Source: Rhipicephalus microplus
Taxonomy: Eukaryota > Arthropoda > Arachnida > Ixodida > Ixodidae
Reading direction: 5' to 3'
Length of the DNA: 64,000 nt
Assembly: GCF_043290135.1 (NCBI RefSeq)
Contig: NC_134702.1
Coordinates: 189,008,491-189,072,490, forward strand
Shown here: positions 1-64,000 of the stretch, piece by piece
Position numbering within the stretch: position 1 is the first letter of the stretch
Layout: every line of letters starts with the position of its first letter
Translations under genes and position numbers: made by a program
Notes under the pieces: model-generated
The model's database searches: none
Seen by the model: only the letters and a program-made list of their open reading frames with translations
What the model was told of the DNA's origin: nothing

Positions 1-114
1 AATCAATTAGTTGAAATAAACAAAATCATCTCGTCACTGCTACCTGATACGGTTTTTTCATTATTGAGAAAAGCCGCTTATCGCTATAGTCAAAGAAAGT
101 GGCAGCGCTGTTTG

Positions 115-130
115 ATGAAATGTATTTCAT
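115..130. other. Conserved spacer palindrome, shown for unit 1
   Basis: ATGAAAT-GT-ATTTCAT is a perfect inverted repeat with 7-bp arms. It recurs in most units about 80 bp beyond the tRNA 3' end. Units with AACAAAATG...TTTAATG have lost it. Function unknown. Confidence 0.6.
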
Positions 131-211
131 GTTATGCGCACCGGTAACTCGTGGTGCCGTAGTATTACAACAGGCAATAAAAAAAGATACCTCTAAAGTC
201 GAGAGCGCTTT

Positions 212-282
212 GGAGGTGCCGGGGATTGAACCCGAGATATCTCACATGCAAAGCGAGCGCTCTACCGCTGAGCTACACCCCC
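212..282 (-). tRNA. tRNA-Ala(TGC) copy 1
   Basis: Reference fold for the array: acceptor GGGGGTG with CACCTCC giving G3-U70, D stem GCTC/GAGC, anticodon loop TTTGCAT, T loop TTCAATC with a U49-G65 wobble. T7 terminator at 179-185. Confidence 0.92.
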
Positions 283-557
283 GTTACATCTGGAGCACTC
301 ATTAACGAGTTTCTTGGTGCTCATCACCTTGTTCAAACAATAAAGTAATCAATTATTTGAAATAAACAAAATCATCTCGTCATTGCTGCCTGATACAGTT
401 TTTTCATTATTGAGAAAAGCCGCTTATCTCTATAGTCAAAGAAAGTGGCAGCGCTGTTTGATGAAATGTATTTCATGTTATGCGCACCGGTAACTCGTGG
501 TGCCGTAGTATTACAACAGGCAATAAAAAAAGATACCTCTAAAGTCGAGAGCGCTTT

Positions 558-628
558 GGAGGTGCCGGGGATTGAACCCGAGATATCTCACATGCAAAGC
601 GAGCGCTCTACCGCTGAGCTACACCCCC
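558..628 (-). tRNA. tRNA-Ala(TGC) copy 2
   Basis: Same as copy 1; T7 terminator. Confidence 0.92.
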
Positions 629-902
629 GTTACATCTGGAGCACTCATTAACGAGTTTCTTGGTGCTCATCACCTTGTTCAAACAATAAAGTAATCAATT
701 AGTTGAAATAAACAAAATCATCTCGTCATTGCTACCTGATACGGTTTTTTCATTATTGAGAAAAGCCGCTTATCGCTATAGTCAAAGAAAGTGGCAGCGC
801 TGTTTGATGAATTGTATTTCATGTTATGCGCACCGGTAACTCGTGGTGCCGTAGTATTACAACAGGCAATAAAAAAGTTACCGCTAAAGTCGAGAGCGCT
901 TT

Positions 903-973
903 GGAGGTGCCGGGGATTGAACCCGAGATATCTCACATGCAAAGCGAGCGCTCTACCGCTGAGCTACACCCCC
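903..973 (-). tRNA. tRNA-Ala(TGC) copy 3
   Basis: T loop TTCAATC; T6 terminator. Confidence 0.92.
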
Positions 974-1215
974 GTTACATCTGGAGCACTCATTAACGAG
1001 TTTCTTGGTGCTCATCACCTTGTTCAAACAATAAAGTAATCAATTAGTTGAAATAAACAAAATCATCTCGTCATTGCTACCTGATACGGTTTTTTCATTA
1101 TTGAGAAAAGCCGCTTATCGCTATAGTCAAAGAAAGTGGCAGCGCTGTTTGATGAATTGTATTTCATGTTATGCGCACCGGTAACTCGTGGTGCCGTAGT
1201 ATTACAACAGGCAAT

Positions 1216-1221
1216 AAAAAA
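1216..1221 (-). terminator. Pol III terminator, shown for copy 4
   Basis: A run of T on the minus strand (T6 here) lies 26 nt after the tRNA 3' end. Runs of T4-T8 occupy the same place in almost every unit. Units 10 and 30 have T3CT3, and unit 73 only T3. Confidence 0.8.
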
Positions 1222-1257
1222 GTTACCGCTAAAGTCGAGAGTGCTTTGGAGGTGCCG

Positions 1258-1268
1258 GGGTTTGAACC
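1258..1268 (-). promoter_or_regulatory. Internal Pol III box B, shown for copy 4
   Basis: GGTTCAAACCC at tRNA T-arm nucleotides 51-61 fits the box B consensus. Several subfamilies elsewhere in the array lack U54 or C56 and would bind TFIIIC poorly. Confidence 0.85.
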
Positions 1269-1299
1269 CGGGACTTCTCACATGCAAAGCGAGCGCTCT

Positions 1300-1311
1300 A
1301 CCGCTGAGCTA
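1300..1311 (-). promoter_or_regulatory. Internal Pol III box A, shown for copy 4
   Basis: tRNA nucleotides 8-19, TAGCTCAGCGGT. This matches the type 2 Pol III box A and is present in nearly all copies. It is also the region into which the LINEs insert. Confidence 0.85.
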
Positions 1312-1593
1312 CACCCCCGTTACATCTGGAGCACTCATTATCGAGTTTCTTGGTGCTCATCACCTTGTTCAAACAATAAAGTAATCAATTAGTTGAAATA
1401 AACAAAATCATCTCGTCATTGCTACCTGATACGGTTTTTTCATTATTGAGAAAAGCCGCTTATCGCTATAGTCAAAGAAAGTGGCAGCGCTGTTTGAAGA
1501 ATTGTATTTCATGTTATGCGCACCGGTAACTCGTGGTGCCGTAGTATTACAACAGGCAATAAAAAAAGATACCTCTAAAGTCGAGAGCGCTTT

Positions 1594-1664
1594 GGAGGTG
1601 CCGGGGATTGAACCCGACATATCTCACATGCAAAGCGAGCACTCTACCGCTGAGCTACACCCCC
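1594..1664 (-). tRNA. tRNA-Ala(TGC) copy 5
   Basis: G10-U25 wobble in the D stem; variable arm changed; T7. Confidence 0.88.
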
Positions 1665-1939
1665 GTTACATCTGGAGCACTCATTAACGAGTTTCTTGGT
1701 GCTCATCACCTTGTTCAAACAATAAAGTAATCAATTATTTGAAATAAACAAAATCATCTCGTCATTGCTGCCTGATACAGTTTTTTCATTATTGAGAAAA
1801 GCCGCTTATCTCTATAGTCAAAGAAAGTGGCAGCGCTGTTTGATGAAATGTATTTCATGTTATGCGCACCGGTAACTCGTGGTGCCGTAGTATTACAACA
1901 GGCAATAAAAAAAGATACCTCTAAAGTCGAGAGCGCTTT

Positions 1940-2010
1940 GGAGGTGCCGGGAATTGAACCCGAGATATCTCACATGCAAAGCGAGCGCTCTACCGCTTAG
2001 CTACACCCCC
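1940..2010 (-). tRNA. tRNA-Ala(TGC) copy 6, D-stem mutant
   Basis: C13 to A breaks the D stem and box A; position 60 C to T. Probably weak or dead. Confidence 0.78.
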
Positions 2011-2284
2011 GTTACATCTGGAGCACTCATTAACGAGTTTCTTGGTGCTCATCACCTTGTTCAAACAATAAAGTAATCAATTAGTTGAAATAAACAAAAT
2101 CATCTCGTCATTGCTACCTGATACGGTTTTTTCATTATTGAGAAAAGCCGCTTATCGCTATAGTCAAAGAAAGTGGCAGCGCTGTTTGATGAATTGTATT
2201 TCATGTTATGCGCACCGGTAACTCGTGGTGCCGTAGTATTACAACAGGCAATAAAAAAGTTACCGCTAAAGTCGAGAGCGCTTT

Positions 2285-2355
2285 GGAGGTGCCGGGGATT
2301 GAACCCGAGATATCTCACATGCAAAGCGAGCGCTCTACCGCTGAGCTACACCCCC
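2285..2355 (-). tRNA. tRNA-Ala(TGC) copy 7
   Basis: T loop TTCAATC; T6. Confidence 0.92.
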
Positions 2356-2630
2356 GTTACATCTGGAGCACTCATTAACGAGTTTCTTGGTGCTCATCAC
2401 CTTGTTCAAACAATAAAGTAATCAATTAGTTGAAATAAACAAAATCATCTCGTCATTGCTACCTGATACGGTTTTTTCATTATTGAGAAAAGCCGCTTAT
2501 CGCTATAGTCAAAGAAAGTGGCAGCGCTGTTTGATGAATTGTATTTCATGTTATGCGCACCGGTAACTCGTGGTGCCGTAGTTTTACAACAGGCAATAAA
2601 AAAAGATACCTCTAAAGTCGAGAGCGCTTT

Positions 2631-2701
2631 GGAGGTGCCGGGGATTGAACCCGAGATATCTCACATGCAAAGCGAGCGCTCTACCGCTGAGCTACACCCC
2701 C
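2631..2701 (-). tRNA. tRNA-Ala(TGC) copy 8
   Basis: T loop TTCAATC; T7. Confidence 0.92.
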
Positions 2702-2976
2702 GTTACATCTGGAGCACTCATTAACGAGTTTCTTGGTGCTCATCACCTTGTTCAAACAATAAAGTAATCAATTATTTGAAATAAACAAAATCATCTCGTC
2801 ATTGCTGCCTGATACAGTTTTTTCATTATTGAGAAAAGCCGCTTATCTCTATAGTCAAAGAAAGTGGCAGCGCTGTTTGATGAAATGTATTTCATGTTAT
2901 GCGCACCGGTAACTCGTGGTGCCGTAGTATTACAACAGGCAATAAAAAAAGATACCTCTAAAGTCGAGAGCGCTTT

Positions 2977-3047
2977 GGAGGTGCCGGGGATTGAACCCGA
3001 GATATCTCACATGCAAAGCGAGCGCTCTACCGCTGAGCTACACCCCC
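2977..3047 (-). tRNA. tRNA-Ala(TGC) copy 9
   Basis: T loop TTCAATC; T7. Confidence 0.92.
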
Positions 3048-3323
3048 GTTACATCTGGAGCACTCATTAACGAGTTTCTTGGTGCTCATCACCTTGTTCA
3101 AACAATAAAGTAATCAATTATTTGAAATAAACAAAATCATCTCGTCATTGCTGTCTGATACAGTTTTTTCATATATTGAGAAAAGCCGCTTATCTCTATA
3201 GTCAAAGAAAGTGGCAGCGCTGTTTGATGAAATGTATTTCATGTTATGCGCACCGGTAACTCGTGGTGCCGTAGTATTACAACAGGCAATAAAGAAAGAT
3301 ACCGCTAAAGTCGAGATTGCTTT

Positions 3324-3394
3324 GGAGGTGCCGGGGATTGAACCCGAGATATCTCACATGCAAAGCGAGCGCTCTACCGCTGAGCTACACCCCC
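3324..3394 (-). tRNA. tRNA-Ala(TGC) copy 10
   Basis: tRNA intact, but the terminator is interrupted (TTTCTTT). Confidence 0.9.
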
Positions 3395-3670
3395 GTTACA
3401 TCTGGAGCACTCATTAACGAGTTTCTTGGTGCTCATCACCTTGTTCAAACAATAAAGTAATCAATTATTTGAAATAAACAAAATCATCTCGTCATTGCTG
3501 CCTGATACAGTTTTTTCATATATTGAGAAAAGCCGCTTATCGCTATAGTCAAAGAAAGTGGCAGCGCTGTTTGATGAAATGTATTTCATGTTATGCGCAC
3601 CGGTAACTCGTGGTGCCATAGTATTACAACAGGCAATAAAACAAGATACCGCTAAAGTCGAGAGCGCTTT

Positions 3671-3741
3671 GGAGGTGCCGGGGATTGATCCCGAGATTTC
3701 TCACATGCAAAGCGAGCGCTCTACCACTGAGCTACACCCCC
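3671..3741 (-). tRNA. tRNA-Ala(TGC) copy 11, U54 lost
   Basis: T loop ATCAATC breaks box B; terminator only T4. Confidence 0.8.
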
Positions 3742-4016
3742 GTTACATCTGGAGCACTCATTAACGAGTTTCTTGGTGCTCATCACCTTGTTCAAACAAT
3801 AAAGTAATCAATTAGTTGAAATAAACAAAATCATCTCGTCATTGCCGGCTGATACAGTTTTTTCATCATTGAGGAAAGCCGTATATTTCTATAGTCAAAT
3901 AAAATGACAGCGCTGTTCGATGAAATGTATTTCATGTTATGCGCACCGGTAACTCGTGGTGCCGTAGTATTACAACAGGCAATAAAAAAAGATACCTCTA
4001 AAGTCGAGAGCGCTTT

Positions 4017-4087
4017 GGAGGTGCCGGGGATTGAACCCGAGATATCTCACATGCAAAGCGAGCGCTCTACCGCTGAGCTACACCCCC
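4017..4087 (-). tRNA. tRNA-Ala(TGC) copy 12
   Basis: T loop TTCAATC; T7; spacer of the CATTGCCGGC type. Confidence 0.92.
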
Positions 4088-4364
4088 GTTACATCTGGAG
4101 CACTCATTAACGAGTTTCTTGGTGCTCATCACCTTGTTCAAACAATAAAGTAATCAATTATTTGAAATAAACAAAATCATCTCGTCATTGCTGCCTGATA
4201 CAGTTTTTTTCATATATTGAGAAAAGCCGCTTATCTCTATAGTCAAAGAAAGTGGCAGCGCTGTTTGATGAATTGTATTTCATGTTATGCGCACCGGTAA
4301 CTCGTGGTGCCGTAGTATTACAACAGGCAATAAAACAAGATACCTCTAAAGTCGAGAGCGCTTT

Positions 4365-4435
4365 GGAGGTGCCGGGGATTGAACCCGAGATATCTCACAT
4401 GCAAAGCGAGCGCTCTACCGCTGAGCTACACCCCC
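4365..4435 (-). tRNA. tRNA-Ala(TGC) copy 13
   Basis: T loop TTCAATC; terminator T4. Confidence 0.91.
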
Positions 4436-4711
4436 GTTACATCTGGAGCACTCATTAACGAGTTTCTTGGTGCTCATCACCTTGTTCAAACAATAAAGTA
4501 ATCAATTAGTTGAAATAAACAAAATCATCTCGTCATTGCTACTTGATACGGTTTTTTCATATATTGAGAAAAGCCGCTTATCTCTATAGTCAAAGAAAGT
4601 GGCAGCGCTGTTTGATGAAATGTATTTCATGTTATGCGCACCGGTAACTCGTGGTGCCGTAGTATTACAACAGGCAATAAAAAACGATACCTCTAAAGTC
4701 GAGAGCGCTTT

Positions 4712-4782
4712 GGAGGTGCCGGGGATTGAACCCGAGATATCTCACATGCAAAGCGAGCGCTCTACCACTGAGCTACACCCCC
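4712..4782 (-). tRNA. tRNA-Ala(TGC) copy 14
   Basis: D loop AGTGGTA; T6. Confidence 0.92.
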
Positions 4783-5059
4783 GTTACATCTGGAGCACTC
4801 ATTAACGAGTTTCTTGGTGCTCATCACCTTGTTCAAACAATAAAGTAATCAATTATTTGAAATAAACAAAATCATCTCGTCATTGTTGCCTGATACAGTT
4901 TTTTTCATATATTGAGAAAAGCCGCTTATCTCTATAGTCAAAGAAAGTGGCAGCGCTGTTTGATGAAATGTATTTCATGTTATGCGCACCGGTAACTCGT
5001 GGTGCCGTAGTATTACAACAGGCAATAAAAAAAGATACCTCTAAAGTCGAGACCGCTTT

Positions 5060-5130
5060 GGAGGTGCCGGGGATTGAACCCGAGATATCTCACATGCAAA
5101 GCGAGCGCTCTACCACTGAGCTACACCCCC
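5060..5130 (-). tRNA. tRNA-Ala(TGC) copy 15
   Basis: D loop AGTGGTA; T7. Confidence 0.92.
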
Positions 5131-5406
5131 GTTACATCTGGAGCACTCATTAACGAGTTTCTTGGTGCTCATCACCTTGTTCAAACAATAAAGTAATCAA
5201 TTAGTTGAAATAAACAAAATCATCTCGTCATTGCTACCTGATACGGTTTTTTCATATATTGAGAAAAGCCGCTTATCTCTATAGTCAAAGAAAGTGGCAG
5301 CGCTGTTTGATGAAATGTATTTCATGTTATGCGCACCGGTAACTCGTGGTGCCGTAGTATTACAACAGGCAATAAAAAAAGATACCTCTAAAGTCGAGAG
5401 CGCTTT

Positions 5407-5477
5407 GGAGGTGCCGGGGATTGAACCCGAGATATCTCACATGCAAAGCGAGCGCTCTACCGCTGAGCTACACCCCC
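5407..5477 (-). tRNA. tRNA-Ala(TGC) copy 16
   Basis: T loop TTCAATC; T7. Confidence 0.92.
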
Positions 5478-5754
5478 GTTACATCTGGAGCACTCATTAA
5501 CGAGTTTCTTGGTGCTCATCACCTTGTTCAAACAATAAAGTAATCAATTATTTGAAATAAACAAAATCATCTCGTCATTGCTGCCTGATACAGTTTTTTT
5601 CATATATTGAGAAAAGCCGCTTATCTCTATAGTCAAAGAAAGTGGCAGCGCTGTTTGATGAATTGTATTTCATGGTATGCGCACCGGTAACTTGTGGTGC
5701 CGTAGTATTACAACAGGCAATAAAAAAAGATACCTCTAAAGTCGAGAGCGCTTT

Positions 5755-5825
5755 GGAGGTGCCAGGGATTGAACCCGAGATATCTCACATGCAAAGCGAG
5801 CGCTCTACCGCTGAGCTACACCCCC
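5755..5825 (-). tRNA. tRNA-Ala(TGC) copy 17
   Basis: C63 to T gives a G-U pair in the T stem; T7. First unit of the six-unit duplication. Confidence 0.9.
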
Positions 5826-6100
5826 GTTACATCTGGAGCACTCATTAACGAGTTTCTTGGTGCTCATCACCTTGTTCAAACAATAAAGTAATCAATTAGT
5901 TGAAATAAACAAAATCATCTCGTCATTGCTACCTGATACGGTTTTTTCATATATTGAGAAAAGCCGCTTATCTCTATAGTCAAAGAAAGTGGCAGCGCTG
6001 TTTGATGAAATGTATTTCATGTTATGCGCACCGGTAACTCGTGGTGCCGTAGTATTACAACAGGCAATAAAAAAGTTACCGCTAAAGTCGAGAGCGCTTT

Positions 6101-6171
6101 GGAGGTGCCGGGGATTGATCCCGAGATTTCTCACATGCAAAGCGAGCGCTCTACCACTGAGCTACACCCCC
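6101..6171 (-). tRNA. tRNA-Ala(TGC) copy 18, U54 lost
   Basis: T loop ATCAATC; T6. Confidence 0.8.
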
Positions 6172-6448
6172 GTTACATCTGGAGCACTCATTAACGAGTG
6201 TCTTGGTGCTCATCACCTTGTTCAAACAATAAAGTAATCAATTATTTGAAATAAACAAAATCATCTCGTCATTGCTGCCTGATACAGTTTTTTTCATATA
6301 TTGAGAAAAGCCGCTTATCTCTATAGTCAAAGAAAGTGGCAGCGCTGTTTGATGAAATGTATTTCATGATATGCGCACCGGTAACTCGTGGTGCCGTAGT
6401 ATTACAACAGGCAATAAAACAAGATACCGCTAAAGTCGAGAGCGCTTT

Positions 6449-6519
6449 GGAGGTGCCGGGGATTGATCCAGAGATATCTCACATGCAAAGCGAGCGCTCT
6501 ACCGCTGAGCTACACCCCC
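6449..6519 (-). tRNA. tRNA-Ala(TGC) copy 19, U54 lost
   Basis: T loop ATCAATC and a mismatch at 51-63; T4. Confidence 0.75.
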
Positions 6520-6794
6520 GTTACATCTGGAGCACTCATTAACGAGTTTCTTGGTGCTCATCAGCTTGTTCAAACAATAAAATAATCAATTAACTGAAAT
6601 AAACAAAATCATCTCGTCATTGCCGGCTGATACAGTTTTTTCATCATTGAGGAAAGCCGTATATTTCTATAGTCAAATAAAATGACAGCGCTGTTCGATG
6701 AAATGTATTTCATGTTATGCGCACCGGTAACTCGTGGTGCCGTAGTATTACAACAGGCAATAAAAAAAGATACCTCTAAAGTCGACAGCGCTTT

Positions 6795-6865
6795 GGAGGT
6801 GCTGGGGATTGAACCCGAGATATCTCACATGCAAAGCGAGCACTCTACCGCTGAGCTACACCCCC
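6795..6865 (-). tRNA. tRNA-Ala(TGC) copy 20
   Basis: G64 to A breaks one T-stem pair; G10-U25; T7. Confidence 0.83.
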
Positions 6866-7142
6866 GTTACATCTGGAGCACTCATTAACGAGTTTCTTGG
6901 TGCTCATCACCTTGTTCAAACAATAAAGTAATCAATTATTTGAAATAAACAAAATCATCTCGTCATTGCTGCCTGATACAGTTTTTTTCATATATTGAGA
7001 AAAGCCGCTTATCTCTATAGTCAAAGAAAGTGGCAGCGCTGTTTGATGAAATGTATTTCATGATATGCGCACCGATAACTCGTGGTGCCGTAGTATTACA
7101 ACAGGCAATAAAACAAGGTACCGCTAAAGTCGAGAGCGCTTT

Positions 7143-7213
7143 GGAGGTGCCGGGGATTGATCCCGAGATTTCTCACATGCAAAGCGAGCGCTCTACCACT
7201 GAGCTACACCCCC
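7143..7213 (-). tRNA. tRNA-Ala(TGC) copy 21, U54 lost
   Basis: T loop ATCAATC; T4. Confidence 0.8.
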
Positions 7214-7488
7214 GTTACATCTGGAGCACTCATTAACGAGTTTCTTGGTGCTCATCAGCTTGTTCAAACAATAAAGTAATCAATTAACTGAAATAAACAA
7301 AATCATCTCGTCATTGCCGGCTGATACAGTATTTTCATCATTGAGGAAAGCCGTATATTTCTATAGTCAAATAAAATGGCAGCGCTGTTCGATGAAATGT
7401 ATTTCATGTTATGCGCACCGGTAACTCGTGGTGCCGTAGTATTACAACAGGCAATAAAAAAAGATACCTCTAAAGTCGAGAGCGCTTT

Positions 7489-7559
7489 GGAGGTGCCGGG
7501 GATTGAACCCGAGATATCTCACATGCAAAGCGAGCGCTCTACCGCTGAGCTACACCCCC
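7489..7559 (-). tRNA. tRNA-Ala(TGC) copy 22
   Basis: T loop TTCAATC; T7. Confidence 0.92.
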
Positions 7560-7836
7560 GTTACATCTGGAGCACTCATTAACGAGTTTCTTGGTGCTCA
7601 TCACCTTGTTCAAACAATAAAGTAATCAATTATTTGAAATAAACAAAATCATCTCGTCATTGCTGCCTGATACAGTTTTTTTCATATATTGAGAAAAGCC
7701 GCTTATCTCTATAGTCAAAGAAAGTGGCAGCGCTGTTTGATGAATTGTATTTCATGTTATGCGCACCGGTAACTTGTGGTGCCGTAGTATTACAACAGGC
7801 AATAAAAAAAGATACCTCTAAAGTCGAGAGCGCTTT

Positions 7837-7907
7837 GGAGGTGCCAGGGATTGAACCCGAGATATCTCACATGCAAAGCGAGCGCTCTACCGCTGAGCTA
7901 CACCCCC
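7837..7907 (-). tRNA. tRNA-Ala(TGC) copy 23
   Basis: Duplicate of copy 17 (C63 to T); T7. Confidence 0.9.
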
Positions 7908-8182
7908 GTTACATCTGGAGCACTCATTAACGAGTTTCTTGGTGCTCATCACCTTGTTCAAACAATAAAGTAATCAATTAGTTGAAATAAACAAAATCAT
8001 CTCGTCATTGCTACCTGATACGGTTTTTTCATATATTGAGAAAAGCCGCTTATCTCTATAGTCAAAGAAAGTGGCAGCGCTGTTTGATGAAATGTATTTC
8101 ATGTTATGCGCACCGGTAACTCGTGGTGCCGTAGTATTACAACAGGCAATAAAAAAGTTACCGCTAAAGTCGAGAGCGCTTT

Positions 8183-8253
8183 GGAGGTGCCGGGGATTGA
8201 TCCCGAGATTTCTCACATGCAAAGCGAGCGCTCTACCACTGAGCTACACCCCC
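8183..8253 (-). tRNA. tRNA-Ala(TGC) copy 24, U54 lost
   Basis: Duplicate of copy 18. Confidence 0.8.
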
Positions 8254-8530
8254 GTTACATCTGGAGCACTCATTAACGAGTTTCTTGGTGCTCATCACCT
8301 TGTTCAAACAATAAAGTAATCAATTATTTGAAATAAACAAAATCATCTCGTCATTGCTGCCTGATACAGTTTTTTTCATATATTGAGAAAAGCCGCTTAT
8401 CTCTATAGTCAAAGAAAGTGGCAGCGCTGTTTGATGAAATGTATTTCATGATATGCGCACCGGTAACTCGTGGTGCCGTAGTATTACAACAGGCAATAAA
8501 ACAAGATACCGCTAAAGTCGAGAGCGCTTT

Positions 8531-8601
8531 GGAGGTGCCGGGGATTGATCCCGAGATATCTCACATGCAAAGCGAGCGCTCTACCGCTGAGCTACACCCC
8601 C
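8531..8601 (-). tRNA. tRNA-Ala(TGC) copy 25, U54 lost
   Basis: T loop ATCAATC; T4; duplicate of copy 19 without its T-stem mismatch. Confidence 0.8.
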
Positions 8602-8876
8602 GTTACATCTGGAGCACTCATTAACGAGTTTCTTGGTGCTCATCAGCTTGTTCAAACAATAAAGTAATCAATTAACTGAAATAAACAAAATCATCTCGTC
8701 ATTGCCGGCTGATACAGTTTTTTCATCATTGAGGAAAGCCGTATATTTCTATAGTCAAATAAAATGACAGCGCTGTTCGATGAAATGTATTTCATGTTAT
8801 GCGCACCGGTAACTCGTGGTGCCGTAGTATTACAACAGGCAATAAAAAAAGATACCTCTAAAGTCGACAGCGCTTT

Positions 8877-8947
8877 GGAGGTGCTGGGGATTGAACCCGA
8901 GATATCTCACATGCAAAGCGAGCACTCTACCGCTGAGCTACACCCCC
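8877..8947 (-). tRNA. tRNA-Ala(TGC) copy 26
   Basis: Duplicate of copy 20. Confidence 0.83.
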
Positions 8948-9224
8948 GTTACATCTGGAGCACTCATTAACGAGTTTCTTGGTGCTCATCACCTTGTTCA
9001 AACAATAAAGTAATCAATTATTTGAAATAAACAAAATCATCTCGTCATTGCTGCCTGATACAGTTTTTTTCATATATTGAGAAAAGCCGCTTATCTCTAT
9101 AGTCAAAGAAAGTGGCAGCGCTGTTTGATGAAATGTATTTCATGATATGCGCACCGGTAACTCGTGGTGCCGTAGTATTACAACAGGCAATAAAACAAGG
9201 TACCGCTAAAGTCGAGAGCGCTTT

Positions 9225-9295
9225 GGAGGTGCCGGGGATTGATCCCGAGATTTCTCACATGCAAAGCGAGCGCTCTACCACTGAGCTACACCCCC
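9225..9295 (-). tRNA. tRNA-Ala(TGC) copy 27, U54 lost
   Basis: Duplicate of copy 21. Confidence 0.8.
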
Positions 9296-9570
9296 GTTAC
9301 ATCTGGAGCACTCATTAACGAGTTTCTTGGTGCTCATCAGCTTGTTCAAACAATAAAGTAATCAATTAACTGAAATAAACAAAATCATCTCGTCATTGCC
9401 GGCTGATACAGTATTTTCATCATTGAGGAAAGCCGTATATTTCTATAGTCAAATAAAATGGCAGCGCTGTTCGATGAAATGTATTTCATGTTATGCGCAC
9501 CGGTAACTCGTGGTGCCGTAGTATTACAACAGGCAATAAAAAAAGATACCGCTAAAGTCGAGAGCGCTTT

Positions 9571-9641
9571 GGAGGTGCCGGGGATTGAACCCGAGATTTC
9601 TCACATGCAAAGCGAGCGCTCTACCGCTGGGCTACACCCCC
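9571..9641 (-). tRNA. tRNA-Ala(TGC) copy 28, D-stem mutant
   Basis: U12 to C breaks one D-stem pair; T7. Confidence 0.83.
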
Positions 9642-9915
9642 GTTACATCTGGAGCACTCATTACCGAGTTTCTTGGTGCTCATCACCTTGTTCAAACAAT
9701 AAAGTAATCAATTAGTTGAAATAAACAAAATCATCTCGTCATTGCCGGCTGAACAGTTTTTTCATCATTGAGGAAAGCCGCATATTTATACAGTCAAAGA
9801 AAATGGCAGCGCTGTTTGATGAAATGTATTTTATGATATGCGCACCGGTAACTCGTGGTGCCGTAGTATTACAACAGGCAATAAAAAAAGATACCGCTAA
9901 AGTCGAGAGCGCTTT

Positions 9916-9986
9916 GGATGTGCCGGGGACTGAACCCTGAACTTCTCAGATGCAAAGCGAGCGCTCTACCACTGAGCTACACCCCC
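9916..9986 (-). tRNA. tRNA-Ala(TGC) copy 29, degenerate
   Basis: Mismatches at 4-69, 50-64 and 31-39; T loop TTCAGTC. Likely a pseudogene. Confidence 0.7.
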
Positions 9987-10261
9987 GTTTCATCTGGAGC
10001 ACCCATTAACGAGTTTCTTGGTGCTCATCAGCTTGTTCTAACAAAAAAATAATTCAATAGTTGAAATAAACAAAACCATCTCGTCATTGCCGCCTGATAC
10101 AGTTTTTTCATCATTGAGGAAAGCCGCATATTTCTATAGTCAAAGAAATAGGCAGCGCTGTTCGATGAAATGTATTTCATGATATGCGCACCGGTAACTC
10201 GTGGTGCCGTAGTATAACAACAGGCAATAAAGAAAGATACCGCTAAAGTCGAGAGCGCTTT

Positions 10262-10333
10262 GGAGGTGCCGGGGATTGAAACCCGGGACTTCTCACATGC
10301 AAAGCGAGCGCTCCACCACTGAGCTACACTTCC
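10262..10333 (-). tRNA. tRNA-Ala-like copy 30, GGAAGTG acceptor and 8-nt T loop
   Basis: A3 pairs U70, so the G3-U70 alanine signal is gone; A4-C69 mismatch; T loop has one extra U; terminator TTTCTTT. Confidence 0.7.
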
Positions 10334-10608
10334 GTTACCTTTAGAGCACTCATTAACGAGTTTCTTGGTGGTCATCAGCTTGTTCAAACAATAAATTAAT
10401 CAATTAGTTGAAATAAACAAAATCATCTCGTCATTGCCCCCTGATACAGTTTTTTCATCATTGAGGCAAGCCGCATATTTCTTTAGTCAAAGAAAATGGC
10501 AGCGCTGTTCAACAAAATGTATTTAATGTTATGCGCACCGGTAACTCGTGGTGCCGTAGTATTACAACAGGCAATAAAAAAAGATACCGCTAAAGTCGAG
10601 AGCGATTC

Positions 10609-10679
10609 GGAGGTGCCGGGGATGGAACCCGGGACTTCTCACATGCAAAGCGAGCGCTCTACCACTGAGCTACACCCCC
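10609..10679 (-). tRNA. tRNA-Ala(TGC) copy 31
   Basis: T loop TTCCATC, still within box B consensus; full CCGGG stem; T7. Confidence 0.91.
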
Positions 10680-10954
10680 GTTACATCTGGAGCACTCATT
10701 AACGAGTTTCTTGGTGCTCATCAGCTTGTTTTAACAATAAATTAATCAATTAGTTGAAATAAACAAAACCATCTCGTCAATGCCGCCTGATACAGTTTTT
10801 TCATCATTGAGGAAAGCCGCATATTTCTATAGTCAAAGAAATAGGCAGCGCTGTTCGATGAAATGTATTTCATGATATGCGCACCGGTAACTCGTGGTGC
10901 CGTAGTATTACAACAGGCAATCAAAAAAGATACCGCTAAAGTCGAGAGCGCTTT

Positions 10955-11025
10955 GGAGGTGCCGGGGATGGAACCCGGGACTTCTCACATGCAAAGCGAG
11001 CGCTCTACCACTGAGCTTCACCCCC
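10955..11025 (-). tRNA. tRNA-Ala(TGC) copy 32, U8 to A
   Basis: T loop TTCCATC; conserved U8 lost; T6. Confidence 0.85.
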
Positions 11026-11300
11026 GTTACATTTGGAGCACTCATTACCGAGTTTCTTGGTGCTCATCAGCTTGTTCTAACAATAAAATAATTCAATAGT
11101 TGAAATAAACAAAATCATCTCGTCATTGGTGCCTGATACAGTTTTTTCATCATTGAGGAAAGCCGCTTATCTCTATAGTCAAAGAAAATGGCAGCGCTGT
11201 TCGATGAAATGTATTTCATGATATGCGCACCGGTAACTCGTGGTGCCGTAGTATTACAACAGGCAATCAAAAAAGATACCGCTAAAGTCGAGAGCGCTTT

Positions 11301-11371
11301 GGAGGTGCCGGGGATGGAACCCGGGACTTCTCACATGCAAAGCGAGCGCTCCACCACTGAGCTACACTTCC
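11301..11371 (-). tRNA. tRNA-Ala-like copy 33, GGAAGTG acceptor
   Basis: G3-U70 lost; normal 7-nt T loop TTCCATC; T6. Confidence 0.75.
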
Positions 11372-11646
11372 GTTACCTTTAGAGCACTCATTAACGAGTT
11401 TCTTGGTGGTCATCAGCTTGTTCAAACAATAAATTAATCAATTAGTTGAAATAAACAAAACCATCTCGTCAATGCCGCCTGATACAGTTTTTTCATCATT
11501 GAGGAAAGCCGCATATTTCTATAGTCAAAGAAATAGGCAGCGCTGTTCGATGAAATGTATTTCATGATATGCGCACCGGTAACTCGTGGTGCCGTAGTAT
11601 TACAACAGGCAATCAAAAAAGATACCGCTAAAGTCGAGAGCGCTTT

Positions 11647-11717
11647 GGAGGTGCCGGGGATGGAACCCGGGACTTCTCACATGCAAAGCGAGCGCTCTAC
11701 CACTGAGCTTCACCCCC
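11647..11717 (-). tRNA. tRNA-Ala(TGC) copy 34, U8 to A
   Basis: Near-duplicate of copy 32. Confidence 0.85.
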
Positions 11718-11992
11718 GTTACATTTGGAGCACTCATTACCGAGTTTCTTGGTGCTCATCAGCTTGTTCTAACAATAAAATAATTCAATAGATGAAATAA
11801 ACAAAATCATCTCGTCATTGGTGCCTGATACAGTTTTTTCATCATTGAGGAAAGCCGCTTATCTCTATATGCAAAGAAAATGGCAGCGCTGTTCGATGAA
11901 ATGTATTTCATGATATGCGCACCGGTAACTCGTGGTGCCGTAGTATTACAACAGGCAATCAAAAAAGATACCGCTAAAGTCGAGAGCGCTTT

Positions 11993-12063
11993 GGAGGTGC
12001 CGGGGATTGAACCCGGGACTTCTCACATGCAAAGCGAGCGCTCTACTACTGAGCTACACCCCC
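11993..12063 (-). tRNA. tRNA-Ala(TGC) copy 35
   Basis: D loop AGTAGTA has lost one of the two conserved Gs; T stem fully paired; T6. Confidence 0.87.
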
Positions 12064-12337
12064 ATTACATCTGGAGCACTCGTTAACGAGTTTCTTGGTG
12101 CTCATCAGCTTGTTCAAACAATAAAGTAATCAAATAGTTGAAATAAACAAAATCATCTCGTCATTGCCGGCTGATACAGTTTTTTCATCATTGAGGAAAG
12201 CCGCTTATCTCTATAGTCAAAGAAAATGCAGCGCTGTTCGATGAAATGTATTTCATAATATGCGCACCGGTAACTCGTGGTGCCGTAGTATTACAACAGG
12301 CAATCAAAAAAGATACCGCTAAAGTCGAGAGCGCTTT

Positions 12338-12408
12338 GGAGGTGCCGGGGATGGAACCCGGGACTTCTCATATGCAAAGCGAGCGCTCTACCACTGAGCT
12401 TCACCCCC
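12338..12408 (-). tRNA. tRNA-Ala(TGC) copy 36, anticodon-stem mismatch
   Basis: C31-A39 mismatch and U8 to A; T6. Confidence 0.8.
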
Positions 12409-12680
12409 GTTACATTTGGAGCACTCATTAACGAGTTTCTTGGTGCTCATCAGCTTGTTCTAACAATAAAAAAATTCAATAGTTGAAATAAACAAAATCA
12501 TCTCGTCATTGCTGCCTGATACAGTTTTTCATCATTGAGGAAAGCCGCATATTTCTATAGTCAAAGAAAATGGCAGCGCTGTTCGACGAAATGTATTTCA
12601 TGATATGCGCACCGGTAACTCGTGGTGCCGTAGTATTACAACAGGCAATAAAAAAAGATCGGTAAAGTCGAGAGTGCTTT

Positions 12681-12751
12681 GGAGGTGCCGGGGATTGAAC
12701 CCGGGACTTCTCACATGCAAAGCGAGCGCTCTACGTCTGAGCTACACCCCC
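12681..12751 (-). tRNA. tRNA-Ala(TGC) copy 37, D-loop variant
   Basis: D loop AGACGTA lacks the G18-G19 pair; trailer shortened (GATCGG); T7. Confidence 0.8.
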
Positions 12752-13026
12752 ATTACATCTGGAGCACTCATTATCGAGTTTCTTGGTGCTCATCAGCTTG
12801 TTCAAACAATAAAGTAATCAATTAGTTGAAATAAACAAAATCATCTCGTCATTGCCGGCTGATACAGTTTTTTAATCATTGAGGAAAGCCGTAAATTTCT
12901 ATAGTCAAAGAAAATGGCAGCGCTGTTTGATGAAATGTATTTCATGATATGCGCACCGGTAACTCGTGGTGTCGTAGTATTACAACAGGCAATAAAAAAA
13001 GATACCGCTAAAGTCGAGAGCGCTTT

Positions 13027-13097
13027 GGAGGTGCCGGATATTGAACCCGAGAATTCTCACATGCAAAGCGAGCGCTCTTCCGCTGAGCTACACCCCC
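13027..13097 (-). tRNA. tRNA-Ala(TGC) copy 38
   Basis: T loop TTCAATA with G53-U61; D loop AGCGGAA; T7. Confidence 0.82.
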
Positions 13098-13372
13098 GTT
13101 ACATCTGGAGCACTCATTAACAAGTTTCTTGGTGCTCATCACCTTGTTCAAACAATAAAGTAATCAATTAGTTTAAATAAACAAAATCATCTCGTCATTG
13201 CTGCCTGATACAGTTTTTTCATTATTGAGAAAAGCCGCATATTTCTATAGTCAAAGAAATAGGCAGCGCTGTTCGATGAAATGTATTTCATGATATGCGC
13301 ACCGGTAACTCGTGGTGCCGTAGTATTACAACAGGCAATCAAAAAAGATACCGCTAAAGTCGAGAGCGCTTT

Positions 13373-13444
13373 GGAGGTGCCGGGGATTGAAATCCGGGAC
13401 TTCTCACATGCAAAGCGAGCGCTCCACCACTGAGCTACACTTCT
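13373..13444 (-). tRNA. tRNA-Ala-like copy 39, AGAAGTG acceptor and 8-nt T loop
   Basis: Mismatches at 1-72, 4-69 and 53-61. Likely a pseudogene; T6. Confidence 0.65.
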
Positions 13445-13721
13445 GTTACCTTTAGAGCACTCCTTAACGAGTTTCTTGGTGCTCATCAGCTTGTTCTAAC
13501 AATAAATTAATCAATTAGTTGAAATAAACGAAACCATATCTCGTCATTGCCGCGTGATACAGTTTTTTCATCATTGAGGAAAGCCGCATATTACTATAGT
13601 CAAAGAAATAGGCAGCGCTGTTCGATGAAATGTATTTCATGATATGCGCACCGGTAACTCGTGGTGCCGTAGTATTACAACAGGCAATCAAAAAAGATAC
13701 CGCTAAAGTCGAGAGCGCTTT

Positions 13722-13792
13722 GGAGGTGCCGGATATTGAACCCGAGAATTCTCACATGCAAAGCGAGCGCTCTTCCGCTGAGCTACACCCCC
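13722..13792 (-). tRNA. tRNA-Ala(TGC) copy 40
   Basis: tRNA as copy 38 but in a spacer of the ATCAAAAAAG type; T6. Confidence 0.82.
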
Positions 13793-14067
13793 GTTACATC
13801 TGGAGCACTCATTAACGAGTTTCTTGGTGGTCATCAGCTTGTTCAAACAATAAATTAATCAATTAGTTGAAATAAACAAAATCATCTCGTCATTGCCCCC
13901 TGATACAGTTTTTTCATCATTGAGGCAAGCCGCATATTTCTTAAGTCAAAGAAAATGGCAGCGCTGTTCAACAAAATGTATTTAATGTTATGCGCACCGG
14001 TAACTCGTGGTGCCGTAGTATTACAACAGGCAATAAAAAAAGATACCGCTAAAGTCGAGAGCGATTC

Positions 14068-14138
14068 GGAGGTGCCGGGGATGGAACCCGGGACTTCTCA
14101 CATGCAAAGCGAGCGCTCTACCACTGAGCTACACCCCC
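14068..14138 (-). tRNA. tRNA-Ala(TGC) copy 41
   Basis: As copy 31 (TTCCATC); T7. Confidence 0.91.
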
Positions 14139-14412
14139 GTTACATCTGGAGCACTCATTAACGAGTTTCTTGGTGCTCATCAGCTTGTTTTAACAATAAA
14201 TTAATCAATTAGTTGAAATAAACAAATTCATCTCGTCATTGCCACCTGATACACTTTTTCATCATTGAGGAAAGCCGCATATTACTATAGTCAAAGAAAT
14301 AGGCAGCGCTGTTCGATGAAATGTATTTCATGATATGCGCACCGGTAACTCGTGGTGCCGTAGTATTACAACAGGCAATCAAAAAAGATACCGCTAAAGT
14401 CGAGAGCGCTTT

Positions 14413-14483
14413 GGAGGTGCCGGGGATTGAACCCGGGACTTCTCACACGCAAAGCGAGCGCTCTACCACTGAGCTACACCCCC
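14413..14483 (-). tRNA. tRNA-Ala(TGC) copy 42, A37 to G
   Basis: Anticodon loop TTTGCGT keeps TGC but changes position 37; otherwise canonical; T6. Confidence 0.9.
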
Positions 14484-14757
14484 GTTACATCTGGAGCACT
14501 CATTAACGAGTTTCTTGGTGCTCATCAGCTTGTTTTAACAATAAATTAATCAATTAGTTGAAATAAACAAATTCATCTCGTCATTGCCGCCTGATACAGT
14601 TTTTCATCATTGAGGAAAGCCGCATATTTCTATAGTCAAAGAAATAGGCAGCGCTGTTCGATGAAATGTATTTCATAATATGCGCACCGGTAACTCGTGG
14701 TGCCGTAGTATTACAACAGGCAATCAAAAAAGATACCGCTAAAGTCGAGAGCGCTTT

Positions 14758-14829
14758 GGAGGTGCCGGGGATTGAAACCCGGGACTTCTCACATGCAAAG
14801 CGAGCGCTCCACCACTGAGCTACACTTCC
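14758..14829 (-). tRNA. tRNA-Ala-like copy 43, GGAAGTG acceptor and 8-nt T loop
   Basis: G3-U70 lost, A4-C69 mismatch; T6. Confidence 0.7.
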
Positions 14830-15103
14830 GTTACCTTTAGAGCACTCATTAACGAGTTTCTTGGTGGTCATCAGCTTGTTCAAACAATAAATTATCAATT
14901 AGTTGAAATAAACAAAATCATCTCGTCATTGCCCCCTGATACAGTTTTTTCATCATTGAGGCAAGCCGCATATTTCTTTAGTCAAAGAAAATGGCAGCGC
15001 TGTTCAACAAAATGTATTTAATGTTATGCGCACCGGTAACTCGTGGTGCCGTAGTATTACAACAGGCAATAAAAAAAGATACCGCTAAAGTCGAGAGCGA
15101 TTC

Positions 15104-15174
15104 GGAGGTGCCGGGGATGGAACCCGGGACTTCTCACATGCAAAGCGAGCGCTCTACCACTGAGCTACACCCCC
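15104..15174 (-). tRNA. tRNA-Ala(TGC) copy 44
   Basis: As copy 31; T7. Confidence 0.91.
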
Positions 15175-15449
15175 GTTACATCTGGAGCACTCATTAACGA
15201 GTTTCTTGGTGCTCATCAGCTTGTTTTAACAATAAATTAATCAATTAGTTGAAATAAACAAAACCATCTCGTCAATGCCGCCTGATACAGTTTTTTCATC
15301 ATTGAGGAAAGCCGCATATTTCTATAGTCAAAGAAATAGGCAGCGCTGTTCGATGAAATGTATTTCATGATATGCGCACCGGTAACTCGTGGGGCCGTAG
15401 TATTACAACAGGCAATCAAAAAAGATACCGCTAAAGTCGAGAGCGCTTT

Positions 15450-15521
15450 GGAGGTGCCGGGGATTGAAACCCGGGACTTCTCACATGCAAAGCGAGCGCT
15501 TCAGCACTGAGCTACACTTCC
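15450..15521 (-). tRNA. tRNA-Ala-like copy 45, GGAAGTG acceptor and 8-nt T loop
   Basis: Also C13-A22 mismatch and D loop AGTGCTG; T6. Confidence 0.66.
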
Positions 15522-15796
15522 GTTACCTTTAGAGCACTCATTAACGAGTTTCTTGGTGGTCATCAGCTTGTTCAAACAATAAATTAATCAATTAGTTGAA
15601 ATAAACAAAATCATCTCGTCATTGCCCCCTGATACAGTTTTTTCATCATTGAGGCAAGCCGCATATCTCTATAGTCAAAGAAAATGGCAGCGCTGTTCGA
15701 TGAAATGTATTTCATGATATGCGCACCGGTAACTCGTGGTGCCGTAGTAGTACAACAGGCAATCAAAAAAGATACCGCTAAAGTCGAGAGCGCTTT

Positions 15797-15867
15797 GGAG
15801 GTGCCGGGGATTGAACCCGGGACTTCTCACATGCAAAGCGAGCGCTCTACTACTGAGCTACACCCCC
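15797..15867 (-). tRNA. tRNA-Ala(TGC) copy 46
   Basis: As copy 35 (D loop AGTAGTA); T6. Confidence 0.87.
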
Positions 15868-16141
15868 ATTACATCTGGAGCACTCATTAACGAGTTTCTT
15901 GGTGCTCATCAGCTTGTTCAAACAATAAAGTAATCAAATAGTTGAAATAAACAAAATCATCTCGTCATTGCCGGCTGATACAGTTTTTTCATCATTGAGG
16001 AAAGCCGCTTATCTCTATAGTCAAAGAAAATGCAGTGCTGTTCGATGAAATGTATTTCATAATATGCGCACCGGTAACTCGTGGTGCCGTAGTATTACAA
16101 CAGGCAATCAAAAAAGATACCGCTAAAGTCGAGAGCGCTTC

Positions 16142-16212
16142 GGAGGTGCCGGGGATGGAACCCGGGACTTCTCATATGCAAAGCGAGCGCTCTACCACTG
16201 AGCTTCACCCCC
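16142..16212 (-). tRNA. tRNA-Ala(TGC) copy 47, anticodon-stem mismatch
   Basis: As copy 36; T6. Confidence 0.8.
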
Positions 16213-16483
16213 GTTACATTTGGAGCACTCATTAACGAGTTTCTTGGTGCTCATCAGCTTGTTCTAACAATAAAAAATTCAATAGTTGAAATAAACAAAA
16301 TCATCTCGTCATTGCTGCCTGATACAGTTTTTCATCATTGAGGAAAGCCGCATATTTCTATAGTCAAAGAAAATGGCAGCGCTGTTCGACGAAATGTATT
16401 TCATGATATGCGCACCGGTAACTCGTGGTGCCGTAGTATTACAACAGGCAATAAAAAAAGATCGGTAAAGTCGAGAGTGCTTT

Positions 16484-16554
16484 GGAGGTGCCGGGGATTG
16501 AACCCGGGACTTCTCACATGCAAAGCGAGCGCTCTACGTCTGAGCTACACCCCC
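16484..16554 (-). tRNA. tRNA-Ala(TGC) copy 48, D-loop variant
   Basis: As copy 37; T7. Confidence 0.8.
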
Positions 16555-16829
16555 ATTACATCTGGAGCACTCATTATCGAGTTTCTTGGTGCTCATCAGC
16601 TTGTTCAAACAATAAAGTAATCAATTAGTTGAAATAAACAAAATCATCTCGTCATTGCCGGCTGATACAGTTTTTGAATCATTGAGGAAAGCCGTAAATT
16701 TCTATAGTCAAAGAAAATGGCAGCGCTGTTTGATGAAATGTATTTCATGATATGCGCACCGGTAACTCGTGGTGTCGTAGTATTACAACAGGCAATAAAA
16801 AAAGATACCGCTAAAGTCGAGAGCGCTTT

Positions 16830-16900
16830 GGAGGTGCCGGTGTTTGAACCCGGGACTTCTCACATGCAAAGCGAGCGCTCTACCACTGAGCTTCACCCCC
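16830..16900 (-). tRNA. tRNA-Ala(TGC) copy 49
   Basis: T loop TTCAAAC, G53-A61 mismatch, U8 to A. Looks like a hybrid unit at the edge of the 17-unit duplication. Confidence 0.8.
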
Positions 16901-17175
16901 GTTACATTTGGAGCACTCATTACCGAGTTTCTTGGTGCTCATCAGCTTGTTCTAACAATAAAATAATTCAATAGTTGAAATAAACAAAATCATCTCGTCA
17001 TTGGTGCCTGATACAGTTTTTTCATCATTGAGGAAAGCCGCTTATCTCTATAGTCAAAGAAAATGGCAGCGCTGTTCGATGAAATGTATTTCATGATATG
17101 CGCACCGGTAACTCGTGGTGCCGTAGTATTACAACAGGCAATCAAAAAAGATACCGCTAAAGTCGAGAGCGCTTT

Positions 17176-17246
17176 GGAGGTGCCGGGGATGGAACCCGGG
17201 ACTTCTCACATGCAAAGCGAGCGCTCCACCACTGAGCTACACTTCC
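17176..17246 (-). tRNA. tRNA-Ala-like copy 50, GGAAGTG acceptor
   Basis: Duplicate of copy 33. Confidence 0.75.
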
Positions 17247-17521
17247 GTTACCTTTAGAGCACTCATTAACGAGTTTCTTGGTGGTCATCAGCATGTTCAA
17301 ACAATAAATTAATCAATTAGTTGAAATAAACAAAACCATCTCGTCAATGCCGCCTGATACAGTTTTTTCATCATTGAGGAAAGCCGCATATTTCTATAGT
17401 CAAAGAAATAGGCAGCGCTGTTCGATGAAATGTATTTCATGATATGCGCACCGGTAACTCGTGGTGCCGTAGTATTACAACAGGCAATCAAAAAAGATAC
17501 CGCTAAAGTCGAGAGCGCTTT

Positions 17522-17592
17522 GGAGGTGCCGGGGATGGAACCCGGGACTTCTCACATGCAAAGCGAGCGCTCTACCACTGAGCTTCACCCCC
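17522..17592 (-). tRNA. tRNA-Ala(TGC) copy 51, U8 to A
   Basis: Duplicate of copy 34. Confidence 0.85.
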
Positions 17593-17867
17593 GTTACATT
17601 TGGAGCACTCATTACCGAGTTTCTTGGTGCTCATCAGCTTGTTCTAACAATAAAATAATTCAATAGTTGAAATAAACAAAATCATCTCGTCATTGGTGCC
17701 TGATACAGTTTTTTCATCATTGAGGAAAGCCGCTTATCTCTATAGTCAAAGAAAATGGCAGCGCTGTTCGATGAAATGTATTTCATGATATGCGCACCGG
17801 TAACTCGTGGTGCCGTAGTATTACAACAGGCAATCAAAAAAGATACCGCTAAAGTCGAGAGCGCTTT

Positions 17868-17938
17868 GGAGGTGCCGGGGATTGAACCCGGGACTTCTCA
17901 CATGCAAAGCGAGCGCTCTACTACTGAGCTACACCCCC
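17868..17938 (-). tRNA. tRNA-Ala(TGC) copy 52
   Basis: Duplicate of copy 35. Confidence 0.87.
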
Positions 17939-18212
17939 ATTACATCTGGAGCACTCATTAACGAGTTTCTTGGTGCTCATCAGCTTGTTCAAACAATAAA
18001 GTAATCAAATAGTTGAAATAAACAAAATCATCTCGTCATTGCCGGCTGATACAGTTTTTTCATCATTGAGGAAAGCCGCTTATCTCTATAGTCAAAGAAA
18101 ATGCAGCGCTGTTCGATGAAATGTATTTCATAATATGCGCACCGGTAACTCGTGGTGCCGTAGTATTACAACAGGCAATCAAAAAAGATACCGCTAAAGT
18201 CGAGAGCGCTTT

Positions 18213-18283
18213 GGAGGTGCCGGGGATGGAACCCGGGACTTCTCATATGCAAAGCGAGCGCTCTACCACTGAGCTTCACCCCC
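18213..18283 (-). tRNA. tRNA-Ala(TGC) copy 53, anticodon-stem mismatch
   Basis: Duplicate of copy 36. Confidence 0.8.
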
Positions 18284-18555
18284 GTTACATTTGGAGCACT
18301 CATTAACGAGTTTCTTGGTGCTCATCAGCTTGTTCTAACAATAAAAAAATTCAATAGTTGAAATAAACAAAATCATCTCGTCATTGCTGCCTGATACAGT
18401 TTTTCATCATTGAGGAAAGCCGCATATTTCTATAGTCAAAGAAAATGGCAGCGCTGTTCGACGAAATGTATTTCATGATATGCGCACCGGTAACTCGTGG
18501 TGCCGTAGTATTACAACAGGCAATAAAAAAAGATCGGTAAAGTCGAGAGTGCTTT

Positions 18556-18626
18556 GGAGGTGCCGGGGATTGAACCCGGGACTTCTCACATGCAAAGCGA
18601 GCGCTCTACGTCTGCGCTACACCCCC
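18556..18626 (-). tRNA. tRNA-Ala(TGC) copy 54, D-arm mutant
   Basis: Duplicate of copy 37 with an extra U12 to G D-stem mismatch. Confidence 0.75.
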
Positions 18627-18901
18627 ATTACATCTGGAGCACTCATTATCGAGTTTCTTGGTGCTCATCAGCTTGTTCAAACAATAAAGTAATCAATTAG
18701 TTGAAATAAACAAAATCATCTCGTCATTGCCGGCTGATACAGTTTTTTAATCATTGAGGAAAGCCGTAAATTTCTATAGTCAAAGAAAATGGCAGCGCTG
18801 TTTGATGAAATGTATTTCATGATATGCGCACCGGTAACTCGTGGTGTCGTAGTATTACAACAGGCAATAAAAAAAGATACCGCTAAAGTCGAGAGCGCTT
18901 T

Positions 18902-18972
18902 GGAGGTGCCGGATATTGAACCCGAGAATTCTCACATGCAAAGCGAGCGCTCTTCCGCTGAGCTACACCCCC
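18902..18972 (-). tRNA. tRNA-Ala(TGC) copy 55
   Basis: Duplicate of copy 38. Confidence 0.82.
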
Positions 18973-19247
18973 GTTACATCTGGAGCACTCATTAACAAGT
19001 TTCTTGGTGCTCATCACCTTGTTCAAACAATAAAGTAATCAATTAGTTTAAATAAACAAAATCATCTCGTCATTGCTGCCTGATACAGTTTTTTCATTAT
19101 TGAGAAAAGCCGCATATTTCTATAGTCAAAGAAATAGGCAGCGCTGTTCGATGAAATGTATTTCATGATATGCGCACCGGTAACTCGTGGTGCCGTAGTA
19201 TTACAACAGGCAATCAAAAAAGATACCGCTAAAGTCGAGAGCGCTTT

Positions 19248-19319
19248 GGAGGTGCCGGGGATTGAAACCCGGGACTTCTCACATGCAAAGCGAGCGCTCC
19301 ACCACTGAGCTACACTTCT
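19248..19319 (-). tRNA. tRNA-Ala-like copy 56, AGAAGTG acceptor and 8-nt T loop
   Basis: Duplicate of copy 39 but with an intact T stem. Confidence 0.66.
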
Positions 19320-19596
19320 GTTACCTTTAGAGCACTCATTAACGAGTTTCTTGGTGCTCATCAGCTTGTTCTAACAATAAATTAATCAATTAGTTGAAAT
19401 AAACAAAACCATATCTCGTCATTGCCGCGTGATACAGTTTTTTCATCATTGAGGAAAGCCGCATATTACTATAGTCAAAGAAATAGGCAGCGCTGTTCGA
19501 TGAAATGTATTTCATGATATGCGCACCGGTAACTCGTGGTGCCGTAGTATTACAACAGGCAATCAAAAAAGATACCGCTAAAGTCGAGAGCGCTTT

Positions 19597-19667
19597 GGAG
19601 GTGCCGGATATTGAACCCGAGAATTCTCACATGCAAAGCGAGCGCTCTTCCGCTGAGCTACACCCCC
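19597..19667 (-). tRNA. tRNA-Ala(TGC) copy 57
   Basis: Duplicate of copy 40. Confidence 0.82.
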
Positions 19668-19942
19668 GTTACATCTGGAGCACTCATTAACGAGTTTCTT
19701 GGTGGTCATCAGCTTGTTCAAACAATAAATTAATCAATTAGTTGAAATAAACAAAATCATCTCGTCATTGCCCCCTGATACAGTTTTTTCATCATTGAGG
19801 CAAGCCGCATATTTCTTAAGTCAAAGAAAATGGCAGCGCTGTTCAACAAAATGTATTTAATGTTATGCGCACCGGTAACTCGTGGTGCCGTAGTATTACA
19901 ACAGGCAATAAAAAAAGATACCGCTAAAGTCGAGAGCGATTC

Positions 19943-20013
19943 GGAGGTGCCGGGGATGGAACCCGGGACTTCTCACATGCAAAGCGAGCGCTCTACCACT
20001 GAGCTACACCCCC
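19943..20013 (-). tRNA. tRNA-Ala(TGC) copy 58
   Basis: Duplicate of copy 41. Confidence 0.91.
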
Positions 20014-20287
20014 GTTACATCTGGAGCACTCATTAACGAGTTTCTTGGTGCTCATCAGCTTGTTTTAACAATAAATTAATCAATTAGTTGAAATAAACAA
20101 ATTCATCTCGTCATTGCCACCTGATACACTTTTTCATCATTGAGGAAAGCCGCATATTACTATAGTCAAAGAAATAGGCAGCGCTGTTCGATGAAATGTA
20201 TTTCATGATATGCGCACCGGTAACTCGTGGTGCCGTAGTATTACAACAGGCAATCAAAAAAGATACCGCTAAAGTCGAGAGCGCTTT

Positions 20288-20358
20288 GGAGGTGCCGGGG
20301 ATTGAACCCGGGACTTCTCACACGCAAAGCGAGCGCTCTACCACTGAGCTACACCCCC
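20288..20358 (-). tRNA. tRNA-Ala(TGC) copy 59, A37 to G
   Basis: Duplicate of copy 42. Confidence 0.9.
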
Positions 20359-20632
20359 GTTACATCTGGAGCACTCATTAACGAGTTTCTTGGTGCTCAT
20401 CAGCTTGTTTTAACAATAAATTAATCAATTAGTTGAAATAAACAAATTCATCTCGTCATTGCCGCCTGATACAGTTTTTCATCATTGAGGAAAGCCGCAT
20501 ATTTCTATAGTCAAAGAAATAGGCAGCGCTGTTCGATGAAATGTATTTCATGATATGCGCACCGGTAACTCGTGGTGCCGTAGTATTACAACAGGCAATC
20601 AAAAAAGATACCGCTAAAGTCGAGAGCGCTTT

Positions 20633-20704
20633 GGAGGTGCCGGGGATTGAAACCCGGGACTTCTCACATGCAAAGCGAGCGCTCCACCACTGAGCTACAC
20701 TTCC
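20633..20704 (-). tRNA. tRNA-Ala-like copy 60, GGAAGTG acceptor and 8-nt T loop
   Basis: Duplicate of copy 43. Confidence 0.7.
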
Positions 20705-20979
20705 GTTACCTTTAGAGCACTCATTAACGAGTTTCTTGGTGGTCATCAGCTTGTTCAAACAATAAATTAATCAATTAGTTGAAATAAACAAAATCATCTC
20801 GTCATTGCCCCCTGATACATTTTTTTCATCATTGAGGCAAGCCGCATATTTCTTTAGTCAAAGAAAATGGCAGCGCTGTTCAACAAAATGTATTTAATGT
20901 TATGCGCACCGGTAACTCGTGGTGCCGTAGTATTACAACAGGCAATAAAAAAAGATACCGCTAAAGTCGAGAGCGATTC

Positions 20980-21050
20980 GGAGGTGCCGGGGATGGAACC
21001 CGGGACTTCTCACATGCAAAGCGAGCGCTCTACCACTGAGCTACACCCCC
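20980..21050 (-). tRNA. tRNA-Ala(TGC) copy 61
   Basis: Duplicate of copy 44. Confidence 0.91.
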
Positions 21051-21325
21051 GTTACATCTGGAGCACTCATTAACGAGTTTCTTGGTGCTCATCAGCTTGT
21101 TTTAACAATAAATTAATCAATTAGTTGAAATAAACAAAACCATCTCGTCAATGCCGCCTGATACAGTTTTTTCATCATTGAGGAAAGCCGCATATTTCTA
21201 TAGTCAAAGAAATAGGCAGCGCTGTTCGATGAAATGTATTTCATGATATGCGCACCGGTAACTCGTGGGGCCGTAGTATTACAACAGGCAATCAAAAAAG
21301 ATACCGCTAAAGTCGAGAGCGCTTT

Positions 21326-21397
21326 GGAGGTGCCGGGGATTGAAACCCGGGACTTCTCACATGCAAAGCGAGCGCTCCAGCACTGAGCTACACTTCC
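21326..21397 (-). tRNA. tRNA-Ala-like copy 62, GGAAGTG acceptor and 8-nt T loop
   Basis: Duplicate of copy 45 without its D-stem mismatch. Confidence 0.69.
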
Positions 21398-21672
21398 GTT
21401 ACCTTTAGAGCACTCATTAACGAGTTTCTTGGTGGTCATCAGCTTGTTCAAACAATAAATTAATCAATTAGTTGAAATAAACAAAATCATCTCGTCATTG
21501 CCCCCTGATACAGTTTTTTCATCATTGAGGCAAGCCGCATATTTCTTTAGTCAAAGAAAATGGCAGCGCTGTTCAACAAAATGTATTTAATGTTATGCGC
21601 ACCGGTAACTCGTGGTGCCGTAGTATTACAACAGGCAATCAAAAAAGATACCGCTAAAGTCGAGAGCGCTTT

Positions 21673-21743
21673 GGAGGTGCCGGGGATGGAACCCGGGACT
21701 TCTCACATGCAAAGCGAGCGCTCTACCACTGAGCTTCACCCCC
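21673..21743 (-). tRNA. tRNA-Ala(TGC) copy 63, U8 to A
   Basis: TTCCATC T loop; the upstream spacer has the AACAAAATG form, so this is a recombinant unit. Confidence 0.85.
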
Positions 21744-22018
21744 GTTACATTTGGAGCACTCATTACCGAGTTTCTTGGTGCTCATCAGCTTGTTCTAACA
21801 ATAAAATAATTCAATAGTTGAAATAAACAAAATCATCTCGTCATTGGTGCCTGATACAGTTTTTTCATCATTGAGGAAAGCCGCTTATCTCTATAGTCAA
21901 AGAAAATGGCAGCGCTGTTCGATGAAATGTATTTCATGATATGCGCACCGGTAACTCGTGGTGCCGTAGTATTACAACAGGCAATCAAAAAAGATACCGC
22001 TAAAGTCGAGAGCGCTTT

Positions 22019-22089
22019 GGAGGTGCCGGGGATTGAACCCGGGACTTCTCACATGCAAAGCGAGCGCTCTACTACTGAGCTACACCCCC
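22019..22089 (-). tRNA. tRNA-Ala(TGC) copy 64
   Basis: As copy 35; T6. Confidence 0.87.
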
Positions 22090-22363
22090 ATTACATCTGG
22101 AGCACTCATTAACGAGTTTCTTGGTGCTCATCAGCTTGTTCAAACAATAAAGTAATCAAATAGTTGAAATAAACAAAATCATCTCGTCATTGCCGGCTGA
22201 TACAGTTTTTTCATCATTGAGGAAAGCCGCTTATCTCTATAATCAAAGAAAATGCAGTGCTGTTCGATGAAATGTATTTCATAATATGCGCACCGGTAAC
22301 TCGTGGTGCCGTAGTATTACAACAGGCAATCAAAAAAGATACCGCTAAAGTCGAGAGCGCTTC

Positions 22364-22434
22364 GTAGGTGCCGGGGATGGAACCCGGGACTTCTCATATG
22401 CAAAGCGAGCGCTCTACCACTGAGCTTCACCCCC
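22364..22434 (-). tRNA. tRNA-Ala(TGC) copy 65, acceptor and anticodon-stem mutant
   Basis: C71 to A, C31-A39 mismatch and U8 to A; otherwise as copy 47. Confidence 0.73.
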
Positions 22435-22705
22435 GTTACATTTGGAGCACTCATTAACGAGTTTCTTGGTGCTCATCAGCTTGTTCTAACAATAAAAAAT
22501 TCAATAGTTGAAATAAACAAAATCATCTCGTCATTGCTGCCTGATACAGTTTTTCATCATTGAGGAAAGCCGCATATTTCTATAGTCAAAGAAAATGGCA
22601 GCGCTGTTCGACGAAATGTATTTCATGATATGCGCACCGGTAACTCGTGGTGCCGTAGTATTACAACAGGCAATAAAAAAAGATCGGTAAAGTCGAGAGT
22701 GCTTT

Positions 22706-22776
22706 GGAGGTGCCGGGGATTGAACCCGGGACTTCTCACATGCAAAGCGAGCGCTCTACGTCTGAGCTACACCCCC
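22706..22776 (-). tRNA. tRNA-Ala(TGC) copy 66, D-loop variant
   Basis: As copy 37. Confidence 0.8.
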
Positions 22777-23051
22777 ATTACATCTGGAGCACTCATTATC
22801 GAGATTCTTGGTGCTCATCAGCTTGTTCAAACAATAAAGTAATCAATTAGTTGAAATAAACAAAATCATCTCGTCATTGCCGGCTGATACAGTTTTTGAA
22901 TCATTGAGGAAAGCCGTAAATTTCTATAGTCAAAGAAAATGGCAGCGCTGTTTGATGAAATGTATTTCATGATATGCGCACCGGTAACTCGTGGTGTCGT
23001 AGTATTACAACAGGCAATAAAAAAAGATACCGCTAAAGTCGAGAGCGCTTT

Positions 23052-23122
23052 GGAGGTGCCGGATATTGAACCCGAGAATTCTCACATGCAAAGCGAGCGC
23101 TCTTCCGCTGAGCTACACCCCC
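23052..23122 (-). tRNA. tRNA-Ala(TGC) copy 67
   Basis: As copy 38. Confidence 0.82.
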
Positions 23123-23397
23123 GTTACATCTGGAGCACTCATTAACAAGTTTCTTGGTGCTCATCACCTTGTTCAAACAATAAAGTAATCAATTAGTTTA
23201 AATAAACAAAATCATCTCGTCATTGCTGCCTGATACAGTTTTTTCATTATTGAGAAAAGCCGCATATTTCTATAGTCAAAGAAATAGGCAGCGCTGTTCG
23301 ATGAAATGTATTTCATGATATGCGCACCGGTAACTCGTGGTGCCGTAGTATTACAACAGGCAATCAAAAAAGATACCGCTAAAGTCGAGAGCGCTTT

Positions 23398-23469
23398 GGA
23401 GGTGCCGGGGATTGAAACCCGGGACTTCTCACATGCAAAGCGAGCACTCCACCACTGAGCTACACTTCT
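23398..23469 (-). tRNA. tRNA-Ala-like copy 68, AGAAGTG acceptor and 8-nt T loop
   Basis: As copy 56 plus G10-U25. Confidence 0.65.
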
Positions 23470-23746
23470 GTTACCTTTAGAGCACTCATTAACGAGTTTC
23501 TTGGTGCTCATCAGCTTGTTCTAACAATAAATTAATCAATTAGTTGAAATAAACAAAACCATATCTCGTCATTGCCGCGGGATACAGTTTTTTCATCATT
23601 GAGGAAAGCCGCATATTACTATAGTCAAAGAAATAGGCAGCGCTGTTCGATGAAATGTATTTCATGATATGCGCACCGGTAACTCGTGGTGCCGTAGTAT
23701 TACAACAGGCAATCAAAAAAGATACCGCTAAAGTCGAGAGCACTTT

Positions 23747-23817
23747 GAAGGTGCCGGGGATTGAACCCGGGACTTCTCACATGCAAAGCGAGCGCTCTAC
23801 CACTGAGCTACACCCCC
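23747..23817 (-). tRNA. tRNA-Ala(TGC) copy 69
   Basis: C71 to U gives G2-U71; otherwise canonical; T6. Confidence 0.87.
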
Positions 23818-24092
23818 GTTACATCTGGAGCACTCATTAACGAGTTTCTTGGTGCTCATCAGCTTGTTCAAACAATAAAGTAATCAATTAGTTAAAATAA
23901 ACAAAATCATCTTGTCATTGCCGGCTGATACAGTTTTTTCATCATTGAGGAAAGCCGCACATTTGTATAGTCAAAGAAAATGGCAGCGCTGTTTGATGAA
24001 TTGTATTTCATGATATGCGCACCGGTAACTCGTGGTGCCGTAGTATTACAACAGGCAATCAAAAAAGATACCGCTAAAGTCGAGAGCGCTTT

Positions 24093-24163
24093 GGAGGTGC
24101 CGGGGATTGAACCCGGGACTTCTCACATGCAAAGCGAGCGCTCTACAACTGAGCTACACCCCC
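24093..24163 (-). tRNA. tRNA-Ala(TGC) copy 70
   Basis: D loop AGTTGTA; canonical T arm; T6. Confidence 0.87.
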
Positions 24164-24438
24164 GTTACATCTGGAGCACCCATTAACGAGTTTCTTGGTG
24201 CTCATCAGCTTGTTCTAACAATAAAATAATTCAATAGTTGAAATAAACAAAATCATCTCGTCATTGGTGCCTGATACAGTTTTTTCATCATTGAGTAAAG
24301 CCGCTTATCTCTATAGTCAAAGAAAATGGCAGCGCTGTTTGATGAATTGTATTTCATGATATGCGCACCGGTAACTCGTGGTGCCGTAGTATTACAACAG
24401 GCAATCAAAAAAGATACCGCTAAAGTCGAGAGCGCTTT

Positions 24439-24510
24439 GGAGGTGCCGGGGATTGAAACCCGGGACTTCTCACATGCAAAGCGAGCGCTCCACCACTGAG
24501 CTACACTTCC
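24439..24510 (-). tRNA. tRNA-Ala-like copy 71, GGAAGTG acceptor and 8-nt T loop
   Basis: G3-U70 lost; T6. Confidence 0.7.
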
Positions 24511-24785
24511 GTTACCTTTAGAGCACTCATTAACAAGTTTAATGGTGCTCATCAGCTTGTTCAAACAATAAATTAATCAATTAGTTGAAATAAACAAAAT
24601 CATCTCGTCATTGCTGCCTGATACAGTTTTTTCATTATTGAGAAAAGCCGCATATTTCTATAGTCAAAGAAATAGGCAGCGCTGTTCGATGAATTGTATT
24701 TCATGATATGCGCACCGGTAACTCGTGGTGCCGTAGTATTACAACAGGCAATAAAAAATGATACCGCTAAAGTCGAGAGCGATTC

Positions 24786-24855
24786 GTAGGTGCCGGGGCT
24801 TGAACCCGGGACTTCTCACATGCAAAACGAGCGCTCTACCACTGAGCTACACCCC
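24786..24855 (-). tRNA. tRNA-Ala(TGC) copy 72, rebuilt downstream of LINE A
   Basis: Its nucleotide 2 directly follows the poly(A) of LINE A, so G1 is missing. C71 to A, T loop TTCAAGC, U31-G39. Box A and box B are kept, but the natural 5' flank is replaced by LINE tail. Confidence 0.8.
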
Positions 24856-24957
24856 TTTTTTTCTTTATTGCCTGCTTCGCAAACAGTACAAATCAATATA
24901 AGAATACAGTGCAGTGTCACGTGTAAAAGTGCTGTCACATCTTCCAGCACATGGGGG

Positions 24958-27900
24958 TTAAAAAGGCAGACGCTTTATGCCGACCAACTTATCTAAACAT
25001 GGCAACCACTCTGGCTTATCTTGTGCCTCGTATGCAGTCATCAAATACTGTACACTTTCTATGAAGTACTCTCGAGCGGGCCGGGGATTCACGTCTACGT
25101 TTCGCACTGCCATCCGTGTTCGCCACACACTGTGAAGAACCAATACCATGAACATATCGTAGGGCACACCGCCTACATTTATGACTGGCAAAAAACGGAT
25201 GCCATACTGTGTAACTGGCAGCTCTTTCTTCAGGGTCCTTTGAAGGATGTCCCAGAGAAAGACTGCATCGGTACAGTCTAGAAAGATGTGGTCAACTGTC
25301 TCAAGTTTTCTGCAGATAATGCAATCAACTGACGGGACGAATATTCCTTTTTTCTCGGAGCCATGGATTGGTAGGGAGTGTGCCGCTGTGAAGTTTGAAA
25401 AATAATGTCTTCATTGATGGTCTAATTGGCATCTTTTTTTCACTCTTTTCAAGACGTCATCCCCGGGCCCATTAGGGTACAATGTTCTATACAGAGGCTC
25501 TGGCAACATGGTTTCTACAAGGTCCTTGTACAGTCTCTTTCGCGAAACCCTAGAGAGATACTCCATCGAAAATCGCACTCTCAATATTTCCACAGCAGCA
25601 ATCACTTCTTTCATGTACCCCTTAGGTCTTTTTGTCACCCCATTGACAGTGGTTACAATGAAATCAGGCAAAAAATGGGACAGCCGCACATGTATCAATG
25701 TTCTCAAAAAACGATCATCTTGATCTCGTAAAAAAACAAACCTAGATACTATCTGTCTCAGGAACAAGTGTACAAGACCAAGCCCCCCACTTTTCACAGA
25801 ACGGAACAGATTTGTTCGGCTTGTCCTTTCCCACGTGGACGCCCAGATAAACACTGCGATCACTCTGTGTAGCTTTTGTACAGCAACACGTGGCATGAAT
25901 AGAACTTGTAAAACATACCATACTCGTGAAATAAGAAATATGTTGCTCACTGTTGACCTCGTAAACATTGAGAAATCGCGCCCACCCCACGTTTTTGTCT
26001 TGTCTCTTAGTTGCTGTCTCTTGTTTCCAATATTCTGTTGTGTCTCTGTAGTGTTGGAGAGGTACCCCTAAGTACTTGTCAGGTATAACCTTCCATGTAA
26101 TGCTTTCAAATATTGATGGTGTGTTCTGCCAATTTCCGTGCCATATTCCAAGACATTTACTCCAGTTGACTCTACTATCAGTGCAATCACAGAAGAATTT
26201 CACATCGTTTAGTGCTTCTCTAATACTCTCCCGATCTTCGCAGAACACAGCAATATCGTCGGCGTAACTAAGTATTTTGACCTCTGCAGACATCAAATGA
26301 AACCCCCGCACCTGATCATTCTGTATCACTTTCTGGCATAGAGGTTCTAAATAGATAGCAAAAAGCAGTGCTGATGCAGGGCACCCTTGTTTTACACTCG
26401 ATAAAACTTGTATATTATCACTAAGCTGTTTGTTTATTACAATTTTTGTAGTGCATCCCGTGTACGCCATTCGGACCCCTTCCAACACCACAGACCCTAT
26501 ATTGACATAGTCAAGAATGCTGAAAAGTATGTCATTGTTCACGCGGTCAAATGCCTTCTCGAGATCGATTTGTAGCATAGCTACTTTACCGTCAAACTCC
26601 TCGCAGCATTCTAACATATTTCGGGCTATATGAATGTTCGTCATAATTGTTCTGCCTTTTATGCCACAAGTCCGATGTGGTCCAACTATTTTTGTAATCA
26701 CTGTTTGAATTCGCCTGGCCAAAACACCCATGAATATTTTGTAGTCAACATTCGCTAGGGTTATGGGTCTGTAGGATGTGACGGACAGCTGTTTCCTGGG
26801 ATCTTCAGTTTTTGGGATTAACACGATGTGTGTTCTCCGAAAAGATATTGGCAACTCTTTCCTCTCGTATGCCTCATCGAACACATTCCACAAAGCTTCT
26901 GCCACAAGATTTTTAAATTTCTTATAGAATGCTACACCTAGTCCATCTGGACCGGGTGTTTTACCGTTTTTCATTTTTTCAATGGTGATTTCGATTTCTC
27001 TGACCGAGATGGGTGCTTCTAGTCTCGCTTTTACGTCATCCTCAAGCTTCGGCATAAGTGACAAGAAACGCCGACTATACGTACTCGTGTCCGCTCTGAC
27101 GCCTCCCAACAGTTCTTGGAAATATTCCACAAACGCGTGCTCAATCTCGGTTTTATCTGTGGTGACTTCATTTTTGTGTTCTATCGCCCTTATCTCGTTT
27201 CTTGTCGCGTAGCTCTTTTCATCTGTGACGGCACGTTTTGTGGGAGCCTCGCCACACCATAATCTTCCTGCGCGTGCGCGTACCACCGCTCCTCTGTACC
27301 TTTCGGTATCTACGGCTTCTAATTCTTGTTTCACTCTTCTTATTTCTTTACTGCGCTCCCCTGGTTGCGCGCATTCTTGACATAGCAAAAAATCAAGCTC
27401 ACATTGCAGTTGTCATTCTTTTTTCAGGTTAGTGCGTTTTATTGACACTGATTTTCCAATTGCTTCTATTTTTACTTTTTCCTTGAAGCACTCCCATGTG
27501 TAAATTGAACTACTTGCGTCACCTTTCGCCACTTCTTTTATTTCCTTTTCAGCATTTTCTACAAACTTCTCATCCTCGAGTAGCTTTTCATTTACCTTCC
27601 AGAGTCCCCAATTGAATTTGGGCTTTTCTTTTTTATTAATGGTGAACATTACTAGACTATGGTCACTAAATGAAACATTCTTCACTGCGTAGCCCTGGCA
27701 CATAGGAAGCAGGGACGTAAACACGTATGCTCTGTCAAGTCTAGCTCTACTGTTGAGCTGGTAATGCGTATAGCGAGTACCCTGCGCCAGTACATAGCCC
27801 ACGTCGTCCAAGTTCCGCTCACGCGTCATTGAATCCAATACCAAGGCACTAGAGTCACGTACAAAGTTTTCACATGCCCTGTCTTCGGCATTACACGCAC

Positions 27901-28354
27901 AGTTGAAATCGCCTAGAATTATAACTGCCTTCTCGCATGATAGATACGTATCGAGACTTTCGAAGAATATTTTCCTATCTTGTTGTCTATTTGGCGCATA
28001 TACGCACACAACGCGCCAACTAATGCCGGAAAGAAGAAAATCACATGGAATTAATCGCCCTTCATTATCACTGTGTACACTTTTTTCGACAATGCCAACT
28101 GTGTTCCTTATAAATAGAAGACATCCGCCTGAAGTATCTACAGAATGACTCACACATATATTGTATCTGGAGCGGAAGTTCAAAAATATGGTGTCCATCT
28201 GTTCTTCAGATTCAATTTTCGTTTCCTGCACAGCGGCGATATCAACGTCATTTTCAAGAAACAAACGACGTAACTGATACTGTCGCCTCTTCGAGCGTAA
28301 ACCTCTAACGTTAAAAGTTGCGACGCGTAAGGCTGACTCTATATTGAAAGCCAT
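24958..28354 (-). pseudogene. LINE A ORF2 (endonuclease-reverse transcriptase), frameshifted
   Basis: Open pieces in order: APE endonuclease at 27413-28354 (FNVRGL, VQETK, GDFNC, SFSDH); reverse transcriptase at 25742-27388 (GKTPGPDGL, SYRPITLANVDYKIF, DLEKAFD, QGCPASALLF, SYADD); post-RT region at 25411-25968; and a C-terminal piece at 24958-25191. The CCHC segment (CIICRK...DHIFLDC) lies near 25.26-25.33 kb in another frame. Frame changes fall near 27.41, 25.97 and 25.41 kb. The motif C and palm residues survive, but no single frame encodes a full protein, so this copy could not mobilise itself. Confidence 0.88.
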
Positions 28355-28537
28355 GATTTTTGTTTAGGGAAGGGAGTACAAAACACAGTGTTTACTTTAG
28401 GTGAACGTTTCTAAAAAACGGCTTTAGTTTTACTGAAAATTTTGCGGCAATCGGTCCAGGTTTTACAGAGGCATGGTGTGCGTAAACTCCGCTCACTTAC
28501 GGGTTACTTTCCATCCGGAAAAAAGGCACAAAAAAAC

Positions 28538-29737
28538 TCAAGCCCCAGGAAGCTTTTGCGAAGGCTGTCTGGCCTCCGCCCGTGGATTAGTCTGCAAGTT
28601 CGGCCGTGGCTTCAACGTTGGTCGCCTCATTCCTATGGTTTTTGCTGGTGGTTCTTCTCGACCAACGTCTCCGGAGGTAGTGAAGTCTTCCCCAACAATG
28701 TCTCTTGGTCGCTTTCCAGCTAGTCCACTGCCTGCGTTGTCGCTGATTTCCATGTCGTCTTGCAGTGTGTCTGCGTCGCTGGGAGCCTTCACAGTCGGCA
28801 GGTGCTGTTCTGGCTTGTCTGTCGTTATCGGTTTTTCTGGCTCTGGTTCGGATGCCTTGTTCTCGACCTTTTCATTGTCCATCCTACTAGGCCTGCTCAG
28901 TTTCACCAATTCTGGGGTCACCTCTTCCTTCCTCGCAGTCGCGCTCGCTGCCTCTTCAGCTTCATGCTCATCCATTAACAGCTCTGCGTGGTCGTTGCCA
29001 CTCGGAGGTTCGGTGACGCTGGCATTAGACAACGTGCAGTCGTTCTCCTCGTGGCCAAATCTTCGGCAGGCACCACAGCGTGGCACACGGCAATCTCGCC
29101 GTATGTGCCCGTTTGCTCGACAGCGTAAGCACACTGGCGCTCTGCCCGGAACAACCACCAAAGCTTGCTCACCGCTTACGTTCACTTGGTGAGGCAGGTC
29201 TTCAATTTTGACGCCCACTTTCAACCGAAGTGTCACAATACGGGTAGTGGAGCCTTTTTCGCTGATGCCGTTTACACGCCACCTCTCTCTGTTGACGTCA
29301 ACCACTTGGCCGTACGGCTCGAAAGCACGTCGCACATCCTCATCGAGAACATTGTGCAGCAGCCAGTGTACTTTCATACGCACATCCTGGTTTGCCGGAT
29401 CAATGACAAGACAGCGACAATTTTTTACCTTGATATCGCCTTGCGATAGAATCGTCTTGACAGCGTCCCTGTTCTTGAACGTTACCGCCCACACGTGGCT
29501 CATCCTATATGCCCCCAAAGCAACCACTTCGGGGAGCAGTCGCAGGCTGGCCAAGGTGTCACGGAAATCTTCCACTCGATAAGGTCGGGCTCGTACGTCA
29601 GCGTGCAGAAAAACCGTATTTAAAACAATTCGTCCTGTAGGAAGGGTTGGCAACACAACTTGATATTCCTTATCGTCATCAAAAGACCTATTTCCGCAGC
29701 TAGTATCTGCCGCAAACGCCGCTCCTACGGAGCACAT
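28538..29737 (-). CDS. LINE A ORF1: RRM-like / double CCHC nucleic-acid-binding protein (399 aa)
   Basis: Gag-like ORF1 protein that would bind LINE RNA and form the ribonucleoprotein used for target-primed reverse transcription. The N-terminal half has an RRM-like region (GAYRMSHVWAVTF at about 76-88, then VRRAFEPYGQV). It is followed by two CCHC knuckles C-x2-C-x4-H-x4-C at 203-216 and 221-234. The C-terminal third is acidic and low complexity, and ends in a basic tail. The ATG at 29737 is only 40 nt from the element 5' end and aligns with the ORF1 starts of the other copies. Open throughout although the neighbouring ORF2 is ruined. Function is inferred from family architecture. Confidence 0.85.
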   Translation of the reverse strand: MCSVGAAFAADTSCGNRSFDDDKEYQVVLPTLPTGRIVLNTVFLHADVRARPYRVEDFRDTLASLRLLPEVVALGAYRMSHVWAVTFKNRDAVKTILSQGDIKVKNCRCLVIDPANQDVRMKVHWLLHNVLDEDVRRAFEPYGQVVDVNRERWRVNGISEKGSTTRIVTLRLKVGVKIEDLPHQVNVSGEQALVVVPGRAPVCLRCRANGHIRRDCRVPRCGACRRFGHEENDCTLSNASVTEPPSGNDHAELLMDEHEAEEAASATARKEEVTPELVKLSRPSRMDNEKVENKASEPEPEKPITTDKPEQHLPTVKAPSDADTLQDDMEISDNAGSGLAGKRPRDIVGEDFTTSGDVGREEPPAKTIGMRRPTLKPRPNLQTNPRAEARQPSQKLPGA

Positions 29738-29777
29738 GATTCTTGCGTCCGACGCGCGTGAGTGCCGACGAAAGAAT

Positions 29778-29795
29778 CCACTGAGCTACACCCCC
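29778..29795 (-). pseudogene. tRNA-Ala 5' stub upstream of LINE A
   Basis: tRNA nucleotides 1-18 including box A, the upstream copy of the 17-bp target duplication. It directly precedes the LINE 5' end. Confidence 0.9.
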
Positions 29796-30070
29796 GTTAC
29801 ATCTGGAGCACCCATTAACGAGTTTCTTGGTGCTCATCAGCTTGTTCTAACAATAAAGTAATCAATTAGTTGAAATAAACAAAATCATCTCGTCATTGCC
29901 GGCTGATACAGTTTTTTTATCATTGAGGAAAGCCGTATATTTCTATAGTCAAAGAAAATGGCAGCGCTGTTCAACAAAATGTATTTAATGTTATGCGCAC
30001 CGGTAACTCGTGGTGCCGTAGTATTTCAACAGGCAATATAGAAAGATACCGCTAAAGTCGAGAGCAATTT

Positions 30071-30141
30071 GGAGGTGCCGGGGTTTGAACACGGGACTTC
30101 TCACATGCAAAGCGAGCGCTCTACCACTGAGCTACACTTCC
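30071..30141 (-). tRNA. tRNA-Ala-like copy 73, GGAAGTG acceptor
   Basis: T-stem mismatch at 52-62; only T3 as terminator. Likely dead. Confidence 0.65.
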
Positions 30142-30416
30142 GTTACCTTTAGAGCACTCATTAACGAGTTTCTTGGTGCTCATCAGCTTGTTCAAACAAT
30201 AAAGTAATCAATTAGTTGAAATAAACAAAATCTACTCGTCATTGCCGGCTGATACAGTTTTTTCATCATTGAGGTAAGCCGCATATTTCTTTAGTCAAAG
30301 AAAATGGCAGCGCTGTTCAACAAAATGTATTTAATGTTATGCGCACCGGTAACTCGTGGTGCCGTAGTATTTCAACAGGCAATATAAAAAGATACCGCTA
30401 AAGTCGAGAGCGATTT

Positions 30417-30487
30417 GGAGGTGCCGGGGTTTGAACCCGGGACTTCTCACATGCAAAGCGAGCACTCTACCACTGAGCTACACCCCC
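30417..30487 (-). tRNA. tRNA-Ala(TGC) copy 74
   Basis: T loop TTCAAAC, full T stem, G10-U25; T5. Confidence 0.91.
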
Positions 30488-30762
30488 GTTACCTTTAGAG
30501 CACTCATTAACGAGTTTCTTGGTGCTCATCAGCTTGTTCAAACAATAAATTAATCAATTAGTTGAAAAAAACAAAATCATCTCGTCATTGCCCCCGTATA
30601 CAGTTTTTTCATCATTGAGGTAAGCCGCATATTTCTTTAGTCAAAAAAAATGGCAGCGCTGTTCAACAAAATGTATTTAATGTTATGCGCACCGGTAACT
30701 CGTGGTGCCGTAGTATTACAACAGGATATCAAAAAAGATACCGCTAAAGTCGAGAGCGATTT

Positions 30763-30833
30763 GGAGGTGCCGGGGTTTGAACCCGGGGCTTCTCACATGC
30801 AAAGCGAGCGCTCTACCACTGAGCTACACCCCC
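30763..30833 (-). tRNA. tRNA-Ala(TGC) copy 75
   Basis: T loop TTCAAAC; variable arm AAGCC; T6. Confidence 0.92.
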
Positions 30834-31108
30834 GTTACATCTGGAGCGCTCATTAACGAGTTTCTTGGTGCTCATCAGCTTGTTCAAACAATAAAGTAAT
30901 CAATTAGTTGAAATAAACAAAATCATCTCGTCATTGCCGGCTGATACAGTTTTTTCATCATTGAGGAAAGCCGTATATTTCTATAGTCAAAGAAAGTGGC
31001 AGCGCTGTTCAACAAAATGTATTTAATGTTATGCGCACCAGTAACTCGTGGTGCCGTAGTATTTCAACAGGCAATATAAAAAGATACCGCTAAAGTCGAG
31101 AGCGATTT

Positions 31109-31179
31109 GGAGGTGCCGGGGTTTGAACCCGGAACTTCTCACATGCAAAGCGAGCGCTCTACCGCTGAGCTACACCCCC
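31109..31179 (-). tRNA. tRNA-Ala(TGC) copy 76
   Basis: T loop TTCAAAC; variable arm AAGTT; T5. Confidence 0.91.
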
Positions 31180-31454
31180 GTTACTTTTGGAGCACTCATT
31201 AACGAGTTTCTTGGTGCTCATCAGCTTGTTCAAACAATAAATTAATCAATTAGTTGAAATAAACAAAATCATCTCGGCATTGCCTCCTGATACAGTTTTT
31301 TCATCATTGAGAAAAGCCGCTTATCTCTATAGTCAAAGAAAGTGGCAGCGGTGTTCGATGAAATGTGTTTCATGTTATGCGCACCGGTAACTCGTGGTGC
31401 CGTAGTATTACAACAGGATATCAAAAAAGATACCGCTAAAGTCGAGAGCGCTTT

Positions 31455-31525
31455 GGAGGTGCCGGGGATAAAACCCGGGACTTCTCACATGCAAAGCGAG
31501 CGCTCTACCACTGAGCTACACCCCC
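31455..31525 (-). tRNA. tRNA-Ala(TGC) copy 77, C56 lost
   Basis: T loop TTTTATC lacks C56, which is needed for box B and for the G19-C56 contact; T6. Confidence 0.75.
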
Positions 31526-31800
31526 GTTACATCTGGAGCACTCATTAACAAGTTTCTTGGTGCTCATCAGCTTGTTCTAACAATGAAATAATCAATTAGT
31601 TCAAATAAACAAAATCATCTCGTCATTGCCGCCTGATGCAGTTTTTTCATCATTAAGGAAAGCCGCATATTTCTATAGTCAAAGAAAATGGCAGCGCTGT
31701 TCGATGAAATGTATTTCATGATATGCGCACCGGTAACTCGTGGTGCCGTAGTATTACAACAGGATATCAAAAAAGATACCGCTAAAGTCGAGAGCGCTTT

Positions 31801-31871
31801 GGAGGTGTCGGGGATAAAACCCGGGACTTCTCACATGCAAAGCGAGCGCTCTACCACTGAGCTACACCCCC
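31801..31871 (-). tRNA. tRNA-Ala(TGC) copy 78, C56 lost
   Basis: As copy 77 plus a C49-A65 mismatch. Confidence 0.72.
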
Positions 31872-32146
31872 GTTACATCTGGAGCACTCATTAACAAGTT
31901 TCTTGGTGCTCATCAGCTTGTTCTAACAATGAATTAATCAATTAGTTCAAATAAACAAAATCATCTCGTCATTGCCGCCTGATGCAGTTTTTTCATCATT
32001 AAGGAAAGCCGCATAATTCTATAGTCAAAGAAAATGGCAGCGCTGTTCGATGAAATGTATTTCATGATATGCGCACCGGTAACTCGTGGTGCCGTAGTAT
32101 TACAACAGGATATCAAAAAAGATACCGCTAAAGTCGAGAGCGCTTT

Positions 32147-32217
32147 GGAGGTGCCGGGGATAAAACCCGGGACTTCTCACATGCAAAGCGAGCGCTCTAC
32201 CACTGAGCTACACCCCC
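32147..32217 (-). tRNA. tRNA-Ala(TGC) copy 79, C56 lost
   Basis: As copy 77. Confidence 0.75.
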
Positions 32218-32492
32218 GTTACATCTGGAGCACTCATTAACAAGTTTCTTGGTGCTCATCAGCTTGTTCTAACAATGAATTAATCAATTAGTTCAAATAA
32301 ACAAAATCATCTCGTCATTGCCGCCTGATGCAGTTTTTTCATCATTAAGGAAAGCCGCATATTTCTATAGTCAAAGAAAATGGCAGCGCTGTTCGATGAA
32401 ATGTATTTCATGATATGCGCACCGGTAACTCGTGGTGCCGTAGTATTACAACAGGATATCAAAAAAGATACCGCTAAAGTCGAGAGCGCTTT

Positions 32493-32563
32493 GGAGGTGC
32501 CGGGGATAAAACCCGGGACTTCTCACATGCAAAGCGAGCGCTCTACCACTGAGCTACACCCCC
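32493..32563 (-). tRNA. tRNA-Ala(TGC) copy 80, C56 lost
   Basis: As copy 77. Confidence 0.75.
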
Positions 32564-32838
32564 GTTACATCTGGAGCACACATTAACGAGTTTCTTGGTG
32601 CTCATCAGCTTGTTCTAACAATGAATTAATCCATTAGTTCAAATAAACAAAATCATCTCGTCATTGCCGCCTGATGCAGTTTTTTCATCATTGAGGAAAG
32701 CCGCATATTCCTATAGTCAAAGGAAATGGCAGCGCTGTTCGATGGATTGTATTTCATGATATGCGCACCAGTAACTCGTGGTGCCGTAGTATTACAACAG
32801 GCAATCAAAAAAGATACCGCTAAAGTCGAGAGCGCTTT

Positions 32839-32910
32839 GGAGGTGCCGGGGATTGAAACCCGGGACTTCTCACATGCAAAGCGAGCGCTCCACCACTGAG
32901 CTACACCCCC
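32839..32910 (-). tRNA. tRNA-Ala(TGC) copy 81, 8-nt T loop
   Basis: GGGGGTG acceptor with G3-U70 kept; extra U in the T loop; T6. Confidence 0.75.
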
Positions 32911-33185
32911 GTTACATCTGGAGCACTCATTAACGAGTTTCTAGGTGCTCATCAGCTTGTTCCAACAATAAAATAATTCAGTAGTTGAAATAGACAAAAC
33001 CATCTCGTCATTGCTGCGTGATACAGTTTTTTTATCATTGAGGAAAGCCGCATATTTCTATAGTCAAAGAAAATGGCAGCGCTGTTCGATGAAATGTATT
33101 TCATGATATGCGCACCGGTAACTCGTGGTGCCGTAGTATTACAACAGGATATCAAAAAAGATACCGCTAAAGTCGAGAGCGCTTT

Positions 33186-33256
33186 GGAGGTGCCGGGGAT
33201 AAAACCCGGGACTTCTCACATGCAAAGCGAGCGCTCTACCACTGAGCTACACCCCC
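33186..33256 (-). tRNA. tRNA-Ala(TGC) copy 82, C56 lost
   Basis: As copy 77. Confidence 0.75.
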
Positions 33257-33531
33257 GTTACATCTGGAGCACTCATTAACAAGTTTCTTGGTGCTCATCA
33301 GCTTGTTCTAACAATGAATTAATCAATTAGTTCAAATAAACAAAATCATCTCGTCATTGCCGCCTGATGCAGTTTTTTCATCATTAAGGAAAGCCGCATA
33401 TTTCTATAGTCAAAGAAAATGGCAGCGCTGTTCGATGAAATGTATTTCATGATATGCGCACCGGTAACTCGTGGTGCCGTAGTATTACAACAGGATATCA
33501 AAAAAGATACCGCTAAAGTCGAGAGCGCTTT

Positions 33532-33602
33532 GGAGGTGCCGGGGATAAAACCCGGGACTTCTCACATGCAAAGCGAGCGCTCTACCACTGAGCTACACCC
33601 CC
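33532..33602 (-). tRNA. tRNA-Ala(TGC) copy 83, C56 lost
   Basis: As copy 77. Confidence 0.75.
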
Positions 33603-33881
33603 GTTACATCTGGAGCACACATTAACGAGTTTCTTGGTGCTCATCAGCTTGTTCTAACAATGAATTAATCCATTAGTTCAAATAAACAAAATCATCTCGT
33701 CATTGCCGCCTGATGCAGTTTTTTCATCATTGAGGAAAGCCGCATGCATATTCCAGTAGTCAAAGGAAATGGCAGCGCTGTTCGATGGATTGTATTTCAT
33801 GATATGCGCACCAGTAACTCGTGGTGCCGTAGTATTACAACAGGCAATCAAAAAAGATACCGCTAAAGTCGAGAGCGCTTT

Positions 33882-33953
33882 GGAGGTGCCGGGGATTGAA
33901 ACCCGGGACTTCTCACATGCAAAGCGAGCGCTCCACCACTGAGCTACACCCCC
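33882..33953 (-). tRNA. tRNA-Ala(TGC) copy 84, 8-nt T loop
   Basis: Duplicate of copy 81. Confidence 0.75.
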
Positions 33954-34227
33954 GTTACATCTGGAGCACTCATTAACGAGTTTCTAGGTGCTCATCAGCT
34001 TGTTCCAACAATAAAATAATTCAGTAGTTGAAATAGACAAAACCATCTCGTCATTGCTGCGTGATACAGTTTTTTTATCATTGAGGAAAGCCGCATATTT
34101 CTATAGTCAAAGAAAATGGCAGCGCTGTTCGATGAAATGTATTTCATGATATGCGCACCGGTAACTCGTGGTGCCGTAGTATTACAACAGGCAATAAAAA
34201 AGATACCGCTAAATTCGAGAGCGCTTT

Positions 34228-34298
34228 GGAGGTGCCGGGGATTGAACCCGAGATTTCTCACATGCAAAGCGAGCGCTCTACCGCTGAGCTACACCCCC
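34228..34298 (-). tRNA. tRNA-Ala(TGC) copy 85
   Basis: T loop TTCAATC with U49-G65; T6. Confidence 0.9.
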
Positions 34299-34572
34299 GG
34301 TACATCTGGAGCACTTATTAACGAGTTTCTTGGTGCTCATCACCTTGTTCAAACAATAAAGTAATCAATTATTGAAATAAACAAAATCATCTCGTCATTG
34401 CCGGCTGATACAGTTTTTTCATCATTGAGGAAAGCCGCATATTTCTATAGTCAAAGAAAATGGCAGCGCTGTTTTATGAAATGTATTTTATGATATGCGC
34501 ACCGGTAACTCGTGGTGCCGTAGTATTACAACAGGCAATAAAAAAAGATACCGCTAAAGTCGAGAGCGCTTT

Positions 34573-34641
34573 GGATGTGCCGGGGATTGAACCCGGAACT
34601 TCTCGCATGCAAAGCGAGCGCTCTACCACTGAGCTACACCC
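34573..34641 (-). tRNA. tRNA-Ala(TGC) copy 86, rebuilt downstream of LINE B
   Basis: Nucleotides 1-2 replaced by LINE poly(A); G4-A69 mismatch; G30-C40 pair restored; T7. Confidence 0.75.
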
Positions 34642-34677
34642 TTTTTTTGCTTTATTGCCTGTTTACAGGCGCATACA

Positions 34678-37600
34678 TCAAACCACAAGCAGAACAAAAA
34701 CAAGCAGTAACAGTCCGACAGAAACTTGAAACTCTTTAAGTGCTCCCAAGGGCTCCACCCTCGACAACCACTCAGGTAAAATCTCCTGAGTTTTCTGCAG
34801 TTCAACATACTTGGCCATACATTCACGGAAATACATTCGTGCAGGCCGTGCATCCTGATCGCGATAGAAACCCGCCATACGGGCCCGCCATAAACAGTGA
34901 AGTCCACATAGCATAATCAAATCAAAAGGCATTCCCTCTTCGTCCACTATTGGCAGAAATCTTATACCATATGGATTTAAAGGTAATTCTTTCTGTAACG
35001 TCCTTTGAAGTACATCCCAAAAATATACTCCTTCCCAACAATGTAAGAAAACATGGTCAATATTTTCCGGTTTTTTACAGATAAGGCAATTTGTCCCCCA
35101 AGGTAAGCAAAAACCACGGTCTGCTTGAAATGTCCTGACTGATAGTGTACCTGTGTGCAGCTTGAAAAAGAAAGACTTCGCGCCAGGAGCCACTTGCATC
35201 CTCTTCACTCTTTTAAGCACATCTTTCCCTTCACCTCCAGCGTACATGGCACGGTACAGCGGTGCAGGTAAAACAACATCGCATACATCTTTGTACAACT
35301 TCTTTCGAGTCACTGAAAACAAATATTCATTGGAAAATCTAACAGATAAAAACCGTACACTTAGAATAACCTCTTTAAGATACCCGCGCACAGCACCGGT
35401 CATGTCATGCGTGCTAACCACATATCCAGGTAAAGCCCGCGTCAGTCTCATTTGGCACACTGTACGTAAGAAACGGTCCCTTGTGTAGCGAAAAAAAAAG
35501 AACCTATTTACGACTTGGCGTATGAAAAGGTGTGTTAAACCAAGCCCTCCGTGTTTCACTTTTCGAAACAGATTAGTTCGACTGCATCTCTCCCAGTTCG
35601 AAGCCCACACGAACACTGCGAAGATACGATGGAACTTCTGTATGTTTGCCCTTGAACAATGCAATACTTGCATCACATACCAAAGTTTTGAGGCAAAGAA
35701 AAGATTACAGACATTCGCCCTAGCAAACACTGACAGATGAGTACCGTTGCATCTATTAGCTTTCGTCCGGATTTCTTTCGCTTGTTCTTGCCAGTAGTTC
35801 TCATTATCTTTATAAAATTTCAGTGGCACCCCTAAGTACTTGACAGGTGTGGTCACCCATTTAACATTGGCAAAATAGTCTGATTTTGATGACCACTCTC
35901 CATGCCAGAAACCCAGACACTTTCCCCAGTTTACTAGACTGCCAGTTGCCTTGCCGAACCTTTTAACCACACTGATGGTAGTGGTAACACTATCTTGATC
36001 GATACAACAAACAGCCACATCGTCGGCATATGCCAAAATTTTAACTTCGGACTCTTGTAATCTATAGCCACGAATGCAACTGTTTTGAGCTATTGCTAAG
36101 CACAAAGATTCTATATATAAACTGAAAAGTAGGGGGCTCAGCGGGCAGCCCTGGCGAACAGAACGCTTTATGTTAATTGTATCTCCTAGCGTCTTATTGA
36201 TTACCAGTCGGGTTGTGCAGTTCCGGTATGCCATAGATACTCCATCTCTGATTACAAAACCAACGTTGACATGGTCAAGAATGGAAAGCAGAAGGTTGTG
36301 GGAAACACAATCAAAAGCTTTCTCGAGATCAATCTGTAGAATGGCTACCCCTACTTGATTGGCATCGCTACACTCGAGCACACAGCGCATCTTGTGTATA
36401 TTAGTCACAATGGAGCGACCCATAATCCCACATGTTTGGTGAGGCCCTACTAATTCTTTGACTACCCCTTGAAGTCGCCGTGCTAGTACTTTCATTAAAA
36501 TTTTGTAATCACAATTAGTTAGTGATATCGGTCTATACGAAGAAACTAATTTTAACTTCTCCGAGTGTTCTGTCGTAGGTATCAAAACTGTATGTGCTTC
36601 ACTAAAGGACCTAGGGAGGACATTAAGTTTATAAGCTTGATTGAAGACATCTGCAAGTACTTGGGATAATTCATTTTTGAACTCCTTATAAAACGAAGCA
36701 CTAAGCCCGTCCGGCCCTGGAGATTTACCAGGATTCATTTTATCTATAGCCCTTTCTACTTCCGTCGGCGTTATAGATAGCTCTAAAGCTGATTTGGTGT
36801 TATCTGACAACTTCGGCATTCTGCTAAGGAACTCCTGCTTAAATTCCTCTGAATCAATGGGCGTGGCAGCGAAGAGTCCTTCGTAGTGTTTGCCAAATGC
36901 TCGTCCTATGCTCTCATTGTCCGAAACTTCGATACCGTTGACTTCAATGGCATCTATGTGATTTCGTCTGGCATGACTCTTCTCTAATCCAAGCGCTCGC
37001 TTCGTCGGGCGATCATCCACAGTCATTGATGCTGCTCTGGCTCGCACTAGCGCTCCGCGATAGCGTTCCTCCTCATATACCTCTATCCTCTCTTTAATAC
37101 TCCGCAAATCGTCACCATATACTCCAGGTTTTTCACATTCAAGAGCTGTTAGTCTCTCAAGTGTTCGTCTAAGCTCTTTCTCATTCTTCTTAGATTCAAA
37201 AGATAAAACGCTAGATCTCTCTATTGCTTTTATTTTGATTCGCTGCTTGAATAGCTCCCATTCTTCTCCTATTTTGCCCATACACTCTTTGTTAATATTA
37301 CTTATTTCTTTAATAACTGATGCGCTAAACGATTCATCCTTCAAGAGGTTAGAGTTCATTTTCCACTGTTCCCAAGAAAAGGCGTTCCTTTCTTTTTTTG
37401 ACCCGATATTGCATTTTACAAGACAGTGATCGGAAAAGGAAACAGGGACAACATTATAACTGCTACACTGGGTTATAGCATCTGCAGTAAGGTAAAGTCG
37501 ATCCAATCGGGCATTACTTGTGCCTTGAAAGTGGGTATACTTCACATCTCGGGAGCTATGCAAACACTCCGCAACATCTACTAATTCGTGTTCAAGAATC

Positions 37601-38131
37601 ACCTGTGCCAGAACATCACTGCTTCTATCTTTAACGTTGCGCCTGCTTGATCTATCACTTTCATTCAAGACACAGTTGAAATCACCAACCAATAAGAGTT
37701 TCCTACCAGTACACATATGTTGTCGTAAATTGGAAAAAAAAAACCGATCTTTCCTGGCCAATAGTTGGAGCATAAACACATATAATGCGCCATTCAGTGT
37801 CACAATAAACAATATCACACCATACTACTCGGCCTGAAGAGCAAGAAAAGACATTTTCTATGACTAATCCTCGCAGTTTTCTAACAAAAAGAACACAGCC
37901 CCCTGACGTGCCTATGGCCTGGCTCACAGTGGCAAAATACCGTGATGTAAACTTAAGCACCATGCTCCCAGTCTCCTCCTCGCCTTCAACTTTCGTCTCC
38001 TGCACTGCAAGCACATCCAGATTTTCTTCCAATAACAACCGGTAGACTTGGCTTTGCTTCTTCTTTGAAGCCAAGCCTCTAACATTCAACTTGGCGAAGC
38101 TAAATGATACTTGAGGCGCCATTACAACCAT
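34678..38131 (-). pseudogene. LINE B ORF2 (endonuclease-reverse transcriptase), one frameshift
   Basis: The only break is in a homopolymer near 37734-37743: ten A then CC on the plus strand, against eight A then CCC in LINE E. It splits the frame after the endonuclease core at about residue 130; the rest (endonuclease D/N and SDH motifs, RT, CCHC) is open to 34678. LINE C has the same tract. The stop used in E is lost (TAA to CAA), adding a hydrophobic tail of about 17 residues. Because the lesion is a homopolymer indel, an assembly error or a real inherited mutation are both possible; sharing with C favours real. Confidence 0.88.
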
Positions 38132-38184
38132 GTGGAGGAGTTAGGCCCGGAGCATGGCGCTTACCTTGCACGTCTAGCACTACG

Positions 38185-39477
38185 CTAGACGCCTCCAGGA
38201 CCGTCCGACCGCCCGGTTTCACTGCACAGTAGAAGAGAATTGTTTACAGCTTTTTTGTCCGTGGTGCCACCAGCTCTTGCTCTCATGCTGGTGCGTCTGC
38301 CAGTCGGGGTCTTGGCCGGTGGTTCTTCCACGCTACTTGCACTGTTCTTGTCTGCCGTCTTCACAGGGTCTTCCAATGGTCTTTTAATGGCTGAAACGGC
38401 ACCGCTGGGCCAAGAGACGCGGTTGGCGTTGCACGTGTTTCCTTCTATCTTCGTGTCGAGACCAACGCTACAGGAGGCACCATCGACAACTTGGCCTTGC
38501 TCCGACGCATAGGCAGACGCTCCGTCTACTTCACAGCCTGCGTCTGTCACCGCATTGTCAGCTGTATCGGTCGATACAGCTGCAGAACCTGGTTGAGTGT
38601 CAACAGGTGCCGGTGTAGATTCGTCTACTGATGTTGCAGATGTGCAGTTCAAATTTTCTGCGACTTGATCTCCGCAACCTTCAGCCGCGTCCTCTGCCTC
38701 TGTCACGTCCATAATGTGCTTCGACGCATCTTCGGCCTCCGCTGACGCGGTCACTGCGGCGTACGAACGGACGCATTCCGCGTCTCCATGCCCGAAACGC
38801 CGGCAGCGCGAGCACCGAGGCACCTTACACTCGCGACGCACATGTCCTGTTCCGCTGCAACGCAGGCATTGCATAGGCCGACCTGGGGCTACCACTAAGG
38901 CTAACTCACCGGCGACTCGTATCTGATGAGGCAGGTCCTCGACTTTCATACCGCTTTTCAGCTTGATGAAAACGGTGCGGGTCGTCGAGTTCTTCTCATT
39001 AACTCCTTCCACACGCCAGCGTTCCCGGGTCACTTCTGTAACTTTCCCGAACGCTGCCAACGCCGTGCGGACAACTTCGTCCGAAACGCCGTGTAACAGC
39101 CAGTGAAGCCGCAGCCTCACCTTCCGCTCCTGAGGGTCGATAACGAGGCAGCGGCGTCCTTTGACCTGTAGTTCTTTCAGATCAGTCATCCGTTTCGTCG
39201 CCTCCTGGCTGTTAAAGGTCACGGCCCACACATGGTTGATCTGGTAGGCGCCCAATGCAACCACGTCGGGAAGCAGTCGTTCCTTGTCCAGAGCGTCTCG
39301 GAAATCTTCGACCTTGAAAGGCCTCACACGAATATCACCGTGCAAAAACACTGTGTTCACAACAATACGTCCTGTTGGCAAATTCGGCAAGATGATCTCA
39401 TAATCCTTGTTACTTTCGTTTGTAATGCTGTTTCCGCGGCCACCAAGGACCGTCTTTGCCGCTCCGCGGGAGCCCAT
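38185..39477 (-). CDS. LINE B ORF1: RRM-like / double CCHC protein (430 aa)
   Basis: Intact and almost identical to ORF1 of LINE E, with small differences such as AKTV for AKAV near residue 9 and EVV for EDV near 135. It has an RRM-like region around residues 76-150 and CCHC knuckles at 204-217 and 222-235. The variable Thr/Ala/Ser/Asp-rich tail runs from about 240 to 400 and ends with a short Arg-rich stretch (RRTSMRARAG). The start at 39477 lies 41 nt from the element end. The stop sits in the arm of a small hairpin (38171-38191) 54 nt ahead of ORF2. Confidence 0.88.
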   Translation of the reverse strand: MGSRGAAKTVLGGRGNSITNESNKDYEIILPNLPTGRIVVNTVFLHGDIRVRPFKVEDFRDALDKERLLPDVVALGAYQINHVWAVTFNSQEATKRMTDLKELQVKGRRCLVIDPQERKVRLRLHWLLHGVSDEVVRTALAAFGKVTEVTRERWRVEGVNEKNSTTRTVFIKLKSGMKVEDLPHQIRVAGELALVVAPGRPMQCLRCSGTGHVRRECKVPRCSRCRRFGHGDAECVRSYAAVTASAEAEDASKHIMDVTEAEDAAEGCGDQVAENLNCTSATSVDESTPAPVDTQPGSAAVSTDTADNAVTDAGCEVDGASAYASEQGQVVDGASCSVGLDTKIEGNTCNANRVSWPSGAVSAIKRPLEDPVKTADKNSASSVEEPPAKTPTGRRTSMRARAGGTTDKKAVNNSLLLCSETGRSDGPGGV

Positions 39478-39518
39478 GATTCCTGCGTCCGACGCGTGCG
39501 AGTGCCGGCGAAAGAATG

Positions 39519-39535
39519 CACTGAGCTACACCCCC
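39519..39535 (-). pseudogene. tRNA-Ala 5' stub upstream of LINE B
   Basis: tRNA nucleotides 1-17 with box A, the 5' copy of the target duplication. Confidence 0.88.
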
Positions 39536-39809
39536 GTTACATCTGGAGCACTCATTAACGAGTTTCTTGGTGCTCATCAGCTTGTTCTAACAATAAATTA
39601 ATCAATTAGTTGAAATAAACAAAACCATCTCGTCATTGCCGCCTGATACAGTTTTTTCATCATTGAGGAAAGCCGCACATTTCTATAGTCAAAGAAATAG
39701 GCAGCGCTGTTCAACAAAATGTATTTAATGTTATGCGCACCGGTAACTCGTGGTGCCGTAGTATTTCAACAGGCAATATAAAAAGATCCGCTAAAGTCGA
39801 GAGCGATTT

Positions 39810-39880
39810 GGAGGTGCCGGGGTTTGAACCCGGGACTTCTCACATGCAAAGCGAGCGCTTTACCACTGAGCTACACCCCC
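39810..39880 (-). tRNA. tRNA-Ala(TGC) copy 87
   Basis: T loop TTCAAAC; C13-A22 mismatch; T5. Confidence 0.85.
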
Positions 39881-40156
39881 GTTACATCTGGAGCACTCAT
39901 TAACAAGTTTCTTGGTGCTCATCAGCTTGTTCTAACAATGAATTAATCAATTAGTTGAAATAAACAAAATCATCTCGTCATTGCCACCTGATGCAGTTTT
40001 TTCATCATTGAGGAAAGCCGCATATTTCTATAGTCAAAGAAAATGGCAGCGCTGTTCGATGAAATGTATTTCATGATATGCGCACCAGTAACTCGTGGTG
40101 CCGTAGTATTACAAAAGGCAATAAAAAAAAGATACCGCTAGAGTCGAGAGCGCTTT

Positions 40157-40227
40157 GGAGGTGCCGGGGTTTGAATCCGGGACTTCTCACATGCAAAGCG
40201 AGCGCTCTACCACTGAGCTACACCCCC
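40157..40227 (-). tRNA. tRNA-Ala(TGC) copy 88
   Basis: A53-C61 mismatch at the top of the T stem; T8. Confidence 0.83.
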
Positions 40228-40501
40228 GTTACATCTGGAGCACTCATTAACAAGTTTCTTGGTGCTCATCAGCTTGTTCTAACAATAAATTATACATTAG
40301 TTGAAATAAACAAAATCATCTCGTCATTGCCGCCTGATACAGTTTTTTCATCATTGAGGAAAGCCGCATATTTCTATAGCCAAGGAAACAGGCAGCGCTG
40401 TTCGATGAAATGTATTTCATGATATGCGCACCGGTAACTCGTGATGCCGTAGTATTACAACAGGCAATCAAAACAGATACCGCTAAAGTCGAGAGCGATT
40501 T

Positions 40502-40572
40502 GGAGGTGCCGGGGTTTGAACCCGGGACTTCTCACATGCAAAGCGAGTGCTCCACCACTGAGCTACACTTCC
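40502..40572 (-). tRNA. tRNA-Ala-like copy 89, GGAAGTG acceptor
   Basis: T loop TTCAAAC; position 26 G to A; T4. Confidence 0.74.
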
Positions 40573-40844
40573 GTTACCTTTAGAGCACTCATTAACGAGT
40601 TTCTTGGTGCTCATCAGCTTGTTCTAACAATAAATTATCAATTAGTTGAAATAAACAAAATCATCTCGTCATTGCCCCCTGATACAGTTTTTTCATCATT
40701 GAGGTAAGCCTCATATTTTTTAGTCAAAGAAAATGGCAGCGCTGTTCAACAAAATGTATTTAATGTTATGCGCACCGGTAACTCGTGGTGCCGTAGTATT
40801 TCAACAGGCAATATAAAAAGATCCGCTAAAGTCGAGAGCGATTT

Positions 40845-40915
40845 GGAGGTGCCGGGGTTTGAACCCGGGACTTCTCACATGCAAAGCGAGTGCTCCACCA
40901 CTGAGCTACACTTCC
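40845..40915 (-). tRNA. tRNA-Ala-like copy 90, GGAAGTG acceptor
   Basis: As copy 89; T5. Confidence 0.74.
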
Positions 40916-41188
40916 GTTACATCTGGAGCACCCATTAACGAGTTTCTTGGTGCTCATCAGCTTGTTCTAACAATAAAATAATTCAATAGTTGAAATAAAC
41001 AAAATCATCTCGTCATTGCCCCCTGATACAGTTTTTTCATCATTGAGGTAAGCCTCATATTTTTTAGTCAAAGAAAATGGCAGCGCTGTTCAACAAAATG
41101 TATTTAATGTTATGCGCACCGGTAACTCGTGGTGCCGTAGTATTTCAACAGGCAATATAAAAAGATCCGCTAAAGTCGAGAGCGATTT

Positions 41189-41259
41189 GGAGGTGCCGGG
41201 GTTTGAACCCGGGACTTCTCACATCCAAAGCGAGCGCTCTACCACTGAGCTACACCCCC
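41189..41259 (-). tRNA. tRNA-Ala body with TGG (Pro) anticodon, copy 91
   Basis: The anticodon loop is TTTGGAT (plus-strand 41223-41229), so position 36 is C to G and the anticodon is TGG, which reads proline CCN codons. Acceptor GGGGGTG/CACCTCC with G3-U70, T loop TTCAAAC, paired arms and T5 terminator are all intact. Alanyl-tRNA synthetase reads G3-U70 and not the anticodon, so an expressed product would be expected to carry alanine to proline codons. Its duplicate, copy 105, has the normal TGC. Confidence 0.85.
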
Positions 41260-41534
41260 GTTACATCTGGAGCACTCATTAACAAGTTTCTTGGTGCTCA
41301 TCAGCTTGTTCTAACAATGAATTAATCAATTAGTTGAAATAAACAAAATCATCTCGTCATTGCCGGCTGATACAGTTTTTTCATCATTGAGGAAAGCCGC
41401 ATATTTCTATAGCCAAACAAATAGGCAGCGCTGTTCGATGAAATGTATTTCATGATATGCGCACCGGTAACTCGTGGTGCCGTAGTATTACAACAGGCAA
41501 TCAAAAAAGATACCGCTAAAGTCGAGAGCGCTTT

Positions 41535-41606
41535 GGAGGTGCCGGGGACTGAAACCCGGGACTTCTCACATGCAAAGCGAGTGCTCCACCACTGAGCTAC
41601 ACTTCC
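41535..41606 (-). tRNA. tRNA-Ala-like copy 92, GGAAGTG acceptor and 8-nt T loop
   Basis: T loop TTTCAGTC; T6. Confidence 0.68.
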
Positions 41607-41878
41607 GTTACATCTGGAGCACCCATTAACGAGTTTCTTGGTGCTCATCAGCTTGTTTTAACAATAAAATAATTCAATAGTTGAAATAAACAAAATCTTC
41701 TCGTCATTGCCCCCTGATACAGTTTTTTCATCATTGAGGTAAGCCTCATATTTTTAGTCAAAGAAAATGGCAGCGCTGTTCAACAAAATGTATTTAATGT
41801 TATGCGCACCGGTAACTCGTGGTGCCGTAGTATTTCAACAGGCAATATAAAAAGATCCGCTAAAGTCGAGAGCGATTT

Positions 41879-41949
41879 GGAGGTGCCGGGGTTTGAACCC
41901 GGGACTTCTCACATGCAAAGCGAGTGCTCCACCACTGAGCTACACTTCC
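41879..41949 (-). tRNA. tRNA-Ala-like copy 93, GGAAGTG acceptor
   Basis: As copy 90; T5. Confidence 0.74.
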
Positions 41950-42223
41950 GTTACATCTGGAGCACCCATTAACGAGTTTCTTGGTGCTCATCAGCTTGTT
42001 CTAACAATAAAATAATTCAATAGTTGAAATAAACAAAATCATCTCGTCATTGCCCCCTGATGCAGTTTTTTCATCATTGAGGTAAGCCTCATATTTTTTA
42101 GTCAAAGAAAATGGCAGCGCTGTTCAACAAAATGTATTTAATGTTATGCGCACCAGTAACTCGTGGTGCCGTAGTATTACAACAGGCAATCAAAAAAGAT
42201 ACCGCTTAAGTCGAGAACGCTTT

Positions 42224-42294
42224 GGAGGTGCCAGGGATTAAACCCGGGACTTCTCACATGCAAAGCGAGCGCTCTACCACTGAGCTACACCCCC
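42224..42294 (-). tRNA. tRNA-Ala(TGC) copy 94, C56 lost
   Basis: T loop TTTAATC; C63 to T; T6. Confidence 0.75.
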
Positions 42295-42569
42295 GTTACA
42301 TCTGGAGCACCCATTAACGAGTTTCTTGGTGCTCATCAGCTTGTTCTAACAATAAAATAATTTAATAGTTGAAATAAACAAAATCATCTCGTCATTGGTG
42401 CCTGATACAGTTGTTTCATCATTGAGGAAAGCCGCTTATCTCTATAGTCAAAGAAAATGGCAGCGCTGTTCGATGAAATGTATTTCATGATATGCGCACC
42501 GGTAACTCGTGGTGCCGTAGTATTACAACAGGCAATCAAAAAAGATACCACTAAAGTCGAGAGCGCTTT

Positions 42570-42641
42570 GGAGGTGCCGGGGATTGAAACCCGGGACTTC
42601 TCACATGCAAAGCGAGCGCTCCACCACTGAGCTACACCCCC
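42570..42641 (-). tRNA. tRNA-Ala(TGC) copy 95, 8-nt T loop
   Basis: As copy 84, duplicated with LINE C. Confidence 0.75.
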
Positions 42642-42915
42642 GTTACATCTGGAGCACTCATTAACGAGTTTCTAGGTGCTCATCAGCTTGTTCCAACAAT
42701 AAAATAATTCAGTAGTTGAAATAGACAAAACCATCTCGTCATTGCTGCGTGATACAGTTTTTTTATCATTGAGGAAAGCCGCATATTTCTATAGTCAAAG
42801 AAAATGGCAGCGCTGTTCGATGAAATGTATTTCATGATATGCGCACCGGTAACTCGTGGTGCCGTAGTATTACAACAGGCAATAAAAAAGATACCGCTAA
42901 ATTCGAGAGCGCTTT

Positions 42916-42986
42916 GGAGGTGCCGGGGATTGAACCCGAGATTTCTCACATGCAAAGCGAGCGCTCTACCGCTGAGCTACACCCCC
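42916..42986 (-). tRNA. tRNA-Ala(TGC) copy 96
   Basis: Duplicate of copy 85. Confidence 0.9.
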
Positions 42987-43260
42987 GGTACATCTGGAGC
43001 ACTTATTAACGAGTTTCTTGGTGCTCATCACCTTGTTCAAACAATAAAGTAATCAATTATTGAAATAAACAAAATCATCTCGTCATTGCCGGCTGATACA
43101 GTTTTTTCATCATTGAGGAAAGCCGCATATTTCTATAGTCAAAGAAAATGGCAGCGCTGTTTTATGAAATGTATTTTATGATATGCGCACCGGTAACTCG
43201 TGGTGCCGTAGTATTACAACAGGCAATAAAAAAAGATACCGCTAAAGTCGAGAGCGCTTT

Positions 43261-43329
43261 GGATGTGCCGGGGATTGAACCCGGAACTTCTCGCATGCAA
43301 AGCGAGCGCTCTACCACTGAGCTACACCC
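43261..43329 (-). tRNA. tRNA-Ala(TGC) copy 97, rebuilt downstream of LINE C
   Basis: Duplicate of copy 86; nucleotides 1-2 replaced by LINE poly(A). Confidence 0.75.
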
Positions 43330-43365
43330 TTTTTTTGCTTTATTGCCTGTTTACAGGCGCATACA

Positions 43366-46300
43366 TCAAACCACAAGCAGAACAAAAACAAGCAGTAACA
43401 GTCCGACAGAAACTTGAAACTCTTTAAGTGCTCCCAAGGGCTCCACCCTCGACAACCACTCAGGTAAAATCTCCTGAGTTTTCTGCAGTTCAACATACTT
43501 GGCCATACATTCACGGAAATACATTCGTGCAGGCCGTGCATCCTGATCGCGATAGAAACCCGCCATACGGGCCCGCCATAAACAGTGAAGTCCACATAGC
43601 ATAATCAAATCAAAAGGCATTCCCTCTTCGTCCACTATTGGCAGAAATCTTATACCATATGGATTTAAAGGTAATTCTTTCTGTAACGTCCTTTGAAGTA
43701 CATCCCAAAAATATACTCCTTCCCAACAATGTAAGAAAACATGGTCAATATTTTCCGGTTTTTTACAGATAAGGCAATTTGTCCCCCAAGGTAAGCAAAA
43801 ACCACGGTCTGCTTGAAATGTCCTGACTGATAGTGTACCTGTGTGCAGCTTGAAAAAGAAAGACTTCGCGCCAGGAGCCACTTGCATCCTCTTCACTCTT
43901 TTAAGCACATCTTTCCCTTCACCTCCAGCGTACATGGCACGGTACAGCGGTGCAGGTAAAACAACATCGCATACATCTTTGTACAACTTCTTTCGAGTCA
44001 CTGAAAACAAATATTCATTGGAAAATCTAACAGATAAAAACCGTACACTTAGAATAACCTCTTTAAGATACCCGCGCACAGCACCGGTCATGTCATGCGT
44101 GCTAACCACATATCCAGGTAAAGCCCGCGTCAGTCTCATTTGGCACACTGTACGTAAGAAACGGTCCCTTGTGTAGCGAAAAAAAAGAACCTATTTACGA
44201 CTTGGCGTATGAAAAGGTGTGTTAAACCAAGCCCTCCGTGTTTCACTTTTCGAAACAGATTAGTTCGACTGCATCTCTCCCAGTTCGAAGCCCACACGAA
44301 CACTGCGAAGATACGATGGAACTTCTGTATGTTTGCCCTTGAACAATGCAATACTTGCATCACATACCAAAGTTTTGAGGCAAAGAAAAGATTACAGACA
44401 TTCACCCTAGCAAACACTGACAGATGAGTACCGTTGCATCTATTAGCTTTCGTCCGGATTTCTTTCGCTTGTTCTTGCCAGTAGTTCTCATTATCTTTAT
44501 AAAATTTCAGTGGCACCCCTAAGTACTTGACAGGTGTGGTCACCCATTTAACATTGGCAAAATAGTCTGATTTTGATGACCACTCTCCATGCCAGAAACC
44601 CAGACACTTTCCCCAGTTTACTAGACTGCCAGTTGCCTTGCCGAACCTTTTAACCACACTGATGGTAGTGGTAACACTATCTTGATCGATACAACAAACA
44701 GCCACATCGTCGGCATATGCCAAAATTTTAACTTCGGATTCTTGTAATCTATAGCCACGAATGCAACTGTTTTGAGCTATTGCTAAGCACAAAGATTCTA
44801 TATATAAACTGAAAAGTAGGGGGCTCAGCGGGCAGCCCTGGCGAACAGAACGCTTTATGTTAATTGTATCTCCTAGCGTCTTATTGATTACCAGTCGGGT
44901 TGTGCAGTTCCGGTATGCCATAGATACTCCATCTCTGATTACAAAACCAACGTTGGCATGGTCAAGAATGGAAAGCAGAAGGTTGTGGGAAACACAATCA
45001 AAAGCTTTCTCGAGATCAATCTGTAGAATGGCTACCCCTACTTGATTGGCATCGCTACACTCGAGCACACAGCGCATCTTGTGTATATTAGTCACAATGG
45101 AGCGACCCATAATCCCACATGTTTGGTGAGGCCCTACTAATTCTTTGACTACCCCTTGAAGTCGCCGTGCTAGTACTTTCATTAAAATTTTGTAATCACA
45201 ATTAGTTAGTGATATCGGTCTATACGAAGAAACTAATTTTAACTTCTCCGAGTGTTCTGTCTTAGGTATTAAAACTGTATGTGCTTCACTAAAGGACCTA
45301 GGGAGGACATTGAGTTTATAAGCTTGATTGAAGACATCTGCAAGTACATGGGATAATTCATTTTTGAACTCCTTATAAAACGAAGCACTAAGCCCGTCCG
45401 GCCCTGGAGATTTACCAGGATTCATTTTATCTATAGCCCTTTCTACTTCCGTCGGCGTTATAGATAGCTCTAAAGCTGATTTGGTGTTATCTGACAACTT
45501 CGGCATTCAGCTAAGGAACTCCTGCTTAAATTCCTCTGAATCAATGGGCGTGGCAGCGAAGAGTCCTTCGTAGTGTTTGCCAAATGCTCGTCCTATGCTC
45601 TCATTGTCCGAAACTTCGATACCGTTGACTTCAATGGCATCTATGTGATTTCGTCTGGCATGACTCTTCTCTAATCCAAGCGCTCGCTTCGTCGGGCGAT
45701 CATCCACAGTCATTGATGCTGCTCTGGCTCGCACTAGCGCTCCGCGATAGCGTTCCTCCTCATATACCTCTATCCTCTCTTTAATACTCCGCAAATCGTC
45801 ACCATATACTCCAGGTTTTTCACATTCAAGAGCTGTTAGTCTCTCAAGTGTTCGTCTAAGCTCTTTCTCATTCTTCTTAGATTCAAAAGATAAAACGCTA
45901 GATCTCTCTATTGCTTTTATTTTGATTCGCTGCTTGAATAGCTCCCATTCTTCTCCTATTTTGCCCATACACTCTTTGTTAATATTACTTATTTCTTTAA
46001 TAACTGATGCGCTAAACGATTCATCCTTCAAGAGGTTAGAGTTCATTTTCCACTGTTCCCAAGAAAAGGCGTTCCTTTCTTTTTTTGACCCGATATTGCA
46101 TTTTACAAGACAGTGATCGGAAAAGGAAACAGGGACAACATTATAACTGCTACACTGGGTTATAGCATCTGCAGTAAGGTAAAGTCGATCCAATCGGGCA
46201 TTACTTGTGCCTTGAAAGTGGGTATACTTCACATCTCGGGAGCTATGCAAACACTCCGCAACATCTACTAATTCGTGTTCAAGAATCACCTGTGCCAGAA

Positions 46301-46818
46301 CATCACTGCTTCTATCTTTAACGTTGCGCCTGCTTGATCTATCACTTTCATTCAAGACACAGTTGAAATCACCAACCAATAAGAGTTTCCTACCAGTACA
46401 CATATGTTGTCGTAAATTGGAAAAAAAAAACCGATCTTTCCTGGCCAATAGTTGGAGCATAAACACATATAATGCGCCATTCAGTGTCACAATAAACAAT
46501 ATCACACCATACTACTCGGCCTGAAGAGCAAGAAAAGACATTTTCTATGACTAATCCTCGCAGTTTTCTAACAAAAAGAACACAGCCCCCTGACGTGCCT
46601 ATGGCCTGGCTCACAGTGGCAAAATACCGTGATGTAAACTTAAGCACCATGCTCCCAGTCTCCTCCTCGCCTTCAACTTTCGTCTCCTGCACTGCAAGCA
46701 CATCCAGATTTTCTTCCAATAACAACCGGTAGACTTGGCTTTGCTTCTTCTTTGAAGCCAAGCCTCTAACATTCAACTTGGCGAAGCTAAATGATACTTG
46801 AGGCGCCATTACAACCAT
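43366..46818 (-). pseudogene. LINE C ORF2, multiple disablements
   Basis: Three lesions against LINE E: the shared ten-A frameshift near 46423-46432; an AGA-to-TGA nonsense codon at 45507-45509, just before the RT domain; and a one-base loss in an A run near 44179-44186 in the post-RT region. RT motifs (GKSPGPDGL, DLEKAFD, YADD) and the CCHC are still readable. It also has the B-type loss of the original stop. Confidence 0.9.
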
Positions 46819-46871
46819 GTGGAGGAGTTAGGCCCGGAGCATGGCGCTTACCTTGCACGTCTAGCACTACG

Positions 46872-48163
46872 CTAGACGCCTCCAGGACCGTCCGACCGCC
46901 CGGTTTCACTGCACAGTAGAAGAGAATTGTTTACAGCTTTTTTGTCCGTGGTGCCACCAGCTCTTGCTCTCATGCTGGTGCGTCTGCCAGTCGGCGTCTT
47001 TGCCGGTGGTTCTTCCACGCTACTTGCACTGTTCTTGTCTGCCGTCTTCACAGGGTCTTCCAATGGTCTTTTAATGGCTGAAACGGCACCGCTGGGCCAG
47101 GAGACGCGGCTGGCGTTGCACGTGTTTCCTTCTATCTTCGTGTCGAGACCAACGCTACAGGAGGCACCATCGACAACTTGGCCTTGCTCCGACGCATAGG
47201 CAGACGCTCCGTCTACTTCACAGCCTGCGTCTGTCACCGCATTGTCAGCTGTATCGGTCGATACAGCTGCAGAACCTGGTTGAGTGTCAACAGGTGCCAG
47301 TGTAGATTCGTCTACTGATGTTGCGGATGTGCAGTTCAAATTTTCTGCGACTTGATCTCCGCAACCTTCAGCCGCGTCCTCTGCCTCTGTCACGTCAATA
47401 ATGTGCTCCGACGCATCTTCGGCCTCCGCTGACGCGGTCACTGCGGCGTACGAACGGACGCATTCCGCGTCTCCATGCCCGAAACGCCGGCAGCGCGAGC
47501 ACCGAGGCACCTTACACTCGCGACGCACATGTCCTGTTCCGCTGCAACGCAGGCATTGCATAGGCCGACCTGGGGCTACCACTAAGGCTAGTTCACCGGT
47601 GACTCGTATCTGATGAGGCAGGTCCTCGACTTTCATACCGCTTTTCAGCTTAATGAAAACAGTGCGGGTCGTCGAATTCTTCTCATTCACTCCTTCCACA
47701 CGCCAGCGTTTCCGGGTCACTTCTGATACTTTCCCGAACGCTGCCAACGCCGTGCAGACATCTTCGTCCGAAACGCCGTGTAACAGCCAGTGAAGCCGCA
47801 GCCTCACCTTCTGCTCCTGAGGGTCGATAACGAGGCAGCGGCGTCCTTTGACCTGGAGTTCTTTCAGATCAGTCATCCGCTTCGTCGCCTCCTGGCTGTA
47901 AAGGTCACGGCCCACACATGGTTGATCTGGTAGGCGCCCAATGCAACCACGTCGGGAAGCAGTCGTTCCTTGTCCAGAGCGTCTCGGAAATCTTCGACCT
48001 TGAAAGGCCTCACACGAATATCACCGTGCAAAAACACTGTGTTCACAACAATACGTCCTGTTGGCAGATTCGGCAAGATGATCTCATAATCCTTGTCACT
48101 TTCGTCAGTAATCCTGTTTCCGCGGCCACCAAGGACCGCCTTTGCCGCTCCGCGGGAGCCCAT
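46872..48163 (-). pseudogene. LINE C ORF1, single-base frameshift
   Basis: Same 430-residue architecture as E. One base is lost near 47898 (GGCTGTAAAGG where B and E read GGCTGTTAAAGG on the plus strand). This breaks the frame at about residue 88 in the RRM-like region. Downstream the double CCHC and tail are open to 46872. It is also the most divergent of the B/C/E trio (for example CTALAAFGKVSEVTRKRW). Confidence 0.88.
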
Positions 48164-48205
48164 GATTCCTGCGTCCGACGCGTGCGATTGCCGGTGAAAG
48201 AATGT

Positions 48206-48220
48206 CTGGGCTACACCCCC
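48206..48220 (-). pseudogene. tRNA-Ala 5' stub upstream of LINE C, damaged
   Basis: About 15 nt remain, with one substitution (GGGCTAC for GAGCTAC). Confidence 0.75.
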
Positions 48221-48497
48221 GTTACATCTGGAGCACTCATTAACAAGTTTCTTAGTGCTCATCAGCTTGTTCTAACAATGAATTAATCAATTAGTTCAAA
48301 TAAACAAAATCATCTCGTCATCGCCGCCTGATGCAGTTTTTTTCATCATTAAGGAAAGCCGCATATTTCTATAGTCAAAGAAAGTGGCAGCACTGTTTGA
48401 TGAAGTCTATTTCATGTTATGCGCACCGGTAACTCGTGGTGCCGTAGTATTACAACAGGCAATAAAAAAAACATACCGCTAAAGTCGAGAGCGCTTT

Positions 48498-48566
48498 GGA
48501 GGTGCCGGGGTTTGAACCCGGGACTTCTCACATGCAAAGCGAGCGCTCTACCACTGAGCTACACCC
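48498..48566 (-). tRNA. tRNA-Ala(TGC) copy 98, rebuilt downstream of LINE D
   Basis: Canonical T arm TTCAAAC; nucleotides 1-2 replaced by LINE D poly(A); T8 terminator. Confidence 0.82.
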
Positions 48567-48702
48567 TTTTTTTTTCTTTATTGCTTTGCATATCATGACT
48601 GTTCACATTTTACATATTTACATATTGGTTCAAATTGAAATGCGACACAAAATACACCCACAGAATTCATTGAGGTACCGTCAGCTCTTGGCTGACTGTT
48701 AA

Positions 48703-51700
48703 TCAATACTTCGGCATTCGTAACAATCGCTCAATGCACCCAATCCAGTCTGGCACATCCTCTTGGCTTTTCAGCATTTCAAGAAAATGGCACACAGATT
48801 TACAAAAATATTCGCGCACAGCTAGCACTTCTACATCCGCGTTTTCAAAGGCACATCGGGTTTTCCATATACTGTGCAGGCCCAGAAGCATGACGAGATC
48901 ATAAGGTACACCTGCCTCATTTTTAACCGAATGAAAACGGATGCCATGTGGACTTAACGGTAATTCTTTTTTAAGGTTCTTTGCAGTATGTCCCAGAAAA
49001 AGACCCCGCTCCAGCAATCTATAAACACGTGTTCAATTGTTTCCGGTTTTTTACACAAGTCGCAATTTGTGCTCCATGGCACGAATATTCCCTTATCCTG
49101 CAACCACGTTTTAACTGGTAAGGTACCAGTATGTAATTTAAAGAAAAAAGTTTTGACCCCTGGCACTACTAGCATTCTTTTAACACGTTTCAGAACATCC
49201 TGTCCTGGGCCTGCACAATATAGCTGACGGTACAATGGAACAGGCAGTAAAACATCGACAAGGTCTCTATACAATTTTTTACGTGGTACTTCAGCCAGAT
49301 ACTCTAACGAAAATCTCACTGACAAAAAGCGGAAAGACAAAACAACTTCTTTTAAGTACCCCTGTATTGGTCCTTGCATATTTGATGATGATACGAGAAA
49401 TCCCGGCAGCACTCTAGATAACCTTAGTTGTATAACAGTTCTCAAAAAGGGGTCATCCACATCACGCAGAAAAAGGAAACGATTGACCAGTTGTCTTATG
49501 TACAAATGAACTAACCCGAGCCCGCCATCTCTAACTTTTCTGAACAGGTTTGTGCGGCTTGATCTTTCCCATACAGAGCTCCATATGAAAATTGCAAATA
49601 CTCTGTGTATTTTCTGCACACTTATTCTACTGCAGTGCAAAACTTGCATTACGTACCACAGCTTGCTCACCAGAAACAAGTTGCACGTTGTGGCCCGTGC
49701 GAATATCGAAATACCCCAACCCTTCCATTTTTCTACATCCTTGCGCAATGCCTCTGTTTCTTTTTTCCAATACGGTTCACTGTCCTGATAGAACTCAAGC
49801 GGCACTCCTAAATACTTCACTGGTGTTTCCTGCCATTTAATGTTTAGAAATACTCTTGGCTTGACGTCCCATTCCCCATGCCAAAAGCCCAGGCACTTAT
49901 CCCAGTTCACGGCACTACCACTCGCCTTGCAAAAGGTTTTCACGGCATTTACAGCATGCATTATACTCTCATAATTGGTACAGAAAACTGCAATGTCATC
50001 TGCGTATGCAAGGAGGCTAACCTCAGCTTCATGCAATTTAAATCCGCTTATTGCAGGGTTATTAATTACACTTAAACAGAAAGGTTCAATAAAAATAGCA
50101 AAAAGCAGGGGCGATAGTGGACATCCCTGTCTGACTGACCGCAGCACAGGTATACGCTCACCCGCAGTTTTATTTATTACCAATCTCGTCGTGCATCCAG
50201 TGTAAGCCATGCGCACTCCTTCGCTAATCAAACTCCCTACATTAATGTGCTCAAGTAATGCAAGGAGCACGTCGTGCGGCACGCGATCAAATGCCTTTTC
50301 GAGGTCAATTTGAAGCATGGCAACATTGAGATGCATAGCGTCACAACTTTCTAGGATTGATCGTGCTATGTTTATGTTGGTCATTATTTTCCTTCCCTTT
50401 ATGCCACAAGTTTGGTGGGGCCCAATCAGTTTTGTCATAACTGTCTGGAGTCTTCTGGCCAATATTTTCATCAATATTTTATAGTCGACATTAGTTAGGC
50501 TAATTGGTCTATACGCAGTAACACTTCTTAACTTCGCGGGATCTTCTGTTTTTGGTATTAAGACTGTGTGGGCTGACAAAAACGATGGTGGAAGTTGTTT
50601 GCACTTAAAAGCCTCGTTAAATACCTCCCTCAAAATAGGTGAAACTACGTGTTTGAATTCCTTGTACACTGCAGCACTAAGGCCATCTGGTCCTGGAGAC
50701 TTACCATTGTTTAACTTATCAATTGCTTTTTCAACTTCTCGCTCTGTTATAGGCAATTCTAAAATTTCCTTTCTTTCATCATCAAGTCTTGGCATTAATG
50801 AAATGAAATCGCTATTAAAACGTTCTGCGTGTACACTGGTTGGTGTGAATAACTCTTTGTAATATTCGAAAAAAGCACCGGATATTGCTTCTTTCGTATG
50901 GCACCTTGTTCCTTTATATTCTATTTCTCTTATTTCATTTTTACAGGCATGTCTCTTCTCAGCTCCAAGAGCTCGTTTTGTTCGCATTTCTCCCGCTACC
51001 AAGTTTTCTGCTCGAGCTCGAATCAATGCTCCACGATAACGTTCTTGGTCTATCAACTCTAGCTTCTGTTTAGTTATGTTTATCTCCTCTGAAAATGTTC
51101 CGGCCTGAGTACATTCATCCGCTACTAACTGTTGCAAGTTTTCACGCAAGCGCACTTCAAGTTCTTTTTCAGCATGTCTCAGGATACTGGCTCTCTCAAG
51201 TGCTTTCAGTTTAATGGTCTGTTTAAATGTTTCCCACCTATGTCCCCAGCATTCAAGTGTTCTATTTAGTAAGTCTTCTATGCCCTCTAGAAAAATGCGA
51301 TTAAACTCTTCATCCTTTAGTAGCTTTACATTAAATTTCCAGAGGTCCCAAGAGAAATGTTTGTTATTCCTTTTATGTTTACCCATTGAGAATGAAACCA
51401 AACAATGATCACTAAACGTAACAGGTGTAACTCTGTAATCATGGCACGAAGGAATGATTTCGGAAGACACGTATACTCTGTCAAGTCTAGCATGGCTTGA
51501 ACGCTGAAAGTGGGTAAACATAACCGCTTTTTCACTGCAAAGACTATCACCCACGTCCTCTAGCTGAGCTTTCGCCACCATATCGGTTAGAACGGCAGTG
51601 CTTAAATCTTTGTATGGCCTGGAACTTGATTTATCTATACTCGAACAAACACAGTTGAAATCCCCGGCCAAAATTAGTTTACGTTCACATTTCAAATACA

Positions 51701-52091
51701 CCTCAAGTTTTTCAAAAAACTCCTTTCGCTCTTGAATCAAAGTGGGTTCGTACACACAGATTACTCTCCATTTTTCTTTTGGTAGGGATAAATCACATAT
51801 AATAAAACGACCCGCCTCACAGGTAGTTACAGACTCCACTTTCGCATTAAGGCTCTGCCGAATTAACAAGAGGCAACCTGCAGATGTACCCACCGCGTGA
51901 CAAACGCACACATCAAACCGTCTCGTGAAAGGCTGCACCATTCGCTCAGCGTGCTCTTCACTCTCTACTTTAGTTTCCTGTACAGCGACGATGTCTAGAT
52001 CTTGTTCTATAATCAGGCGGTAAAGCTGGTTTTGCCGCCGTTTGGCAGAAAGCCCACGTACATTTAGCGTCGCCAATCTAATCGTCGCCAT
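48703..52091 (-). pseudogene. LINE D ORF2 (endonuclease-reverse transcriptase), one C-terminal frameshift
   Basis: Open from ATG 52091 for 1,045 codons, with APE endonuclease (LNVRGL, VQETKVE, GDFNC, TFSDH), RT (GKSPGPDGL, SLTNVDYKILMK, DLEKAFDRV, QGCPLSPLLF, AYADD) and the CCHC (CDLCKK...EHVFIDC). A one-base deletion in the run at 48967-48972 (six where seven would keep frame) then shifts the last roughly 90 codons into the frame that continues to 48703. All catalytic residues lie before the break. A homopolymer sequencing error is a fair alternative, in which case ORF2 is intact. Confidence 0.88.
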
Positions 52092-52153
52092 CGTGATGAG
52101 AGAAAGCCGAGCGAAAGACGCTTACCTTACCAACACCTAAACCTCTGTGCGGC

Positions 52154-52170
52154 CGACGCTCAAGGCGTCG
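52154..52170 (-). promoter_or_regulatory. Hairpin over the LINE D ORF1 stop codon
   Basis: CGACGC-loop-GCGTCG, 6-bp stem and 5-nt loop, with the TGA stop spanning the loop. The sequence differs from LINE E but position and shape are alike. Confidence 0.4.
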
Positions 52171-52584
52171 TCCCGTCGCCGCCGCGTGAAAGCGACGACG
52201 AACGCAGGCGGCCAGCACCCCGAGACTTTTTGGAGCCAGCCACTCGCCACTGCCCTTGATCTTCCTGGGCCAGACGCTGCTGGGACGCCGCGTCTCCCTC
52301 ATTCAGGCGTCGCTTTACTGGCGTAGCTTCAACTGTATCCGTGTCCGAAGTAGCGTCGGACCGTCACCCCCGGAAGCTTTTCAGGCCTGCGCGTCACGTG
52401 ACGTGACGTCGACGACGTCACATCGCGCCGGCCGGCCGGCCGCCCTTCGCTGGGTGGCTGCGCCAGCCGCGAGCGCCCTTCACGCCTACCGACTCGGGCG
52501 AGGTTCCTTGACACCATGTCCGCACGATTTATCACGGTATCCATTGATTGTATGGTTTAACGCGCCGACGCAACGCAGGCGATG

Positions 52585-52774
52585 AAGCGCGCCGTAGTGG
52601 AGAGCTCAGGATCAAGTTTTACTACCTGGGAATCTTTATTGTGTGCCGAAATCTCGTACACACGGGCGTTTTTGCTTTTCGCCTCCATCAGAAATGCGGC
52701 CGCCGCAGCCGGGTATCGAAACTGCGCCCTAGTGCTCAGCAGCGCTACGCCTTAGCCACTGAGCCACCGTTGCG
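52585..52774 (-). mobile_element. tRNA-derived SINE (tick Ruka-like), within the P-like transposon
   Basis: The minus strand begins GCAACGGTGGCTCAGTGGC, a tRNA-like head with box A TGGCTCAGTGG and a box-B-like TTTCGATACC. It is followed by the body with GATGGAGGCGAAAAGC, CGCCCGTGTG and CCCAGGTAG, ending near CTCCACTACGGCGC. This order resembles the abundant tRNA-headed SINEs of hard ticks from memory of that family. Exact ends and target duplication not resolved. Confidence 0.7.
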
Positions 52775-53458
52775 GGGGAACTTATCAAGGTATCAAGAAA
52801 TAATGAATATCGTGAATGGAATAATGCGTATTTATTTATCACAGCCAGACGCCGTCTGTACAAATATCACAGTGCACATTGTTCTCGGTCCAGGCAGACG
52901 ACAGGCAACACAAGATGTTGCCCTTAATGCTGAAAATATGCCAAAAGTACAAAACACAATATCTTGCCACATAAAACTCAGAAAACAAAACAGATTATAA
53001 CAGCAAAAACATCCCCGAGCTTTGGAACAGAAAAAGCACACTTTCATTTAAATTGTAGGTTAGAGGAAAACATACCATTCGTTTATCATAGTAGCAGTAG
53101 CAACACAAGGTATCAGGTTCAAACACTTGCCAAAAAATACAATACAAAAGAACACTGGTGACTAAATTGTGGTCCACAGCATGATAAATGACAGAAACAA
53201 AAGTAATTGTACTGCCACAGGTAGGTGCATGTCCTAGGGAAAAAATCAAACAAAAATCTAAGAAAAAAAACAAATCACAGTGCACAACATGTCTGTACAC
53301 AGAGTGCACAAGGAAAGTGTACACAGCTTAGGTACCAAAACGGACTGTACAACTGCTACAGTGGGCACCGAGGCAGTTCGAGTTAAAAAAAAAGAAAAAA
53401 AGTACAGCACCTTTAAAAGCTAACAACTTGTAAAGAGATACAAAACTGGAAACAAGGC
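52775..53458. other. Non-coding 3' part of the P-like transposon
   Basis: A/T-rich, with short A tracts and no recognisable protein motif on either strand. It lies between the THAP stop and the SINE, where a transposase catalytic domain would be expected in a full element. Confidence 0.6.
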
Positions 53459-54631
53459 TCAAACAAGGGAATGTATTGCTTGAGCCAGGTGGCAATAAGT
53501 GCAGCGCTCCTCAGACAGCATCGACAGGTTGTTCAAAATTTCCAACAAGGAACTTACTTTTTGAACTGAGTCTGGTACAACAGCGCTACCAAGGTTCTTG
53601 ATTGGTGAACCTTGATAGCAGGCAAAGACTTCAAGGTTTGCAAACACGGTCAATGACGCATTCAAACAAGGTTCACGATAGTCGATAATGTTCAAAAACA
53701 TGGAGCACTCTTCTTTATGAATCACAGTCCACTTTGGAGACACTGACTCCCCTTGCAGGCGAGCCCTTAGTTCTTCGAGGGACGAAAACCGGTCTCGTTT
53801 TTGCTCCGCTTCATATGACGCCAGCGACTTTTCTACAGCACGGGCGAGTTGGGAGGCTTCTTGTCGGCTCCTCTTGGCGTCAGGGGTTTCTCTCGTGCTC
53901 TGGTCTCGTACTGATAGGTAGGACGGACAGCCGGAAAATACCGTTGGGACAGATCCAGGACGCAACCGTGGTACTGGGAGTGCAACTTCAATAACTCTCC
54001 CTGTCCTTGGATCCGTCTACGATGTCGTCTTCTCAATGCATGAAGCGTCGAAATGATTCGCGCACACCTGCAAAAACGTTTCAAGAACGTCTGAGACGCC
54101 ACTTCTCAAAAGAAAAAAAATGCGCTCCCGTTTGCATGACCGCGTTTACAGTCCGTGTAGCTAAAACAAAGTCTACCTACGTTTCGCAAGCATCTAAATA
54201 AAAGCGCTGCGCTAAGCGGTACAAGCAACATGAAAGGAAACACGGGAGCGTGATGTCACCGCACTCCACGAAGCGCTTCCACCGAGAGCTTGCAAGAATG
54301 GACGACACCACGGCACTGTTAGTGAACAAAGCGCAGCTGAGCATCCTTGCTGCGAACGCTGCTGGCGTCAGCGCTTCGCGAGGCCCGGCGGCCACAAGCT
54401 CAAGTATTTCCCATCATAGGTGATTTCTACCCGAACAAGCAACGACAAGCTAAGAACAGGAGCATCTCAAATTCTTACCTTAGTGCACGAAGTCGGCACG
54501 AAGTCCTTCCTAGGAATGGCGCGTAGCCATTGTTTGAGAGCGTCGGCGTCTTTAGGGAAGGAAAACACTTGTATCTTCTTTCCTGTTTTGTAGTTGCCGG
54601 TGCATCCGGGTACACAACACTTATTCGGCAT
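53459..54631 (-). pseudogene. THAP-domain gene of the P-like transposon, two exons, one in-frame stop
   Basis: Exon 1 (54479-54631, 51 codons) starts MPNKCCVPGC and carries the first zinc ligands of a C2CH THAP domain. It ends SCTK at a splice donor, AAG|GTAAGA. After a 411-bp intron (54068-54478) with acceptor TTTTTGCAG, exon 2 begins VCANHF, supplying the C-x2-H pair. A TAG at 54017-54019 interrupts the frame. The frame then continues with RLRPGSVPTVFSGCPSYLS, a typical post-THAP segment, and an E/R-rich probable coiled coil, ending at 53459. About 254 residues in all, far shorter than a THAP9/P transposase, with no RNase-H-like core. It would bind DNA at most. Splice sites are inferred from consensus only. 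Confidence 0.82.
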
Positions 54632-55848
54632 TGTCGCATCACTCCAGCATCACGCACGGAAACGAAATCTCCGCAAAACAACAACGGAAAGCAACAAACG
54701 TGAAACACCGTCAACACCACGCCGCCGAACCGTCACCACCGCCGCCCGTGCTGCGCTCGCTGCCGCTGCGGCTTCCCCGAGAGTCGGCCGGCCGGAAATG
54801 ACGTCAAATTGCTGGGCGCAGGCCTGAAAAGATTTTCCGGGGGTGACGGTCGGACCCGATGACTGGTTCAGCCTTGTGCTGGGTCTCGCTTTGAGTCGAA
54901 CGCCGTTGCGTTGGAGTGCCCGTAACCGTATTTCCATCTGCGTCTTTCTTAGGTGTCTCCATCTTTCTCTCGCTGGTCGCCACTGCATGAGACGCCGCCG
55001 CTCCTGCCTTCGACGCCGCGGCCCTCTCTGCTTCCTCTTCATCCATGAGCAATTCACTGTGGTCGGCATTTGTTGCTCGACTTGCTGCACTGGCATAGGA
55101 ACGGGTACAGTCCGCCTGCTCATGCCCAAAAGCGCGACAACCAGTGCACCTGGGCACCCTGCAGTCGCGACGAATGTGTCCCGTGTTCCGGCAACGCAGG
55201 CAAAGCGGCGCTCTTCCTGGCACGACCACCAGTGCCATGCCGCTCCCGAGACGCATCTGGTGGGGTATGCGATCCGTAGTAACGCCTTCTTTAAGTAATA
55301 TTCGAACGAATCTTGTGGTTGACTCAACTCCTTCGAAGTCTTCGTCTCTCCACTTGTCGCTGATGACTTCTTTTACTTCACCGTACTCCCGGAAAGCACG
55401 CCGTACAGTCTCTGCGTTGACGTCAAAGGCTACCCAATGCAACTTGAGACGCACCTCTTGCCTTTCTGGGTCGACGACGACGCAAGGCTGGTCTTTCACG
55501 GAGAGTAGGCCAGCGTCCAGAAGTTTCTTCTTGGCTTCATCTGTCTTTATTTCAAGAAGCCAGACGTGCGACATCTGATACGCTCCTATGCCGCTTACCT
55601 CTTGAATGATGCCTAGTTCCTTGAGCGGCTTTCGGAACTCATTAATCCCGTACGGACGCGCTGCGATATCGCAGTGCAGAACCAACGTGCGTCTGAGTCC
55701 TTCTCCTGTGGGCAGTGGTGGCAGAATTAAACGGTAGTCCTTGGGAAGCGTTGTGCACGAGAAACCGCGGCCAGCGTCGGCCGCTGTAACAGCTCTTGAG
55801 GAGCCTGCCATCCTGCGTCCGCACGCGTCGGTGACCAGAAGCAGAATG

Positions 55849-55867
55849 ACCACTGAGCTACACCCCC
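55849..55867 (-). pseudogene. tRNA-Ala 5' stub upstream of LINE D
   Basis: tRNA nucleotides 1-19 with box A. Confidence 0.9.
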
Positions 55868-56142
55868 GTTACATCTGGAGCACTTATTAACAAGTTTCTT
55901 GGTGCTCATCAGCTTGTTCTAACAATAAATTAATCAATTAGTTGAAATAAACAAAATCATCTCGTCATTGCCGCCTGATACAGTTTTTTCATCATTGAGG
56001 AAAGCCGCATATTTCTATAGTCAAAGAAAATGGCAGCACTGTTTGATGAAATGTATTTCATGTTATGCGCACCGGTAACTCGTGGTGCCGTAGTATTACA
56101 ACAGGCAATAAAAAAAGATACCGCTAAAGTCGAGAGCGTTTT

Positions 56143-56213
56143 GGAGGTGCCGGGGATTGAACCCGAGATTTCTCACATGCAAAGCGAGCGCTCTACCGCT
56201 GAGCTACACCCCC
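56143..56213 (-). tRNA. tRNA-Ala(TGC) copy 99
   Basis: T loop TTCAATC with U49-G65; T7. Confidence 0.9.
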
Positions 56214-56486
56214 GGTACATCTGGAGTACTTATTAACGAGTTTCTTGGTGCTCATCACCTTGTTCAAACAATAAAGTAATCAATTATTGAAATAAACAAA
56301 ATCATCTCGTCATTGCCGGCTGAAAATTTTTTTCATCATTGAGGAAAGCCGCATATTTCTATAGTCAAAGAAAATGGCAGCGCTGTTTGATGAAATGTAT
56401 TTTATGATATGCGCACCGGTAACTCGTGGTGCCGTAGTATTACAACAGGCAATAAAAAAGGATACCGCTAAAGTCGAGAGCGCTTT

Positions 56487-56557
56487 GGATGTGCCGGGGA
56501 TTGAACCCGGAACTTCTCACATGCAAAGCGAGCGCTCTACCAATGAGCTACACCCCC
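56487..56557 (-). tRNA. tRNA-Ala(TGC) copy 100, complete tRNA rebuilt downstream of LINE E
   Basis: All five leading Gs are present right after the LINE E poly(A), so LINE insertion cost this gene no tRNA sequence. G4-A69 mismatch; D loop ATTGGTA; T6. Confidence 0.8.
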
Positions 56558-56641
56558 TTTTTTTGCTTTATTGCCTGTTTACAGGCGCATACATCAAACC
56601 ACAAGCAGAACAAAAACAAGCAGTAACAGTCCGACAGAAAC

Positions 56642-59600
56642 TTAAAATTCTCTAAGTGCTGCCAAGGGCTCCACCCTCGACAACCACTCAGGTAAAATCT
56701 CCTGAGTTTTCTGCAGCTCAACATATTGGGCCATACATTCACGGAAATACATTCGTGCAGGCCGTGCATCCTGATCGCGATAGAAACCCGCCATACGGGC
56801 TCGCCATAAACTGTGAAATCCACATAGCATAATCAAATCAAAAGGCATTCCCTTTTCGTCCACTATTGGCAGAAATCTTATACCATATGGATTTAAAGGT
56901 AATTCTTTCTGTAACGTCCTTTGAAGTACATCCCAAAAATATACTCCTTCCCAACAATGTAAGAAAACATGGTCAATATTTTCCGGTTTTTTACAGATAA
57001 GGCAATTTGTCCCCCAAGGTAAGTAAAAACCACGGTCTGCTTGAAATGTCCTGACTGATAGTGTACCTGTGTGCAGCTTGAAGAAGAAAGACTTCGCGCC
57101 AGGAGCCACTTGCATCCTCTTCACTCTTTTAAGCACATCTTTCCCTTCACCTCCATCGTACATGGCACGGTACAGCGGTTCAGGTAAAACAACATCGCAT
57201 ACATCTTTGTACAACTTCTTTCGAGTCACTGAAAACAAATATTCATTGGAAAATCTAACAGATAAAAACCGTACACTTAGAATAACCTCTTTAAGATACC
57301 CGCGCACAGCACCAGTCATCTCATGCGTGCTAACCACATATCCAGGTAAAGCCCGCGTCAGTCTCATTTGGCACACTGTACGTAAGAAAGGGTCCCTTGT
57401 GTAGCGAAAAAAAAAGAACCTATTTACGACTTGGCGTATGAAAAGATGTGTTAAACCAAGCCCTCCGTGTTTCACTTTTCGAAACAAATTAGTTCGACTG
57501 CATCTCTCCCAGTTCGAAGCCCACACGAATACTGCGAAGATACGATGGAACTTCTGTATGTTTGCCCTTGAACAATGCAATACTTGCATCACATACCAAA
57601 GTTTTGAGGCAAAGAAAAGATTACAGGCATTCGCCCTAGCAAACACTGACAGATGAGTACCGTTGCATCTATTAGCTTTCGTCCGGATTTCTTTCGCTTG
57701 TTCTTGCCAGTAGTTCTCATTATCTTTATAAAATTCCAGTGGCACCCCTAAGTACTTGACAGGTGTGGTCACCCATTTAACATTGGCAAAATAGTCTGGT
57801 TTTGATGACCACTCTCCAAGCCAGAAACCCAGACACTTTCCCCAGTTTACTAGACTGCCAGTTGCCTTGCCGAACCTTTTAACCACACTGATGGTAGTGG
57901 TAACACTATCTTGATCGATACAACAAACAGCCACATCGTCGGCATATGCCAAAATTTTAACTTCGGACTCTTGTAATCTATAGCCACGAATGCAACTGTT
58001 TTGAGCTATTGCTAAGCACAAAGATTCTATATATAAACTGAAAAGTAGGGGGCTCAGCGGGCAGCCCTGGCGAACAGAACGCTTTATGTTAATTGTATCT
58101 CCTAGCGTCTTATTGATTACCAGTCGGGTTGTGCAGTTCCGGTATGCCATAGATACTCCATCTCTGATTACAAAACCAACGTTGACATGGTCAAGAATGG
58201 AAAGCAGAAGGTTGTGGGAAACACAATCAAAAGCTTTCTCGAGATCAATCTGTAGAATGGCTACCCCTACTTGATTGGCATCGCTACACTCGAGCACACA
58301 GCGCATCTTGTGTATATTAGTCACAATGGAGCGACCCATAATCCCACATGTTTGGTGAGGCCCTACTAATTCTTTGACTACCCCTTGAAGTCGCCGTGCT
58401 AGTACTTTCATTAAAATTTTGTAATCACAATTAGTTAGTGATATCGGTCTATACGAAGAAACTAATTTTAACTTCTCCGAGTGTTCTGTCGTAGGTATCA
58501 AAACTGTATGTGCTTCACTAAAGGACCTAGGGAGGACATTAAGTTTATAAGCTTGATTGAAGACATCTGCAAGTACTTGGGATAATTCATTTTTGAACTC
58601 CTTATAAAACGAAGCACTAAGCCCGTCCGGCCCTGGAGATTTACCAGGATTCATTTTATCTATAGCCCTTTCTACTTCCGTCGGCGTTATAGATAGCTCT
58701 AAAGCTGATTTGGTGTTATCTGACAACTTCGGCATTCTGCTAAGGAACTCCTGCTTAAATTCCTCTGAATCAATGGGCGTGGCAGCGAAGAGTCCTTCGT
58801 AGTGTTTGCCAAACGCTCGTCCTATGCTCTCATTGTCCGAAACTTCGATAACGTTGACTTCAATGGCATCTATGTGATTTCGTCTGGCATGACTCTTCTC
58901 TAATCCAAGCGCTCGCTTCGTCGGGCGATCATCCACAGTCATTGATGCTGCTCTGGCTCGCACTAGCGCTCCGCGATAGCGTTCCTCCTCATATACCTCT
59001 ATCCTCTGTTTAATACTCCGCAAATCGTCACCATATACTCCAGGTTTTTCACATTCAAGAGCTGTTAGTCTCTCAAGTGTTCGTCTAAGCTCTTTCTCAT
59101 TCTTCTTAGATTCAAAAGATAAAACGCTAGATCTCTCTATTGCTTTTATTTTGATTCGCTGCTTGAATAGCTCCCATTCTTCTCCTATTTTGCCCATACA
59201 CTCTTTGTTAATATTACTTATTTCTTTAATAACTGATGCGCTAAAAGATTCATCCTTCAAGAGGTTAGAGTTCATTTTCCACTGTTCCCAAGAAAAGGCG
59301 TTCCTTTCTTTTTTTGACTCGATATTGCATTTTACAAGACAGTGATCGGAAAAGGAAACAGGGACAACATTATAACTGCTACACTGGGTTATCGCATCTG
59401 CAGTAAGGTAAAGTCGATCCAATCGGGCATTACTTGTGCCTTGAAAGTGGGTATACTTCACATCTCGGGAGCTATGCAAACACTCCGCAACATCTACTAA
59501 TTCGTGTTCAAAAATCACCTGTGCCAGAACATCACTGCTTCTATCTTTAACGTTGCGCCTGCTTGATCTATCACTTTCATTCAAGACACAGTTGAAATCA

Positions 59601-60046
59601 CCCACCAATAAGAGTTTCCTACCAGTACACATATGTTGTCGTAAATTGGAAAAAAAACCCGATCTTTCCTGGCCAATAGTTGGAGCATAAACACATATAA
59701 TGCGCCATTCAGTGTCACAATAAACAATATCACACCATACTACTCGGCCTGAAGAGCAGGAAAAGACATTTTCTATGACTAATCCTGGCAGTTTTCTAAC
59801 AAAAAGAACACATCCCCCTGATGTGCCTATGGCCTGGCTCACAGTGGCAAAATACCGTGATGTAAACTTAAGCACCATGCTCCCAGTCTCCTCCTCGCTT
59901 TCAACTTTCGTCTCCTGCACTGCAAGCACATCCAGATTTTCTTCCAATAACAACCGGTAGACTTGGCTTTGCTTCTTCTTTGAAGCCAAGCCTCTAACAT
60001 TCAACGTGGCGAAGCTAAAAGATACTTGAGGCGCCATTACAACCAT
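56642..60046 (-). CDS. LINE E ORF2: APE endonuclease-reverse transcriptase (1,134 aa)
   Basis: Makes the target nick and copies LINE RNA from it. Domains: APE-type endonuclease 1-240 with N16 (LNVRGL), E45 (QETK), Y120, D150 and N152 (GDFNC), D210 (RLDR) and SDH 233-235; linker 250-460; reverse transcriptase 460-790 with PGPDG 471-475, SYRPISLTNCDYKILMK 531-547, motif A D601 (DLEKAFD), RQGCPLSPLLF 659-669, motif C YADD 701-704 and KYLGVPL 764-770; C-terminal CCHC C1015-C1018-H1026-C1031. The GPDGL, DYKIL and YADD wording and the C-terminal CCHC place it in the L1/Tx1 group, not the R1 or R2 groups. No frameshift or stop. The endonuclease presumably recognises the 5' end of tRNA-Ala genes. Confidence 0.95.
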   Translation of the reverse strand: MVVMAPQVSFSFATLNVRGLASKKKQSQVYRLLLEENLDVLAVQETKVESEEETGSMVLKFTSRYFATVSQAIGTSGGCVLFVRKLPGLVIENVFSCSSGRVVWCDIVYCDTEWRIICVYAPTIGQERSGFFSNLRQHMCTGRKLLLVGDFNCVLNESDRSSRRNVKDRSSDVLAQVIFEHELVDVAECLHSSRDVKYTHFQGTSNARLDRLYLTADAITQCSSYNVVPVSFSDHCLVKCNIESKKERNAFSWEQWKMNSNLLKDESFSASVIKEISNINKECMGKIGEEWELFKQRIKIKAIERSSVLSFESKKNEKELRRTLERLTALECEKPGVYGDDLRSIKQRIEVYEEERYRGALVRARAASMTVDDRPTKRALGLEKSHARRNHIDAIEVNVIEVSDNESIGRAFGKHYEGLFAATPIDSEEFKQEFLSRMPKLSDNTKSALELSITPTEVERAIDKMNPGKSPGPDGLSASFYKEFKNELSQVLADVFNQAYKLNVLPRSFSEAHTVLIPTTEHSEKLKLVSSYRPISLTNCDYKILMKVLARRLQGVVKELVGPHQTCGIMGRSIVTNIHKMRCVLECSDANQVGVAILQIDLEKAFDCVSHNLLLSILDHVNVGFVIRDGVSMAYRNCTTRLVINKTLGDTINIKRSVRQGCPLSPLLFSLYIESLCLAIAQNSCIRGYRLQESEVKILAYADDVAVCCIDQDSVTTTISVVKRFGKATGSLVNWGKCLGFWLGEWSSKPDYFANVKWVTTPVKYLGVPLEFYKDNENYWQEQAKEIRTKANRCNGTHLSVFARANACNLFFASKLWYVMQVLHCSRANIQKFHRIFAVFVWASNWERCSRTNLFRKVKHGGLGLTHLFIRQVVNRFFFFRYTRDPFLRTVCQMRLTRALPGYVVSTHEMTGAVRGYLKEVILSVRFLSVRFSNEYLFSVTRKKLYKDVCDVVLPEPLYRAMYDGGEGKDVLKRVKRMQVAPGAKSFFFKLHTGTLSVRTFQADRGFYLPWGTNCLICKKPENIDHVFLHCWEGVYFWDVLQRTLQKELPLNPYGIRFLPIVDEKGMPFDLIMLCGFHSLWRARMAGFYRDQDARPARMYFRECMAQYVELQKTQEILPEWLSRVEPLAALREF

Positions 60047-60085
60047 GTGGAGGAGTTAGGCCCGGAGCATGGCGCTTACCTTGCA

Positions 60086-60106
60086 CGTCTAGCGCTACGC
60101 TAGACG
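60086..60106 (-). promoter_or_regulatory. Hairpin over the LINE E ORF1 stop codon
   Basis: CGTCTAGCG-TAG-CGCTAGACG on the minus strand, a perfect 9-bp stem with a 3-nt loop; the ORF1 TAG is in the 5' arm. B and C have the same place with an 8-bp stem and 5-nt loop. Possible role in termination-reinitiation between ORF1 and ORF2. Confidence 0.5.
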
Positions 60107-61392
60107 CCTCCAGGACCGTCCGACCGCCCGGTTTCACTGCACAGTATAAGAGAATTGTTTACAGCTTTTTTGTCCGTGGTGCCACCAGCTCTTGCTCTCA
60201 TGCTGGTGCGTCTGCCAGTCGGGGTCTTGGCCGGTGGTTCTTCCACGCTACTTGCACTGTTCTTGTCTGCCGTCTTCACAGGGTCTTCCAATGGTCTTTT
60301 AATGGCTGAAACGGCACCGCTGGGCCAAGAGACGCGGTTGGCGTTGCACGTGTTTCCTTCTATCTTCGTGTCGAGACCAACGCTACAGGAGGCACCATCG
60401 ACAACTTGGCCTTGCTCCGACGCATAGGCAGACGCTCCGTCTACTTCACAGCCTGCGTCTGTCACCGCATTGTCAGCTGTATCGGTCGATACAGCTGCAG
60501 AACCTGGTTGAGTGTCAACAGGTGCCGGTGTAGATTCGTCTACTGATGTTGCAGATGTGCAGTTCAAATTTTCTGCGACTTGATCTCCGCAACCTTCAGC
60601 CGCGTCCTCTGCCTCTGTCACGTCCATAATGTGCTTCGACGCATCTTCGGCCTCCGCTGACGCGGTCACTGCGGCGTACGAACGGACGCATTCCGCGTCT
60701 CCATGCCCGAAACGCCGGCAGCGCGAGCACCGAGGCACCTTACACTCGCGACGCACATGTCCTGTTCCGCTGCAACGCAGGCATTGCATAGGCCGACCTG
60801 GGGCTACCACTAAGGCTAACTCACCGGCGACTCGTATCTGATGAGGCAGGTCCTCGACTTTCATACCGCTTTTCAGCTTGATGAAAACGGTGCGGGTCGT
60901 CGAGTTCTTCTCATTAACTCCTTCCACACGCCAGCGTTCCCGGGTCACTTCTGTAACTTTCCCGAACGCTGCCAACGCCGTGCGGACATCTTCGTCCGAA
61001 ACGCCGTGTAACAGCCAGTGAAGCCGCAGCCTCACCTTCCGCTCCTGAGGGTCGATAACGAGGCAGCGGCGTCCTTTGACCTGTAGTTCTTTCAGATCAG
61101 TCATCCGTTTCGTCGCCTCCTGGCTGTTAAAGGTCACGGCCCACACATGGTTGATCTGGTAGGCGCCCAATGCAACCACGTCGGGAAGCAGTCGTTCCTT
61201 GTCCAGAGCGTCTCGGAAATCTTCGACCTTGAAAGGCCTCACACGAATATCACCGTGCAAAAACACTGTGTTCACAACAATACGTCCTGTTGGCAAATTC
61301 GGCAAGATGATCTCATAATCCTTGTTACTTTCGTTTGTAATGCTGTTTCCGCGGCCACCAAGGACCGCCTTTGCCGCTCCGCGGGAGCCCAT
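60100..61392 (-). CDS. LINE E ORF1: RRM-like / double CCHC nucleic-acid chaperone (430 aa)
   Basis: Would coat LINE RNA in the retrotransposition ribonucleoprotein. Residues about 26-150 form one or two RRM-like units (GAYQINHVWAVTF at 76-88, GRRCLVIDP at 107-115, LHWLLHGVSDEDVRTALAAFGKV at 124-146 as landmarks). Two CCHC knuckles follow at C204-C217 and C222-C235. The tail from about 240 is rich in Ala, Thr, Asp and Glu, probably disordered, with a short basic patch (GRRTSMRARAG) near the end. The start at 61392 is 41 nt from the 5' junction. The TAG stop lies in a 9-bp hairpin at 60086-60106, and ORF2 begins 54 nt on in another frame, so ORF2 translation needs reinitiation or an internal entry. 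Confidence 0.92.
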   Translation of the reverse strand: MGSRGAAKAVLGGRGNSITNESNKDYEIILPNLPTGRIVVNTVFLHGDIRVRPFKVEDFRDALDKERLLPDVVALGAYQINHVWAVTFNSQEATKRMTDLKELQVKGRRCLVIDPQERKVRLRLHWLLHGVSDEDVRTALAAFGKVTEVTRERWRVEGVNEKNSTTRTVFIKLKSGMKVEDLPHQIRVAGELALVVAPGRPMQCLRCSGTGHVRRECKVPRCSRCRRFGHGDAECVRSYAAVTASAEAEDASKHIMDVTEAEDAAEGCGDQVAENLNCTSATSVDESTPAPVDTQPGSAAVSTDTADNAVTDAGCEVDGASAYASEQGQVVDGASCSVGLDTKIEGNTCNANRVSWPSGAVSAIKRPLEDPVKTADKNSASSVEEPPAKTPTGRRTSMRARAGGTTDKKAVNNSLILCSETGRSDGPGGV

Positions 61393-61433
61393 GATTCCTG
61401 CGTCCGACGCGTGCGAGTGCCGGCGAAAGAATG

Positions 61434-61450
61434 CACTGAGCTACACCCCC
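61434..61450 (-). pseudogene. tRNA-Ala 5' stub upstream of LINE E
   Basis: tRNA nucleotides 1-17 with box A. Confidence 0.88.
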
Positions 61451-61724
61451 GTTACATCTGGAGCACTCATTAACGAGTTTCTTGGTGCTCATCAGCTTGT
61501 TCTAACAATAAATTAATCAATTAGTTGAAATAAACAAAACCATCTCGTCATTGCCGCCTGATACAGTTTTTTCATCATTGAGGAAAGCCGCATATTTCTA
61601 TAGTCAAAGAAATAGGCAGCGCTGTTCAACAAAATGTATTTAATGTTATGCGCACCGGTAACTCGTGGTGCCGTAGTATTTCAACAGGCAATATAAAAAG
61701 ATCCGCTAAAGTCGAGAGCGATTT

Positions 61725-61795
61725 GGAGGTGCCGGGGTTTGAACCCGGGACTTCTCACATGCAAAGCGAGCGCTTTACCACTGAGCTACACCCCC
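61725..61795 (-). tRNA. tRNA-Ala(TGC) copy 101
   Basis: Duplicate of copy 87. Confidence 0.85.
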
Positions 61796-62071
61796 GTTAC
61801 ATCTGGAGCACTCATTAACAAGTTTCTTGGTGCTCATCAGCTTGTTCTAACAATGAATTAATCAATTAGTTGAAATAAACAAAATCATCTCGTCATTGCC
61901 ACCTGATGCAGTTTTTTCATCATTGAGGAAAGCCGCATATTTCTATAGTCAAAGAAAATGGCAGCGCTGTTCGATGAAATGTATTTCATGATATGCGCAC
62001 CAGTAACTCGTGGTGCCGTAGTATTACAACAGGCAATAAAAAAAAGATACCGCTAAAGTCGAGAGCGCTTT

Positions 62072-62142
62072 GGAGGTGCCGGGGTTTGAATCCGGGACTT
62101 CTCACATGCAAAGCGAGCGCTCTACCACTGAGCTACACCCCC
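62072..62142 (-). tRNA. tRNA-Ala(TGC) copy 102
   Basis: Duplicate of copy 88; T8. Confidence 0.83.
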
Positions 62143-62416
62143 GTTACATCTGGAGCACTCATTAACAAGTTTCTTGGTGCTCATCAGCTTGTTCTAACAA
62201 TAAATTATACATTAGTTGAAATAAACAAAATCATCTCGTCATTGCCGCCTGATACAGTTTTTTCATCATTGAGGAAAGCCGCATATTTCTATAGCCAAGG
62301 AAACAGGCAGCGCTGTTCGATGAAATGTATTTCATGATATGCGCACCGGTAACTCGTGATGCCGTAGTATTACAACAGGCAATCAAAACAGATACCGCTA
62401 AAGTCGAGAGCGATTT

Positions 62417-62487
62417 GGAGGTGCCGGGGTTTGAACCCGGGACTTCTCACATGCAAAGCGAGTGCTCCACCACTGAGCTACACTTCC
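62417..62487 (-). tRNA. tRNA-Ala-like copy 103, GGAAGTG acceptor
   Basis: Duplicate of copy 89. Confidence 0.74.
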
Positions 62488-62758
62488 GTTACCTTTAGAG
62501 CACTCATTAACGAGTTTCTTGGTGCTCATCAGCTTGTTCTAACAATAAATTATCAATTAGTTGAAATAAACAAAATCATCTCGTCATTGCCCCCTGATAC
62601 AGTTTTTTCATCATTGAGGTAAGCCTCATATTTTTTAGTCAAAGAAAATGGCAGCGCTGTTAACAAAATGTATTTAATGTTATGCGCACCGGTAACTCGT
62701 GGTGCCGTAGTATTTCAACAGGCAATATAAAAAGATCCGCTAAAGTCGAGAGCGATTT

Positions 62759-62830
62759 GGAGGTGCCGGGGTTTGAACCCGGGGACTTCTCACATGCAAA
62801 GCGAGTGCTCCACCACTGAGCTACACTTCC
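62759..62830 (-). tRNA. tRNA-Ala-like copy 104, GGAAGTG acceptor
   Basis: Duplicate of copy 90 with one extra base beside the T stem. Confidence 0.7.
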
Positions 62831-63103
62831 GTTACATCTGGAGCACCCATTAACGAGTTTCTTGGTGCTCATCAGCTTGTTCTAACAATAAAATAATTCA
62901 ATAGTTGAAATAAACAAAATCATCTCGTCATTGCCCCCTGATACAGTTTTTTCATCATTGAGGTAAGCCTCATATTTTTTAGTCAAAGAAAATGGCAGCG
63001 CTGTTCAACAAAATGTATTTAATGTTATGCGCACCGGTAACTCGTGGTGCCGTAGTATTTCAACAGGCAATATAAAAAGATCCGCTAAAGTCGAGAGCGA
63101 TTT

Positions 63104-63174
63104 GGAGGTGCCGGGGTTTGAACCCGGGACTTCTCACATGCAAAGCGAGCGCTCTACCACTGAGCTACACCCCC
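63104..63174 (-). tRNA. tRNA-Ala(TGC) copy 105
   Basis: Duplicate of copy 91 but with the normal TGC anticodon; TTCAAAC; T5. Confidence 0.92.
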
Positions 63175-63449
63175 GTTACATCTGGAGCACTCATTAACAA
63201 GTTTCTTGGTGCTCATCAGCTTGTTCTAACAATGAATTAATCAATTAGTTGAAATAAACAAAATCATCTCGTCATTGCCGGCTGATACAGTTTTTTCATC
63301 ATTGAGGAAAGCCGCATATTTCTATAGCCAAACAAATAGGCAGCGCTGTTCGATGAAATGTATTTCATGATATGCGCACCGGTAACTCGTGGTGCCGTAG
63401 TATTACAACAGGCAATCAAAAAAGATACCGCTAAAGTCGAGAGCGCTTT

Positions 63450-63521
63450 GGAGGTGCCGGGGACTGAAACCCGGGACTTCTCACATGCAAAGCGAGTGCT
63501 CCACCACTGAGCTACACTTCC
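63450..63521 (-). tRNA. tRNA-Ala-like copy 106, GGAAGTG acceptor and 8-nt T loop
   Basis: Duplicate of copy 92. Confidence 0.68.
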
Positions 63522-63793
63522 GTTACATCTGGAGCACCCATTAACGAGTTTCTTGGTGCTCATCAGCTTGTTTTAACAATAAAATAATTCAATAGTTGAA
63601 ATAAACAAAATCTTCTCGTCATTGCCCCCTGATACAGTTTTTTCATCATTGAGGTAAGCCTCATATTTTTAGTCAAAGAAAATGGCAGCGCTGTTCAACA
63701 AAATGTATTTAATGTTATGCGCACCGGTAACTCGTGGTGCCGTAGTATTTCAACAGGCAATATAAAAAGATCCGCTAAAGTCGAGAGCGATTT

Positions 63794-63864
63794 GGAGGTG
63801 CCGGGGTTTGAACCCGGGACTTCTCACATGCAAAGCGAGTGCTCCACCACTGAGCTACACTTCC
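63794..63864 (-). tRNA. tRNA-Ala-like copy 107, GGAAGTG acceptor
   Basis: Duplicate of copy 93. Confidence 0.74.
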
Positions 63865-64000
63865 GTTACATCTGGAGCACCCATTAACGAGTTTCTTGGT
63901 GCTCATCAGCTTGTTCTAACAATAAAATACTTCAATAGTTGAAATAAACAAAATCATCTCGTCATTGCCCCCTGATGCAGTTTTTTCATCATTGAGGTAA

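Follow-up and report, generated by a model that had tools for sequence, protein, structure and literature searches.

What directs diverged LINEs to one and the same nucleotide position in a tandem array of tRNA genes of the tick Rhipicephalus microplus? The window, a stretch of 64,000 nucleotides, contains a LINE-interrupted tandem array of tRNA-Ala(TGC) genes (211..63864, minus strand; unit ~346 bp), in which ARAGORN called 107 tRNAs on the minus strand (106 Ala(TGC), the remaining one having a Pro anticodon), with a spacing that is mostly ~346 bp. The array extends at least 100 kb beyond the window on either side, and the 264-kb stretch around it yielded 506 ARAGORN tRNAs, of which 499 were tRNA-Ala, on a single strand.

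Five LINEs, with ends assigned by junction reading, interrupt the array within the window, all on the strand of the tRNAs: LINE A with broken coding frames (24856..29777), LINE B (34642..39518), LINE C, also with broken frames (43330..48205), LINE D with a DNA transposon nested inside it (48567..55849) and LINE E (56558..61433). Each is preceded at its 5′ junction by tRNA nucleotides 1 to 15–18, this flanking copy of the target-site duplication lying at 29778–29795 (A), 39519–39535 (B), 48206–48220 (C), 55850–55867 (D) and 61434–61450 (E). At the 3′ junction, AATAAA and a short A-tail are followed by the tRNA start, such that the second copy of the duplication runs downward from 24855 (A), 34641 (B), 43329 (C) and 48566 (D) and occupies 56541–56557 in LINE E, where the two copies differ by one mismatch. 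The tRNA start after the tail lacks one G out of five in LINE A, two in B, C and D, and none in E. A tRNA was still called by ARAGORN directly adjoining the 3′ terminus of every one of the five LINEs; hence, owing to the duplication, each insertion has an intact or almost intact gene on its downstream side and an extra copy of the gene start upstream. Further members of the group occupy the same tRNA site in the array outside the window, including a lineage ~34–40% identical to LINE E in most aligned pieces. The exception is a LINE at ~80–84 kb of the 264-kb stretch, which has the usual 5′ junction and a 3′ junction ~40 nt upstream of the tRNA.

The DNA of LINEs B, C and E is 98–99% identical, and the ORF2 proteins of D and A are ~55% and ~46% identical, respectively, to that of E, which indicates three lineages (A, D and B/C/E) and at least three insertions in the window. 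ARAGORN and junction reading thus confirm the five same-orientation LINEs at one tRNA-Ala site reported in the first-pass annotation, and the DNA and protein identities bear out its lineage count. LINE E has an open ORF1 (60100..61392, minus strand; 430 amino acids) with a zinc-knuckle pattern below the Pfam cut-off, and an open ORF2 (56642..60046, minus strand; 1134 amino acids) comprising an APE-type endonuclease, a reverse transcriptase and a weak zf-RVT match. LINE B has an open ORF1 (38185–39477, minus strand) and an ORF2 with a frame-shift near its start, and the ORF2 of LINE D (48954–52091, minus strand) has a frame-shift near its end. Exo_endo_phos and RVT_1 exceed the Pfam cut-off in ORF2 of both E and D, zf-RVT is under it in E and over it in D, and the best PDB matches of ORF2 are to the LINE-1 ORF2 protein. 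The order of APE endonuclease and reverse transcriptase, the poly(A) end and the target-site duplication are those of APE-type non-LTR retrotransposons. The 5′ end of LINE E (61388..61433, minus strand) carries ATTC at +1 and GGACG at +28 to +32, which we take to be a putative initiator and DPE. In a reverse transcriptase tree, a 100/100 branch separates the 20 rows of the tick group from a 12-row vertebrate L1-like set (support 100/100, one unnamed row included), which places the group outside the vertebrate L1 clade in that tree. The Tx1 clade includes the zebrafish families Dewa, Mutsu and Keno. No Tx1-named entry was present among the matches listed (120 of 658, and of 600) in two protein searches with vertebrate relatives. 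The sequence features suggest APE-type LINEs of the L1/Tx1 kind, the Tx1 grouping being putative.

The initial annotation had proposed that these LINEs insert specifically inside tRNA-Ala genes, and had suggested a genome search with ORF2 of LINE E in which nearly all full-length copies flanked by tRNA-Ala would count as support. Outside the window array, 109 further loci were fetched, having been picked by ORF2 protein matches blind to their flanks. They include copies of two further lineages (G and H). The D sample comprised 40 of 43 outside loci, and the A and H samples comprised 20 of 40 and 10 of 37 outside loci, respectively. A readable 3′ end was present at 103 of the 109 loci, the others being E10 and A8, in which the sequence is masked immediately behind the tail or close to it, and D36, D37, A11 and A15. 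The 5′ end was located at 32 of 39 E/G loci and 19 of the 20 D loci examined; the remaining ends may be truncated or lie beyond the fetched stretch. Tail trimming was manual in E/G rows 4, 5, 9 and 33, three to four of them per analysis.

Pol III genes of differing kinds were found at 95 of the 103 readable 3′ junctions. ARAGORN called 46 of the targets as tRNA genes, covering 15 isotypes and including A5 and A6, for both of which the tail pattern had failed. Another 44 were tRNA-like genes: 38 passed an automatic test for boxes A and B, and six that failed it (E1, E15, G34, D13, D28 and D35) were placed by reading. The test was positive in 54 of 76 flanks, whereas shuffled sequences passed in 93 of 7600 cases and windows taken from other LINE loci in 17 of 1470. 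Four D copies lie in 5S rRNA genes and one copy of the E lineage in an SRP RNA gene. No lineage among E, D, A and H is confined to a single target gene, as a strictly sequence-specific LINE would be: the E lineage uses tRNAs of several isotypes as well as SRP RNA, D uses tRNA and 5S rRNA genes, and 23 of the 27 readable A and H targets are ARAGORN tRNA genes of many isotypes, the other four being tRNA-like. At least five lineages (E, G, D, A and H) agree on Pol III targets, joined within the array by the 34–40% lineage. As originally described, APE-type LINEs have inserted repeatedly and in one orientation at a single tRNA position, in independent events and diverged lineages, whereas the restriction to tRNA-Ala does not hold, since the copies recovered with ORF2 are flanked by Pol III genes that include other isotypes, tRNA-like genes, 5S and SRP RNA.

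The remaining eight targets (E12, E16, G33, G36, D1, D20, D23 and D30) are unfitting or ambiguous and count against a reading based on the Pol III complex. The E12 junction lies in the anticodon region of a tRNA-like gene, E16 and G33 share one repeat of unknown kind, and the G36 target is Y-RNA-like as judged by eye only. One Rfam search of the ambiguous targets gave no match up to E 1, and another gave one weak match to a bacterial sRNA (E 0.27), taken as chance.

Duplication of the array has probably contributed copies. LINEs B, C and E of the window look like array duplicates, as do copies of the 34–40% lineage at 174–212 kb of the 264-kb stretch, and the flanks are nearly identical within the pairs E1/E15 and G25/G27, so that the 103 targets are not all independent. 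An origin of every copy from a single insertion spread by array duplication is nevertheless ruled out by dispersed copies with duplications of their own, and it could hardly accommodate the differences in lineage, target gene, duplication boundary and chromosome.

The position of the nick, counted from nucleotide 1 of the mature tRNA, is sharply defined. It lies within 3 nt of nucleotide 1 in 42 of 44 tRNA targets, with an offset of 0 or 1 in 29 of the 44. Against so fixed a position, E19 is shifted 8 nt upstream of a tRNA-His, and D28 ~11 nt downstream. In the 5S and SRP RNA genes the nick is near +4/+5. The insertions have the orientation of the target gene, and 48 of 51 sites have a target-site duplication of 14–18 nt with at most one mismatch, the second-strand cut in tRNA genes usually falling within box A or at its end. 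Random insertion, with copies persisting only where they are harmless, is very improbable as the source of this pattern. Multicopy Pol III genes would indeed tolerate insertions, the more so as the duplication keeps the gene whole, but survival cannot yield a single orientation and a nucleotide-level position, nearly identical copies (ORF2 92–98% identical to that of D; homogeneous H copies) occupy the same sites, and a 3.26-Gb genome offers much other harmless space.

Sequence shared among the targets is limited. None of 12 positions upstream of the nick has an information content above 0.17 bit, and downstream the shared sequence comprises a G-rich first base (0.74 bit), +8 (0.42 bit) and +17 (0.64 bit), bases that may form part of target choice by sequence. 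The early annotation had proposed sequence-specific nicking at box A of tRNA-Ala. In a broader form of this idea, the element proteins would read DNA, chiefly the tRNA box A (TGGCNNAGTGG), and cut at a fixed spacing, the other targets being look-alikes. We regard this as unlikely, although 90 of the 103 targets are tRNA or tRNA-like genes with a box A, which counts against guidance by the Pol III complex; box A begins 3–9 nt past the nick in 29 of 30 E/G targets that passed the test for boxes A and B, and the SRP RNA target also has TGGC ~6 nt past the nick. However, there is little nick-anchored sequence content, the targets of G36, E16 and G33 are also without box A, and box A as the sole determinant is weakened by the four 5S targets, which have no box A near their start. 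5S, tRNA and SRP genes have differing internal promoters, yet all are nicked at a similar place near the start. The feature common to the targets is the start of a Pol III gene rather than box A of tRNA-Ala.

The weak sequence preference, and nicks that fall close to the start in what is presumably the template strand across promoter types, would also be expected if the RNP made no specific contact and simply attacked open DNA, of which the most exposed would be the Pol III open complex, its R-loop or a nucleosome-free start. This is even more doubtful than box A recognition, as Pol II starts should then be hit too, whereas all but eight of the 103 targets are recognised Pol III genes, and accessibility alone does not predict positions this sharp.

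The address of these LINEs is the start of Pol III genes. We propose, with a probability of roughly 0.7, that this holds for Pol III genes in general and that the Pol III initiation complex guides the RNP, as in yeast Ty3 and the dictyostelid TRE5 and NLTR-A elements. In this model, the element would be transcribed by Pol II from the putative initiator and DPE at its own 5′ end, and its RNP would be recruited to the initiation complex, most likely via TFIIIB or Pol III. The APE endonuclease would then nick the template strand near the gene start, at the position given by the junctions; the strand that is nicked follows from target-primed reverse transcription, which is established for LINEs. 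Reverse transcription would proceed from the nick, beginning at the poly(A) end of the RNA, and the other strand would be cut 14–18 nt downstream, the resulting duplication leaving a complete Pol III gene directly downstream. An insertion of this structure would be expected to do little harm and to leave the target reusable. Copy G37 represents one such second hit, its target being a tRNA that had been restored downstream of a previous LINE insertion.

Pol III-directed retrotransposons have been described in the compact genomes of yeast and amoebae, where the habit is explained as gene avoidance in the portions of the literature cited here (PMC5911963, PMC5006619). The tick LINEs, in an animal genome of 3.26 Gb, act with near-nucleotide precision on Pol III genes of several kinds and leave the entered gene whole. 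They provide a system in which to ask whether proteins or sequence guide a LINE endonuclease, and could perhaps be used as a safe-harbour insertion tool. Tick tRNA gene sets are stated to be more than 20–30-fold larger than those of other Acari and insects in the cited part of PMC13105059. The LINEs may bear on this expansion, in that large Pol III arrays can absorb elements of this kind and gene-sparing insertions are cheap.

Among known systems, as far as the cited text of each source extends, the dictyostelid NLTR-A and TRE5 elements are non-LTR retrotransposons, listed as L1 type, that target tRNA genes of many kinds (PMC5911963, PMC5006619). NLTR-A inserts 2–6 bp upstream of the mature tRNA, near the tick LINE site, and differs from the tick LINEs in having an RNase H domain (PMC5911963, PMC5006619). 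TRE5-A uses 5S in addition to tRNA genes, and its ORF1 protein binds subunits of TFIIIB (PMC5911963). TRE5 elements insert 40–54 bp upstream of the tRNA in opposite orientation, an arrangement not seen for the tick LINEs in our junction survey, where the elements run in the direction of the gene and the nick is at about nucleotide 1. Dictyostelids are amoebae with compact genomes, in contrast to the animal host, large genome and duplicated gene start of the tick elements. In zebrafish, the non-LTR families Dewa, Mutsu and Keno occupy the tRNA-Leu spacer, 5S and U2, respectively (PMC3706591), and in planarians LIN15_SM and LIN25_SM, grouped with NeSL elements, occupy tRNA-Arg and tRNA-Glu (PMC4640811). 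These likewise lie inside multicopy small-RNA genes, but in the cited passages they are described as sequence-specific with one gene type per family, whereas a single tick lineage uses many tRNA isotypes plus 5S or SRP RNA. Dada DNA transposons share small-RNA gene targets, including tRNA-Ala in zebrafish, and differ in having a DDE transposase, 6–7 bp duplications and one gene type per family in the excerpts cited (PMC3706591, PMC8869645). An address system based on Pol III genes is known in yeast and amoebae, and as far as we found none has been described for animals. Yeast Ty3 and Tj1 share the address, the start of Pol III genes (tRNA, and for Tj1 also 5S), although they are LTR elements with an integrase that, in the cited account, insert just upstream of the start and make no such gene-start duplication (PMC5911963). 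The tick elements probably represent a LINE group of animals that is old, diversified and still active in recent times, and that addresses the Pol III initiation complex across 5S, tRNA, SRP and perhaps Y-RNA-like genes. With its cuts placed on either side of the gene start, the group would restore its own target for further hits and would be an animal LINE counterpart of Ty3, thriving where tRNA sets are greatly expanded.

ARAGORN called 107 tRNAs in the window, all on one strand, in a tandem tRNA-Ala(TGC) array with a unit of about 346 bp that is interrupted on the same strand by five LINEs. The 5′ junction of each LINE lies directly behind tRNA nucleotide 15–18, and its 3′ junction consists of AATAAA, a short A-tail and then a tRNA start. 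LINEs B, C and E are 98–99% identical in DNA; at the level of ORF2 protein, identity to E is about 55% for D and about 46% for A. Both frames of E are open (ORF1, 430 amino acids; ORF2, 1134 amino acids); ORF2 contains APE endonuclease and reverse transcriptase domains, and its best match among solved structures is the LINE-1 ORF2 protein. Junctions, identities and ARAGORN calls thus agree with the first-pass annotation, which correctly described five LINEs at one tRNA site. It does not mention that, through the target-site duplication, a complete or almost complete tRNA follows each insertion; ARAGORN called one at the 3′ end of 5/5 window LINEs. The two strands would be cut at about nucleotide 1 and about nucleotide 16, duplicating the gene start so that the downstream gene stays whole. 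Reuse of such a target was seen by eye in one case, G37 (L103), a copy of a lineage outside the window. In its 5′ flank an earlier LINE of the group ends with AATAAA and an A-tail, and the tRNA-Ala start in which G37 inserted comes immediately after, already rebuilt behind that LINE. ORF1 of LINE D contains a nested DNA transposon of about 2.5 kb (window positions 52355–54855), bounded by ~40-bp terminal inverted repeats (90% similar to each other) and having a 7–8-bp direct repeat (GGTCCGAC); it may be P-element-like.

Of the 506 tRNAs that ARAGORN called in 264 kb (the window and 100 kb on each side), all on the same strand, 499 are Ala. Further LINEs of the group occupy the same tRNA site beyond the window, including a lineage whose identity to E is about 34–40% over most aligned pieces; its array copies resemble duplicates of one another. 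Other insertions fill three more gaps of this stretch, at 188–191, 235–241 and 254–257 kb. A LINE at about 80–84 kb has the usual 5′ junction, but about 40 nt separate its 3′ junction from the tRNA further downstream, reflecting either a long duplication or a later rearrangement. At about 186–188 kb and at window positions 41188–41259, individual units of the array carry altered anticodons, which ARAGORN assigns to Glu, Pro and other isotypes.

Across the 3.26-Gb genome, 109 loci were sampled by protein match, blind to flanks and best score first. A search with ORF2 of E gave 41 loci, two in the window; the other 39, comprising 26 E-type loci and 13 that belong to G (a sister lineage 62–63% identical to E), were fetched at the expected 5′ and 3′ junctions. 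ORF2 of D gave 44 loci, one in the window, and 40 3′ regions and 20 5′ regions were fetched. A piece of ORF2 of A gave 78 loci, one in the window, from which the 3′ regions of 20 A-type and 10 H-type loci were fetched, H being a homogeneous lineage (37/78 loci) 57–58% identical to A. The 3′ end was readable in 103 loci (E/G 38, D 38, A 17, H 10). Masked N stretches lie at the LINE tail in two fetched stretches, just past the end in L050 and directly at the end in L175.

At 95 of these 103 loci the 3′ junction adjoins a Pol III gene (E/G 34/38, D 34/38, A 17/17, H 10/10), and the LINE has the orientation of its target gene in 95/95. A tRNA gene called by ARAGORN adjoins 46/103, including the A copies A6 and A16, and 15 isotypes are targeted (Ala, Arg, Asn, Asp, Cys, Glu, Gly, His, Ile, Leu, Met, Pro, Ser, Thr and Val). 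Genes for 5S rRNA adjoin 4/103, all D copies (Rfam RF00001, E 4.6e-21 to 9.1e-20), and SRP RNA adjoins one E copy (1/103; RF00017, E 3e-45, from model position 1). The remaining 44/103 adjoin tRNA-like genes, 38 recognised by an automatic test (box A at least 6/7, box B at least 7/9) and 6 by reading. Rfam itself called a tRNA at the junction in 12/38 E/G, 12/38 D, 14/17 A and 9/10 H loci, the tenth H target being called by ARAGORN. Several tRNA-like targets (L040, L070, L082, L088, L106, L115, L117, L122, L124 and others) are repeated families that also have upstream sequence in common, often TATA-like, and may be multicopy Pol III genes, not ordinary SINE copies. Without hand trimming, 54/76 E/G/D flanks passed the box A and B test, compared with 93/7600 shuffled flanks, 17/1470 windows from eight other reverse-transcriptase loci, and 3/32 (5′) and 3/37 (3′) distal flanks; several of the loci behind the distal controls lie in tRNA clusters.

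The eight targets (8/103) outside this set are varied. In E12 a tRNA-like gene is hit at its anticodon region. The E copy E16 (L061/L062) and the G copy G33 (L096) lie at the same target in an unclassified repeat that reads GTA[C/A]ACACGT, and in E16 the nick is preceded, at a distance of about 35 nt, by TATATAAG. G36 (L102) lies at the first base of a ~100-nt sequence with pairing ends, preceded by a TATA-like box and followed by a T run; it is Y-RNA-like by eye and had no match in Rfam. The targets of the D copies D1, D20, D23 and D30 have no clear assignment.

The claim of insertion specifically in tRNA-Ala genes therefore does not hold, as D copies lie at 5S, several tRNA isotypes and tRNA-like genes, and E copies at several isotypes and SRP RNA. 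Box A alone, at which sequence-specific nicking had been proposed, is unlikely to be the determinant: the first 20 nt of the 5S targets contain nothing like box A, and the internal control region of 5S genes is far from them. Insertion in 5S targets is nevertheless near the gene start, as in tRNA targets. Box A is present in the tRNA-like targets recognised automatically; its direct reading by the LINE machinery is unlikely. The best reading of these flanks is that Pol III genes, rather than tRNA-Ala or box A alone, are targeted. Given the orientation in 95/95, insertion in the manner usual for LINEs would begin with a nick in the Pol III template strand.

Insertion is precise. Duplications with at most one mismatch were found at 48/51 sites having both ends known, with lengths of 14 (7 sites), 15 (9), 16 (20), 17 (11) and 18 nt (1). 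Among the 44 ARAGORN-called tRNA targets other than A6 and A16, the nick is offset by 0 or 1 from tRNA nucleotide 1 in 29/44 and by at most 3 nt in 42/44; in E19, an E copy at a tRNA-His, it lies 8 nt upstream. The flank starts at about nucleotide 5 in 5S targets and, by eye, about 4 nt past the usual RNA start in the SRP RNA target. Yeast tRNA transcription starts about 10 bp upstream of mature nucleotide 1, according to a review (PMC5911963). If the tRNA start here also precedes mature nucleotide 1 by some nucleotides, the three gene classes would share roughly one nick-to-start distance.

At 41 distinct sites, information content is at most 0.17 bit at each of 12 positions upstream of the nick. 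The first downstream base carries 0.74 bit and is mostly G, an A there merging with the LINE tail and not being scorable; further content lies at +8 (0.42 bit), +10 (0.37) and +17 to +20 (0.33–0.64). The sites thus have no strict recognition sequence at the nick, though sequence may play a part in site choice. Attack on an open complex without specific contact appears unlikely.

A reverse transcriptase tree of 57 rows, none a named Tx1 element, contains 20 group rows (A, D, E, the 75-kb array element, the 34–40% lineage and 15 unnamed relatives). A 100/100 branch parts them from 33 other L1-like rows, which include a 12-row vertebrate L1-like set (100/100). Rooting on the very long outgroup branch draws the 34–40% lineage and two relatives towards the opposite side (91/91), and the tree therefore does not establish the group as strictly monophyletic. 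The best 120 of 289 relatives of ORF2-E come mostly from SRA assemblies and include one from Rhipicephalus microplus and a distant one from Ixodes scapularis.

In 41 copies compared at the 5′ end (nine from the array, and the 32 dispersed E/G copies for which this end was found), the element start is uniform to within a few nt. Positions +1 to +4 are ATTC in 38/41, the full TCATTC initiator is matched in 18/41, its first two bases being partly target-derived, and RGWYV lies at exactly +28 to +32 in 41/41, including lineages with an otherwise different 5′ UTR. Several Drosophila LINEs have an initiator and DPE, and the 5′ end here fits such a predicted promoter, which is suggestive only as the copies are related.

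A LINE directed to Pol III genes in general was not found for any animal in the open full-text literature searched (including PMC4640811, PMC3706591, PMC8869645, PMC5911963, PMC5006619, PMC13105059, PMC3160391, PMC5014426), and these LINEs may already have a family name. For targeting of Pol III genes as a class, we infer a tether to the Pol III initiation complex, which would place the LINE at the same near-start position in different gene classes. A precedent for such a tether is TRE5-A (PMC5911963).
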